Shown here: piece by piece, positions 1 through 64,000 of the stretch
Layout: every line of letters starts with the position of its first letter
Position numbering within the stretch: position 1 is the first letter of the stretch
Origin: Adineta ricciae
Taxonomy: Eukaryota; Rotifera; Eurotatoria; Adinetida; Adinetidae
NCBI GenBank assembly: GCA_905250025.1
Contig: CAJNOJ010000261.1
Coordinates: 1-64,000 of the forward strand
Reading direction: 5' to 3'
Length of the DNA: 64,000 bases
The notes under the pieces: model-generated
Databases searched by the model: none
Told to the model about the DNA's origin: nothing
What the model saw: the letters and a program-made list of their open reading frames with translations, nothing else
Made by a program: the position numbers and the translations under genes

Positions 1-361
1 TACTTACAATTGATGTGTTATTTCTTGAAAAGTCCTTCAAAGATATTATTTTATTTCTCTTTCATGTTTTTTTTTTCTTGTCGTAATTATAAGGAATGAA
101 AGTAGAATGATTCGAAAAATTATGATTATCTTCATTGATCTTCCATCATATACTTAGCAGCTACAAAAGGAATTTGTTCATTGAATTCTAAATATATAGA
201 TGTTAATTTAAAGTTTGTTCACATCTCATATAATGTATTATTAGATTATTGATCAATGATAAGACACTACTTGTAATTTGAACTGTTTTCTGATAATCAA
301 AGGAGAAAAGTGAGAGATCATCTCTGAAACTTATCTTTTCCTTCATTGATATTCATTATTT
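1..361. other. AT-rich left edge, no gene recognised
   Basis: No convincing coding sequence is visible. The minus-strand LDLR-A/EGF relic to the right may have had further 3' exons here, because its reading frame stops just as a new Cys-rich EGF-like stretch begins, but no exon could be joined. Confidence 0.4.
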
Positions 362-2760
362 CTATAGAATTTTATCAATGTGTGAAAGGAACATTATTAA
401 ATAAGGCTTCACTTCTCTACAGTAACGAGAACTTGCATATTGACATTGATGAGTTGAACATGTGGATGTTTTATGATAATTTAACAGTGGAATGTCTACA
501 AAGAATGCTAAACGATGAACAGGTAAGAAGAGAAATTTGACAAGATAAAGAAAACTTCCTCGATATGTGAGAGAAGATTTCTCATAGATATCGATATGTA
601 TTGAATAATTTCTATTCATATCTTTTGGTCGATTCGTATAAAATAAATGAAGATTAAATTTAATTTGACAATCTCGTAATGATAAATAAGTAAATTGTTC
701 ATAAGAATGAATAATTCGTTGATTTGTATCATCAATAAGTAAAACTAATATTGCAAATAGAATTTTCCATGATTCTGTTCGAACATGAAATCTTATTGAT
801 AAACTTAAACGTTGATTTTGATATTGACATTGATTACCGTAATAACCTAGTGGACAAAGACATGTACTTGTAGAAGAATCTGTTGATTTATTTAACCAAA
901 CACGTAAATCAAGACCATGGAGATAACGATGACTGTCAAGAAGACTAATGGGTTTGTATTCGGTGAACAGTTCAATGGTATTTTCTTCCTTTGTAGATGT
1001 TTCATGGAATCCTTCGATGATGAAATGTTTTATTCTCAGTTTTTCCTGTCTCACTGTATTTTTACATATAAATTTTTCAATATTTGAACTGACCACTTGA
1101 CCTTTCGGGCGACAAAGCTCATCACGCAGTAGTGTTGATCGATTCTGTAAACAAAATTGTTCATCATCGCCAAATGAACAATCTTTCTTTTCATCACATA
1201 ATTCATACGTTTCGAGACAATTCGGAGTGTCATTAATCATACAGTTAAATCCTCTTCGCATGAAATACTTCACTTCGACTTCACAGGCTTTTGGTTCATC
1301 AGTACCACCGAGACAATCGACTTTACCATCATTCAGCTTATGTTTTGATAAACAAGTAAATTCAAATGTTTTCTGCGTAACACATATTCGATATTCCGAA
1401 GAACAGTTAAACAATACTGGTAAGGAATCACATTCGATTTCATCTCGTCCATCTAAACAATTCCAAATTCCATCACAACGTGTATAAATATTATCACATT
1501 TCCATTGTTGACATTCAGTTTCATCTGTATGGTTTTGTCCATCGATTTCTATCGCACGTAATTCTTGAACATCATCACAAATAGCCAGAAAATATATCGC
1601 CGTCTGAATCTGAACCAATGTTTTGTATTCATTTTCATCTTCACAGAACGATTCATCGACATATCCACAATCACATTTACCATTTTAAATTGCTGTGTAA
1701 GGAACATACCGATTAGTGAAATGACATTTGTAATATCGATGTTTCAATTGTGCAAACAACTCGGCATTCGTATCTTCATAAATATTTTCATCATCATGAT
1801 ATAAGAACAATCGCGAATGCTGCTCATTAAACGATGAAATGAAATACATTTCGATGAATTCATGCATCGATAGATGTTTGTTTCATTACATCAATTCGTA
1901 GGAAAATTTTCTATTGGATTTATTTCTTCGAGTTGATTACAAATATCACTGAAGGGCAAATAATAGTGAGTTAATACCAAGCAGGAAAATATGTTGAAAT
2001 TTCTTTTGTGAATCGGAGAACTTTAAAACATGTTGTGTTTCGAATTGGCACATTTAATACAATACTGGACAAGTCAAAATGAAAAGATCTGTTTCAACTT
2101 AAATAAGGTAATATATAATCATTGACAAATTCTGCTCGATTATTTCTGTAAGCTGTATAAACATGTCTGAAGAACATTGGAATATTTGGAACATAAAGAG
2201 TATCTGGACAGTCTGTTTTATTGTAGATATACATTTTCTAACATCGTTCTGCATTCCCGGATGTTTTCGGTCGAGCAAACCTAAATAATATTGAAAAGCA
2301 GACCAACATTCATTTGATAAGGATTCATCTTTGGATGAAAAGATTAATTCAGATATTAAACTATGCCGTTCGAATACACACGATTGTGTTACAAATTCAT
2401 TTTCACATCTATAATCATCAGATCCAAATGTAGGTTCGGATGTGTACATTTGCAATAGACTTTTGACAAGTAGAATTTTTTTATCCGATCTGTCAATATA
2501 ATCAAAGTATTGTTCATCATCTCGAACGAATTCATAAGAAATACATTTTCATTCGGTTGGCATTCGTTGAATTCAAATTGCGAACAATGTTCTTCATCGG
2601 TATTCTCATTGAGACAATCAACTTTTCCATCACAAATCTTCGTCCAAACTAAACATATTGGTGAAAAACTTCGGTGACATTTAAAATATGTGTAACAAGT
2701 AAGATTATCAGAATATCTTTTATAATAACCACACGAATCATTTCATGTAATGACGAATAA
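362..2760 (-). pseudogene. Decayed LDLR class A / EGF extracellular protein
   Basis: Read 5' to 3' on the minus strand, fragments in several frames show Cys-rich LDL-receptor class A repeats. One ends in CDGKVDCLNENTDEEHC (about 2585-2660). Others lie at 1250-1540 with the C-D-G-x-W/K-x-C/D-C pattern. An EGF-like stretch with CLCPLGYYGNQC follows at about 830-880, then a domain that follows this EGF in bdelloid proteins of this type. The last open stretch (362-1618 and a little upstream) is about 420 codons. A TAA at 1685-1687 sits between the frame ending VPYTAI and the frame continuing NGKCDCGYVDE. A frame change lies near 2540, and upstream fragments are out of frame. In intact relatives this would be a secreted or membrane-attached ligand-binding ectodomain. 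With several lesions it is most likely a pseudogene, although short unrecognised introns could explain some breaks. Confidence 0.65.
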
Positions 2761-5700
2761 TTCTCATGGTAGTAATATAATTCGTATTGACTTGACACAT
2801 CGGTCTAAATTTTGGCAATGTACAATTGTAAAAGATTTGTTTTGATAAAGAAATATTCAATGAAAATCTTTTCAAGATCAAATTTTAAAAAAAGAATCCA
2901 ATTTGTGGTTTATTAGATGAATTCATTTGAGAAATTTTTGTTAAAAGAATATTTATTGTTGATGAAACTAAAAAAAGAAAATTAGATTTGATCAAAAAAA
3001 CCTCACTTACTGTTGTTGATGTCAATGTTTGATATGATGTTGAACTTTCATCTAAACAATCATCCATGTAATTCTAAAATTAATTTCAATAGATTATTTA
3101 ATTTATGACAAGAAAGATCCTTAATATTTTCATTGCATCTACCGAGATAAAATTGTTCTCTTTATATTTGAAACTGATTTTGTTTTCATGTGCTTATATG
3201 AACAATTGAATTGTTGGTTAAATATAAGAATTGAAACAAGATAATGCAATATCATCAATAGCATAAGAAAAAAGACAAAAAGAAAATGAACAAATCTAAA
3301 GAAAGAAAACAATCAACCTTTAATTTGATTAAATATTGAATTTTATTCAAGTAACACATCGATCAATCATTTTTCGTGTATCTTCAGTCCATTAGTTAAT
3401 GAGGAGAGTCAAATAAAACTAAAAGACCGAAAACAGACAAAAAAAAGAAATATAAGTCAAAATCAAATCGACCTAAGAAGGTCAACCACATTCGAGAAGA
3501 TACAGTTGAGTTGAGGAATGTGATTGATGTTTCCACATAGCAGCACCAATCATATTCATTTATTCAATTTATTTTATTTTTTCTATCTGTTTGATTTCTA
3601 ACGCAACATTGAATATGTGAAATAGACGACGAACGTGTTTTTATATGCGATTATTTCTCTTCCATAGAGAATATCGAGTATAATAAATAGAAATGCAAAT
3701 AAATGATACATATTTTATATAAATAGAATTATCTTTAGGGACAACTATTTTCTTTTTATTTAGAAAATGTTATCGATCAATGAAACATTTTTCTTATTAG
3801 CGAATCAATCATTTGAAGTAGAATCTAAATAAATATTCTGTGTTTTTAATATGAAAATTTGTCTGATCATCCATTTCATCATAACACGTGCAATTGAATT
3901 TTTTTTTCTGGGCCCTTTTATACTAATATTTTTTTCCATAGCGATATTATTCTTCTATTCTCATTTGGATCGTATAAATCTTGTGATAAAGAGTAATTGG
4001 TTACACATATGTCATTTAAATAGATATTTATTTATGTATGTATCGTTTTCCTCTACACATACCTTCAATTGGTCAATATCAACTGCATGTTAACATCTTT
4101 GAATTTTCTTCGTTGGTTAATCGAAGCTGCATCGATTCCATTCATCTTAATTTTTACTCTTTCTCAATATTGTTGCCATCGTATGATAGATTTTTTAGAA
4201 CTGTATCATATGTTGTACGTGTCTATGATCGTGATCAAAATAATTTTGTTTATGTTGATGCATTACGTCGAAAGTTATTCGGAGTTTTTTCTCAATAGAT
4301 TCCAAATATTTCTTATTAATATATTTTGTAATTGGTTTTCGAAATAAAATGTTTGCTAGAAATACATTGAATAGATTATCTTTCACTCATACTAGAAAAG
4401 AAAGAACTACGAGTTACTTAGTCACTTTTGCATTCTGTCACTGATACACGTTATCCGTTAGAGAGAATCGCGTATCTATTCATAATGTGATGCAATAGAG
4501 TGGAAAAAATGATTAGATGTGACAGTTGTGACGTGTATTTCTTCCATATGTATTGATATTTTTCTGTATTATTCTTTAAAAGATTTGAATAAATACCATT
4601 TGATAAATAATATTTAACTTGTTGACAAATATCTCAGGTCGTCAACTGGATAAATCGAATTCTGTCGGATGGATTCAAAACCCAGTGAAACACAGCGATC
4701 AGATTCAGTCGGTTATTTTCGGCATATTTCGATTACTTGTATTATTTTTCGTTGATATTCTCTTATCGGATTCACTAAATTCCGATCAGATCAACGTACT
4801 CGAAAATGATCAGATGATCCAATGAATAGAATATCTATAAACAATCAGAAGGATCTGGTGAATGAGCAAATACTAATATTTATTGTAATTAAGTAGGTGA
4901 AGAAGCTACTTTGTAGGGTTGAAAAGACACGAATTAATATTCACAGAATAATTCGCTTTGCGTTTCACACCGAGAAGTTCATGAGTTCCGACAGTTTCCA
5001 CTTATCAAATCATCACATCAACAGTAAAATCCAACAAAAATTTCTCGAACAACCAAAACTTATCGAATTCCAATATTTGATCTTTTTATTTGTAAATTTT
5101 CCGTTAATTGCTCATGCAATTTGGTGTTGTGTTATTCAATGGTCGTGTTTCACAATTCCCGATGGACAAGTCTAGAATCGTTTGGTTATCATTTGTTCAA
5201 TTACGTTTTCGATCGAATTTACATGAAAATTTCTGCCAAAACTTAATTTTTATATCAAAAATCGAAAAACTTTCGATAGAAAGGTCGGCGCTTGCAAATC
5301 TTGTTGCTCCAAAGCCATTTTTTACACAAGTTTACCATTACCCTTTTGATGAAGAGACGACTATCTAACGATTTTTAGACAACTTTTCTTCCACTATTCT
5401 TTCGAATATATTGACTAATAGTGAAGTGATGAACAACACTGACTCCACAAGAAAGATCTTTTCCATCTCGATATTCGAAGTATTTCGTTTCGTAGAATAT
5501 TTTCTGAGTTTTATTAGATAGTAAAGAGTGGAATCTGTGTTTTGTGGTACAGAGCAAAAGTCCTGTTAAAATTCTAATAACGGAATATGTACATCTGGAT
5601 CTTATTTAAGGTCTCCATAGAAAATGTGGACAGAAATAAAAATATCTAGAAGAGTGATTAGAGAGGTGTTGACTGATTCTTTTTTGATCTCAAACCAAAA

Positions 5701-6371
5701 CAATATATTTGCCAACAGCAGTAGTCTAATCGCTCCTAATCTGATGACCAAAAGAAGCGACGACTCAGAAATTCAATTTCAGGCGAAGTTTTTTTGCAAA
5801 CGACTGTAAATATGGTAGATGAGGATGAACCATATGAAGGCTAACGTGTATTATTCTATCATTTTAAACTCAGATCGGTTGCAGCTGAAGTTGACAAATT
5901 AAACTGATGAGCGCTTTGCTTTACTTTATCAACAATTTCTTTTCAACAAGGAGAGTTAATTTTAGAAACAGAAAAACTAAATGGTAAGAGAAGAAAATAT
6001 GGTCTAAATATAAAATAGACTTTTATCGATGATAGTACTTCGTTTCGTTTTTTTTCAAGCACTTTTTTGGTTAATATTTGAAAATTGCTCAATAAATTAA
6101 ACAAATTCATCGACAGAATGTGAAATGTCGTTTTTGTCCTTTTTCTTTTCTCATTTATTGTATACTATGACAGTAGTGACAGCGACACTTTTCCACTGTA
6201 AATGAAGTAAGACTGAAGAAATCCTGTCGAAATACACAATCTGATAGAAGAGAAAAGCTCTGTCTCCTCATGCTATTGTATCATAGTTTAGATAGTGTAA
6301 TGATATGAAAATTTTCGCAAGGTTCTCTTTACGATTCTTGTTCTTCGTATTCGAAAAAAGACAAAGTTTGG
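2761..6371. other. 3.6 kb without a recognisable gene
   Basis: Strongly AT-rich DNA. Several short open frames exist at 3851-5370 and 5624-5809, but none shows a family motif, a convincing splice pattern or a similar copy in this window. A minus-strand open frame at 2885-3067 contains a plausible 5' splice site and a pyrimidine-rich acceptor, but the joined frame stops. No RNA gene, TIR or tandem array was seen. Confidence 0.5.
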
Positions 6372-6429
6372 ATGGACCAAATTTCGATTACTCTGAAGTC
6401 TTATCAAAAAGATTTCTGTTTTTTGAAAC

Positions 6430-7658
6430 CGCCTGCCAGGGATGTCATTGACATCTACAGGGTCCCGGAGCTGCACGCAGCATTGGGAGGCGCCCCTGGG
6501 CTGCTGGTAGCCACAACGTCTTGTTGTCAGGCTAGCCCCCTATCAATGGGACATAAAACTTTACTGGCTAACGAAAAAGATCAAGAACAGTGCATCAACG
6601 CACGTAAAACAACGTTCTTCGGTGGATGGAATGTACGATCGTGTTTTCGAATGGCGAAGAAACAACTCATTATCAAACAACTGCAAAGACACCGCATACA
6701 AGTGGCTGCTCTGAGTGAAACGGCCATCTACGACACAGGTGTATCAACAGTGGGTGAATACACAATGGTTCATTCAGGTCTTACCAGCGAGAACAGGACA
6801 AGATCCGCACATGGAGTGGCCATCTGTCTTGGTAAACAAGCAACGATGGCGTGGAAAAACATCGGTGCCTTTTGGAAAGCAGTCAACGAACGAATCGTCA
6901 TGGTGCGACTACAGGGAACAGCGGTAAATGTCACGATCATCGCCGTATATTCTCCAGTCAATCCTAACGGTAACAAAACCGCCGCTACAGCATCAGACAA
7001 ATTCTATACCGATCTACAGCAAACGTTAAGTACGGTCCCATCAAAAGACCTCTTATTGATCATGGGTGACTTCAACGCGAGAATTGGAAAGCAACAGAAC
7101 TACACCAGTAATAATGTGGTTGGCCCACATACAACCGATCACATCAATGAAAATGGGCAACGACTGGTAGACTTTTGTGCAGCAAACGACCTCATCATTA
7201 CCAATACATTCTTCCAGCACAAACCCATACATCAAACCACCTGGATGCATCCTGGACACAAGAAATGGCACACACTCGACTACACTCTCGTCAATCGTAA
7301 GTTCAGATCGAGCGTTGAGGATGTGCGCGTGCACAGGGCGGCTGCAGGTACGATAGGAACGGACCATCACCTACTCGTGACCAAGCTCAAACTCCACCTG
7401 AAAAGCCGCAGAAAACGACAAAAACAACGATGTGGTCGTCTGGATAAAAAAAAGCTGAAAAATGGTGCCTGTATCGAAGCTTTCCAGGCCGAACTCATGA
7501 ATCGTTCATCAACAGCGGACCCAAATAACGTGACAATCAATGCGAGATACTCGGAATTCGCAACGCATATTAACAACATTGGCCAAAACATCTTCAAATT
7601 GGACGACAATAACCGAAAACAGAAGGAATGGCTGACCGATGAAATATTGGAAATCGTC
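6430..7658 (+). mobile_element. Non-LTR retrotransposon (LINE) fragment
   Basis: A block clearly richer in G and C than the flanks starts near 6430 and runs to a single N at 7659. It encodes the apurinic-type endonuclease (EEP) domain of a LINE. No reverse transcriptase, 3' tail or target-site duplication is present, because the next base after the N belongs to an unrelated NHL gene. The endonuclease type fits the RTE/CR1/jockey side of LINEs, but without the RT domain the clade cannot be set. The 5' boundary is inferred from the composition change only. Confidence 0.75.
6546..7658 (+). CDS. LINE ORF, endonuclease/exonuclease/phosphatase domain, 3'-truncated
   Basis: This would nick the chromosomal target site for target-primed reverse transcription. 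The start at 6546 (MGHKTLL) is preferred over an upstream in-frame ATG at 6372, because the upstream part crosses from AT-rich flank into the element. All EEP landmarks are present in order: Asn in GGWNVRS, catalytic Glu in LSETAIYD, the Asp/Asn pair in IMGDFNARIG, an Asp in HTLDYTLVN and the terminal Asp-His in GTDHHLL. After about 370 codons the frame reaches the N at 7659, just beyond a basic linker. The RT domain that should follow is absent, so the ORF as assembled is not a functional element. Confidence 0.8.
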
Positions 7659-7659
7659 N
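7659..7659. other. Single-N seam: LINE joined to NHL gene
   Basis: One ambiguous base separates the LINE ORF from an NHL-repeat exon in a different frame. Base composition changes sharply at the N. Similar single Ns occur at eight other positions, most of them at copy junctions, so this is probably an assembly join. Confidence 0.7.
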
Positions 7660-8793
7660 TCGTGGAATATTTCTCGATGAGAATAATTCAACTCTATTTG
7701 TTGCTGATTGTGGAAATAATCGAATACAGAAATTCCGCTTTGGTTCATTTCAAGGTGAAACAATTCTTTCGAATGGAACATTTGAACTGAATTGTCCCAA
7801 TGGAATCACATTGGATAATGAAGGTTTTGTATTTGTTGTTGATTCCAATAATCATCGAATCATCGGACAAAATTCCAATGGTTTTCATTGTTTGGTCGGA
7901 TGTAATCAATCAGCGGGTTCTAATCGAAATCAATTGAGTTCTCCGTCAAATCTTCAATTTGATTTATTTGGAAATATCTTTGTCGTTGATCAACAAAATC
8001 ACCGGATTCAAAAATTTGATTTGATTATCATTGCAGGACGTAAGTTGAAAGGAAAAATCCAAGAAACAAATCATTTTGAATTGTAAATTGTCTGGAACTG
8101 TTTCATTAGGAAAGTTTTCTAAGGATTTTGTCAAAATAAAGGAAAAAGTCTTGTTTTGTATGAAAGAAAACGTTGCTTTTGTAATTTCATTCTCATTTAG
8201 AAGATTTTGGGAAGAAAAAAAATCAAATTTTGAATTTGTGTTTGTTTTGTTTAGAATGGAAATCAACTGGAAATATGGCTGTTGCACGATATGGACATAC
8301 AGCATCGATTTTATCAAATGGAAAAGTTTTAATCACTGGTGGATACAATGGTGGTTATCTGAATAGTGCTGAATTGTATGATCCATCAACAGGCAATTGG
8401 ACAACAACTAGAACGATGAGTGTTGCACGATATGGACATACAGCATCGATATTATCAAATGGAAAAGTCTTAGTCACTGGTGGTGGTTATCTGAATAGTG
8501 CTGAATTGTATGATCCATCAACAGGCAATTGGACAACAACTGGAACGATGAGTGTTGCACGATATGGACATACAGCATCGCTTTTATCAAATGGAAAAGT
8601 CTTAGTCACTGGTGGAGACACTGGTAGTGGTTATCTGAATAGTGCTGAATTGTATGATCCATCAACAGGCAATTGGACAACAACTGGAAAGATGAGTGTT
8701 GCACGATATCAGCATACAGCATCGCTTTTATCTAATAAGACAATATTAGTGACAGGTGGATGTTGTTCTCTCAACAGTGCCGAATTGTATTGA
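7660..8793 (+). CDS. NHL-kelch propeller protein, 5' part missing
   Basis: Exon A (7660-8039) encodes NHL repeats with LFVADCGNNRIQKF and FVVDQQNHRIQKFD. Exon B (8255-8793) encodes four kelch repeats. GTAAGT at 8040 and TTTAG ending at 8254 bound a 215-nt phase-1 intron whose removal restores one frame (IIAG-QWKSTGNMAVARYG), so NHL and kelch parts belong to one transcript. The kelch repeats are of the bacterial type: ARYGHTASILSNGKVLVTGG followed by YLNSAELYDPSTGNWTTT. Both modules form beta-propellers used for binding. No enzymatic residues are seen. The protein starts directly at the seam at 7659, so the signal peptide and first repeats are not visible. It ends after SAELY in repeat four, fewer blades than the usual six or seven. 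The NHL part resembles the complete NHL gene at 58049. Confidence 0.75.
8275..8790 (+). repeat. Four tandem kelch-coding repeats
   Basis: Units start at 8275, 8416, 8548 and 8692, giving periods of 141, 132 and 144 nt (47, 44 and 48 codons). They are nearly identical at the DNA level, including synonymous sites, over the segments coding for VARYGHTAS and LNSAELYDPSTGNWTTT. Length variation is confined to the Gly-rich loop. Only the last unit is noticeably diverged. This points to recent tandem amplification or conversion between units. Confidence 0.85.
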
Positions 8794-9509
8794 TCGAAAG
8801 ACATGTTGAACTAGAATTTTTTTTCTTTTTCAAAGCAAAAACAAAAAATTGTGAAAATGGAAAACTTGTTGAGCTGAGAAAAGACTAAATAAATTGTGAC
8901 TGAAAAGATCTATTTTTCGTTTCTGTTTCAATTTCGAACGAAATCAACACGAAGAACTGGAAGGAAACAAATGAAGTTTTGATGAAAATGAATTTGAAAA
9001 GTTGATTTGTCAATAGAAAAAATTCTGTCGAAATTGATTTTATTTCGAAAAGAAACACAAATCTTTCTTTAATAATCTTTGCTTTCTTTCATGTAAAGAT
9101 GCAAAATGTGATGAATTAAAGCGAAACATTGGAATGGCTGAAGATTTTACATTATAATGAAGAATTTTTTGGAAAGATTTTCAATTTTTCATGTGAAAAG
9201 ACAAAAGGGATTGTGTTTTTCTCTTTTTGGTGAAAAGAAATTCTTCGATGAAAAGAGAATTAAGAAGAAAATCTATCTGAGTATTAATTCAATGATGAAT
9301 TTTGATCGTTTGAAAGCAAATTTGTCAACGATTTTTATCAAGAAAAATAAGTTTTTTTATGACAAATATGAAAGAGGATTTGTTTTCTCTTCGTTATATT
9401 TCCATTCATTTATGAAATTTCAAAAAATTCCTCCGGATTTTCTTCATTTTCTTCAAAAACCTCAGTCATTTAGTGCAAAGTCACTCTTTTTGACAACAGA
9501 CAATATTTA
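8794..9509 (+). other. Kelch 3' flank with unassigned open frame
   Basis: This stretch follows the kelch stop codon. A 117-codon open frame at 9157-9510 begins MKNFLERFSIFHVKRQ and is Lys/Phe-rich with no recognisable domain. A similar but shorter version (11382-11690) lies in the second copy, so the open frame is not well conserved in length. It may be noncoding. Confidence 0.35.
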
Positions 9510-9970
9510 AATATGCATATTGGTGTTTATTTAAACGCAGGATACTGGAAATTTGTCGTTGGAAAATACAAACTATTCATAAAGTGATTATCCGTTGTCA
9601 ATAACAAGAGATGCTTTTAACAACGAAAACGAATCAGATGTAATTTGCTGTTAATGATAATAGTTCAAATGTGTGAATGTATTTTATAATAATAGTAGTG
9701 GATGATTTTCTTCGCAAAGAGCTTGTAATGTTGGTCCTTCTCCGAGTTTTGGATATTGATAATGACAGAAAACTTGATATTCTAAGTAACAAATTCCGGC
9801 TTAAATATGTTCACTGTATTTTGAACACAGATGATTCAACATTTTCTTGGAGAAAAACTTGTGCAACTGGTTGTTTTCCGTGCTCATTGGCTGTTTATGA
9901 TCTTAACAATGACACAAATGGAGATATTATTGTTCCGAATATGATTACAATTCTTCGACAAAATTAGTAT
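9510..9970 (+). pseudogene. Decayed FG-GAP/VCBS-type repeat protein
   Basis: Degenerate repeats of the FG-GAP/VCBS type can be read. Examples are VLDIDNDRKLDIL and LAVYDLNNDTNGDIIVPN, both with the Asp-rich calcium-binding-like D-x-N-N-D-x-x-x-D-I pattern, and an earlier decayed segment around 9530-9660 (IGVYLNAGYWKFV). The frame is broken by stops before 9677 and ends at 9967. In intact proteins such repeats form integrin-alpha-like propellers and are often bacterial in style. No start or signal peptide is visible. A second copy at 11735-12100 has lost about 150 bp that this copy keeps. Confidence 0.55.
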
Positions 9971-10185
9971 TTTGTGTTCGAAGTTAATCAGACACTTGAT
10001 TTTTCTTTTTCTCTTCGCATGAATGCTGATTATGTTAAATAAGATTTTTCTATCGATAACTGAGAAGAAAATGATATAAAAATATTTTACAATAACAAAA
10101 TGAAAAGACCTTCATTATCATTTCGTTTATTAAAAATAAATATATTCAACAAATGAATTCTAATATGAGCTTTTCAATGTGATAA

Positions 10186-10428
10186 GCGTAGTGAAGTTGA
10201 TCATACAAATTGCTATGGAATCCAAAATATCATGTTGTTTTGTTGAAATTTAACAAAGAAAGCGATTTTCTTGGAATAAAAGCAATAACTCATCATGCTT
10301 CTCGTGAAAGTTCTACTGTTCAATGTTTGAAAATTGGTTGTGCAAAAACAAATGTTCCGTTTTTGAAAAGTTGTTTAGTTTGTTCTTGTGATACTAATCT
10401 ATGTTATCGGTTAAAAACTGAAACTTAG
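10186..10428 (+). pseudogene. Possible Ly6/uPAR-like domain remnant
   Basis: Two frames read a Cys pattern resembling the end of a Ly6/uPAR (three-finger) domain: HTNCYGIQN, then after a TGA and frame change QCLKIGCAKTN and CSCDTNLC. The closing C-x-C-D-T-N-L-C resembles the typical Ly6 terminus. No signal peptide, GPI signal or intact frame was found. Recognition is tentative. Confidence 0.3.
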
Positions 10429-10645
10429 TTTAATGTAAACAAATTCGAAAGACGAAAATCATAATATTACCGTTGAAACGTTTTTATGTATATGAAGTTT
10501 ACTAAAGATACATGTGACATCGTAATTCTCAAATGTCAGCACAATACTTAATAAACAGAAGTGATATTCTATGAAATACCAGATGATATTAATTCTTCTC
10601 TTTCTGTAATTCGAATATATATTTCAAAGAATGAAGAAAAACCTT

Positions 10646-10954
10646 TTAAAACGAAGATAAAACATGTTCATCTTTGATAAGTTGAATTCCATCTAATTGT
10701 TTAATAGAAATTTGGCCATCAACACAAACTTGTAGTTTAATCAAAGCACAATTCGATACTTTCCATCGAAATCCTTGTTGGTAATCAAAATGATATAAAA
10801 TCGTTCTTAGAACTCCTCCATGCGTTGAAAACAATACCGGATTGTTCAGATCAGATGAATGAGAGATAATCAATGAACGAATAACCTGGTAAATTCTTCG
10901 ATAAACATCCGAATAACTTTCAATATCTTCATTCCATTTAAAAGATAAATATTC
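10646..10954 (-). pseudogene. 3' fragment of histidine phosphatase gene
   Basis: Carries the true C-terminus of the histidine phosphatase better seen at 12382-13582. It runs from EEYLSFKWNED through the second catalytic histidine (STHGGVLR) to a stop after DEHVLSSF. The first base upstream is the N at 10955, after which kelch DNA begins, so the catalytic N-terminal part is missing. The region shared with 12382-12602 is nearly identical. Together the two pieces suggest one complete gene split over two assembly pieces. Confidence 0.7.
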
Positions 10955-10955
10955 N

Positions 10956-12130
10956 TCAGACAATATTAGTGACAGGTGGATGTTCTTCTCGCAACAGTGC
11001 CGAATTGTATTGATCAAAAATATGTTCAACTGAAATTTTGTTTCTTTTTCAAACAAGAAATTGTGAAAATGGAAAACTTGTTTAGCTGAGAAAAGATTAA
11101 ATAAATTGTGACTGAAAAGATCTATTTTTTCGTTTCTGTTTCAATTTTGAACGAAATCAACACGAAGAACTGGAAGGAAACAAATGAAGTTTTGATGAAA
11201 ATGAAATTGAAAAGTTGATTTGCCGATAGAAAAAAATTCTGTCGAAATTGATTTTATTTCGAAAGGAAAATTAAAGAAACACGAATCTTTCATGAGCAAT
11301 TTTTGTTTTTTTTTCATGTAAAGATGCAAATTGTGATGAATTAAAGCGACACATTGGAATGGATGAAGACTTTACATTAGAATGAAGAATTTTTTGGAAA
11401 GATTTTCAATTTTTCATGTGAAAAGACAAAAGGGATTGTGTTTTTCTCTTTTTGTTGAAAAGAAATTCTTCGATGAAAAGAGAATTGAGACAAAAATCTA
11501 TTTGAATATTAATTCAATGATGAATTTTGATCGTTTGAAAGCAAACTTGTCAACGATTTTCATCGAGAAAAACAAGTTTTTGTATGACAAATATGAAAGA
11601 GGATTTGTTTTCTCTTTGTTACATCTCCATTCATTTATGAAATTTCACAAAATTCCTCCGAATTTTCTTAATTTTTTTCAAAAACCTTAGTCATTTAGCG
11701 CAAAGTCGCTCTTTTTGACAATAACAGACAATATTTAAATATGCATATTGGTGTTCATTTAAACGCAGGATACTGGAAATTTGTCGCCGGAAAATACAAA
11801 TTATTCATAAAGTGATTATCCGTTGTCAATAACAAGAGATGCTCTTAACAACGAAAACAAATCAGATGTAATTTGCTGTTAATGATAATAGTTCTAATGT
11901 GTGAATGTATTTTATAATAATAGTAGTGGATGATTTTCTTCACAAAGAGCTTGTAATGTTGGTCCTTCTCCGCGTTTTGGATAGTGATAATGACAGAAAA
12001 CTTGATATTCTAAGTAACAAGTTGCGGCTTAAATATGTTCACTGCATTTTGAACACAGGCGATTCAACTTTTTCTTTTTCTCTTCGCATGAATGCTGATT
12101 AAGTGAAATAAGATTTTTCTATCGATAACT
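10956..12130 (+). repeat. Second copy of kelch-end / FG-GAP region
   Basis: A direct, diverged copy of about 8738-10060, starting inside the last kelch repeat (ACAATATTAGTGACAGGTGG) and ending in the same 3' flank. Substitutions and small indels are scattered throughout. The clearest difference is a deletion of roughly 150 bp relative to the first copy, near 12070, between short T-rich tracts. It begins exactly at the single N at 10955. Confidence 0.8.
11735..12100 (+). pseudogene. Decayed FG-GAP/VCBS repeat, second copy
   Basis: Copy of the relic at 9510-9970, with VLDSDNDRKLDIL readable. It lacks the second DLNNDTNGDII repeat because of the internal deletion near 12070. The frame closes after LRMNAD. 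Confidence 0.5.
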
Positions 12131-12381
12131 GAGAAGAAAATATTTCACAACAATTTTACAACAAGTAACGCTCATCCTTTGGATTCGCTGACCCTTTTCT
12201 GAAAGACTTTTCCGAATGCTGAACACATTCAGAGACTTTGAAAGAGAAAAAACGCACTGCGATTACTACTAGTGCTCAACTCAATCATGTCACTATGTCA
12301 CACACTAGAACTGGAATGAATAGGATACAGAGGTCTTTTTAGGAATCAGATCGATTAGCCATTTGTCAGTGGATAATTCTN

Positions 12382-13582
12382 CACAATTCGATACTTTCCA
12401 TCGAAATCCTTGTTGGTAATCAAAATGATATAAAATCGTTCTTAGAACTCCTCCATGCGTTGAAAACAATACCGGATTGTTCAGATCAGATGAATGAGAG
12501 ATAATCAATGAACGAATAACCTGGTAAATTCTTCGATAAACATCCGAATAACTTTCAATATCTTCATTCCATTTAAAAGATAAATATTCTTCTTTCGTAA
12601 ATTGATCGAGATCGAATGTTTGTTTTAAATACGAATGAAGTTCTTCAATCGATTTTCCTTCCCATTGACCAAACGATTTTTCTCTGAGTAGAATTGATTT
12701 TTCAATTAGTTGATTTGAATTGTCAATTCGTTGAGCAGTTGAATGAGCTCTTTGTAAATCTGATGAGATGATTTTAGAAAAATTGATTCCATTTAGTTTT
12801 TCTTTAAGTTTCTCGCTTTGTAAAAGTCCATTTTGATTCAATGGAATATCCGTATGTCCTTGAAGTTTCTTTTCGATATTCCAATCAGTTTCACCATGTC
12901 GAATTAAATAAATTTCAAACGAAAGATTTTCCGTGAAGATTCTTAATCCGAAATTTTCATAAATATTTTTCAATTGGTCGATTTCTTCTTTTGATTTTTG
13001 AACAACTTGTACCATGTCTTCGAATTTCCAAGGGATTTTCTTTTCATTTGCCAATTCTCCTTTCAAATCAAAATTCGATCCTGGAAAAGGACCTTCTAAA
13101 GGAACATTTCCAATATAGTTTCTCTTTGGATTTCCTCGGCCGAACACATGACCATGGAGAAAATTCGGTTCGTCTGCATTTCCCAGTTCGATCAGATTAG
13201 TTTCTTGATCAAATGAATGAGCATTATTTCCAGCCACAACACTCTGTACGATGGGAACAATTTGATAATAAGCATCAGTAACCAATGACATTGTTAAAGA
13301 AAGGCCAATTCGTTCAAAAGAAGAATAAAATCGATTCAATGTCGAATTCATATCGTCATTTTTGATCAAACGAATGATCGAACGATAACCACGTTTATCA
13401 TTTGGATTTAAATAAATTGCATAATCGAATTCTTTGAAATAGACAATTCCAATCATCTTCGGATCGGTTAGGAAACATTTTTCATAAATCCAATGATTTG
13501 ATGAATAATAACGATTTTCACCAAATTTGTAATCAATTCTTTCACTCAAAGACATTTGGAAAATGGAGTGAAGAAATAACAT
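12382..13582 (-). CDS. Histidine phosphatase with extra N-terminal domain, 3' end lost at seam
   Basis: A histidine phosphatase (phosphoglycerate-mutase superfamily) domain runs from about residue 222. RHGETDW carries the phospho-accepting His (about 229). The Arg of SSDLQRAHS, the Glu of REKSFGQWEG and the second His in STHGGVLR (about 376) complete the active site. The first 220 residues form a separate domain with the motif HGHVFGRGNP (143-152), which superficially resembles a histidine-triad (HIT-like) signature. I could not assign it. Substrate is unknown; small phosphorylated metabolites are usual for the superfamily. The start MLFLHS at 13582 is the first Met of the frame; MSLSER ten codons later is an alternative. 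At the 3' end the frame runs through the N at 12381 into unrelated sequence. The native C-terminus lies at 10646-10954. No introns are seen. Confidence 0.7.
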
Positions 13583-14152
13583 TGAAGAAATCTAATTGGA
13601 TCATCGAATTGCCCTATTGAAAGTTACTTTGCATAATAAAGAGGTCTCATATCTACAGATATCTTTCATCGTTAAAAGAAAAGAAGAGTGAAACTTTCGA
13701 CACACAGTTTTGTCTAATCAACATTTGCGGTCCGTCCGTCCATTTATTCATGATTTACTGTAAAGATATTTGTTTCCATAATTCAGTTTAAAAATCATGT
13801 TTTATGAATAATATTTTTTGGCCAAATGAAAATGATTCATTTCCTTTTTAGATAAAAAAAAAGAATATGAGATATTTAGTTTACACAGTGTTTGTTCTTC
13901 TTTCGAATATAATATTTGTACACCTGTATAAATTGATTCTCTCATCAACGTATTCTTTTCTCTGTAAAACATTATATGATATATTTTATGACGACTCATT
14001 ACAAAAGTGTGAAGTAAAAGAGCAGAATGAGAAAAATCATGCAGTTGGAAACTTTTTCGTAATTTTTTAATGAGGAAATGACGACGGGGTATAAATATCT
14101 TGCTTTTCTCTGAGGAAATCGAAATAGTTTTCTTATCTATTTACTCACTAAA
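13583..14152. other. Intergenic between divergent genes
   Basis: Separates the minus-strand phosphatase from the plus-strand membrane-protein gene, so it should contain both promoters. A GGTATAAATA stretch (about 14089-14098) lies some 60 bp before the ATG at 14153 and could be a TATA box for the latter. Short open frames here look spurious. Confidence 0.4.
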
Positions 14153-14829
14153 ATGTTTGCGAATCGTGCGAGATTCCCTGGTCCTCCTATTGGTAATCAA
14201 ATACCAATTGGATCTCCTGAATATCATTGGAAAACACGTTGGCCGTCTTTAATTTCGTCAATTCTCGGAGGTGTTATCATTTTCTTCTCAGTAATAATAA
14301 TCGTCTTAGAAATTGCTCTGTTAGGTAACATTTCGCATTTTCTAGAGAATTTCTCGTTAAACAATTTGTTTAGGAGTGATTGGCGATGTCACTGGTGATG
14401 GAGTTTATTTCACCGGAGTTGGAATTTGGTGTGGAGTTTTCACTCTTGCTGCTGGAATTCTTATTCTCATAATAAGTAGAAATTCAGTTTTCGCTTGAAA
14501 GTAATTTCAAATCGTATTTTTCCTTAGGATGGATGAAATCTATTCGTCGTTGGTCATTCATTGCCTTTATTGCGAGTATCGTCGGAGCAATGTTCTCAAT
14601 TATTGAATTGGGTATCAATGCGAAACGAGTTGATTTAGCAAGAAGCGCCGGATTATTTGATTTTAGTGATTCTCGTGTAAAGAGTCTAGGTGGATTACCC
14701 GCTGCGCAACTTGCGTTTGGAATTGTTCTTTTTCTTCTTTGTCTCGCTTTCATTGCTCTTTGGATTTATGTGAAAATTCAAATCAAACGTCAAATGTCTC
14801 GACGACAATTTGGTCCTCGTCGAATTTAA
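14153..14829 (+). CDS. Small four-helix membrane protein (tetraspan/MS4A-like)
   Basis: Three exons: 14153-14324, 14374-14475 and 14528-14829. Both introns (49 and 52 nt) are phase 1, and their removal gives one frame of about 191 residues. After a Pro-rich cytoplasmic N-terminus there are four hydrophobic helices. They are around SLISSILGGVIIFFSVI, the exon-2 stretch GIWCGVFTLAAGILILII, the exon-3 start FIAFIASIVGAMF, and a last helix AFGIVLFLLCLAFIALW. A basic tail ends QFGPRRI. The GIWCGVFTLAAGI element resembles tetraspan families such as MS4A/CD20-like proteins, but family membership is inferred from topology. No enzymatic function is suggested. It converges on the minus-strand ART-fold gene, with about 80 bp between stops. 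Confidence 0.7.
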
Positions 14830-14910
14830 TGTTTTCCATATCTGTTTTTTTTTCTTTAATTCAGAGTATTTCTTTTAATAAAAATAAAAACATTTCAAAC
14901 GAAGTAAAAC

Positions 14911-16065
14911 TTAATTTTGTTTGAAACAACAGTTTTTACAGAGACGCCAGTTGCATTGATTACATTGATATAATTTTGTCACATGGACTTTGCAAAAGAA
15001 ACAACGATGTCCGGGTCCACAATGATGCGAACAATTATGATTAACAAATGAAAATCCGCGACAATGTGTTGATGAATGAATACGTGAACACGAATTTCGA
15101 CAAGATTTCTTGGGACATACGAAATGTTTTTCATTTTCTCTCGGATTTATCGGAACATCAGCCGAAATCTCCGAGAGATTTTCATTTTCAATTACATTCG
15201 ATCCGTCTTCTTGACTTTGTTCATCCTCCTCTTCACGGTTTTGACGTTTCGTTAAATGAAAAACAATATTTCCATCATTATCTCTTTCTGAATCTTTCGC
15301 TTTACATAATTTACTTCCTGGCCAAACAAACATCACTTTGGAATTCTTTGTAAAAGCTGAAATATCTTTTCCACCAGTTCCAACATAACCAACGAAAGTA
15401 AATTTCTCATTGGAGTTTTCTTGTAAATATTTGAGAATTTCTTCTTTCGATAAAACACATGTTGCCATACAAGAAAAGAGTTCTGTTGAATCGTTTTCAA
15501 GGTGTTTCAATTGACCTTCATCTAAAAGAATTCCTTGCCAAATTTCTTCATTCACATCAGGTAATTTATCTAAACCATTTTTTAATAATTTCAAATATTT
15601 AAACCAATGTTTCATGATGGATTTATTATTGGAATTCCATGCATTTTCTAATAAATCATAAACACCGCTTGAATCTCTCATTGAATAAATATAAATCGCT
15701 GCTGATTCATCCTCAGTCAAACCGAATTCATTTGATTTGTTACAATTCAACTTGGCTTCATTAATATGATCAATTAATTGAGGATTTTCATCAAGAAACG
15801 GTTGCAGAGATTCTTCCAATGTGACGATTGGCTCATTTTCGAACCCTTGGATTAATAAATATGGATTTGTTTGACTAAAACCACATTTGTTAAATCTTTC
15901 TAAAGCGAATCGGGATTTTCCAACAAGTGAAACACTTTGTTTTCGTTCTTCTATCTTTTCCACATCAACACGTTTTATATCTGGATGAAATGGTGAAATT
16001 TCTTCACGTGTTTTAACACTCGGAAGAACATCAGAACGACGACAACAACAACAGCAACAACCCAT
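14911..16065 (-). CDS. ART-fold protein 1: Cys-rich N-terminus, ART-like domain, zinc-binding tail
   Basis: 384 residues in one exon. It begins MGCCCCCCRR, a glycine-2 plus poly-Cys start suited to lipid anchoring. Residues about 80-290 follow the layout of arginine-specific ADP-ribosyltransferases (R-S-E class): LTEDESAAIYIYSM, then WFKYLKLLKNGLDKLP, then a GGKDISAFT segment before PGSKL. The catalytic positions look lost. The arginine expected in the W-R-G turn is Gln (IWQGI), the Ser-rich turn is replaced by LFSCMAT, and the E-x-E before the Pro-Gly turn is missing (NSKVMFVWPG). After an acidic linker a Cys/His-rich tail (about 318-384) has CXXC pairs (CFFC, CNQC, CKNC) and clustered His, probably binding two or more zinc ions. 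Likely a membrane-attached binding protein rather than an enzyme; this is inference. Confidence 0.7.
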   Translation of the reverse strand: MGCCCCCCRRSDVLPSVKTREEISPFHPDIKRVDVEKIEERKQSVSLVGKSRFALERFNKCGFSQTNPYLLIQGFENEPIVTLEESLQPFLDENPQLIDHINEAKLNCNKSNEFGLTEDESAAIYIYSMRDSSGVYDLLENAWNSNNKSIMKHWFKYLKLLKNGLDKLPDVNEEIWQGILLDEGQLKHLENDSTELFSCMATCVLSKEEILKYLQENSNEKFTFVGYVGTGGKDISAFTKNSKVMFVWPGSKLCKAKDSERDNDGNIVFHLTKRQNREEEDEQSQEDGSNVIENENLSEISADVPINPRENEKHFVCPKKSCRNSCSRIHSSTHCRGFSFVNHNCSHHCGPGHRCFFCKVHVTKLYQCNQCNWRLCKNCCFKQN

Positions 16066-16156
16066 ACTTGATGAAGAAAAATGGCATCGATTTTTTTTTC
16101 TTCTTTTCTTTATATAAAACTTTTTTTTCTAAAACTTTCAAATATTTCAAGTTGAA

Positions 16157-17604
16157 TTATTTATTCTCTAGACGAATTATAGTTATTTGTTTAAAAGAAC
16201 AATTTTCACAAAGACGCCAATTACATTGATTACATTGATGTAATTTCGTCACGTGTTTTTTACACACAAAACAGCGATTTTGCGGAGAACAATGATGTGA
16301 ACATTCGTGATGAACAAATGAAAATCCACGACAATGATTTCGAGAATGATCAGCTGAACAAGAATTTCGACAACCGGGTCGAGAACAGAAGAAATGTCTT
16401 TCATACGTTTTCTTTGTTATGACCTCTTTTGGCATCGGAGAAATATGAATTGGAACGAAAATATCAATCGAAGGTTTTCGACGAGATACCTTCGGATGAT
16501 CTATCCATCCTTGTTCAATTGGAATTGGTTCAGGTTTTCGAACGGGCGATTCTAAAATAAAAATGAAAGATTTTTCAAAACTGAACATTTTCATTTACCT
16601 GAACGTGGTTTCAGATGGAAATAAATATATCCACAAAAATCCCTTATTTCAGTCATTATACTACTAACTTTCAATCCTGGCCATAAAATCACCGAAATCT
16701 TTTTCCCTGGTGTGTAATCTGTAACATCTTTTCCTCCAGCACAGAGATATGTTACTGAGCATAATTTTCCATTTTTTGCTAAATCACGATGCTTGCTGAT
16801 ATCTGGTTCTTCTGGCTTTGCCTTCGAAAGTGCCGTGTATATGGACGAAGAACTATTTTCCAACATGTCTTGAATACTTTCATCACAAGAAACAATTTGA
16901 CAAGCTTTATCAGCATCGGGTAATTTATCTAAAGCATTCTTAAATAGTTTTAAAAACTTCAACCACTTCTTCATGGCGGATTTATCATTGAGACTCCAAT
17001 CTTTGTATAGTAGTTGACAAACACCATCTGAAACCTCCATCGAATAAATGTAAATTGCTGCTGATTCATCAACAGTTAAACCGTGCTGAGACGATTTGTT
17101 ACACTTGGCTTTTGCTTCATCGATATAACTGCGTAATTGAGGATTGTCTTGAATAATAGGTTGTAGAGATTCTTCAAATGTAACATCTGTTTCATCTTCG
17201 AAGCCTTCAATACAATCCAGAGGATTGAAATTCTTAAGACCCAATTCATGTGCATTTCCAACATGTGCAATCTCATGTATTTTTTCAATTCCAGAAAAGG
17301 AAATGATTTTGATTTGAACTGATGGATCATATGTTAATTGATTTTTGTAAACTCGTTTGTTTTCTTTAATTGGATCTGGAAATGATTCGGATTCGATATC
17401 GGCTTGACGAACGGGTTTAATCACTGAATCGACATCTGATTCGGATATAGGTGTGGGAAGATCATAACAGCAACAACAGCAATCAAACCATTTTAAACAC
17501 CCTCTGGCGGCAGTTCTTCGAGCACATCGACAACACGAACATTTCTTTCGTGAAGAGTAATCAAGTATTCCATCTTCATCCGATTTACTTGAACCACAAC
17601 CCAT
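16157..17604 (-). CDS. ART-fold protein 2, two exons
   Basis: Exon 1 is 17604-16599 and exon 2 is 16551-16157. A 47-nt phase-1 intron (GTAAAT...TTTTAG) joins PRS to ESPVRKPEP, giving 466 residues. The N-terminus MGCGSSKS fits the consensus for N-myristoylation (Gly2, Ser/Thr near position 6) and is followed by several Cys clusters (CSCCRCARR, CCCCCYD). The ART-like core has LTVDESAAIYIYSM and WLKFLKLFKNALDKLP. The expected catalytic arginine region reads ACQIVS, and the E-x-E position reads KKISVILWPG, so the triad again seems absent. The last 65 residues form the same Cys/His-rich domain as in protein 1 (CRNSC, CRGFSFVHHECSHHC, CNQCNWRLCENC). It lies head-to-tail behind protein 1 on the same strand. 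Confidence 0.72.
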
Positions 17605-18438
17605 TCAGAAAAAGAGAATTTTCTAAAAAACGGCAATGCTGTTGTTGTTGTCGACGTTGGCAAGGAAGAAAAATATGATAAAAATTCCCCGTAGAAGGAG
17701 AAAAAGAAAAGAAACGTGTTTGTTACTCATTGATCAAATATACTCGAAAAAGAAACTGTAGATTGAATTATGTTCGAATATTTGAATAAATCAAACAACA
17801 CTTTCAAGTGAATTACATTTACATTCTTTTTCGATAAATTTGTTTTCAAACTTCGAAAATATTATTCGAAATATTTTCTTTTTTTTTTAGGAATTCAGTG
17901 ACTTCGTTTTGAAGTTCAATAGAGTCTTTTTGTCTGAATGATTAGTGAAAAATGTGGTTTATCTGTTGAGTAAAAGTTAATCTTTATGGCTGTTCTTCTG
18001 TTCTGTACGTCACAATGATTTATGTTGCGAGTATCAATTACAGTGCATATGAAACCACACTTCTTAAGTTGGAAAAATGTTGAGTATTTCCTATGCATCA
18101 TTGTGACCTTCTGTCGTCAAGAGTGTGTTCGATATTCATAAAAGACAAAGAAATTACGTTGTGGTTTTGAATCTATGAGACATTTTTCTTATTGATATTG
18201 AAGTCAATCCTTCACGTCCCAATGCACGAATGAATGTACATCATTTGAGTATCATTGACTTCAGACTTTAAAATGTACCCGATAGAGAAAATGTACATTT
18301 TTGAATATATTGTGAAGTAAGAATAAAGAAAAGCAAAATTTCAGAGCGTCTGCTCTGGTCATTTTTTCGTCTTCTTCAAAATACTTTTATTAGATCGTAT
18401 GCTATATTGCTAGCACATTCATTGTACTTGCACCTCGC
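17605..18438. other. Intergenic between divergent genes
   Basis: Upstream region shared by the minus-strand ART-fold gene and the plus-strand small Ser-rich gene. The whole segment recurs in a diverged copy at about 19900-20675. No further gene is seen. Confidence 0.5.
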
Positions 18439-18446
18439 TATATAAA
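18439..18446 (+). promoter_or_regulatory. TATA box of the small Ser-rich gene
   Basis: TATATAAA, followed about 30 bp later by a plausible transcription start region (CTCAACAGTCAG). The first exon ends at 18520 with CATTACG|GTAAGA. The same arrangement is kept in the copy at 20676-20683. Confidence 0.55.
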
Positions 18447-18520
18447 TACTTGGTACATCGACTCAACAGTCAGAAATACAAACGACAGATATCACATTTT
18501 TCAATTCATTCTGCATTACG

Positions 18521-18913
18521 GTAAGATGAAGCTTAAATGAGAACAGAATTTTGGAACATGTATTTCTATATGTATAAAAAGTGTTCTGTTTAATCATGTG
18601 CACCATCTAGCACTTATTGGGCCTCACTAGGGGCTCATAGGAACTGCTTCAATAGTGTTTCAACTGAAATGAATTGAGTTGTTAATTGGTTGACAGTTGA
18701 TGGAGAAAATTATAGAGCTGTGAAGAAGAATAAAACTCTTTTTTTCTGTTTCTGTGACTATAATTGAAATGAATTGGTTCACCAATCAACCATTGGTTAA
18801 GTTCAGTTAAAAAGAACTGCAAACAGTTCCTTGAAGTGAATTGAACTTGTGTACTCCTATCTCCCAGATAAAAAATTTCGGATAACAATACAGCAAATTT
18901 TTGATCATTTTAG
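18521..18913 (+). other. 5' UTR intron of the small Ser-rich gene
   Basis: GTAAGA at 18521 and CATTTTAG ending at 18913, six bases before the ATG at 18920. At 393 nt it is much longer than the 45-60 nt introns of neighbouring genes. Its length and position suggest it may carry regulatory sequence, but this is inferred from splice signals alone. Confidence 0.5.
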
Positions 18914-18919
18914 AAAGCG

Positions 18920-19273
18920 ATGAGCAGCTCGAATTCATCTTCAGACAGCGGTCAAACTCCGACTGCGGACACTTGCTCTAGCGGTGTTGATGGTTATTGG
19001 AGTCCAGACGTTATACGGAGAGGAGCTGAATCTTCATTTCTACCGAATTCATATTCATCTACAATTTCATCAATATCATCGGTGTCATCAATACCATCAT
19101 CATCATCAGCAGACGATGTATCGTCATCTGAATCAGCTGCAGCACCATTGCCGGGTGCAGCTATACAGCAGGTACAGAATCCAAGACCAACAGATATGAA
19201 TGATTATGGTGGCACATACAGTACTACTAACTCTTCTGGAACAGTTCGAAATTTTCCTCCAAAAAAAAGCTAA
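18920..19273 (+). CDS. Small Ser-rich, low-complexity protein
   Basis: 117 residues, starting MSSSNSSSDSGQTPTADT. The middle is almost all Ser/Thr/Ile/Pro/Asp (ISSISSVSSIPSSSSADD), and the C-terminus contains MNDYGGTYSTTNSSGTV. There is no signal peptide, helix or known domain. Predicted disordered. Start choice rests on the upstream TATA box and the 5' UTR splice acceptor immediately before the ATG. Function unknown. A truncated copy lies at 21078-21329, in which the C-terminal third is best conserved. Confidence 0.6.
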   Translation: MSSSNSSSDSGQTPTADTCSSGVDGYWSPDVIRRGAESSFLPNSYSSTISSISSVSSIPSSSSADDVSSSESAAAPLPGAAIQQVQNPRPTDMNDYGGTYSTTNSSGTVRNFPPKKS

Positions 19274-19433
19274 AGACATTCTTCACCTTTATTCATTTGC
19301 ATTTGCATGTCATACTTCTATATACGATAGTGTCTTCAGCAATGATCGAAAAGTAGAGTTTATATCAATTAATCATTTTAATTAATAAAGTTCTCACTGC
19401 AATATGTCAATTATTATGATCATTCACACTTCA

Positions 19434-19580
19434 TTGAAAATGATCAACTACTGACGAATATGAAAACAGCTGATGAAATAATTACAATTAGTGATCCACC
19501 GCGTATTATCGATATTCATCGATCTGTTTCAAATAATAACATTTCGTTTTGGATGGAAAACAGATAAAAACAAATTCTCA
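19434..19580 (+). pseudogene. Inverted fragment of the F-box gene 3' end
   Basis: Plus-strand DNA reading ENDQLLTNMK-like codons followed by ISDPPRIIDIHRSVS. It is an inverted, slightly diverged copy of the last exon of the minus-strand F-box gene (about 21660-21805). It ends at the single N at 19581. Confidence 0.7.
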
Positions 19581-19581
19581 N

Positions 19582-19899
19582 AAGTCCAGAAAAGGAAATG
19601 ATTTTGATTTGAACTGATGGATCATATGTTAATTGATTTTTGTAAACTCGTTTGTTTTCTTTAATTGGATCTGGAAATGATTCGGATTCGATATCGGCTT
19701 GACGAACGGGTTTAATCACTGAATCGACGTCTGATTCGGATAAAGGTGTGGGAAGATCATAACAGCAACAACAGCAATCAAACCATTTTAAACACCCTCT
19801 GGCGCCAGTTCTTCGAGCACATCGACAACACGAACATGTCTTCCGTGAAGAGTAATCAAGTATTCTATCTTCATCCGATTTACTTGAACCACAACCCAT
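19582..19899 (-). pseudogene. 5' fragment of an ART-fold gene
   Basis: Codes the first about 105 residues of a near-identical copy of ART-fold protein 2 (MGCGSSKSDEDRILDY...IKIISFSG) and then hits the N at 19581, losing the ART-like core and the zinc-type tail. A few substitutions distinguish it from 17300-17604, so it is not a simple sequence echo. Confidence 0.75.
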
Positions 19900-20675
19900 T
19901 CAGAAAAGAGAATTTTCTAAAAACGGCAATGCTGTTGTTGTTGTCGACGTTGGCAAGGAAGAAAAATACCATAAAAATTCTCCGCAGAAGGAGAAAAAGA
20001 AAAGAAACGCGTTTGTTATTCATTGATCAAATATACTCGAAAAAGAAACTGTTGTAGATTGAATTATGTCCGAATATTTGAATGAATCAAACAACACTTT
20101 TTCAAGTGATTTACATTTACATTCGTTTCGATAGAATTTGTTTTCAAACTTCAAAAATATTATTCGAAATATTTTCTTTTTTTCTGGAAATCAGTGACTT
20201 TGTTTTGAAGTTCAGTAGAATCTTTTTGCCTCAGTGACTAGTGAACAATGTGGCTTATCTGTTGAGTAAAAGTTAATCTTTGACTGTTCTTCTGTTCTGT
20301 ACTTCACAATGATTTATATTGCGAGTATTGATTGCAGTGCATATGAAACCACACTTATTAAGTTGGAAGAATGTTGAGTATTTCCTATGAATCATTGTGG
20401 CCTTCTGCCGTCAAAAGTGTGCTCGATATTCATAAAACACAAAGAAATTACGTTGTGATTTTGAATCTATGAGACATTTCTCTTATTGATATTGAAGTCA
20501 ATCCTTCATGTCCCAATGCACGAGTGAATGTACATTTTTGAATATATTGCGAAATAAGAATAAAGAAAAGCAAAATTCCAGAGCGTCTGCTCTGGTCATT
20601 GTTTCGTCTTCTTTGAAATACTTTCATTAGATCGTATGCTATATTGCTACCACATTCATTGTACTTGCACCTCGC

Positions 20676-20683
20676 TATATAAA
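20676..20683 (+). promoter_or_regulatory. TATA box in copied promoter
   Basis: TATATAAA in the same context as 18439-18446, followed by CATTACG|GTAACA at 20757, a slightly weaker donor than the original GTAAGA. The downstream acceptor has been deleted, so a normal transcript is unlikely. Confidence 0.5.
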
Positions 20684-21077
20684 TACTTGGTACATCGATT
20701 TAACAGTCAGAAATACAAACGACAGATATCACATTTTTCAATTCATTCTGCATTACGGTAACATGAAGCTAAAATGAGAAGAGAATTTTGGAATATGTAT
20801 TTCTATATGTATAAAAAGTGTTCTGTTTAATCATATGCACCATCTAGCACTTATTGGGCCCCACTAGGAGCCCATAGGAACTGCTCGAATAGTGTTTCAA
20901 CTGAAATGAATTGAGTTGTTAATGAGTTGACAGTTGATGGAGAAAACTATAGAGCTGTGAAGGAGGACAAAACTCTTTTGTTCTGTTTCTGTGACTACAA
21001 TTGAAATGGATTGGTTCACCTATCAACCATTAGTTAAGTTCAGTTGAAAAGAACTGCAAACAGTTCCTTGAAGTGAA

Positions 21078-21329
21078 TTGAACTTGTGTAATTGGAGTTC
21101 GGATGTTATACGGAGAGGAGCTGAATCTTCATTTCTACCGAATTCATGTTCATCTACAATTTCACCAATATCAGCATCGTCATCTGAATTAGCCGCAGCA
21201 CCATTACCGGGTGCAGCTATACAGCAGATACAGAACCCAAGACCAGCAGATATGAATGATTATGGTGGCGCATACAGTGTTACTCGCGCTTCTGGAACAG
21301 TTCGAGATTTTCCTTCAGGAAAAAGCTAA
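21078..21329 (+). pseudogene. Broken copy of the small Ser-rich gene
   Basis: Matches residues from about 27 onward of the gene at 18920 (SSDVIRRGAESSFLPNS ... MNDYGGAYS). A deletion of about 140 bp joins intron sequence (GAACTTGTGTA) straight to codon 27. It removes the splice acceptor, the ATG and the first codons. The Ser-rich middle is also shortened. The C-terminal end remains in frame. Confidence 0.7.
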
Positions 21330-21658
21330 AGACATTCTTCACCTTTATTCATTTGCATTTGCATGTCATACTTCTATATCCGACAGTGTCTTCAGCAATG
21401 ATCGAAAAGTAGAGTTTATATCAATTAAACTTTTTAATTAATAAATTTCTCACTTATAAATTTTCCAGTTTTCATGTCTATGCAAATCTAAAATAAGACG
21501 ACTTTTCATACAGTTGCACAAGCATGAGCATATTTTGTTTATTACATCCTTGGTTTCGTCCCGAAATATGGTATAAAAAAGAGGTCGACCCTTGAGTATA
21601 TGAATATGCGAAACTCACTACAAAAAAAAGCCCCTTAAGCTGCGTTTATGTTGAGAAT

Positions 21659-23939
21659 TTATTTACATCTGCTTTCCATCCAAAACGAAATGTAATTATT
21701 TGAAACAGATCGATGAATATCGATAATACGTGGTGGATCACTAATTGTAATTATTTCATCACCTGTTTTCATATTCGTCAGTAGTTGATCATTTTCAATC
21801 AAACTAAATTGCAAATATTTCAATTGATGTTCATTGCAATGATTGAGAATATAATTAGTCCATTTGTTAATAATACACCATGCTGATGAGACATGTTGAA
21901 ATTGAAAGAAATCAAGATATTCTAATTGAGAGAAACGTTGTCTATTGAGAATAAATGAAAGAAATGGTATCATCATTTCTTCATTCAAATATTCATTTGT
22001 AATTGATGAACATTCTATAAAGATTTTATCCAAACGTTGAAGGAATGTATTAAGATACTGATTATGAGAATCATTCGTAATCCAATGACGCAATTCACAT
22101 AAACCAACAAATAAACTTTTTATGTTTGGTAATAAACGGAACCAATTAATTGTTTCTGCAATAAAAAACAAAACATTGATAAAACGATTAATCCTACGAT
22201 TGTTAATCGATGATTGTGTTATCGCGATAACGAAAACTGAGATATATCGAACAAATGTGGACATACGTTGTATATTATAATCAGTTGTAATTTCAGATTC
22301 ACACAACAGTTGAACTGAAGTGAACTGTGTAAGTTGTACACATTGATATATATCATTTGGCATTATTCCTTTCGTACCTGTTATCGCTAATGTTTGATCT
22401 GTAACAATGGATTAAAGATAAAAAGAAAATTTTTTCTGAAAACAACTTTTACTTCGATTCGAAGGACATTGAAGTGCATAAAGAAGTGAAATTGGTATTT
22501 CCTCTTTTTCAAGAAAACACATCAACAAACAGCGCATTCCACACCAAAGGGATTTGAATGCGAAAGATAAATCATTTCCTGTCATTTGTATTCGTTCATC
22601 AACATTAAACAATGTATCGACGAAATCCGTTGTGCGATACAAAGTATTATCATAAAATTTATATGGAAGAGAGAATATTTGTACAAAATCCAATAGTTGA
22701 TGATAATTCACACACACTCGCATCTGACCCAATGGTCCATCGAGCCAAAAAGACGTTTGAAATCCTTTAATAAAATGATATAATATTTGTTGACTTGGCC
22801 GTGCGAGAAATCGTAAATGAATGGCAAAATGCAAAACTTTTAAATGGGTTAATCGATTACAAAGAGTGGCAAGACGGTGACTATCAAAACATATATCAAG
22901 TTGACCATCGCAAAAATGAACGAAAAACAAAGAAAATTCTTCGAGAGTATTGTGAAACTTCTCAACCAATTGATCAAGATAAAAACAATTGGGTCCCGCA
23001 ACTTGAAAATGTCTTAACAAAGTACATTCAGATGATGAAAACATGATTTCAAACCTAAATTTATTACCTTAAAATCAATACACGCAAGTTTTTCGGATAA
23101 TCGCATTTTCCGATGAGAGTTTGATCAAAATCATCAGTTCGACCCATAACCTTGGTAATATTTACATCTACATATGAAAACAAATATACACATATGTATA
23201 TTTACAAATCCTTACCTAAATGTTCAAGTTTAGGAAGATAATGTATGAGTACGTAAAATGTATTTAAATCGAGAATATCGATTTTGAGATAAGCAAGAGA
23301 ATAGTGCGGAATATAGTTTTGATTAATTGTATGTTCATACGTTAATTGAAAACCATCGTCAAGTTGAGAAATCTGCAATCGATAATGAGCAAGATTCGTT
23401 GAACATCGAAATAACCAATCAAAGAAAGGTTGTGAATGATGAATTTGACTTGGACAAGCATGACATGTAAATCTACGCATTTTTGCTCCTCCAGCTATTA
23501 CTGATAATAAGATATCAATAGAATCTTCATCGAACAATCTTGTTAAAGAAATATGTAAAGAAGTTAATTGAGGAAATATTGGTTTTAGATGTTTGTATGA
23601 CTTGGTATTACGAGAGAAATTTCCTTGTTGTTCGACAAGTGATTTGATCACTCCGTCTAGAAATAATTCGATTTGAGAACATCGAGCAGAATTTCCTAAT
23701 TTCAAAACAGTAAGACCAAAATACCAATCACTCGTACTCGGTACGATACGAGAAAGAAAACGACAAGCTGCTAATGAACAATAACGTAAGTCTAATTTTT
23801 TGTAAAGTCCATAAAATTCTGATAGTAAACAATTGAGACGAGTATTCAGATTGGAAAAACTATAAATAACATCAGCAGATGATAAATAATCCCAAATGCA
23901 AAGTAAAATTTCGTTGCACATGTGTTCAAGTTGAAACAT
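21659..23939 (-). CDS. F-box protein with leucine-rich-like C-terminal region
   Basis: Reading 5' to 3', exons are 23939-23216, 23167-23068, 23054-22453 and 22398-21659, about 721 residues if joined. The N-terminus (MCNEILLCIWDYLSSADVIYSF) is an F-box, which recruits SKP1/cullin ubiquitin ligases. The rest has irregular leucine-rich segments (LTVLKLGN, LTSLHISLTRLF, LEYLDFFQFQ) likely to bind a target. Introns 1 and 3 are 48 and 54 nt, both phase 1, with normal GT/AG ends. Between exons 2 and 3 only 13 nt (GTAATAAATTTAG) must be removed to keep the frame. That is too short for a usual spliceosomal intron, so this may be an indel lesion. The 3' end is partly copied in inverted form at 19434-19580. 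Confidence 0.7.
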
Positions 23940-24709
23940 TGTAATGTCGATTCTTTCAATGAACTATTGACCATGTTCAATAGACGAACGAATGAAAAGT
24001 TTTCTTTCTCGATAGACAATCGCAACGAACCGTAACCATTGATATGTAAGAGGTCAAGGTTGATTTTGATTTGACCATTGACATAAACAAAGTACACATT
24101 CTTCCAATCGCATGGTTTATATGCAGAAGATTTAGGCAATTACTTTTCCGTACGACATCATCTAATACTCAAACATTCCTTTTGTCTTCTACGATAGAAT
24201 AAAATCCATCACTGAGAAAATATTTCCATCATTTCAAATAAAGATTAGATTTCGATCCAGTGTACGTCAACTAGTTCACATCGAATCTTGAGGGTGTCTG
24301 TTTATCTTTGAAAAACAAATATACGTCAATATTTTTCTTCAAGCACAAATGAATAATAGATCTAAACATATCACAACGTATGAGAAAGAGCTGCTTCAGC
24401 GCTTGCAATCCTTATCACTGAGCATAGTCAGTCAATAAGTGTTTAAAAAAGTCGCAGACATTGTTTTCGAACAAGCCTATAAAGTGAATTTGTCACTTAC
24501 TAGCGATAGCGATGCAGTCCTATATACTGTTCCTTACAGAAATCTCTTCAGATAAAACAACAACAGTTATTTTTTTATCCCAATATTAATTCTCAGTATA
24601 TCTTGAAACGAGTTGATCTCTCGTATTGTCAGTCTGCAGAATAAACGTATCATCATTCATTATATTGATAATGAAGACATAATATACAACAATAAAAGCA
24701 AAAGGAGAA
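23940..24709. other. Intergenic, 0.77 kb
   Basis: Upstream of the F-box gene and downstream of the two-TM gene, both on the minus strand. An overlapping minus-strand open frame (23846-24139) shows no domain and reads into the F-box start in another frame. It is judged spurious. Confidence 0.4.
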
Positions 24710-26011
24710 TCATTGCTGGTCTCCACTTATCACTTGAATTTGATTGCGACGAATAACAAACCGTTGACGTATTTTCCAATAGATACTCAGAATGTACCAA
24801 ATAAATACTTTTAAGGTAAAACTTAATCCATCATATAAAGCTAAAAATGTTGTTAATACGTAGAGAAAGTCATTTCTCTTTTCATAACTATAGCGGCATG
24901 TTAATGGTGCACAATTCACAAAATAATTGGAATAATTACTCGAATTTTCCCATTTCTCAATGAATAGTTCATCAATCAATGTACCGATTGATACCGATGA
25001 TATCGGACTAAATCGAGTCTCTACGGATATATTGAGAATATTAAATTTCTCCGAACTATTTATGAAATTTTCGAATTCACTTAAACATGTTGAATTATAA
25101 AAACATTCAAGTGTTGATAAACGAAGACCAATAATAGGTAAACAACCCAAAACTATACCTATGAAGAAATAATTTTCATTTTTAATATACTCCTTTGGAT
25201 ATGCTTTACCTGGTAATTGTACAACTGTATCAAAACTTGCCAGTAGCGATCTTGAACACGTTGATGATGTTAAACATGAACATGGTTGACCACTTTCATT
25301 GTAAAGTGTTGGATTTGTTCTGATATAATAATGATTTCGTTCATTAGAGGTAAAATACAGCCAATTCAATCCAAATCGATGTGATAATTGATTTCCATGA
25401 AATAAATCTGTAATATATTGATGAGTCCAACGAAAACTAATTGGTATTTCGTCAATGAAATTTTGAATCAATGAATTGATTTGAATTTGAAAAGAATGAC
25501 GTGTCAACGTTTCGATACTAATGAAATTTTGTTCAGAGAATATTTTAATCTTTTGCTCAACAAGATTCTTTCCGAGAGAACAAAATGCCGATAGGAGACG
25601 AATATGAGCAGTCAAGATTTTTCGATCGACATTCAAAGTATATCCATCTGTTGTTTCTTCGCCCCAGAGAAATTCAATAAAATCAAATGAAATTAGATCA
25701 CTTGAACAAATTTCATGATAAGCAGATGGTCGAACGGAGAGAAATTTGGAATACGGAATTGCAATTTGTGAACATGGACAAGTCATTGTTGAAAAGTATT
25801 GACTTTGTAATTTCTCATATGTTGAAATATTTGGATACGAAACTGTTTTATGATAAGATTTCGATGAAAAACCAACGGAAAATAATATAATAACTATTGA
25901 AATAATGAAGAAAACAATATAAAAACCAGTAGCAATATGTTGACGTCGAGTTAAAATCGTTTCTTCGTTTGCAGGAAGATTTTCCATAGTTTTCTTTCGA
26001 TAGACATTCAT
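24710..26011 (-). CDS. Two-TM ectodomain protein, module B of a tandem
   Basis: 433 residues from MNVYRKK. One helix near the N-terminus (FYIVFFIISIVIILFSVGF) and one near the C-terminus (FLYVLTTFLALYDGLSF) flank an ectodomain of about 320 residues with paired Cys motifs. These are CPCSQIAIPYSKF, HEICSSDL, CSCLTSSTC, ECFYNSTCLSEF and CAPLTCRYSY. There are many N-glycosylation sequons, and both ends would be cytoplasmic. The layout is that of DEG/ENaC or P2X channels, but no diagnostic motif of either is present. The frame stays open upstream of the Met into the C-terminus of module A (26012-26250), so the annotated start may be internal to a longer double-module protein. Confidence 0.65.
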   Translation of the reverse strand: MNVYRKKTMENLPANEETILTRRQHIATGFYIVFFIISIVIILFSVGFSSKSYHKTVSYPNISTYEKLQSQYFSTMTCPCSQIAIPYSKFLSVRPSAYHEICSSDLISFDFIEFLWGEETTDGYTLNVDRKILTAHIRLLSAFCSLGKNLVEQKIKIFSEQNFISIETLTRHSFQIQINSLIQNFIDEIPISFRWTHQYITDLFHGNQLSHRFGLNWLYFTSNERNHYYIRTNPTLYNESGQPCSCLTSSTCSRSLLASFDTVVQLPGKAYPKEYIKNENYFFIGIVLGCLPIIGLRLSTLECFYNSTCLSEFENFINSSEKFNILNISVETRFSPISSVSIGTLIDELFIEKWENSSNYSNYFVNCAPLTCRYSYEKRNDFLYVLTTFLALYDGLSFTLKVFIWYILSIYWKIRQRFVIRRNQIQVISGDQQ

Positions 26012-27297
26012 CGTTTGAATCTTTTCTCGTATTCCGACAAGAATTCGTTGATCTTGTCCTTGCGATTTCCAATAACGATAATATATTCTTCGAAGGAATT
26101 TTACAAGAAGAGGAACTAATAGTCGAAGAGCAATAGATAAACCACTGACAGTAGAAACAGTTGTAGATATGACATAACTTTTGACAAAACGTTCTTCGTA
26201 TGTATAAAGACATTCTTCCGGGGCACATTCTTTATAAAATGAACTGAAATTTGTCGTATGTGTCTAATCTTCAACAAACAATTGTCTTAGGTGGAAAACG
26301 ACTTTTGATTGTTGAATTTAGTAGAGTGACATTGATTGCACGTGGATCGATTGAACTATTAACTAATCCGAATGAATAATCATCTAATAACATTTGAAAA
26401 CATGACGAATCGTACATACATTTTAGTGTTGACATGAGAAAAGAATCAAGAGTAAAACAACTTAGAACAAAAGCAGGTATTGGTACTTGTTTTATAGTAG
26501 AATTTTCATCACAATATTGATCATGGCAGAAAAACGCTACAAATGTTGTACAATTTGTATTAATACCACATGAACAATTCTTTTCATAATAGTTAGTTAA
26601 TGTGATATAGACTGGTTCATCATCATCAAATTCTATCTTAACATTGTTATTTCCATTTCCAAGTTGCACTGAAGTTCGAATAAGTTCAAATAGAACGAGA
26701 AAAGAAGAAATAGTCTAAAATCGAATGTAATGAATATGATTTCATTGTTGATTTCTTGACCTTACTTGTTGTTGAAATTGCTGAATAATTGAAGATATTT
26801 GAATTTGAAATATATTATTGGATAATACTTGTTTAGTTATCAGATATGTTCTATTAAATACCGCAAGTTTATATGAGAGAGTTTTCTTCGCTAAAGCACA
26901 CAATGATTTGAGAATGTAAAAAAATCCCATTCCTGAAATACGAAAATCAAAAGCCGAGTGACGACCTTTTAAATCTTTTTTCATAAAGCAACCATTTGTC
27001 ATCTTCGATAAAATCACTGGAACAAGCTTGATATAAATGTACATTTATATTGATTATCGATGAATATTTTATAGAAATTTGAGTACATGGACAAAGAAGT
27101 GTTGAAGGATACTTTTCATATAATTGTTCATAATCCCAAATTGACGGATATTTTACAGTAACGCTTTGAATACGGGTAGAAACTGATGTGTACAAAACTA
27201 ATGTAATTATTCCCACGAAAAGTAATGAAATATAAATACGTGTTGAATAAAGTCCATCTTTGATCTGACTTTCCGATAAAAACATATTATATGTCAT
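26012..27297 (-). pseudogene. Two-TM module A, upstream partner of module B, frame-damaged
   Basis: Same family as module B. It starts MTYNMFLSESQ (27297), with helix 1, CPCTQISIKYSSI and YQACSSDFI. The frame shifts near 26985. A 51-nt intron (GTAAGG...TTTTAG, about 26714-26764) is supported. CSCGINTNC and CMYDSSCFQML follow. Near 26275 there is another frame change and a TAG where relatives have Trp (LFVED*THTTNFSS versus LFVESWNEVINFSS). The rest (CAPEECLYTYEERF, helix 2, basic tail) continues in frame without a stop into module B. The lesions suggest the upstream module is dead, while the fusion point itself is intact. Confidence 0.6.
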
Positions 27298-27592
27298 TAT
27301 CCGTTGTGGAATTTGTTTTAGAATTGTTAAACAACGATTTTTTAAACCTTAAAAAATTTCTCAATGGAAATCCGATTAAAATGTTTTTTTTAAATTTGTA
27401 GTGGGTATCTTCTCCTAACAATATACTCTATATCACTCATTAAATTTTCGGCAAATGATCAATCACTATGTCATCCGATCGAACTGTGTTGAATTTGTAA
27501 ATGTGAACATTTGAATTGATTATAGGGTAAAGAAAAGTGCATATAAGTTTGAGATACCATCATTGACATTCACACTCTCAATATGAAATCTT

Positions 27593-28970
27593 CTATAAGC
27601 TATGGGCAATGTGTATTAGAGAATGGAGAAGATCGTGTTTGAAAAAAAGAAGTAGGAAAAATAAATTACTTTGATCTTCATTTGATTGAATAACTATCGT
27701 GGTTTTCTTTCGTTTCCATCGTTGATATATCATCATTTTGATTCGTCGTATCAATTGAATGAAATATGGAATAGATATTTGTAAAATCATCTTCAAACCA
27801 CCAAAAAGACCAAGAACAACAGTGAGAATATATAAGAAATTAAATCGTCGATTGTATGAATAAAACACAGGAATGTGGAGAACAAATTTGATAATAACTA
27901 CTAAAATTAATCACTTCATTCCACGATTCAATGAATAGTTTACTGATTAAAGATTTGACAAATGTTTCTGAAGGAAAATCTGATGATATCAATGGAGAAA
28001 CAAATGAAAATCCAGGAATATAAGAACGAAGAAGATCAATACATGATTGATTGTAAAAACATTCAAGTATCGATGAATATAATGAACTATATGGATAAGA
28101 ACCAACTTTAATATTAGATAATTGAAATATCAACGGTGTATCAGACTGATTTATATGAAATATATTCCCATTCATAATTTTTGTTCGTTCGGTTATATTA
28201 TAAATACCAGCTGGACTTGAACAAACATTATCAGCTGAACATCTACACATATCATCAGTTGTCTGATAAGTTACTGGTCCAAAACTGATCACTGATGGAA
28301 AGATTTTCATAAGATAATTCGAACGAAGATCTGTATGAATACTGTTTTTGGAAATACTAAATTCGATAAATTCATTGATGTACATATTTTTAGCAACAGT
28401 TACCGATATAAAATGATCAATCAGTTCTTTGGCTTGTGTATTAAATACATCATTTGTTAAAGCTTCAGCAGTGATGAGATATTTTGATGAAAATTCTTTG
28501 ATAACATCGAAAGTTTTTTGTTTCATGTCGACAATATGAAGTAATTAATTGAAAATGAGCAGCTACCATCTTACGATAATCAAATGGCCAATAATCACTA
28601 ACATTCTTGTCAAATAATGATTGAAGAAATATCGGATTGTTGATGAATTGACTTGTACATATTGGATGAAATCGTGGATGAAATGAAGTAAATTTATCTT
28701 GACGAATTGAACTTTGTCGACATAAACAGGAACGTGTATAGTTGGATAGCGAATAGACAGATCTTTGAATGTATTTTCAGATGGAAATAGAACAGTTTTA
28801 TGATATGGTTGGAAACTTAAACTGGTAAAAATGATAATGATTGTGAAAATGATTATCATTAAAGAAAGAAGAATCCTTGTTGAAAGGATTTGATCAAGGT
28901 GAGACAAAATTTCGTCTTCATCATAAACATTTCATTTCTTGATAAAATCCAAGAGACGCTTGTAAGACAT
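27593..28970 (-). pseudogene. Two-TM ectodomain protein, pseudogene copy
   Basis: Near-identical to the intact gene at 34838-36205 but with several lesions. A TGA follows DFIKK near the start (relative has TTA). A two-base insertion in the first Cys motif (YPTIHV instead of YPTTRSCLC) breaks the frame, a short deletion lies near 28525, and a one-base insertion near 27860 breaks the last Cys motif. Pieces with intact frame still show CRCSADNVCSSPAG and ECFYNQSCIDLL. Confidence 0.75.
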
Positions 28971-29681
28971 GTTGACTTCTGTTCGATAGAAATGAGATAT
29001 CCTTTATGAAATAAGAAACAAACACTTATCTTCATTTTTATTTGATCACATTCTGCACTATTATTCAAATATTTTCTTAGTTTTTGATCGATAATGACAA
29101 TTCTCTTGAACTAATACTCATATTCTAATCTGAGAATTAGTTGTCAATAATCCTAAGCGCGAGTCTTTTGCGATTCGAACTAAATTTTTATTCTCAGTAT
29201 ACCTGAATATGTTACTTTATATGCATAACGATTCAAGTTCGATCTTTGAAAAATTTCCGGTGAGTAGTTGGCGCCTATCCTGGCTACGCCACCACTTTCA
29301 AATCCCTATACAACAATGAATAGAAAAATGACTGTTTAGTGAATATTCTTTCTTTTCTTCTTGTATAAGTGTGACATCTATACGCTAGGATAGTCTCAAC
29401 CATAATGAACAGAAGAAATTCTCAGTAAGAAAATCAATGATGAGAAATTTCGTACTTCAAGTAATTTTCTCCTTTTTCAAAATATTTTGATTGATTCTGT
29501 CATGATCCAACAGCGGTTTTGCTTGTCTTTCTCACTCATTAGGTATAGACTTTTACATTATTTGATGCGCAAGTACATTGAACTTATTTTCTATTCCAAA
29601 GTTTTCTCCTCTAAACGATAGTAACTTAATCACTGATTTGATTTGATAGATTAACTTGTATACTCGTAATTATAGAATAAA
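28971..29681. other. Intergenic between divergent genes
   Basis: Separates the minus-strand two-TM pseudogene and the plus-strand monooxygenase, and recurs in a diverged copy at 36206-37014. No gene seen. The monooxygenase promoter should lie here. Confidence 0.45.
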
Positions 29682-30938
29682 ATGAATTTAGTATTGTCAC
29701 GTACGTCTTCAGTTCTTTCGAAAAATACGTCGAAAAAACGTACAGCTCTGATTGTGGGTGCTGGTGTAGCTGGACCTGTATTAGCTTACTTTCTTCATCG
29801 TTATGGTGTACAACCAGTAGTAGTCGAACGTGCGTCACATCTACGCAAAGGTGGTCAAGTTCTCGATCTACGTGAAACTGCTGCTCGAGAAGTTGTTCAA
29901 CGCATGGGTATTGCTAATGCAATTCGTGAAAATCTCAGTGGTGAGAAAGGAGTACATCTAGTCGATCGTAACGGACGAATTCAAGCCACTTTCCGTTCAG
30001 ATGATTTTGGAGGTAAAGGTTTCATCTCTGATATTGAAATTCTTCGTGATCGATTAGTAAATATACTTTATGATCACACTCATCGTAATGTTGAATATGT
30101 CTTTGACGATCATCCATTATCAATCAACGATCAAGAAAATCACGTACAAGTGACATTTGCAAGCGGAAAAAGTCGCGATTTTGACTTGGTAATTGGTGCG
30201 GATGGAATACAGTCAAAAACACGACGCTTGGTGTTTAGTAATAAAACACAAAAGCATTATCTCGGTTTGAATATCGCATATTTTACCATTCCTCGGAGTC
30301 CGTCCGATAATGAATGGGGACGTTGGTACAATGCACCGAGAGGACGAACAATTATTCTTCGTCCTGATAATCAGGGTACAACACGTGTATTACTATTATT
30401 TCGTAGTTCAGATCATGGATATGAAAATCTCAATATAGACGAGAAAAAAGCAGCATTACAAAAGCACTACCATGATGCCGGTTTTGAAATATCTCGAATA
30501 CTTCGTGAACTCGAGAATACATCTGAATTCTATTTTGAAACTGCTGTACAAATTAATATGGATCGGTGGTCACAAGGTCGAGTAGCTCTTGTAGGTGATG
30601 CAGCATATGGTACAACTGCCAATGGTTTCGGAACAAGTAAAGCTTTTATTGGTGCATATCTCTTGGCCGGTGAAATTGGACGCTCTCAAAACCATACAGA
30701 AGCATTTAAACAATACGAAGATTTGATGCGACCATTTGTGAATAAAACTCAAAACATGTTTCCATTGGCTTTACGTATCACTGCACCAGAAACGAAAACG
30801 GGAATATTCGTGAGAAACGCTTTACTAACGGCTGTTTCGAAACTTCTTAATACACGACTTGGCGCCAAAATGTCACAATCAAAGCCTACTGAAAGTGGAA
30901 ATGTTCTTCCTGATTATGATTCATTATTGCTTCGATAA
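29682..30938 (+). CDS. FAD-dependent monooxygenase (PHBH/TetX-like class)
   Basis: 418 residues, single exon. It has the Rossmann GxGxxG for FAD (LIVGAGVAGP, about 24-32), the DG motif DGIQSKTR (about 173-180) that contacts FAD and NAD(P)H, and the GD motif ALVGDAAY (about 302-309) followed by GFGTSKAFIGAYLLAGE. This is the group A flavin hydroxylase pattern. Such enzymes insert one oxygen atom into aromatic or polyketide-like substrates. The substrate cannot be read from sequence. The first 20 residues (many Ser/Lys/Arg) could be a short targeting extension. The absence of introns and the bacterial/fungal style of the family make horizontal acquisition plausible. A copy at 37015 is broken. 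Confidence 0.82.
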   Translation: MNLVLSRTSSVLSKNTSKKRTALIVGAGVAGPVLAYFLHRYGVQPVVVERASHLRKGGQVLDLRETAAREVVQRMGIANAIRENLSGEKGVHLVDRNGRIQATFRSDDFGGKGFISDIEILRDRLVNILYDHTHRNVEYVFDDHPLSINDQENHVQVTFASGKSRDFDLVIGADGIQSKTRRLVFSNKTQKHYLGLNIAYFTIPRSPSDNEWGRWYNAPRGRTIILRPDNQGTTRVLLLFRSSDHGYENLNIDEKKAALQKHYHDAGFEISRILRELENTSEFYFETAVQINMDRWSQGRVALVGDAAYGTTANGFGTSKAFIGAYLLAGEIGRSQNHTEAFKQYEDLMRPFVNKTQNMFPLALRITAPETKTGIFVRNALLTAVSKLLNTRLGAKMSQSKPTESGNVLPDYDSLLLR

Positions 30939-33892
30939 GAAATGAAAACTGTTCATGAAAAATTGATTTTTTTTCTCTCGTTATTTTTCTGTTATTTGAC
31001 TTTTCTTTATAGTGCTACAGAATAAAACCTCATAGGTAATATGAATAGTAAATCATGACGATATGCGATAACTTTCAAGAGTGTGGATTGGAGTGAAAAA
31101 TTTTATAATTGAAATCTATAGAGCTCGTCAAACTCTACCTGGAGCGGGTTTTTGATCAAGCTAAATAGTACAGTAGCAAATCTGCTTGGGGTTTTCCAAA
31201 AGTTTCATGTTTTCTTACAGTTTTGGGGATTTATGAAGGGAAATGAGAGCTGTTCTCAACAATTCTATCATTGAAATCGATAGGGCGCACTGAGTTGAAC
31301 TTAGAACCAGTGAGGTCAGAGCTGGAACACATTCAGAACGGATGAATCTTGAAAAAAAATTCGAATCAGGCGATAAGATAACTTACGTAATTGTCCAGCT
31401 TAAATTTGACTCGAACTATTTAACAATGGTGTGAAATGGAGCAAGACTTTTTTTACACGAATTTGTCATTCAACGAAGAAAACAGAAATAATTCTTTTCT
31501 CAGCATTTTTATGGAACGAAAATAATAAACAAGCGTTTAATCTCTTTCAGAAAAATATTCTCCGCTGACCATATACTCAAATACATTATTTTCTTGAGAC
31601 TCTCTTATTTATAACATTTCTTTCAGTTTTATTCTTTGTGGAATAAATCATTTGACATATAATACGATGAGTGTTTATGATTCTCTCATGAGTAATCTCA
31701 TCAAAAATATCTGTTCTCTATGTGACTATATGCAGTTGAGAATCAATCTTCGTAAACTATCACGTCTGGGAAAATCGAGTAACTAATAAAAATTTATTTT
31801 GATCTCAATTTATTCCAACATATTCTTTTATTTACAAACGAATCAAACAGCACATATGTATTCACATAGTATCGTTAGGAGTGGTTACATCTCTTGGTAT
31901 TGTTTATCAACAAATGTTTATCTTAGAAACACTCAAGAAATCTATCGAAATTAATTTAACAAAAATAAGATAGGATGAAGATTTAGATTTTATCATGTCG
32001 ATCAATAAGATATTCAATGAGGATTTATCCTTTTTTTCATTGCCGATGAAAAAGAATGAATTTTTTCAGGACAGAGTCGATCTATTATAAAAATACCATT
32101 GTTAATTAAAGAATATATTTTATCCCTGTTTTGGCGTAACAAGTCTAACTAAAGAGACGATGCTCAATCTTAACATATTAATATATTTTTTGTTGATTAA
32201 TATCTTTTTATCCAATAATGCACTGTTAAATGATCATTAAAAATGTGTATGTTCATTCGTTTACGTCACAAGAATCTCTATAGCAAATAACAATTCGAAC
32301 GATGGAATTATTAGTGGATCTACTGGTAGATGCGATTCGAGCAAGATCTCATAAATTTTCAAGATGTTGTTCCATTAACATATATTTCAATAGGTGCACA
32401 TGCTCATATTGATCCAAAATAATTTCCCCGATATTGTTCATTAAAGTCCATAACTGACTTATTCAATTAGAACCTGTCAAAAGAATGAGGGTGTACCATG
32501 TTTTCCCATCTCTACGCCTATACTTTCATCCTCACCCTCAAATAGAGATTTTTCGTATTTAATATCCGTCACATTTTTTGTTCGATATTATTAAACTTTG
32601 AACGATATCATATATCGACTAATCTAAATGTTTTCAATATGAAAATTCATATTAGACATTTCTTTAAATATTCTATTTATATTAACAGATGTCTGTTATT
32701 GAAAAATATTATCTCATACAGTCTATCATATAAATATATCTTTTATAATAAAATATTGTCCTTGTATAATGTTCTTGATACATTAACCTTCGTCTCATTC
32801 ATCATATCTTTCACCTTATTCTATCAAAGTTTCTTTCATTCTATATTATATGAGATCCGATTGAAATTCAATCCAATTAGTGTTTCATATCATATCGTAT
32901 AGACATTATTCCGTCAATTTAATTTTTGATCATCATAAATTAATAAAAGAAATACACAGTCGATCTCAATCATTCTTACTGAGTACAAAAAAAATGTTAT
33001 AATGATAAAAATATACAAACAATCGAATTAGTAAACATTTGAGTATCAATAAATATGTTGAATTTCTAAAAAGTAAAGAGAACACAAATAAAAGTGGTTT
33101 TTTTTCATCATATTTTCAATGGAACAAATTCAACTAAAAATGTTCGTAGAATGAAAATTTTGGAAGAAGATCGAATATTATGACAATAAAAACAAATTGA
33201 TTAAGAATCTCTATGAAATAGAACGAAAAGAAAATTCTTTAACAAAAATGAACATTTATTCATCAGAGAATACATAAATATCTTAATATCAAAGGTAAAT
33301 ATTCGTTTTTAACATGATTTATTCCGATGAATAAGAAGAAAGAATATCAATATTGTTTAATGACAATAATCTTTTTAAAAAAAGTTTATTTTTTCTTTCA
33401 ACATTTTCATTTCAACTCACAGAGTAATGAAATCGATCGATAAATAAAAGTTGAATTTAAAAATGGAACTAATACTTTCATATAGCAACAAGAATTATTA
33501 CATTGGTTGATTCTGTTTTATTTTGTGTAGTTTATTTGACCTTAAAAAGCTCGTATGAAACATTGTCTATCGATCTAGTCGATATATATTTTTTCTTATT
33601 ATTCTCACCGTCCGTGACCTTTTCTCTTTCATATACATATACTCTATGGTTGAACGTCATTTATTCTCTTTTGAATATATATAAATGTATGTATTAGACG
33701 ATTGATATTATTGATCGTATGAATACGGTAAGTAAAGTAACTATATGTTTCTTTTCTCTCTTATTTATTTGTATGCGGATAGTGATTGTGAGATAGATTT
33801 ATTTATTGATATCATATGAATAATTAGTTTCAAATACAATATCGATTGTCATCTGAGAAGTCAATATAAAGAAATCTTTGTCTTTTTTTTAG
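30939..33892. other. 3 kb AT-rich region without recognised gene
   Basis: Several A/T tracts and only short unconvincing open frames. The whole stretch recurs in diverged form at 37200-40237. An acceptor-like TTTTTTTTAG directly precedes the ATG at 33893, so an upstream noncoding exon of the receptor gene may lie in this region. Confidence 0.4.
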
Positions 33893-34731
33893 ATGTATTT
33901 CTTATTAATTATGATTATCATATCAAGAATTGATTTAAGTTTTACACAGTTTTTACCAATAACATCTGATTTTGATGCTTATGGTCTAAAAATAACTGGT
34001 AATGAGATTATGTTAATTGAAGTATTGGGTGATCTTCAAATCTTCTCTATACGATTTTCTCCATATAATTCAACATCTGAATCTCTTCAATGTTCAATTG
34101 AATACAATGAATTAACACAATATGTACATTCAGTGGGTGTTGGTAAAAAACAAAATTTAACACAATCATATTTCTTTTTCGCTGGTGAAATCATATCAAA
34201 TAAACAATTATTGAATAGTTTATCTCACAATACTAGTTTCTTTATTGGTATATTATCTCATAAAGATCCCAAAACCGACCAGAATACAAAAACATCATTA
34301 AATTGCAATCATTTTCAATATGAATCATTTCAATTTATTTCAGCGTATGATCATCAAGAATTTTTTGTCTTTAGTGTTGAACCTTATGGTCAATATGCAA
34401 TAGGTTTAGCAAAAGATTTTATTTTTATTTATCAACCATTTTCTGGCAAAATGATAGAAATAAAAAATAGTAGTCTTGTATGGCCTACGAACACAACATT
34501 CTTACCCATAGCAGCTGATACACATGTATTATATACAATTGTTGTTGGATTCGTTATTAATGGTCCTTTATTTCGAGTTCGTGCAACTCCGACAGTTTAT
34601 GTTATATCAAATTCTAATTTGACAATATTATCAATATGGTCTTATACAGCTGCACTTAATTCATGGCAATCATATTTAACTTATTCAAATCTTAAAAAAT
34701 GGTCAAATCAATATGCTATGTCAATTAATAT
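33893..34731 (+). pseudogene. 5' part of a membrane receptor-like gene, cut at seam
   Basis: Encodes a signal peptide (MYFLLIMIIISRIDLSFTQ) and about 260 residues of beta-rich ectodomain with many N-glycosylation sequons, then stops at the N at 34732. It is a near-copy of 40238-41080. Unlike that copy it has five T residues after ACACAG and therefore keeps the frame through the signal peptide, so it shows the native N-terminus. The membrane-spanning and C-terminal parts are absent here. Confidence 0.7.
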
Positions 34732-34837
34732 NTGAGAGTGTGTATTACAGAATGGAGAAGATCGTGTCTGAAAAGTGCATATAAGTTTGAGATACCATCA
34801 CTGACATTCACACTCTCAAAATGAAATCTTCTATAAG

Positions 34838-36205
34838 CTATGGGATAATGTGTATTACAGAATGGAGAAGATCGTGTCTGAAAAAAAGAAGTAGGAAAAA
34901 TAAATTACTTTGAACTTCGTTCGATTGAATAACTGTCGTGGTCTTCCTTCGTTTCCATCGTTGATATATCATTATTTTGATTCGTCGTATCGATTGAATG
35001 AAATATGGAATAGATATCAGTAAAATCATCTTCAGACCGCCAAAAAGACCAAGAACAACAGTGAGAGTATATAAGAAATTAAATCGTCGATTGTATGAAT
35101 AAACACAGGAATGTGGAGAACAAATTTGATAATAACTACTAAAATTAATCACTTCATTCCACGATTCAACGAATAGTTTATTGATTAAAGATTTGACAAA
35201 TGTTTCTGGAGGAAAATCTGATGATATCAATGGAGAAACAAATGAAAATCCAGGAATATAAGAACGAAGAAGATCAATACATGATTGATTATAAAAACAT
35301 TCGAGTGTCGATGAATGTAATGAACTATATGGATAAGAACCAACTTTAATATTAGGTAATTGAAATATCAACGGTGTATCAGACTGATTTATATGAAATA
35401 TATTCCCGTTCATAATTTTTGTTCGTTCGGTTATATTATAAATGCCAGCTGGACTTGAACAAACATCATCAGCTGAACATTTACACATATCATCAGTTGT
35501 CTGATAAGTTACTGGTCCAGAACTGACCCTTGATGGAAAGATTTTCATAAGATAATTCGAACGAAGACCTGTGTGAATACTGTTTTTGGAAATACTAAAT
35601 TCGATAAATTCATTGATGTACATATTTTTAGCAACAGTCACCGATATAAAATGATCAATCAGTTCTTTGGCTTGTGTATTAAATACATCATTTGTTAAAG
35701 CTTCAGCAGTGATGAGATATTTTGATGAAAATTCTTTGATAACATCGAAAGTTTTTTGTTTCATATGTCGACAGTATAAAGTAATTAATTGAAAATGAGC
35801 AGCTACCATCTTACGATAATCAAATGGCCAATAATCACTAACATTCTTGTCAAATAATGATTGAAGAAATGTTGGATCGATGAATTGACTTGTACATATT
35901 GGATGAAATCGTGGATTAAATGAAGTAAATTTATCTTGACGAATTGAACTTTGTCGACATAAACAGGAACGTGTAGTTGGATAACGAATAGACAGATTTT
36001 TGAATGTATTTTCAGATGGAAATAGAACAGTTTTATGATATGGTTGGAAACTTAAACTGGTAGAAATGATAATGATTGTGAAAATGATTATCATTAAAGA
36101 AAGAAAAATCCTTGTTGAAAGGATTTGATCAAAGTGAGACAAAGTTTCGTCTTCATCATAAACATTTAATTTCTTGATAAAATCCAAGAGACGCTTGTAA
36201 GACAT
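34838..36205 (-). CDS. Two-TM ectodomain protein, intact copy
   Basis: 455 residues, single exon, from MSYKRLLDFIKKLN. Helix 1 (LSLMIIIFTIIIISTSLSF, about 33-52) and helix 2 (FLYTLTVVLGLFGGLKMILL, about 380-400) enclose an ectodomain. It carries SCLCRQSS, HPICTSQFI, CKCSADDVCSSPAG, ECFYNQSCIDLLRSY and QICSPHSCVYSY, at least ten Cys in conserved spacing shared with module B. There are many NxS/T sites and a basic cytoplasmic tail. GLFGG in helix 2 is reminiscent of the DEG/ENaC pore helix but is not enough for assignment. Function unknown. The best reference sequence for the family in this window. Confidence 0.72.
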   Translation of the reverse strand: MSYKRLLDFIKKLNVYDEDETLSHFDQILSTRIFLSLMIIIFTIIIISTSLSFQPYHKTVLFPSENTFKNLSIRYPTTRSCLCRQSSIRQDKFTSFNPRFHPICTSQFIDPTFLQSLFDKNVSDYWPFDYRKMVAAHFQLITLYCRHMKQKTFDVIKEFSSKYLITAEALTNDVFNTQAKELIDHFISVTVAKNMYINEFIEFSISKNSIHTGLRSNYLMKIFPSRVSSGPVTYQTTDDMCKCSADDVCSSPAGIYNITERTKIMNGNIFHINQSDTPLIFQLPNIKVGSYPYSSLHSSTLECFYNQSCIDLLRSYIPGFSFVSPLISSDFPPETFVKSLINKLFVESWNEVINFSSYYQICSPHSCVYSYNRRFNFLYTLTVVLGLFGGLKMILLISIPYFIQSIRRIKIMIYQRWKRRKTTTVIQSNEVQSNLFFLLLFFRHDLLHSVIHIIP

Positions 36206-37014
36206 GTTGACTTCTGTTCGGTAGAAATGAGATATCCTTCATGAAATAAGAACTAAACACTTATGTTCATTTTTATTTCATCACATTCTGCATTATTATT
36301 CAAATATTTTCTTAGTTTTTGATCGATGATGACAATTCTCTTGAACTAATACTCATATTCTAATCTATAAGAACTAGTTGTCAACAATCCTAAACGTGAT
36401 TTTATTGTTTTTTTAGTTCAAAGAAAAACAATCTTTTCATTTTGTATTTACTTACACTAAAAAATCATCATGCAATAGAATCTAATGTCTGTGTGTTTCT
36501 TGCGATTCGAACTAAATTTTTATTTTCAGTGCAACTGAATATCTTATTTTATATACATAATGATTCAAATTCGACCTTTGAACAATTTCCGATGAGTAGC
36601 CGGTGCCTATCGTGACTATGCCATCACTTTCAAATCCCTATGCAACAATGAATAGAAAAATGACTGTTTAGTAAATATTCTTTCTTTTTCTTTTTGTATA
36701 GCTGTGACACCTATAGCCTAGGATAGTCTCAATCATAATGAATAGAAGAAATTCTCAGCAAGAAAATCAATGATGGGAAATTTCGTACTTCAAGTAATTT
36801 TCTCCTTTCTCCAAATATTTTGATTGATTCTGTCATGATCCAACAGCGGTTTTGCTTGTCTTTCTCACTCATTAGGTATAGACTTTTACATTATTTGATG
36901 CGTAAGTACATTGAACTTATTTTCTATTCCATAGTTTTTTCCTCTAAACGATAGTAACTTAATCACTGATTTGATTTGATAGATTAACTTGTATACTCGT
37001 AATTATAGAATAAA

Positions 37015-37199
37015 ATGAATTTAGTATTGTCACGTACGTCTTCAGTTCTTTCGAAAAATACGTCGAAAAAACGTACAGCTCTGATTGTGGGTGCTGGTGT
37101 AGCTGGACCTGTATTAGCTTACTTTCTTCATCGTTATGGTGTACAACCAGTAGTAGTCGANCGAAACCATTGGCAGTTGTACCATACGCTGCATCACCG
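37015..37199 (+). pseudogene. Monooxygenase remnant with inverted patch
   Basis: The first 49 codons match the monooxygenase at 29682 almost perfectly (through VVV), then comes the N at 37161. Bases 37162-37199 are the reverse complement of about 30593-30630, the stretch coding the GDAAY motif. DNA matching the 3' end of the gene from 30938 then resumes. FAD-binding and hydroxylation parts are lost, so the copy cannot encode the enzyme. Confidence 0.8.
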
Positions 37200-40100
37200 A
37201 CAAGAAATGAAAACTGTTCATGAAAAATTGATTTTTTTTCTCTCGTTATTTTTCTGTTATTTGACTTTTCTTTATAGTGCTACAGAATAAAACCTCATAG
37301 GTAATATGAATAGTAAATCATGATGATATGCGATAACTTTCAAGAGTGTGGATTGGAGTGAAAAATTTTATAATTGAAATCTATAGAGCTCGTCAAACTC
37401 TACCTGGAGCGGCTTTTTGATCAAGCTAAATAGTACAGTAGCAAATCTGCTTGGGGTTTTCCAAAAGTTTCATGTTTTCTTACAATTTTAGGGATTTATG
37501 AAGAGAAATTAGAGCTGTTCTCAACAATTCTATCATTGAAATCGATAGGGCACATTGAGTTGAACTTAGAACCAGTGGGATCAGAACTGGAACACATATT
37601 CAGAACGGATGAATCTTGAAAAAAAATTCGAATCAGATGATAAGATAACTTACGTAATTGTCCAGCTTAAATTTGATTCGAACTATTTAACAATGGTGCG
37701 AAATGAAGCAATACTTCTTTACACGGATTTGTCATTCAAAGAAGAAAATAGAAATTATTCTTTTCTCAGCATTTTTATGAAAAGACAATAATAAACAAGC
37801 GTTTAATCTCTTTGAGAAAAATATTCTCCGCTGACCATATACTCAAATACATTATTTTCTTGAGACTCTCTTATTTATAACATTTCTTTCAGTTTTATTC
37901 TTTGTGGAATAAATCATTAGACAAATAATAGGATGAGTGTTTGTGATTCTCATGAGTAATCTCATAAAAAATATCTGTTCTCTATGTGACTATGCAGTTG
38001 AGAATCAATCTTCGTAAACTATCACATCTGGGAAAATCGAGTAACTAATAAAAATTTATTTTGATCTCGATTTATTCCAACATATTCTTTTATTTACAAA
38101 TGAATCAAACAGCACATCTGTATTCACATAGTATCGTTAGGAATGGTTACATCTCTTGGTATTGTTTATCAACAAGTGTTTATCTTAGAAACACTCAAGA
38201 AATCTATCGAAACTAATTTAACAAAAATAAGATAGGGTAAAGATGTAGATTTTACCATGTCGATCCATAAGAGATATTCAATAAGGATTTATCCTTTCCT
38301 TCATTGCCAATGAAAAAGGACGAGTTTTTTCAGGATGATAGAGTCGATCCATTATAAAAAATATCATTTTTAATTAAAGAATATTTTATCCCTATTTTGG
38401 CGTAACAAGTCTAACTAAAGAGACAATGCTCAATCTTAATATATCATATATTTTTCGTTGAGTGATATCTTTTTATCCAATGACGCACTGTTAAATGATC
38501 ATTAAAAATGTGTATGTTCATTCGTTTCTACCTTCGTTTACGTCACAAGAATCTCTATAGCAAATAACAATTCAAACGATGCAATTTTTTGTGGATCTGC
38601 TGGTAGATGTGATTCGAGCAAGACCTCATAAATTTTCAAAACGTTGCTCCATCAACATATATTTCAATAGGTGCACATGATCGTATTGATCCAAATAATT
38701 TCCCCGGTATTGTTCATTGAAGTCCATAACTGACTTATTCAATTAGAACCTGTCAAAAGAATGAGGGTGTGCCATGTTTTCCCATCTCTACGCCTATGCT
38801 TTCATCTTCACCCTCAAATAGCGACTTTCCATATATAATATCCGTTACATTTTTTGTTCGATCTTATTAAACTTTGAACGATATCATGTTTTCAATACGA
38901 AAATTCCTATTCATTTTCGCGAGACATTTCTTTAAATATTCTATTTATATTAACATATGTCTGTCATTGAAAAATATTATATCATACAGTCTATCATATG
39001 AATATATCTTTTATAATAAGATATTGTCATTGCATAATGTTCTTGATACATCTGCCTTCGTCTCGTTAATCATCTNNNNNNNNNNNNNNNNNNNNNNNNN
39101 NNNNNNNNNNNNNNNNNNNNNNNNNNNNNNNNNNNNNNNNNNNNNNNNNNNNNNNNNNNNNNNNNNNNNNNNNNNTAATATCTCATACATTCTATCATAT
39201 AAATATATCTTTTATAATAAGATATTGTCCTTTCATAATGTTCTTCATACATCAGCCTTCGTCTCGTTCATCATATCTTTCACCTTATTCTATCAAAGTT
39301 TATTTCATTCTATATTATATATGAAATCCGATTGAAATTCAATCCAATCATAAGTGTTTCATATCATATAGTATAGACATTATTCCTTCAATTTGTTTTT
39401 CGATAATCATAAATTAAGTAAAGAAAATATTTGTATTATAGTGAAGAGAAAAGATCAATTAAAGTAAAAGAAGTAAATAATATTTGATAAATACATCTTA
39501 TTTTGTAAAAAAGAAAAAATATGATGACAATAGAAACAAATTGATTGAGAATCTCTATGAAATAGAACGAAAAGAAAAATTCTTTGACAAAAATGAACAT
39601 TTATTCATCAGAGAATAGATAAATATATTAATTAGAGGTAAATAATCGTTTTTAAGATGATTTATTCCCGATGAATAAGAAGAAAGAATATCAAATTGTT
39701 CAATGACAATAATCTTTTTAAAAAAAGTTTGTTTTTTCTTTCAATATTTTCATCTCAACTCACCGAGTAATGAAATCGATCGGTAAATAAAAGTTGAATT
39801 TAAAAATGGAACTAATGCTTTCATATATCAACAAGAATTATACATTGGTTGATTCTGTTTTATTTTGTGTAGTCTACTTGACCTTAAAAAGCTTGTATGA
39901 AACATTGTCTATCGATCTAGTCGATACTTTTTTTCGTATTATTCTCACCGTCCGTGACCTCTTCTCTTATATATATATATATATGCACTTTATGATTGAA
40001 CGTCACTTATTTTCCTCTGAATATATAGAAATGTATGTATTAGACGATTGATACAATTGATCGTGTGAATACGTTAAGTAAAGTAACTATATATTTCTTT

Positions 40101-40237
40101 TCTCTCTCATTTATTTGTATGCGGATAGTGACTGTGAGATAGATTTATTTATCGATATCATATGAATAATTAGTTTCAAATACAATATCGGTTGTCATTT
40201 GAGAAGTCAATTTAAAGAAATCTTTGTCTTTTTTTAG
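37200..40237. other. Copy of the 3 kb spacer, with gap
   Basis: Diverged copy of 30939-33892 with no recognised gene. Bases 39076-39175 are 100 Ns, a conventional unknown-size gap. The sequences just left and right of the gap resemble each other (AATATATCTTTTATAATA and similar), so a short tandem duplication probably caused it. Confidence 0.5.
39076..39175. other. Assembly gap (100 N)
   Basis: Exactly 100 undetermined bases, the usual placeholder for a gap of unknown length, flanked by a short diverged tandem duplication. Confidence 0.95.
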
Positions 40238-43109
40238 ATGTATTTCCTATTAATTATGATTCTCATATCAAGAATTGATTTAAGTTTTACACAATTTTTT
40301 ACCAATAACATCTGATTTTGATGCTTATGGTCTTAAAATAACTGGTAATGAAATTATGTTAATTGAAGTGTTGGGTGATCTTCAAATCTTCTCTATTCGA
40401 TTTTCTCCATACAATTCAAAATCTGAATCTCTTCAATGTTCAATTGAATACAATGAATTAACACAATATGTACATTCAGTAGGTGTTGGTAAAAAACAAA
40501 ATTTAACTCAATCATATTTCTTTTTCGCTGGTGAAATCATATCCAATAAACAATCATTGACTAGTTTATCTCACAATAATAGTTTCTTCATCGGTATATT
40601 ATCTCATAATGATTCAAAAAACGACCAGGATACAAAAACATCATTAAATTGCGATCATTTTCAATATGAATCATTTCAATTTATTTCAGAGTATGATCAT
40701 CAAGAGTTTTTTGTCTTTAGTGTTGAACCTTATGGTCAATATGCAATAGGTTTAGCAAAAGATTTTGTTTTTATTTATCAACCATTTTCTGGCAAAATGA
40801 TAGAAATCAAGAATAGTAGTCTTGTATGGCCTACGAACACAACATTCTTACCCATAGCAGCTGATACACATGTCTTATATACAATTGTTGTTGGATTCGT
40901 TATTAATGGTCCTTTATTTCGAGTTCGTGCAACTCCGACAGTTTATGTTATATCAAATTCTAATCTGACAATATTATCAATATGGTCTTATACAGCTGCA
41001 CTTAATTCATGGCAATCATATTTAACTTATTCAAATCTTAAAAAATGGTCAAATCAATATGCTATGTCAATTAATATTAATCCTGATGATGCAAGTCAAG
41101 TACTTGTTGGTATGCCATTTCTTAATATTGTCTTTTTATTGATTATTACTATGGGTGATAGTAATATCAAATTAAGTAGTTTTATCGATAATGGAAATTC
41201 AATCGGATTTGGAAAAAGTGTTACATGGTTACCGAATTCTGATGCTGCAATTCTCAATTCCAACTATTTGATTCATGATTCATCAAAAATTTATTTATAT
41301 AAATCATTAAATGAAACAAGTTTATCATCACCTACGACTATATTTCCTAATATTCATCAACCATTACCATCAACAATAAATAGTCATTTAATTCGAATGA
41401 TTTCAACTCCAACTTCACTTGTTCTACTTGCAATTGATGGAGGAATTTTTCATATATTACCATCACCGCCTGGATATTTTTCATCAACAACTTCCGTGAT
41501 AACTGATTCAATATCAATTGCAAGTGAACCAATGATTTGTATGCCTGGTACATATAAAAGCGAAACAAGTATTTTTCCATGTTCTTTATGTCCAAATGGT
41601 ACAAAAAATTCGGGTGGTCAATTGTCTATTTCATGTATTAATTGTTCATCGGATAGTTTTTGTCCAATTGGATCTGTCATTGATCTACATAAAAGTGTTC
41701 TTTATTCCCAATTACAAGCATCTGTTCATCCACGTTCACCTGAAGTGATCATATTTGATGAAATTCTTCTTCAAAATATGTTTTCAATTAATTCAACTTA
41801 TTGTATGCTTATTTCACCTCTTTTTTGGGTATTAATCGTCATTGGTATTGTTATTGTAATATTAATTGGTATGGGTATACTTAAACGATATGTTAAACAT
41901 CCTAAATGTCATCAAGTACGTCATCATGTTAAGAATATCTTTCGACAAATTGATCTTATTGTAAGTATTTGAAAATATTTAGTAATTCTTTCTTTTGAAA
42001 ACAATTTCATTAGCATGAAGGTGAAATGTGGATATGTGGATTGGTTTCAGTTGGTATTATTGTTCTACTTAGTTTTGCTTATACATTTTCGGTGAATTTT
42101 TATCTGGAATATCCATCTGAACATAGTACTCCAGCAACATTTGTTTGTAATGAACAAATTCGAAACGTTAAATATGAAAGTGGTTTACAATCACTGGCAA
42201 TTCCAGCATCGAAAGAAGAACAACCTATGTTATATCTTCTTAATAAACAACATTTTACTGTTCAATTAGATTTATTAAATACTGTTGCTTCATGTCAAAG
42301 TTTATCTGTTGAACAAATTCGTGAATCAACAGCAGCTCATGTTGCTTCTAATTGTACAGATTCTATGGGAATTTTATCATCGATTTTAGAACTGCCTTAT
42401 CATAGAGTAATACTCAAATGGAATCTTAATGATATTGCATTTATTGGTGCTATACGTATTCGTCTTTCGGCTAATGAAAATAAAAATGATTTATATAAAC
42501 TGAAATCACTTAATTTCAGTGAAACATTTTACGATAATTCAAATCGAACATTGGCTCAAACAATACATATCAATTTAGAATTGACGAAGGTGATTTTTAT
42601 TGTAAAACACAACAAAAATGTTTTCTTTACTTTTGTTCTTTTTTTGTGATAATTAGGCGATTAATGAAACCGAATCACTTACAAGTCATGAATCGAAATT
42701 TTCGGGAATTTGGTATCCAACATTTGTAGCTGATGCAAATCATATGTTTATTTCATCGAGTGAATATATTAAATTATCAAATTTAACATCAACTCGAATA
42801 ACTCTTACAATAACTGAAACATCGTATTATATTAAAAATCGTCAATTACCTATTGCTAAATTACGCGAAATTATTTTTCATAATCTTCTCTTTACTATTG
42901 TTTGTATTGAAATATTTCATTTATGTATTCTTCTATGTAAATTAATGGTTATTCCTCCATTGAAGTTTATTGGGAAATATTTTGTTAAATTGAATCAATT
43001 TGTATCGAAAACAGAGGAAAGTATTATTCGTGATATTCTTATGGATGATCATAGCACAATAACAACAACTACAACAACGAACGATTGTGATGTTATTCAA
43101 ATAAGTTAA
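40238..43109 (+). CDS. Multi-TM receptor-like protein with Cys-rich GCC2/GCC3-like segment
   Basis: Exons 40238-41960, 42014-42589 and 42657-43109, with phase-0 introns of 53 and 67 nt. The order is: signal peptide; large beta-rich glycosylated ectodomain; a Cys-rich ephrin-receptor/GCC2-GCC3-like segment (CMPGTYKSETSIFPCSLCPNG ... CINC); and helix 1 (FWVLIVIGIVIVILIGMGIL). A basic loop, helix 2 (VSVGIIVLLSFAYTFSV), a second ectodomain, helix 3 (LLFTIVCIEIFHLCILLCKL) and a Thr-rich tail follow. The exact family is unknown. A run of six T at 40295-40300 (five in the copy at 33893) shifts the frame inside the signal peptide. Unless this is a sequencing error, the ORF as given starts only at 40356. 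Confidence 0.65.
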
Positions 43110-43379
43110 TCAATAGATAAGTTTATGTCATATTATTTATCATTGTAAATAGTCGACTTCAAAATTATACTATCACTTTTGTGTATCAATTGATATTATC
43201 TTAATAAATCGTTTTTTCTGCTACACTTACACGTTTTTGCACATTGATGTGAATAATTCGAGGAACAAAAATGAACATTTCATATCTTGAAGGTGAGGGT
43301 GAGGATGTTTTGATATTAAGAAACATACTCATAATCATATACCCTCCTATCCTATCCATTCGTTCATTCCTATGTCAAC

Positions 43380-43740
43380 TGTACCCAATTTCGCAACATC
43401 ATCTTCACTCTCGGTCTCCTCACCCACGTCTAGTAGGTTGTATTATTCTCGAAGTACATACATGGCATTGATATTAATCAACGAAAATATATTAGTTAGT
43501 GGCGAAGAGGGTATGACTGCAACTGTGAGTACTGCTATGCTGTACAATTCATCATCCGAATCATGCGGACACTTACAGATGATATGCGAACTGTGCGCGA
43601 CATTCTCACACAACATCTATACTGACTAATGAAAAAGTGTTGGTAACAGGAGGAGATGATTCAAAAGGAGAATTAACTTGTGTAGAATTATATGATCCAC
43701 CATTAGGATTACAGAGAATTACTGGGAATATCCTCGTTTT
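43380..43740 (+). pseudogene. Decayed bacterial-style kelch repeats
   Basis: Frames interrupted by indels read ILINENILVSGEEG, AMLYNSSSES, then after a frame change LTNEKVLVTGGDDSKGE and CVELYDPP. These are the core kelch blade signatures (N-x-K-V-L-V-T-G-G and E-L-Y-D-P). Sequence identity to the kelch gene at 8275 is low. No start or intact frame remains. It follows the receptor gene by about 270 bp. Confidence 0.6.
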
Positions 43741-44218
43741 TATATCGTTCTGAAATATATCAATAATAATAAATGAACTTTTCTATTGTAATAGAATATG
43801 CATGTGAGATTTGAAGGGTTCGAAAGAAATTAGAAAAATTTCCGAGAAAATTGTCTTTTTTCCTTGTTTATGAGAACAGGAGAACGAACGGAAAGAAAAT
43901 CGAAGCAAACCGATAACACGTGTTCTTTTGTATCGGCTGATGTTGTTTTGAGGGTGAGAAAAGTGGTTTTTTTTCATCATGGGATAAATTTTCATTGTAA
44001 GATTTCTTTAATTTTAAAAGAAAAAGTAACATCTTCGCTAATTTCATTCAGAATCATTTAAAGTTACTCAAAACCTATTTTTGGCTTTTCACATGGATTT
44101 TTTCCCATTAAAATACCCAGTTTTGTTATGACATATAAACATCACATAGCACAGAAAGAAAGAAAAAACACTTCATTTCATTTTAGTAACTTATATTCAT
44201 TCAACTCGGTCAGAGACA

Positions 44219-45006
44219 ATGCCAAATAAGAAACGACAACAAGGTACAGTTCTCAGGTTTGAGACAGCCATTCGATATTTTTTAAAATTCATTTTCAGCT
44301 CGCCATAATGCAAAACAAGCAACAAATGATTTACACGAGGTTTCTACCCCAGTCTTTTCACCCTCAGTCGCTGAATCAGAATTAACCACTGACTCAACGA
44401 ATAAAGTTGAACTCCCCGTCACAACAAATACGACATCTCAACCGTCAACTGTTCCTAAACCAGCATGGGGTCCTCGTCAAGAACCACCTCAAAACATTAC
44501 AACACCAAAACCGGTTTGGGGATCAGGACAGCAGCCATCTGCCATACCCAAATCAACAGCTGATTCTTCAACGAGAACTTCCACTCGAATTGAACGTTCC
44601 TATAGTGTTGTTCCAACAACAAATCAACCAACACGAAATTCATCGCGCGAATCTCGTTGTCAAAGCGTTGTTTCCACACGACGTAGACGATATATTTGTT
44701 CAGTAGTTCCTGATAGTGCCGTATTAACACCAATTCGTCGACCAGATAACGGTGGAACAAGTGGAACTGAAGTTTTAGTTTATACAAATCATTTTAAAGT
44801 CGATATGGACGATGCGATTATCAATCAATATGATGTCGACATTCATTCGATAGACAATCGAGGAATAACACGATCTGCACGAAAAGATGAACGATGGGAA
44901 GTTGTTAAAAAAATCGTTCAAGAAAATGAAAATTTTCCAATGGTTTGGTAAGAAGATTAATTTTTAAAATAAATCAAAAAGAGATTTCTTTTTTCTACAG
45001 GTATGA
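44219..45006 (+). CDS. Argonaute, 5' part only
   Basis: Exon 1 is 44219-44243, exon 2 is 44299-44947, and exon 3 starts at 45001 and stops at the N at 45007. It encodes the N-terminal tail and the first part of the N domain of an Argonaute nearly identical to the complete gene at 46645. Two Trp-Gly motifs ([16 protein letters not shown]) are kept. After the N comes an intron of the receptor gene, so the rest is missing. Whether a second complete Argonaute exists in the genome cannot be judged here. Confidence 0.75.
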
Positions 45007-45007
45007 N

Positions 45008-45517
45008 ACAAAAATGTTTTCTTTACTTTTGTTCTTTTTTTGTGATAATTAGGCGATTAATGAAACCGAATCACTTACAAGTCATGAATCGAAATTTTCG
45101 GGAATTTGGTATCCAACATTTGTAGCTGATGCAAATCATATGTTTATTTCATCGAGTGAATATATTAAATTATCAAATTTAACATCAACTCAAATAACTC
45201 TTACAATAACTGAAACATCGTATTATATTAAAAATCGTCAATTACCTATTGCTAAATTACGTGAAATTATTTTTCATAATCTTCTCTTTACAATTGTTTG
45301 TATTGAAATATTTCATTTATGTATTCTTCTATGTAAATTAATGATTATTCCTCCATTGAAGTTTATTGGGAAATATTTTGTTAAATTGAATCAATTTATA
45401 TCGAAAAAAACAAAGGAAAGTATTACTCGTGATATTCTTATGGATGATCATAGCACAGTAACAACAATAACAACAACTACAACAACAAAAGATTGTAATG
45501 TTATTCAAATTAGTTAA
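45008..45517 (+). pseudogene. Last exon of the receptor-like gene, second copy
   Basis: Starts in intron 2 directly after the N at 45007. The exon at 45053-45517 reads AINETESLTSHESKFSG through the last helix to a Thr-rich tail (TVTTITTTTTTKD) longer than that of the first copy (TITTTTTTND). The upstream exons are missing. Confidence 0.75.
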
Positions 45518-45775
45518 TCAATAGATAAATTTATGTTATATTATTTATCATTGTAAATACTCGACTTCAAAATTATAATATCACTTTTGTATATCAATTG
45601 ATAGTGTCTTAATAAATCGTTTTTTCTCCTATAATTACACGGTTTTGCACATTGATGTGAATAATTCGAGGAACAATAAATTGTACTTTCCATTAGATAT
45701 GTTCGCAGGGTGAGAACGTTTTGATATTAAGAAACATACTCATATTCATATACCCTCCTCCAGTCGTTCATTCCT

Positions 45776-46115
45776 ATGTCAACTGTGCCCAATTTCACAA
45801 CATCATCTGCACTCTCGCCCTCCTCACCCACGTCTAGTAGGTTGTATTATTCTCGAAGTACATACATGGCATTGATATTAACCAACGAAAATGTATTAGT
45901 TTATAGTGGCGAAGAGGATATGGCTACAACTTTGAATACTACTATGCTGTACAATTCATCATCCGGATCATGGACACTTACAGATGATATGCTAATTGTG
46001 TGCGACATTCTCACACAGAGTCTATATTGACTAATGGAAAAGTGTTGGTAATAGGATGAGATGATTCAAAAGGAGAATTAACTCGTATAGAATTCTATGA
46101 TCCACCATCAGGATT
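45776..46115 (+). pseudogene. Decayed kelch repeats, second copy
   Basis: Copy of 43380-43740. ALILTNENVLVYSGEED and MLYNSSSGSWTLTDDM are readable in one frame, then indels and a stop follow. The next blade (TNGKVLVIG, FYDPPS) is in another frame with a stop after IG. Independent lesions in the two copies indicate that neither is under constraint. Confidence 0.6.
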
Positions 46116-46644
46116 GCAGAGAACTACTGGGAATATCCTCGTTGTCGGTAGCGAGTATAGTTATACGGTTTTGTATCGTTATGAAATATATCAATAATAA
46201 TAAATGAACTTTTCTATTGTAATAGAATATTCATGTAAGATTTGAAGAGTTCGAAAGAAGTTAGAAAAATTTCCTAGAAAATTGTCTTATTGACTTTGTT
46301 TATAAGAACAGAAGAACAAACGAAAAGAAAATCGAAGCAAACCGATAACACGTGTTCTTTTGTATCCGCTGATGTTGTTTTCAGTGAGGAAAATGAGTAT
46401 TTTTCATCATGGGACAAATTTTCATTGTAAGATTTCTTTAATTTTAAAAGAAAAAGTAACGTCTTCGCTAATTTCATTCAGAGCCATTTAAAGTTACTCA
46501 AAACCTATTTTTGGTTTTTCACATGGATTTTTTCCCAGTAAAATACCCAGTTTTGTTATGACATATAAGCATCGCATAGCACAGAAAGAAAAAAAACACT
46601 TCACTTCATTTTAGTAATTTATTCATTCAACTCGGTCAGCGACA

Positions 46645-49600
46645 ATGCCAAATAAGAAACGACAACAAGGTACGGATCTCAGGTTTGAGACAACCATTCA
46701 ATATATTTTTTAAAAACATTTTCAGCTCGAAATAATACAAAACAAACCACAAATGATGTACACGAAGTTTCTACTCCAGTCTCTTCACCCTCAGTCGCTG
46801 AATCAGAATTAACCACTGACTCGACGAATAAAGTTGAACTCCCCGTCACAACAAATACGACATGTCAACCGTCAACTGTTCCTAAACCAGCATGGGGTCC
46901 TCGTCAAGAAGCACCTCAAAATATTACAATACCAAAACCGGTTTGGGGATCAAGACAGCAGCCATCTGCCATACCCAAATCAACAGCTGATTCTTCAACG
47001 AGAACTTCCAATCGAATCGAACGTTCCTACAGTGTTGTTCCAACAACGGCTCAGTCAACAGGAAATCCATCGAGAGAGTCTCGTAGTCAAAGCGTTATAT
47101 CCACACGACGTCGACGATATATTTGTTCAGCAGTTCCTGATAGTGCCGTATTAACACCAATTCATCGACCAGATAATGGTGGAACAAACGGAACTGAGGT
47201 TTTGGTTTATACGAATCATTTCAAAGTCGATATGGACGATGCGATTATTAATCAATATGATGTCGATATTCTTTCGATAGACAATCGAGGAATAACACGA
47301 TCTGCACGAAAAGATGAACGATGGGAAGTTGTTAAAAAAATCGTTCAAGAAAATGAAAATTTCCCTATGGTTTGGTAAGAAGATCAAATTTTTAAAATAA
47401 ATCAAAAAGATATTTCTTTTTCTATAGGTATGATGAAGGTAAAACATTGTATACACGAAGTTTATTGACGGATTTTACTAAACCGATTGAAATCAATATG
47501 AAAAGAGGCGATGAAACAAAAAAATACCAATTAGTTATTATTAATCTTGTTCGACAAGATAAAATTTCGAATATATTCGATTTTATCGAGAAGAAAACAA
47601 CAACTCGACCACGTGATACAATCAGAATTATTGAGACACTTTTTAAACAACGTGCAAGAAATGATCTCATTTGTGTTCGAAACCAATTTTACAATCGAAA
47701 TCAAATACTAGACGATCTCCGTATGTGGATCATTTTCTCTTTCCATGATAAACATTCATTTCTTTTCGTAGATGATGGTCGTGGAATGGCCAAAGGTTTC
47801 TATCAAGCCTTATTTTTAACTCGATGTGGACCAACGTTAAATGTTAATCTGACATTCACTTGTTTTTATATACCATTGAAATTCGTCGATTTTGCTTGTA
47901 AATATCTACGAAAAGATATTACGAGAAATTTTACTGAACACGAAGGAAAATTATTTCAAAAAATTCTTCGAGATTTACTGGGTATATGAACGATTGTTTC
48001 CACCATGAAATCAGTTATTCTTGTTGTTTTTAGTTGAAACAGAACATACAGGTCGAAAAATTCGTTATAAATTCCGTCGATTTGGTCTTCCTGCAAATCA
48101 ATTGATGTTCACTGTCGGTGATGAAAATGAAAATTCTTTAGCTCAAAAGATCAGCGTTGAAGATTATTTCAAACAAAAGTATCATATGCAACTACAATAT
48201 CCACATTTACCATGTATTGATGCAACTAACGGAACCAATAGACGAGCGAATTGGTTGCCAATGGAAGTTGCCAGTGTAAGTCCATTCATTTCTCTTTTTT
48301 TAAGAAGAAAAATTCCAATGAGTTTAGATTGTGGAATGGCAAAGATCACTGAAACCATTAGATGCAACACAACGAGCATTGGTTTCGGGTAAATCGATCA
48401 TAAAACCCTTAGAACGATATAATCAAATAATGAGTATAATGAATTCGCGTGATTTTGACAATGATGTTTATTTGAAAGAATTGAATATTCGTGTACAAAA
48501 ACAAGAAATGCTTTCGGTCAAAGCTCGAATACTTAAAGCACCAACGATTCAATATCGCGGACCAAAACAACAAGATATTATCGAATCCGTCAATGTTGGT
48601 AAATGGAGAATTAGGAATTGGTTTTACAAAACAACAGAGATTTATTCCTGGGGAGCGATTTATTTCGGTTCAAAACCACCGGATAACGCAACAAAAGAGA
48701 TTCTCAATAACTTTGTCGGACAATTTCCTGAAGTAAATCATCTTCTTAAAGACATTGTATCAATGCATTTTCATTGTCTTTGAAGTTACTCAAACGCAAA
48801 GGTTTCGTCATTCGATCAAAATTCGATTTACGACTTGAGCCCGATCGAAAACAAAATATCGAACGAGTTTTAACGGATGCGAGTCAAAATCGGTGGCAAT
48901 TGGCTGTGATTATTCTCGATACAACTATCGATCAAGTTTATGATTATGTTAAACAATTAGGAAATCAACAATTAGGACTTCGAACACAATGCATCGATAT
49001 GAATGCATTGAAAAAGAACACAAATAATTTCTCGATGTGTAAGACAATCTTCGAAAAGCTTTCATTTAGATTTGTTCTTTTGTTTAGATGTGGACAATTT
49101 AAGTCAGAAAATTAATGGAAAATTAGGTGGAATTAATAGTTTTGTGAATACAAAACTTGCGTTAAGTCGATCATCGAAAGAAGATGTGTTTATGTTCTTT
49201 GGAGCAGATGTATGTCTTATCTATGTCGAAAGATTTTATTGGAATTATTCTTTGTTAGGTTACTCATTCAACATGTTCGACGGATCGACCATCGATTGCA
49301 GCTGTTGTTGCTTCACGTGATCCAACAAATACTCTTTATGCTGCTCGACTGTGTGAACGTAAGATTTTGAGAAGAATTTCAAATAAATTCGCAATTCTTT
49401 TCGTTGGGAATAGAATATCCGAAAAAAGGTCGTTGTTCATTGGAAATTATCAAAGAATTGGATCAAATGGTTGCGGATTTATTACGTTTATTTGCACGTA
49501 CATGTGGTGGACGTCTTCCGAATAAAATTGTTTTCTACCGTGATGGTGTTGATGAAGGACAATATCAAAAAGTATTAGATAACGAAGTGAACAAAATCAA

Positions 49601-50269
49601 ACATGCGTGTCGAAGTAAATCTTTGTTGATTCTGATTGATTCTTTCATTGAGGATTGATTTTAGTTGTTTACGGTGCCAATCCATTACCGAAATTGACTT
49701 TTATTGTAGTCAAGAAACGACATAATACACGTTTTTTTCTTTATCAAGACGGGAAAACGTTGAATGTTGAAGCAGGAACAGTAATTGATCAAGGAATAAC
49801 TCATCCATCACAATTTGATTTTTATCTTTGTTCACAAGCAGCGATGTAAGAAATTTTATTTGAGGAAATTCGAATGAAAAAATTCTTTTCTTTTTTAGAA
49901 TGGGTACATCTCGACCAACACTTTATCATGTTCTTCACGATGATATTGGATTTAATAGTGATGATTTACAACAATTAACATATTGGTTATGTCACACAGA
50001 TATGCGTTGTACGAAATCAGTTTCCATTCCAGCACCTGTTCATTATGCGCATCTAGCAGCGTATGGATCACGTTCGTTGAAATTTGAAGATGATCGAGAT
50101 TCAGAAGGGTAAGAAGAAATTTTGAAAAGATCTTTTTCGCATTGAAATCTTTAGTTCGATGATTGATGGTGATGATGATGATGAACCTCAAACATATTCA
50201 CTTGACGATATTCGAACACAACTGATGATTCTTGATCCGAAAGTGGCTGATGATATGTGGTTTATCTAA
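46645..50269 (+). CDS. Argonaute (AGO-type) with WG-containing N-terminal tail
   Basis: Twelve exons: 46645-46669, 46726-47374, 47428-47981, 48034-48275, 48328-48732, 48786-49038, 49088-49209, 49259-49358, 49414-49614, 49665-49845, 49899-50108, 50155-50269. They sum to 1019 codons in one frame, with introns of 46-56 nt. After a Thr/Ser/Pro/Gln-rich tail come the N domain ([13 protein letters not shown]), DUF1785/PAZ region ([29 protein letters not shown]), MID and PIWI. Slicer residues are all present: Asp in FFGADV, Glu in SLEIIKEL, Asp in [10 protein letters not shown] and His in SRPTLYHVL, so target cleavage is plausible. It would bind small RNAs for gene or transposon silencing. One acceptor (TTTGAAG, 48785) is unusual. 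The tail contains PAWG and PVWG motifs like those of GW/Ago-hook proteins. Bdelloids are known to carry expanded Argonaute sets. Confidence 0.85.
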
Positions 50270-50551
50270 ATTGATCTTTAGTTGAAGAACTTCAGAAGTC
50301 TTCTGATCGAGAATGATATTATGCAAGCAAACCATTTTGAATATCTATACTTAATTCTCTCAGTTTCGGAAAAATAAAAACTTCAGACTCAGGCGTAAAT
50401 GTTATTTCGAAAACTTTTATCAATGCTAAACAAACTTATAAAAATAGAGTGAAGTAGAATGCTATCTTTCTCATATTGACTCAGATATAATGATATCATG
50501 GTTTATTCCGAATGACGTATATTGGAATTTTCCTTGACACGTGTGTATTAT

Positions 50552-50559
50552 TATATATA
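50552..50559 (+). promoter_or_regulatory. Likely TATA box for the small gene at 50890
   Basis: TATATATA about 80 bp before a strong 5' splice site (ACAG|GTAAGAG at 50637). Together with a likely 5' UTR intron ending near 50856 (TTTGAAG), this resembles the promoter layout of the small gene at 18920. Confidence 0.4.
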
Positions 50560-50889
50560 CGCGTGCTGTTGGATTTCTCATTTTCAAAAATAAGCGAAGC
50601 TCTCAGACACTTAATCAACGAAGAAAAACAAAACAGGTAAGAGAGCATTTACGAAATCCATAGAGTATCAGTATATCTGCAGTTATATATAGTGCCCTCT
50701 GTGATAAACAAAGCATAAAGGTACATAGGTGTTGTATATGATATCATTTATATATCGAATTCTTTTCTCATACTGGTTATTTTTTCTTTCTTGCCTTTTT
50801 CGACATCGTTCTAATCCATTGATTCTAATCGCACGCATACGTCTTTTTGTTTGAAGGTACTTTCGTGTACGACTTAAAGAGATTTCAAA

Positions 50890-51285
50890 ATGAGTCCACG
50901 CACTACTCACGTTGCGAACGCTTGCGATTGTCCAATCTGGGTCACATGTATTCCGAATCAACAAACTTCTGTTTCATTTGTTGCTCAACAGACCGAGAAT
51001 CTCAGAGCAGAGGTTAACCAAGGTGCAGGAAATGCTGCAATGTTATCGGGTCTAACTAAAATCAATCCAGGTAATAAGTTGGCCTGGGTAACGAACACAA
51101 GCCACTTTAGTGGGGAAATGGTTTATATAACGATTTTCTAGGAAAAGAATGGTCAGTATAAACCCGTGTGCTTAGGGTTTGTAGTGGAAGCGAATAGAAG
51201 TGTAATAGTTGATGCTGAATATTGTGTTAAACGAACAAAAATGGGTGAAATATGGATTGATACCGATGGAAACGACCATAGCTGA
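50890..51285 (+). CDS. Small protein with one in-frame TAG
   Basis: From MSPRTTHVANACDCPIWV the frame is open for 83 codons, then TAG (51139-51141), then open again for 47 codons to TGA at 51283-51285 (EKNGQYKPVCLGFVVEANRSV ... TDGNDHS). The sequence after the TAG looks protein-like and completes a beta-rich single domain whose first strand (NACDCPIWV) is reminiscent of small uncharacterised metazoan proteins. Explanations are a point mutation, stop-codon readthrough or removal of a very short segment (GTTTATAT...TTTCTAG, 21 nt, phase 0, bounded by GT and AG). No signal peptide. It lies 620 bp after the Argonaute on the same strand but has its own TATA box. Function unknown. Confidence 0.5.
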
Positions 51286-51717
51286 GCTTTGAACGATATA
51301 AACTTTAAATTACAAACCCGTCTACAATCAAAGCATTTTAGTCTGTTATTTCATCCTCACTGCCGAAATTTTCGTTGGCTACCATCGTTCACATCTCAGA
51401 TGTTCTATTAAAATTGATTCCAAACTATACATACGACCGTGTTTATCCTTTGTTCAAAGGATGTCTTGCGATATGTATGTGGGTTAGTTTCGAGTAGAAT
51501 TTCAAGTTTCCAATAATCGCGATTTCGCTCTGTATTCCATTGATCAGTATAAACTAAATTCAGAAATCATCATAAAAGATCCTAAATATATGAGTAAGAC
51601 TCTAGAAAATTGTTAATATCTATTTGATTTATATCTATATGATCGGAAGGGAATTAGAAAAAACGCCGAATACTGACAACAATAAAACAAAGTATTGAAA
51701 TTTCTTTCTTCATTTCA
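51286..51717. other. Intergenic between convergent genes
   Basis: Nothing recognised. It would hold the 3' ends of the small plus-strand gene and the minus-strand ART-fold gene. Confidence 0.4.
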
Positions 51718-52899
51718 TTATGTCAAAAACTGCTGAAAACAGCAATCATCACAAAAACAAATTTCACATTTGTTGCATTGTAATAATTGTTTTGAATGTT
51801 TTCCACATTGACAGCATTTATTCTTTAATACACAATGATGTTTACATTGATGATCAAGATATTTAAAACCATAACAATGGCCGATTTTGTGTTTACCACG
51901 GCAAAAATGACCGCAATTTGTATTTCGACATACAAAATGCGTTTCAAGTTTTAATTCGGGTGTTGCTGGTGTAGGAGGAGCTACACATGAATATAGAAGC
52001 AAATTAGGTAAGTTAATAATCATAATTGTATACTTACAAGTTTTTGATGTTAAATGTATAAACACTGAACCATCAGTTTGATGTTCCACCGTTTTCATTA
52101 CGAGCAGTTTTGCTCCTGGGAGAATACTTCCATCTGATTTCTTTTCTGGAAATATGATCACTTTCATTTGATTATTTTCTGTATAATCACCCACTAATCT
52201 GCCATAATTCGGTTCATAAGCAAGAATAATACTCGGTCCATTCAGACAATCTTTAATTTCATCAATTGAAGTTACGGCTGAGCCAAGTGAAGGATATAAT
52301 GGTGTCGGTCCTGAACTGAACATAGAGTTTGATGAATTTTGGTATCTCATCAGTTTCTCTTCGAGTTGTGAATCATACGAAGTTCCTTGAAAAATCGTTG
52401 TTTTTGCATACGGTAATTTATCCAACGCATTTTTCAATAATTTCAAATATTTGAACCACGGTTTGACTTGTGCGCGCTGTCCTGAATCGAATGCTCGCTT
52501 TAATTCCTCGCATAGCGATGATGGTTCCCAATTCATTGAATAAAGATAAATCGCAGCTGATTCATCATGAGTAAGACGGTGTTTCGTTGAACGATTACAT
52601 TTAGCTTTGGCTTGTGCGATACACTCAGGTAGATGCGCAATTTTACGGTTGGTAAATTTCAAAGCTTCTTCAAGTGATACATCTGGTTCATTCTGGTAAC
52701 CATCGATTAGTTTCGAAATGTTTTGGGTAGTAATACAAAAATATTCAAAATGTTTTCTGCCAGTTTTTCGTTGAGACTCATTCGTAGTAGGTTGGACATA
52801 ATTACTCGGCAATCGCTGTATTTGGGGTTCATCATCACAACAACAACAACGACAACAACAGCAACAACAACAATCGAGACTGCTACATGAAGACCCCAT
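51718..52899 (-). CDS. ART-fold protein 3 with poly-Cys N-terminus and zinc-type tail
   Basis: Starts MGSSCSSLDCCCCCCC, a Gly2/Ser context for N-myristoylation followed by a dense Cys run for palmitoylation. The ART-like core reads LTHDESAAIYLYSMNWEPSS, then WFKYLKLLKNALDKLP. The expected catalytic Arg is Gln (TIFQGT) and no E-x-E precedes the Pro-Gly turn (MKVIIFPEKK ... LPGAKL). A 57-nt stretch at 51981-52037 (GTAAGT...GTGTAG) has perfect splice ends, is phase 1 and happens to be in frame. It is probably an intron, giving 374 residues instead of 393. The C-terminus repeats the Cys/His module (HFVCRNTNCGHFC, HQCKHHC, CNKCEICFCDDCC). More diverged from proteins 1 and 2 than those are from each other. 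Confidence 0.7.
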   Translation of the reverse strand: MGSSCSSLDCCCCCCCRCCCCDDEPQIQRLPSNYVQPTTNESQRKTGRKHFEYFCITTQNISKLIDGYQNEPDVSLEEALKFTNRKIAHLPECIAQAKAKCNRSTKHRLTHDESAAIYLYSMNWEPSSLCEELKRAFDSGQRAQVKPWFKYLKLLKNALDKLPYAKTTIFQGTSYDSQLEEKLMRYQNSSNSMFSSGPTPLYPSLGSAVTSIDEIKDCLNGPSIILAYEPNYGRLVGDYTENNQMKVIIFPEKKSDGSILPGAKLLVMKTVEHQTDGSVFIHLTSKTCKYTIMIINLPNLLLYSCVAPPTPATPELKLETHFVCRNTNCGHFCRGKHKIGHCYGFKYLDHQCKHHCVLKNKCCQCGKHSKQLLQCNKCEICFCDDCCFQQFLT

Positions 52900-53659
52900 T
52901 TTTGTGTAACTTCAGTGTCTGAAATTTTACGAGAAAAATTGAAAGAAATACATTTTATTCGCGAATTCAGATCATTTTAAATACTTGAGGGCAACGACAA
53001 ATACTTTTCTTTCTTATACCAACACAAATACTATTCAATACTCTGTTTTACTACGAGAAAAATTTCTAGAAATTCTTATTCATTCCTGCTCGAACTAAAT
53101 GTAAGATTTCGTGAAGCCTTCACTGAATAAAACTGTATGTTTATAGCAAGACAATTAGTTCTATGAATGGCAGCGAAATTTATTCTGTCTTTACCATTTT
53201 TCGTCTAATAAAAATAATGTTTTGTTTCATTGTCATCAATGAAACATTCGTGATTCTTTTTTTCTTTTCTTCCTACTAAGAAAGAAACGATGTACCTAGA
53301 ATCAAAATAACAACACAATTCTTTACACACGATTTTTGACGTTCAACAGTATTGAACGATACCAATACAATCTTTCAAATCTTTAGCAAACTGTACATCC
53401 AGTTTACGGTGGAACTCGTAAATCTTGTAGAAGAGTGGTTGGTCGCTCATTGTGAAATAGTGTGTGATCGATATCTAAAGAATACGCAACGATGAAGAAT
53501 ATTATCATTCAGATTTCCAGTTATACATCAAACAAACCATGTCACGAATGGAAAAAAATTCAAGTTTTTCATCTTTATTCTCTTCTGATAGTGAAACAGA
53601 CGAGAAGACATTCGATGATTTACCAATCACTGTACGCGAATTCGGATGAAATCTATTTC
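52900..53659. other. Intergenic, 0.76 kb
   Basis: Upstream of ART-fold gene 3 and downstream of the minus-strand receptor. The right half recurs around 56598-56980. The short open frame at 53492-53704 shows no domain and is considered spurious. Confidence 0.4.
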
Positions 53660-54577
53660 TTAGTCTTGAGGTTGAACAAGATGGATTCTTCGACGGAATT
53701 CTGAGTGAGAGAAAAGTATAACGAACGGATAAAATAAATGAATAAAATAAGGTAAAATATAGAAGTAATCGACAACAAATTGAGGAGAAACACCTCCAAG
53801 ATAGAAATTAATATAAATCGCCGCAGTTTGGAGGGGCGCCCAGCCTAAAACGTAGAGAATTGTGACACTTAATAGCTGAAGGATCAGTTTTCTATCGCGT
53901 TTCCAATCAACTAAATTCATTTGCATTCGACGTTTTTGTAAAAGAAAACGAAGAAATAAACTAAAACTCAAACATGGAATCGAAAATATCGGAATCCAAT
54001 TATTAATTATTGTATCAACATTTCCCATTAAAACATTAAAAAAATAACACGGAGCTAAACAAAGTAATTGATTATAATTATATTCCGATTTACATGGATA
54101 AACAAAGATTAAAATCAAATAAAATATCCACGGATAAACCATACAAATGACTATCGGAATAAAATGATATTTGAAACGATCTGTCCTTCTTGGAAAATGA
54201 TTCAAACGAAAGATTAACCAATGACGTTCACTACAAGCAAATGTCATTAGAATTAAATTACTTATATTAATACTATAATGTATCCATGTCCAAATGGAAC
54301 AAAAAATGTCATTCGCTGGTTGAACATATGATGTGAATAAAAACGATTCACTTAATGAAATTGGAATTAAAACAAAAAGAAAACTACTGAATAATAAAAT
54401 TATAATGATATCATTGTGAATGGAACGACGAAGAGTTTCAGTTTTAATGTATCGAAAAAATAAATATATTGAACAGATTAACGATGGAATTTGAAATGCG
54501 AGAAAACAGAGAAATTTAATTCGATTGAGTAAACGAGGTGAAGAGACGATGATCGCATTTTCAGACTCATTCAACAT
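53660..54577 (-). CDS. Rhodopsin-type seven-helix receptor
   Basis: 305 residues, single exon, from MLNESENAIIVS (an NES glycosylation site in a short extracellular N-terminus). Seven hydrophobic helices can be placed. The TM3 end has SERH in place of D/E-R-Y. TM6 has LGWAPLQ (cf. C-W-x-P) and TM7 has FYPFVILFSHSEFRR in place of NPxxY. TM3 starts with a Cys (IFCSIWTWI) able to pair with a loop Cys. This matches the large families of short peptide-receptor-like GPCRs in rotifers. The ligand is unknown. A 3' fragment of a second copy lies at 56980-57366. Confidence 0.75.
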   Translation of the reverse strand: MLNESENAIIVSSPRLLNRIKFLCFLAFQIPSLICSIYLFFRYIKTETLRRSIHNDIIIILLFSSFLFVLIPISLSESFLFTSYVQPANDIFCSIWTWIHYSINISNLILMTFACSERHWLIFRLNHFPRRTDRFKYHFIPIVICMVYPWIFYLILIFVYPCKSEYNYNQLLCLAPCYFFNVLMGNVDTIINNWIPIFSIPCLSFSLFLRFLLQKRRMQMNLVDWKRDRKLILQLLSVTILYVLGWAPLQTAAIYINFYLGGVSPQFVVDYFYILPYFIHLFYPFVILFSHSEFRRRIHLVQPQD

Positions 54578-54855
54578 TAGTTCTTCTGAAACATTTCTTT
54601 CTTGTCTGAATGAAACTATTTAGATGAGGTTTAGCTGAAAGAGGAAATGGTTAATTAGAAGTCTTTCTTGTTTTTAATTAAAACAACATTTCTTCTATTA
54701 ACACTATATCAAAACAATGTCAACAGATGTCTCGAGTATACTTGATTTTTATAGAAGATTTTTCCATAAATCTTAGTTTCGTGTGACGATAACTTCACAT
54801 CGGAGTGATTTTGATACGGAATTTATTAAGTCAAAACTTCATGTGAACAAGAAAT

Positions 54856-55167
54856 TTATTGATATTGTTTTAAAATATTCATCGGTTTATCAAAATCGGT
54901 TAAAGAACCTTTGTCTAAAACTAAAATCTGATCACAATTCTTCACAGTGTTCAATCGATGAGCGATAATCAAAACCGTTCGATCGGAAAACTTCGTTGCA
55001 ATAACATTTTGAATAATTTGATCAGTTTCATAATCCACATTCGCTGTTCCTTCATCAATCAATAAAATCTTCGTTTTTCTCAAAATCGCTCGTGCAATAC
55101 AAATCAATTGACATTGTCCAAAACTTAAATTTTCTCCTCGTTCATTAATCATCATCTGCAAACCAGC
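54856..55167 (-). pseudogene. ABCC transporter fragment: end of NBD2
   Basis: Codes the last about 100 residues of an ABCC protein nearly identical to that at 60213: MINERGENLSFGQCQL (signature), ILLIDEGTANVDYET (Walker B), H-loop IIAHRLNTV, ending LKQYQ. The N at 55168 cuts it off. The region from here leftward to about 54590 also matches the 3' flank of the complete gene (59870-60212). Confidence 0.8.
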
Positions 55168-55168
55168 N

Positions 55169-56596
55169 ATCTAAGAATTCAATAAATAATCTAACAAAAT
55201 GTTCTTCAACTTGAAAAACACGAATTGGAATAAGACCATTCAATGATGACGAGTAAAGACTGTAAATTGGAGCGCGAGTTAAACTTTCCAATTGTTTTAA
55301 TTGTCGATTTGTTATTCGAAACAAATGAGCAAAATATATAAAAACTGGAATTAAAATGAGAAATAAAATAATCATATAAGGATTTGTCAAAGTTATCATT
55401 ACAAATGAACCAAATAATGTTGATACTGTTGATAACCCAAAGATGAATGATCGTGGTAAGAATTCATCAATGATTTGTTGATCTTTACTCACACGATTGA
55501 GATTTCTTCCTATTGGATTACTTTCATAGAATTCCATTGATGTACATAACAACCCTTTAATCATTCGATTATGAAAACAATGTGTTCCATTTAAGAATAT
55601 ATGAAAAAAAAGATTTATCGAAAGTAAATTCGTTCCTAGAAGACTTATCGTTAAAATGGAATATTTATAAACGAAACTAATTGGATGAATCTCTTCTCGA
55701 TTGATTTGTCTTAATGTTTGTCCAATCCAATAATTTGTTCCATCGAATAAAATTTCGCTGAACAGAAATAAAAGAATAAAAAGACAAAAACCAGATAATC
55801 CACATGGTGGTGCAGTGAATAGTCGATTCCAAAGCGACCAATTGGAATATATTTCAGTTGGTTTTTCATCACAGATGATCGAAGGATGATCAATGGCACC
55901 GGATTCTTTGTGTAACATTGTTTTTATGAACGAATCTTCTTCTTGAGTATTTCGATCTTCGTTTACAAAATTTTCGTTGAATTCTTTTTGAAAACCATTA
56001 GAAAGATAAATAATTTGATTCGTCTCTTGAAGAAATTCCAATTGATGTGTCACTAACAAACGAGTTTTTGTTTTCAACAAACCATTCGAACCAAAACATC
56101 TTTCATAAATTAATTTAGCCACAGCTCGATCAACAGCCGCCAATGGATCATCAAACAAATAAATATCCGCTTTCTTATACAAAGCACGTGCTAAAGCTAC
56201 TCGTGCTTTTTGTCCTCCGCTCAGATTCACTCCTTTCTCGCCAATCATTGTTAAATCACCTCGTGTTCCCAATAAATGAAGATCTACGTCAAGACAACAC
56301 GCGTAAATGATCTCTTGGTATCGTTGATCATCATAGATTTCATTGAGAAGAATATTGTTCCTTAAAGTATCGACAAATATCCATGGAGATTGAGAAACAT
56401 ATGAAAATGAACTTTGGTTTGTGTCAATTTCACCTTCGATGAGATTCATTTCGGCAAGAATAGCAGCGAGAAATGAAGATTTGCCAGATCCAACTTGACC
56501 AAATATTCCAACGAAACTTCCTGCTGCAATTGAAACGTTTAATGAAGATAAACAAATTTTATTCGAATTCCAAGAAAAACTCGCATTTTTCATTGT
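55169..56596 (-). pseudogene. ABCC transporter fragment: NBD1 and start of TMD2
   Basis: Nearly identical to about 61234-62663 of the complete transporter. It runs from MKNASFSW through Walker A (GQVGSGKSS), LSGGQKARVALARAL and Walker B (IYLFDDP) into TMD2 helices, ending at FIEFLD before the N at 55168. About 700 bp of the gene (end of TMD2, NBD2 Walker A) is missing at that N, and the whole 5' third is missing at the N at 56597. Confidence 0.82.
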
Positions 56597-56979
56597 NTTC
56601 TTTATATACGATTTTTGAACCGTACATACAGTTTACGGTGGAACTCGTAAACCTTGTAGAAGAGTGATTGGTCACTCACTGTGAAAGTTTGAAAGAGGAG
56701 TCGCCCAGCAAATCTGAAATTAAATGAAAAACTTGTCTCTTTGGGAACATGACCGGTTTTGCAATATGTAACATCATAGTGTTTCATCGATATCTAAAGA
56801 ATACGCAAGGATGAAGAATATTATCATGCTGATTTCTAGCTGTACATTCAAACAAATCATGTCGCGAATGGAAAGAAATTCAAGTTTTTCATCTTTATTC
56901 TCTTCTGATAGTGAAACAGACGAGAAGACATTCGATGATTTACCAATCACTGTACGCGAATTCGGATGAAATCTATTTG

Positions 56980-57366
56980 TCAGTCTTGAGGTTGAACAAG
57001 ATTGATTCTTCGACGGAATTCTGAATGAGAGAAAAGTATAACGAACGGATAAAATAAATGAATAAAATAAGGTAAAATATAGAAGTAATCGACAACAAAT
57101 TGAGGAGAAACACCTCCAAGATAGAAATTGATATAAATCGCCGCAGTTTGGAGGGGCGCCCAGCCTAAAACGTAGAGAATTGTGACACTTAATAATTGGC
57201 GGATCAGTTTTCTATCACGTTTCCAATCAACTAAATTCATTTGCATTCGACGTTTTTGTAAAAGAAAACGAAGAAATAAGCTGAAACTCAAACATGGAAT
57301 CGAAAATATCGGAATCCAATTATTAATTGTCGGATCAACATTTCCCATTAGAACATTAAAAAAACA
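56980..57366 (-). pseudogene. Receptor fragment (TM5-TM7), second copy
   Basis: Near-identical to the last about 125 residues of the receptor at 53660 (GNVDPTINNWIPIFSIPC ... INLVQPQD). The upstream half is absent. Homology ends in an A/T run where the foldback element at 57365 begins. The 3' flank also matches the first copy back to the N at 56597. Confidence 0.78.
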
Positions 57367-57676
57367 AGTAGCGCTCGTCGTGTCGACTCACTTAACCCTC
57401 GACTGTGGAGAACAGATATTTTTGTCATGTCGCAATTGTGAGACAAATTGATGTATCAGTGTTTTATATATGAAAAAACAATTCAAATGTTTTTGCGCAG
57501 ATATACTTAGGAACTTTCGAAAACAAAATACTGAATTTCTTTGTGTAAAAGAGCATTTGAATTGTTTTTTCGTATATAAAACTGCTAGATCAATTTGTCT
57601 CATAATTGTGACACGAAAAAAATATCTGTTCTCCACAGTCGAGGGTTAAGTGAGTTGGCACGACGTGCGTTACCTG
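57365..57676. mobile_element. Foldback element / MITE with about 115-bp terminal inverted repeats
   Basis: The left arm (about 57368-57480: GTAGCGCTCGTCGTG..., ACTCACTTAACCCTCGACTG...) and the reverse complement of the right arm (about 57555-57673: GTAACGCACGTCGTG..., ACTCACTTAACCCTCGACTG...) match over about 115 bp with a few mismatches. They enclose about 70 bp of unrelated sequence. There is no coding capacity. Total about 310 bp. This is the shape of a non-autonomous DNA transposon. The exact ends and target-site duplication cannot be fixed, partly because the left end abuts the truncated receptor copy. Confidence 0.75.
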
Positions 57677-58048
57677 TTGTCATATGCAACAAAGTAGTTG
57701 TTTGAATTTGATTTTGATTATTATTATTTCAATAAGCCATCTGATGATCTTCTTAGCAGAAGTGAAATCTAGATTATGGCAGCTAATCTCACTCACACCC
57801 TGAAATTAAAGACAAAAATAAGAAAAATTTTTTCTCTTTTTTTTCCAATGATTTTTTTTGTTCGTTAACATAAACTATATAGAAAACATATATGACTTTA
57901 TTTAAGAAATTCCAAAATCAGACATTTTCTTAAAAATCATTAAAATCAATGATTTAAACAAACTTTTTAGTTGGTGATTTTTCTTCTATAAATTCAAATG
58001 TAAAGAATCAATTTGTTTCTATTCAAAGAATAATTTCTTCAATAAAAA
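57677..58048. other. AT-rich upstream region of the NHL-D8C gene
   Basis: No gene seen. It should contain the promoter of the gene at 58049. Long A and T tracts, with no clear TATA box. Confidence 0.4.
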
Positions 58049-59386
58049 ATGTTCTTTTTAATTTTATTTCTCTTTATTGGCAAAATATCAGGTAAATTTT
58101 CTCTAAGGAATTCAAATTAATCTTAAATTATTTAAGGAATTTCGTATAGTCAACCAAATTTCTCTTTTAATGCATTATGGAATCCAAATGGAACAACAAT
58201 TCTTAATGAAACTTTCATTGGATTTGATCTTTTAGATTTTTTTATCGATCAAAATAATACATTTTATATTCCAAATCGAAATACAGGACAAATTCTTCTT
58301 TTTTCACAAAGAAATTTAACAAAAACTATTTCTATAAATTTAACAAATTCATCAACAATATTTGTAAAAACTAATGGAAATATTTATGTTGATACATTTT
58401 ATTCAATTTATGGTGGAATTAGTGAAATTAAATATAATATGATAATAAATCCAATTAAAAGAATGAATTTATGTCAACAATGTTTTGATTTATTTGTTAC
58501 TGAAAATGATATTCTTTATTGTTCATTTACGGAACGTCATCAAATTCTTGCTAAATCATTAATTAATAATTGGAATCTCTTATTAATTGTTGCAGGAACA
58601 GGTACACAAGGTTCAACATCAACAACACTTCGATATCCTCATGGAATATTTGTTGAGAATTTAACATCAAATTTATATGTTGCTGATTGTGGAAATGATC
58701 GAATACAATTATTTCAATCAGAAAAATTAACTGCTATAACAATTGTTGGAAATGGATCAATAAATATAACAATTAATCTTAATTGTCCAACAGCAATTAT
58801 TTTAGATACGAGTAAATATTTATATATTGCTGATTCCGGTAATAATCGTATTATTGGTCAAGAAATCAATGGTTTTAGTTGTTTAATTGGATGTTCAAAT
58901 TCATTTGGTTCAGCATCAAATCAATTGAATCAACCGTTGAGTCTAAGTTTTGATAATTCAGGAAATATTTATGTTAATGATCGAGGAAATAATCGAATAC
59001 AAAAATTTAATTTAATTCGCCCTGAATGTTTCTCTTATATAACAATTAATGATCCATCACGATTAACTACAGACAATGGAGGATGTTTCTTATGTGATGC
59101 CACAGTATTTAATTCAACTACCACATGGGTTCGATTTATTGGTGCCGGTGGAACACAGCTCGCCACTACTCCTCCACTTTCAAATCGATGTAGAACATGT
59201 GCTGCTGGTTGGTATAGAGGTTCATTACCAGCACCAGGTATGACTGTTAATGGAACAGTATGTTATGTATGGAATTCTGATAATTGCAGTATGCCAAATC
59301 AAATAAGTGCAACGAATTGTGGTTCATTTTATGTATTTGGTCTTGTTGCACCACAAGCATGTCTTCGTCGTTACTGCACAATATGA
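58049..59386 (+). CDS. Secreted NHL-propeller protein with C-terminal D8C domain
   Basis: Exon 1 (58049-58091) encodes the signal peptide MFFLILFLFIGKIS. A 45-nt phase-1 intron leads to exon 2 (58137-59386), about 430 residues in all. NHL repeats follow: FYIPNRNTGQILLF, LYVADCGNDRIQLF, LYIADSGNNRIIGQ and IYVNDRGNNRIQKF. The last 110 residues match the D8C domain of uromodulin/GP2/OIT3-like proteins: DPSRLTTDNGGCFLCD, TWVRFIGAGGTQLATT, CRTCAAGW, VNGTVCYVW, CGSFYVFGL and CLRRYCT, with eight or more conserved Cys. Expected to be extracellular and to bind glycans or proteins. The NHL region is clearly related to that at 7660, where kelch repeats replace D8C. Confidence 0.8.
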
Positions 59387-60212
59387 ACAAAACGCTGGAA
59401 TTTTATCAATTTTCTCTTTACCTTTTGAAACTTTCTACATGAAACACAATGATTATAAGACTAAAAACACTGACATATTTTGTTTTCTATACATTTCATC
59501 TGAATTGTTTTACTTGAAAATTCTTATTAAAACAATATTGAAAATCTACTAAGTTTATTTAATTAATGTATAAAGAATTAGTTTTTTCCCTTGATATTTC
59601 TTTTGAAGATAAGTTAAGTTTATTCTCCGTTAAATTGATAATAATATTTATCATTACCACGTTTTTATGTTTGACATAATTGTATAGATAATTGAACCAT
59701 ACAGTAGCTGCCTAATTCGACTTATAATATAAGTGACCAATTCTTAGCACCCTTAGGAATAGAAATAGATCTAGTTTTACTTATACATACATACCCCCAC
59801 ACCCCGGTGAGTTTAGCAATAGAAATAGACCTATTTTCAGTTATACATATATACCCTCACCCACACCCTTCTGAAACATTTCTTTCTTGTCTGAATAAAA
59901 CTATTTAAATGAGGTTTAGCTGAAAGAGGAAATGGTTGATTAGAAGTCTTTCTTGTTTTTAATTAAAACAACATTTCTTCTATTAACACTTTATTTCAAA
60001 ATAAAGTCAACAGATGTCTCAAAGTATCTTCCGTATATGAAAACCTCTTCACAATAAACAAAAGGCTATATAAAGATGTGTTTCTGTCTCAAGTATACTT
60101 GATTTTTATAGAAGATTTTCCCATAAATCTTAGTTTCGTGTGGCGATAACTTCACATCGGAGTGACTTTAATACGGAATTTAATAAGTAAAAACTCCATC
60201 CGAACCAGAAGT
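59387..60212. other. Intergenic between convergent genes, with short tandem duplication
   Basis: A unit of about 60 bp (AATAGAAATAGATCTAGTTTTAC..., ending in C-rich TACATACCCCCACACCCC) occurs twice between about 59757 and 59873 with differences. From about 59870 to 60212 the sequence matches 54590-54855, the 3' flank of the ABCC fragment. No gene. Confidence 0.5.
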
Positions 60213-63200
60213 TTATTGATATTGTTTTAAAACATTCATCGGTTTATCAAAATTGATTACTGAACCTTTGTCTAAAACTAAAATCTGATCACAATTCCTC
60301 ACAGTATTCAATCGATGAGCGATAATCAAAACCGTTCGATCGGAAAACTTCGTTGCAATAACATTTTGAATAATTTGATCAGTTTCATAATCCACATTCG
60401 CTGTTCCTTCATCAATCAATAAAATCTTCGTTTTTCTCAAAATCGCTCGTGCAATACAAATCAATTGACATTGTCCAAAACTTAAATTTTCTCCTCGTTC
60501 ATTAATCATCATCTGCAAACCAGCTGAATATTTCTTAACAAATTCTTTTAGTTGAACATCTTCTAAAACCGTCCAACATTCTTCATCCGAATGTTGATTA
60601 AATGGATCGAGATTGTATCTTAACGTTCCGCTGAATAAAATTGATTGTTGAGGAATAATACTCAGATTCGATCGAAGTTGATCAAGTGTTATTCGACTAA
60701 TATCAACATCATCGATGCGAATTTCTCCTTCGATATACGAACGATTCGGAAAGCGAAATAAACTCTTGAAAAGTGATGATTTTCCTGCGCCCGTTCGTCC
60801 AATGATTCCAATTTTTTCTCTCGGATTAATTTCGACATGAATATTTTTCAGAACTGGCTCAACACTCGATCGATATCGAAACGAAAATCGATCAAATTGA
60901 ATTTTTCCCTGTTCAGGCCATGTGAACAACGTTTGAACTAATTGTTGTTTTCCTCCATAATCTTCTTCATTCAAAAGTTGTCCATATTCATCAATACGTT
61001 CTGCACTCGTTTGAAACAAATCTGTTTCGACTAATCTTCGAATACTTCGTTGTGGACGATACGCGGCAATCATTGCATAAACTAATGTAAATGTAATCAT
61101 CGATGATTCAAATTGTTTATGAAAATAAATGATAAACAGAGCAGTACCGAATAAAATCAAACTTGCTAAGAATTCTAATCGTAAATAACACCATTGACCT
61201 GCACTTTCGATATTTAATTGTGTTTTGATATTCACATCTAAGAATTGTGTAAATAATCGAACAAAATGTTCTTCAACTTGAAAAACACGAATTGGAATAA
61301 GACCATTCAATGATGAGGAGTAAAGACTGTAAAATGGAGCGCGAGTTAAACTTTCCAATTGTTTTAATTGTCGATTTGTTATTCGAAACAAATGAGCAAA
61401 ATATATAAAAATTGGAATTAAAATGAGAAATAAAATAATCATATAAGGATTTGTCAAAGTTATCATTACAAATGAACCAAATAATGTTGATAATGTTGAT
61501 AAACCAAAGATGAATGAACGTGGTAAGAATTCATCAATGATTTGTTGATCTTTACTCACGCGACTGAGATTTCTTCCAATTGGATTACTTTCATAGAATT
61601 CCATTGATGTACATAATAAACCTTTAATCATTCGATTATGAAAACAATGTGTTCCATTTAAAAATATATGAAAAAAAAGATTTATCGAAAGTAAATTCGT
61701 TCCTAGAAGACTTATCGTTAAAATGGAATATTTATAAAAGAAACTAATTGGATGAATCTCTTCTCGATTGATTTGTCTTAATGTTTGTCCAATCCAATAA
61801 TTTGTTCCATCGAATAAAATTTCGCTGAATAGAAATAAAAGAATAAAAAGACAAAAACCAGATAATCCACATGGTGGTGCAGTGAATAATCGATTCCAAA
61901 GCGACCAATTGGAATATATTTCAGTTGGTTTTTCATCACAGATGATTGGAGAAGGATCAATAGAACCAATTTCTTTACATAACATTGTTTTTATGAATGA
62001 ATCTTCTTCTTGAGTATTTCGATCTTCGTTTACAAAATTTTCGTTGAATTCTTTTTGAAAACCATTAAAAAGATAAATAATTTGATTCGTCTCTTGAAGA
62101 AATTCTAGTTGATGTGTCACTAACAAACGAGTTTTTGTTTTTAACAATCCGTTCGAACCAAAACATCTTTCATAAATTAATTTTGCCACAGTTCGATCAA
62201 CAGCAGCTAATGGATCATCAAATAAATAAATATCCGCTTTTTTATACAAAGCACGCGCTAAAGCTACTCGTGCTTTTTGTCCTCCACTTAGATTCATTCC
62301 TTTTTCACCAATCATTGTTAAATCTCCACGTGTTCCCAATAAATGAAAATCCACGTCAAGACAACATGCATAAATAATCTCTTGGTATCGTTGATCGTCA
62401 TAGATTTCATTTAGAAGAATATTGTTCCTTAAAGTATCGACAAATATCCATGGAGATTGAGAAACATATGAAAATGAACTTTGATTTGTGTCAATTTCAC
62501 CTTCGATGAGATTCATTTCGGCAAGAATAGCAGCGAGAAATGAAGATTTGCCAGATCCAACTTGACCAAATATTCCAACGAAACTTCCTGCTGCAATTGA
62601 AACGTTTAATGAAGATAAACAAATTTTATTCGAATTCCAAGAAAAACTCGCATTTTTCATTGTAATCTTCCCTTTCTCCTCTGATTGTACCGTTGTGAAA
62701 GAATATTTATCATCTTGTTCATAAATTAATCGTAAAAACGAAGAAATTCGAGTGAATGCGAACTTTGCTTCGATGATTTTCTCGAGAGTAAATGAAAAAT
62801 AATGCATAAAAGTATCTCGAATGAACGAAAAATACGCTAAAGCAATAAATGTATCAATAGTATTCAATGAATAATCAAATAACCACGCACTACTGAACGT
62901 AACAAATGCTAAGAGTGATGAAGAAACGCAAAATAGACTAATTGACAAAGCACGACAATACGAAGATCTTCGAATATACGAAAGTTCTTTTTCACGTAAT
63001 TCAATAATTTGTTTCTCCATTAATTCTTCCCAATTATTCATTTTAATTACATCACATCCAGAAATCATTTCATTCAATGAATTCACACGTTTATCACTAT
63101 AAAATGATGTTTTTATTCGATATTTCCCTAAAACATAAGCAATAATCAATTGAATGAAAACAATGAGAACAATAACCGAATATCCAATTAAAATCGGAAT

Positions 63201-63917
63201 GGGTTCCATAATTGACGAAAGAATAATAAAAATAATCAATGATCCTACAAGTCCTTCCCAAATTTTATGTCCATAAGTAAATGCATCTTCTAATTTTTGT
63301 GTATCATTGGCGATTAAATTGATCATATAACCGAGATTCATTCGTTGCCAAGTGATCGATTTGATTTCTAAAGATTTCTTGTAAATAAACGACATAAATC
63401 CATGACGTATTCGCATTCCAATACGAAGAGAATGAAAATCAGCTTGACGATAACATATTGAACTGGTAAATGAACAAATAAATAAGAGAATTGCATAGAA
63501 ATAGATGTGAAATGATGATTGATCACGATTTAAAACATCGTGAACGATCTGTCGAATGAGTAATGGTAAACTTATTTGTAAAAATAATGATGGAACATGC
63601 AATAAACCAGCAATGAAATATTCTCTCCCGAATTCTTTGACTAAAATTTTTATTATGGAGAAGTTTTTCCAATTATACGATTGAAATCGAGTTAATAAAT
63701 GTGAACTTTTGTCATAGAAAGGTAAATGATCGAGATCATCGAGTGTTAACAATTGTTTCGAACCAATTGACAGAATAGGGTTAATCCACCACCAGAATAA
63801 TAAATGAAAACAACGATTCCAACGGGCTTCACACCATTCGAGACGTGATGAATTCGAATCGAACAAATTCTCTTTGTTCAGCAATCTTTCGTGTTCATCA
63901 TTGATCTCTCTTGACAT
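60213..63917 (-). CDS. ABCC-family (MRP4-like) ABC transporter
   Basis: 1234 residues in one intronless exon, start MSREINDEHERLL. Layout TMD1-NBD1-TMD2-NBD2 without the extra TMD0, as in short MRPs. NBD1 has Walker A GQVGSGKSS (about 450), signature LSGGQKARVALARAL (about 542) and Walker B IYLFDDPLAAVD. NBD2 has Walker A GRTGAGKSSL (about 1040), signature LSFGQCQL (about 1144), Walker B ILLIDEGTANVD and H-loop IIAHRLNT. The NBD1 Walker B ends in Asp instead of the catalytic Glu, normal for ABCC proteins with one degenerate site. NBD2 keeps Glu (DEG rather than the usual DEA). It would export organic anions or conjugates across the plasma membrane. Fragments of a second copy lie at 54856-56596. 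Confidence 0.88.
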   Translation of the reverse strand: MSREINDEHERLLNKENLFDSNSSRLEWCEARWNRCFHLLFWWWINPILSIGSKQLLTLDDLDHLPFYDKSSHLLTRFQSYNWKNFSIIKILVKEFGREYFIAGLLHVPSLFLQISLPLLIRQIVHDVLNRDQSSFHIYFYAILLFICSFTSSICYRQADFHSLRIGMRIRHGFMSFIYKKSLEIKSITWQRMNLGYMINLIANDTQKLEDAFTYGHKIWEGLVGSLIIFIILSSIMEPIPILIGYSVIVLIVFIQLIIAYVLGKYRIKTSFYSDKRVNSLNEMISGCDVIKMNNWEELMEKQIIELREKELSYIRRSSYCRALSISLFCVSSSLLAFVTFSSAWLFDYSLNTIDTFIALAYFSFIRDTFMHYFSFTLEKIIEAKFAFTRISSFLRLIYEQDDKYSFTTVQSEEKGKITMKNASFSWNSNKICLSSLNVSIAAGSFVGIFGQVGSGKSSFLAAILAEMNLIEGEIDTNQSSFSYVSQSPWIFVDTLRNNILLNEIYDDQRYQEIIYACCLDVDFHLLGTRGDLTMIGEKGMNLSGGQKARVALARALYKKADIYLFDDPLAAVDRTVAKLIYERCFGSNGLLKTKTRLLVTHQLEFLQETNQIIYLFNGFQKEFNENFVNEDRNTQEEDSFIKTMLCKEIGSIDPSPIICDEKPTEIYSNWSLWNRLFTAPPCGLSGFCLFILLFLFSEILFDGTNYWIGQTLRQINREEIHPISFFYKYSILTISLLGTNLLSINLFFHIFLNGTHCFHNRMIKGLLCTSMEFYESNPIGRNLSRVSKDQQIIDEFLPRSFIFGLSTLSTLFGSFVMITLTNPYMIILFLILIPIFIYFAHLFRITNRQLKQLESLTRAPFYSLYSSSLNGLIPIRVFQVEEHFVRLFTQFLDVNIKTQLNIESAGQWCYLRLEFLASLILFGTALFIIYFHKQFESSMITFTLVYAMIAAYRPQRSIRRLVETDLFQTSAERIDEYGQLLNEEDYGGKQQLVQTLFTWPEQGKIQFDRFSFRYRSSVEPVLKNIHVEINPREKIGIIGRTGAGKSSLFKSLFRFPNRSYIEGEIRIDDVDISRITLDQLRSNLSIIPQQSILFSGTLRYNLDPFNQHSDEECWTVLEDVQLKEFVKKYSAGLQMMINERGENLSFGQCQLICIARAILRKTKILLIDEGTANVDYETDQIIQNVIATKFSDRTVLIIAHRLNTVRNCDQILVLDKGSVINFDKPMNVLKQYQ

Positions 63918-64000
63918 TCTCTTCCAAACAATATCTACTTTTCCAATTATACCGAAACGGTATTTTTTATGGAAAAAAATTTTCGTTTATATAGTAGACA
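63918..64000. other. Upstream edge of the ABCC gene
   Basis: 83 bp of AT-rich DNA directly upstream of the ABCC start codon, probably 5' UTR or promoter. Too short to judge. Confidence 0.4.

Follow-up and report, generated by a model that had tools for sequence, protein, structure and literature searches.

Seven tailed, probably inactive ADP-ribosyltransferase-like proteins in Adineta ricciae form one family with a plausible lipid anchor

Loss of the catalytic motif is known among ADP-ribosyltransferases (ARTs): the available part of one source describes mammalian ART3 and ART4 as acatalytic ARTs that have lost the R-S-EXE motif (PMC2576468). The accessible text of another names PARP13 as inactive and LRRC9 as a predicted eukaryotic pseudo-ART, which has a divergent active site and is conserved in eukaryotic evolution (PMC7955679). 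Here, we describe three genes, g1, g2 and g3, in a window of 64,000 nucleotides from the rotifer Adineta ricciae (contig CAJNOJ010000261.1, positions 1 to 64,000), which have in common a Met-Gly start with Cys residues, an ART-type core and a Cys/His-rich tail, in that order. This order had been put forward in the original prediction, and all three genes were found as predicted gene models in the window.

All three genes lie on the reverse strand. Gene g1 (14911..16065) is intronless, with one open frame of 384 residues starting MGCCCCCC; its ART-like core (15241..15894, about residues 58–275) has Gln (WQG) at the position of the catalytic Arg and has lost the ExE motif, and its Cys/His-rich tail occupies 14911..15132 (residues 312–384, stop codon included). 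Gene g2 consists of two exons, 17604–16599 and 16551–16157, which predicted splicing joins into 466 residues: exon 1 (16599..17604) encodes the start MGCGSSKS, a second Cys cluster and the ART-like core, a predicted GT-AG intron of 47 bases follows (16552..16598, GTAAATG...TTTTAG), and exon 2 (16157..16551) encodes the linker and the Cys/His tail. The stretch at 16157, originally listed as a gene, therefore does belong to a tailed gene, but as exon 2 of g2 and not as a separate gene. Gene g3 (51718..52899) starts MGSSCSS with a Cys run, followed by an ART-like core (FQG) and the Cys/His tail; it encodes 374 residues when a predicted in-frame GT-AG intron of 57 bases (51981..52037, GTAAGTAT...TGTGTAG) is spliced, and the unspliced reading, of 393 residues, is also open. 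A fragment noted at 19582 indeed repeats the g2 start, but as a truncated copy of the g2 N-terminus (19516..19899, reverse strand) whose homology is cut off by a single N (position 19581). A duplicated block of about 2 kb (17287..19398), including the g2 start and upstream DNA, has its second copy at about 19582–21454 with 92–94% identity in pieces and ends at the same N, which is an assembly join or a breakpoint.

Searches with the tail identified four more genes elsewhere in the same genome that carry all three parts, giving seven in total; those outside the window are labelled C19, C285 and C162 (two genes). Three tail queries returned the same seven loci, each tail lying behind such a core, together with one decayed copy at C19:576.7–577.4 kb and two weak extra matches, one of them at C17:361465 (E 0.26); apart from the decayed copy and this weak match, these queries detected the tail at the seven loci only. 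All seven gene models are open, six with a predicted GT-AG intron; g1 and g2 are adjacent, and the C162 pair lies about 57 kb apart. In a tree of 52 rows, the tailed genes form a single clade with support of 100/100, and the domain order is the same in 7/7, in line with the proposal of one family. Across the seven proteins 60 columns are invariant, 21 in the tail and 39 elsewhere. The shared architecture is more than chance, given the four further three-part genes, the Cys/His columns of the tail, the lack of an upstream in-frame ATG and the lowest dN/dS in the tail. Since the same genome holds at least 150 PF01129 matches, the tailed family is a specialised offshoot rather than an isolated invention. 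Viral and prokaryote contigs were searched for the tail with one peptide pattern each, which matched 2 and 13 stretches, respectively; tblastn found no relative among them. The host genome measures 130 Mb and is animal-like; its GC content, short introns and animal-like gene neighbours, together with known bdelloid traits, point to a bdelloid rotifer. The repeat TGTGGG, a bdelloid telomere marker, had 12 forward and 26 reverse matches without a clear pattern at contig ends; the control, the same array in backward reading, had 14 and 30, and the marker was set aside.

The relation of the core to ARTs runs through the ordinary ARTs of the same genome. From 46 ART loci, 103 open reading frames (ORFs) of at least 120 residues were taken, and a profile of the seven tailed cores found 45 of them at E ≤ 1e-3, in 43 of the 46 loci; L024, L031 and L036 had no ORF match to the core profile and were left out of the 45. 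Profile-profile comparison (hhalign) of the tailed cores with eight of these 45 gave E 7.7e-44 at probability 100, and a profile of the same eight matched solved ARTs in the PDB, namely Vis (4xzj, E 1.5e-11) and T-cell ecto-ADP-ribosyltransferase 2 (1og3, E 1.1e-5). The assignment to the ART fold thus rests on homology, the tailed cores resembling ordinary ARTs that in turn match solved ones. On this sequence evidence, the tailed core descends in common with the PF01129 ARTs, as predicted for an ART-related core, and we found nothing to set it apart from the ART fold. Direct searches gave weaker results: the best PDB match of the seven-core profile was Vis at E 0.013, which we count as support alone, with two non-ART chains, an amyloid-like protein (0.016) and a geminin-like coiled coil (0.039), nearly equal. 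With hmmscan at E up to 10, PF01129 was matched by none of four window proteins and none of the seven cores. The window proteins gave no usable Pfam or NCBIfam match, SSXT (0.034), DKMTPPase (0.11) and betaxyl_Flavo (0.15) being taken as chance. The sole ART-type Pfam match among the seven cores was PF03496, in one core at E 0.12; this match, SSXT (0.0076) and TRI9 (0.13), each in 1/7, were not used, SSXT and PF03496 falling below cut-offs. A full-length structure model, of low confidence (mean pLDDT 49.6, pTM 0.42), places helices before strands and was left aside in assigning the fold.

The catalytic motif is where the two groups part. In the alignment, the catalytic Arg position is Gln in 7/7 tailed proteins and Arg in 45/45 ordinary ORFs, the latter having been chosen by ART score or similarity to g1 with near-copies included, so that 45/45 is not a random sample. 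The Ser of the R-S-E motif is kept in 2/7 (C19, g3), the first Glu of ExE in 0/7, with the g3 alignment uncertain there, and the second Glu in 2/7 (C19, C285), each against 45/45 ordinary ORFs. Both C162 genes have Asp at the second Glu position; we disregard an Asp counted there in g3, since it sits within an insertion. Genes g1 and g2 retain neither Glu nor the Ser, and the full R-S-E-x-E motif is present in 0/7 tailed proteins and in 45/45 ordinary ORFs examined. With Arg changed to Gln throughout and the complete motif in none, the tailed proteins are probably pseudo-ARTs without enzyme activity; the second Glu in C19 and C285 and the Asp in two members make partial chemistry conceivable.

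Constraint on these proteins is strongest in the tail. Its dN/dS is the lowest, at 0.23 (g1/g2), 0.17 (g3/C19) and 0.38 (g1/C285), compared to 0.46–0.53 for the core and 0.94–1.41 for the linker in the same pairs, all of these ratios being rough because dS is near saturation between the older paralogues; in the C162 pair it is 0.60 for the tail and 0.78 overall. Of the 21 invariant tail columns, 18 are Cys or His, residues of ligand type that favour the metal-type domain originally suggested. Searches with the tail recovered the seven loci in its own genome and no significant Pfam or PDB match: no tail (0/7) matched a zinc finger in Pfam at E up to 10, Ndufs5 (1/7, E 0.028) and DUF6094 (1/7, E 5.4) were taken as chance, and the best PDB match, the aspartate carbamoyltransferase regulatory chain (E 0.93), was rejected. 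The end of the g1 tail, C-x2-C-x9-C-x2-C-x4-C-x2-C, resembles the first six ligands of the ZZ-type zinc finger, a domain marked by its ligand spacing and a trailing His pair; the tail, however, lacks that pair and has an extra upstream CH-rich half, and ZZ was matched by 0/7 tails in Pfam. We regard the tail as a candidate for an unclassified zinc-type domain family.

At the other end of the protein, the Met-Gly start is invariant (7/7), and each member has at least two Cys in its first 30 residues. The dense Cys start that was predicted holds for the window genes, with 6 (g1), 5 (g2) and 12 (g3) Cys, but not for the other four members, which have 2–3. An N-myristoylation pattern of the PROSITE type (PS00008-like) is present at Gly2 in 7/7, and Ser or Thr at position 6, a stronger myristoylation signal, in only 3/7. 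In none of the seven genes does an in-frame ATG lie upstream of the Met-Gly start before a stop codon is reached; an upstream exon is possible. The N-terminus is otherwise hardly alignable and not well constrained (dN/dS 0.58–1.35), and (ACA)n trinucleotide repeats underlie the Cys runs of g1 (16042..16061) and g3 (52837..52873). Among the ordinary ART ORFs, by comparison, Met-Gly occurs at the first Met in 2/45, and at least three Cys in the first 25 residues, a test passed by 5/7 tailed genes, in 0/45. Lipidation of the N-terminus is plausible from these motifs, and the Met-Gly start, contrary to a secreted or GPI-anchored ectoenzyme, argues for the cytosol.

Taken together, the lost catalytic Arg, a tail without library match and the possible lipid anchor suggest that these proteins may be adaptors, not enzymes. 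We give a probability of about 0.5 to the reading that the family consists of lipid-held pseudo-ARTs whose non-transferring core and metal-type tail serve as a membrane adaptor or regulator. The Met-Gly and Cys start would be N-myristoylated and palmitoylated, holding the protein at the inner face of the membrane; the diverged core, having lost catalytic-motif residues, would probably no longer transfer ADP-ribose and could offer its conserved helical stretch as a binding platform; and the tail, a putative compact Cys/His domain with ligands enough for three to four zinc ions, may recruit a partner. The likeliest role would then be that of an adaptor or regulator held at the membrane, one that may compete with the genome's many motif-bearing ART paralogues or control them. 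A narrower version, which we consider doubtful, is that these inner-membrane pseudo-ARTs form a class of their own, with an unclassified multi-zinc domain and an ancestral Arg-to-Gln change, that binds and restrains, or guards against, the many motif-bearing ARTs of this animal; if true, this would be a built-in control layer over an unusually large ADP-ribosylation repertoire.

Other readings have to be weighed against this one. The proteins could still be enzymatically active through a site that has migrated or become non-canonical, with Gln taking the part of Arg in binding NAD and the Glu or Asp kept by some members running an altered reaction. The invariance of the Gln, the acidic second ExE residue of C19, C285 and both C162 proteins and the Ser of C19 and g3 would fit, and the available part of PMC7955679 leaves the same possibility open for the LRRC9 pseudo-ART family; yet the first Glu is missing throughout (g3 being uncertainly aligned), g1 and g2 are without both Glu and Ser, and ART3 and ART4, with their changed motifs, are described as inactive in the accessible text of PMC2576468, so that activity appears unlikely to us. 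The repeats under the Cys runs, the strict Ser or Thr at position 6 in 3/7, the mere 2–3 Cys of four members and the loose N-terminal dN/dS would suit a soluble pseudo-ART without lipid anchor, its Cys-rich start a by-product of trinucleotide repeats. This, too, is improbable, since Met-Gly and at least two Cys persist in all seven despite a hardly alignable N-terminus, while of the 45 ordinary ORFs nearly all lack a Met-Gly start and all lack three early Cys.

A bait or guarded decoy, in which the pseudo-ART mimics an ART of the host or of a microbe and is kept under surveillance at the membrane for defence, would draw on the same core and membrane-type start, on the clustering of copies and on the large ART repertoire of the genome. 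The core, however, bears no sign of fast evolution (dN/dS 0.46–0.65) and no immune domain is joined to it in the gene models, making this a distinctly unlikely explanation. Least credible, and very improbable, is that the genes are functionless, decaying ART relics: motif loss, the decayed copy on C19, the truncated copy at 19516–19899 and the C162 ratio of 0.78 point that way, but all seven gene models are open, six of them containing a predicted GT-AG intron, 60 columns are invariant and tail dN/dS is 0.17–0.38 in three older pairs (0.60 in the C162 pair).

For the membrane-held adaptor or regulator that we prefer, no counterpart was found: neither the domain libraries nor the literature searched (titles and abstract starts, mostly open-access) describe this architecture, as originally supposed, or a rotifer ART expansion. 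In Adineta vaga, 'ADP-ribosylation' is among the terms enriched in stress responses, according to the available parts of PMC10809525 and PMC12220480, which makes it worthwhile to check the ART genes for activity; where such genes are numerous, not all of them need encode active enzymes.

The nearest relatives are the PF01129 ARTs (R-S-E type mono-ADP-ribosyltransferases, ART1–5 in vertebrates) and their expansion in the same genome, which have a homologous domain with the same block order in alignments (LTxDE..AIY.YT, KLP, xRG, SC(S/T), ExEVLL); the tailed family differs in its Gln for Arg, its lost ExE and its lack of a PF01129 hmmscan match, and the 45 ordinary ORFs are without its Cys-rich start. 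PARP13/ZAP, a pseudo-PARP of the H-Y-E branch with N-terminal CCCH zinc fingers and a known lipidated form, offers a parallel in pairing a metal-binding domain with an inactive ART-fold domain, but belongs to the PARP branch and has another domain order, so that the architectures differ. ART3 and ART4 are likewise ARTs without R-S-EXE, and ART4 is membrane-held, as the available part of PMC2576468 describes. ART4, however, is a GPI-anchored ectoprotein, whereas the tailed family has a cytosolic-type lipid start. To our knowledge, ART4 carries no Cys/His tail. LRRC9 also joins a pseudo-ART to other domains, and is set apart by its description, in the accessible text of PMC7955679, as an ART between leucine-rich repeats, with no lipid motif or tail described there. 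Pseudo-ARTs have so far been known singly (ART3/4, PARP13, LRRC9); if the reading is true, a clade that combines the loss in 7/7 with a lipid-type start and an unclassified Cys/His domain would make it tractable to study how an enzyme fold became a membrane adaptor, and its tail offers a candidate new zinc-domain family.

The order of a Met-Gly start, an ADP-ribosyltransferase (ART)-like core and a Cys/His-rich tail, which the original prediction had described for three genes of the window, is present in these genes and also at four further loci of the same genome. The window genes all lie on the minus strand, at 14911–16065 (g1, 384 aa), 17604–16599 joined to 16551–16157 (g2, two exons, 466 aa) and 52899–51718 (g3, one predicted intron of 57 bases, 374 aa spliced). 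Searching the source assembly (G000; 130,461,839 bases, 1033 contigs), we found that the g1 tail matched seven places, and that the tails of two other members returned the identical seven with one weak extra apiece, at C17:361465 (E 0.26) and C19:577220 (E 0.03), the latter being part of a decayed eighth copy (L073, C19:576.7–577.4 kb) with a core piece, a broken tail and stops in between. An ART-like core and Met-Gly start precede the tail at all seven loci, including those on contigs C285 (about 89.3–90.4 kb), C162 (about 73.2–74.5 kb and 130.3–131.6 kb) and C19 (about 567.4–568.5 kb), and a single predicted intron of 47–57 bases separates core from tail in every gene except the intronless g1. 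In a tree of 52 rows, comprising the seven tailed genes and 45 ordinary ART open reading frames (ORFs) of this genome, the tailed genes form one clade of three-part architecture with 100/100 support.

No ART model matched the window proteins directly, and one of the seven cores gave a sub-threshold PF03496 match (E 0.12). A seven-core profile recovered 45 of 103 ORFs at E ≤ 1e-3, spread over 43 of 46 ART loci (30 picked for their PF01129 score, the other 16 because they resemble g1), and matched eight of the 45 ordinary ORFs at E 7.7e-44; in the PDB, those eight hit the solved ART Vis (4xzj) at 1.5e-11 and T-cell ecto-ADP-ribosyltransferase 2 (rat ART2.2) at 1.1e-5, with bacterial effectors also among the matches. 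Used alone against the PDB, the profile found Vis no better than 0.013, and a predicted structure from four window sequences was poor (mean pLDDT 49.6, pTM 0.42), with helices followed by strands. The two-step match bears out the predicted ART-like core, and sequence comparison shows that the tailed cores are homologous to ARTs.

At the columns of the catalytic motif R-S-E-x-E, each of R, S, E and E is present in 45 of 45 ordinary ORFs. In the tailed genes, Gln replaces the Arg in all seven, the Ser is kept in two (g3, C19), the first Glu in none and the second in two (C285, C19); the last column otherwise holds Asp in both C162 genes, Val in g1 and Ser in g2, the g3 alignment being unsafe there. 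As aligned, the tailed cores have lost the catalytic signature, and the proteins would probably lack enzymatic activity.

The Cys/His-rich character of the C-terminal domain was upheld, its size of about 65 residues being revised to 70–84: among 21 invariant columns of the seven tails, 18 are Cys (12) or His (6), and the tail may bind zinc. None of the seven matched a zinc-finger model, with two chance-level matches to other kinds of model; the PDB gave no significant match to a solved relative, and one peptide pattern found no relatives in viral or prokaryote contigs. The final stretch has ZZ-like ligand spacing, a lead only. Constraint is strongest in the tail, where dN/dS (Nei-Gojobori counts) was 0.23 (g1/g2), 0.38 (g1/C285) and 0.17 (g3/C19), against 0.46–0.53 in the core and 0.94–1.41 in the linker of these pairs, dS of the old paralogues being near saturation and the g1/g3 tail giving no estimate. 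The young C162 pair gave 0.78 overall (tail 0.60, core 0.65, linker 1.44).

At the N-terminus, Met-Gly held for all seven genes, while the dense Cys claimed for it held for g1, g2 and g3 (6, 5 and 12 Cys within 30 aa) and not for C285 and C162b (3 each) or C162a and C19 (2 each). Reading back from Met-Gly, the first upstream stop is reached without another in-frame ATG in all seven, an upstream exon being possible. A PROSITE-type myristoylation pattern fits all seven, with the stronger Ser/Thr at position 6 in g2, g3 and C285 only; a lipid anchor is thus suggested. Since (ACA)n repeats underlie the Cys runs of g1 and g3, run length there may partly reflect repeat expansion, and N-terminal dN/dS of 0.58–1.35 (five pairs) points to weak sequence constraint. 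Among the 45 ordinary ORFs, Met-Gly stands at the first Met in two (L061, L044) and none has three or more Cys within 25 aa; L044 (contig C193), its motif intact, has the myristoylation-type start MGQSSS.

The fragment listed beside the three genes proved to be a truncated copy of the g2 start (19516–19899) at an assembly join or real breakpoint, within a duplicated block (17287–19398 versus 19582–21454, 92–94% identity in pieces) and ending at a single N at 19581, beyond which an inverted match to about 21652–21802 starts. This N and the duplicated 17.3–19.4 kb block possibly mark a haplotype misjoin; the window has ten N places, nine single-base and one of 100 (39076–39175). Its GC content is 26–41% per 2 kb, the genome is animal-like, with traits that suggest a bdelloid rotifer, and predicted introns in the genes studied are ~50 bases. 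The window also carries a retrotransposon-type endonuclease frame (Exo_endo_phos_2, 6372–7790, plus), one frame with HIT-like (PF22088) and histidine phosphatase (PF00300) domains (12305–13582, minus; N at 12381 inside), Argonaute-like exons (plus; ArgoL1 47447–47989, PAZ 48021–48392; together 47447–48392), and ABC transporter genes at 55145–56593 and 60213–63917 (minus), the latter an uninterrupted frame of 1234 aa in which two membrane stretches and two ATPase stretches are found.

Of the possible accounts, the one that fits best takes the tailed proteins to be putative membrane-held adaptors built on a pseudo-ART, an ART-type domain without the catalytic signature. Across the genome there are at least 150 matches to PF01129 (553 first-look candidates) and at least 149 to PF03496 (150 of 359 candidates scored), in partly overlapping lists; many sit within open frames of 300–1500 aa, and such matches were absent from 14 control genomes. 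Because of this richness, it is an attractive idea that the tailed proteins might regulate motif-bearing paralogues, the motif having been checked in 45 ORFs of this large repertoire. The three-part architecture and its tail were not found in the domain and structure libraries searched or the literature surveyed, in line with the claim of no described family. Pseudo-ARTs are themselves an already known kind: mammalian ART3 and ART4 are described as ARTs that are inactive and carry motif changes of this sort (PMC2576468).
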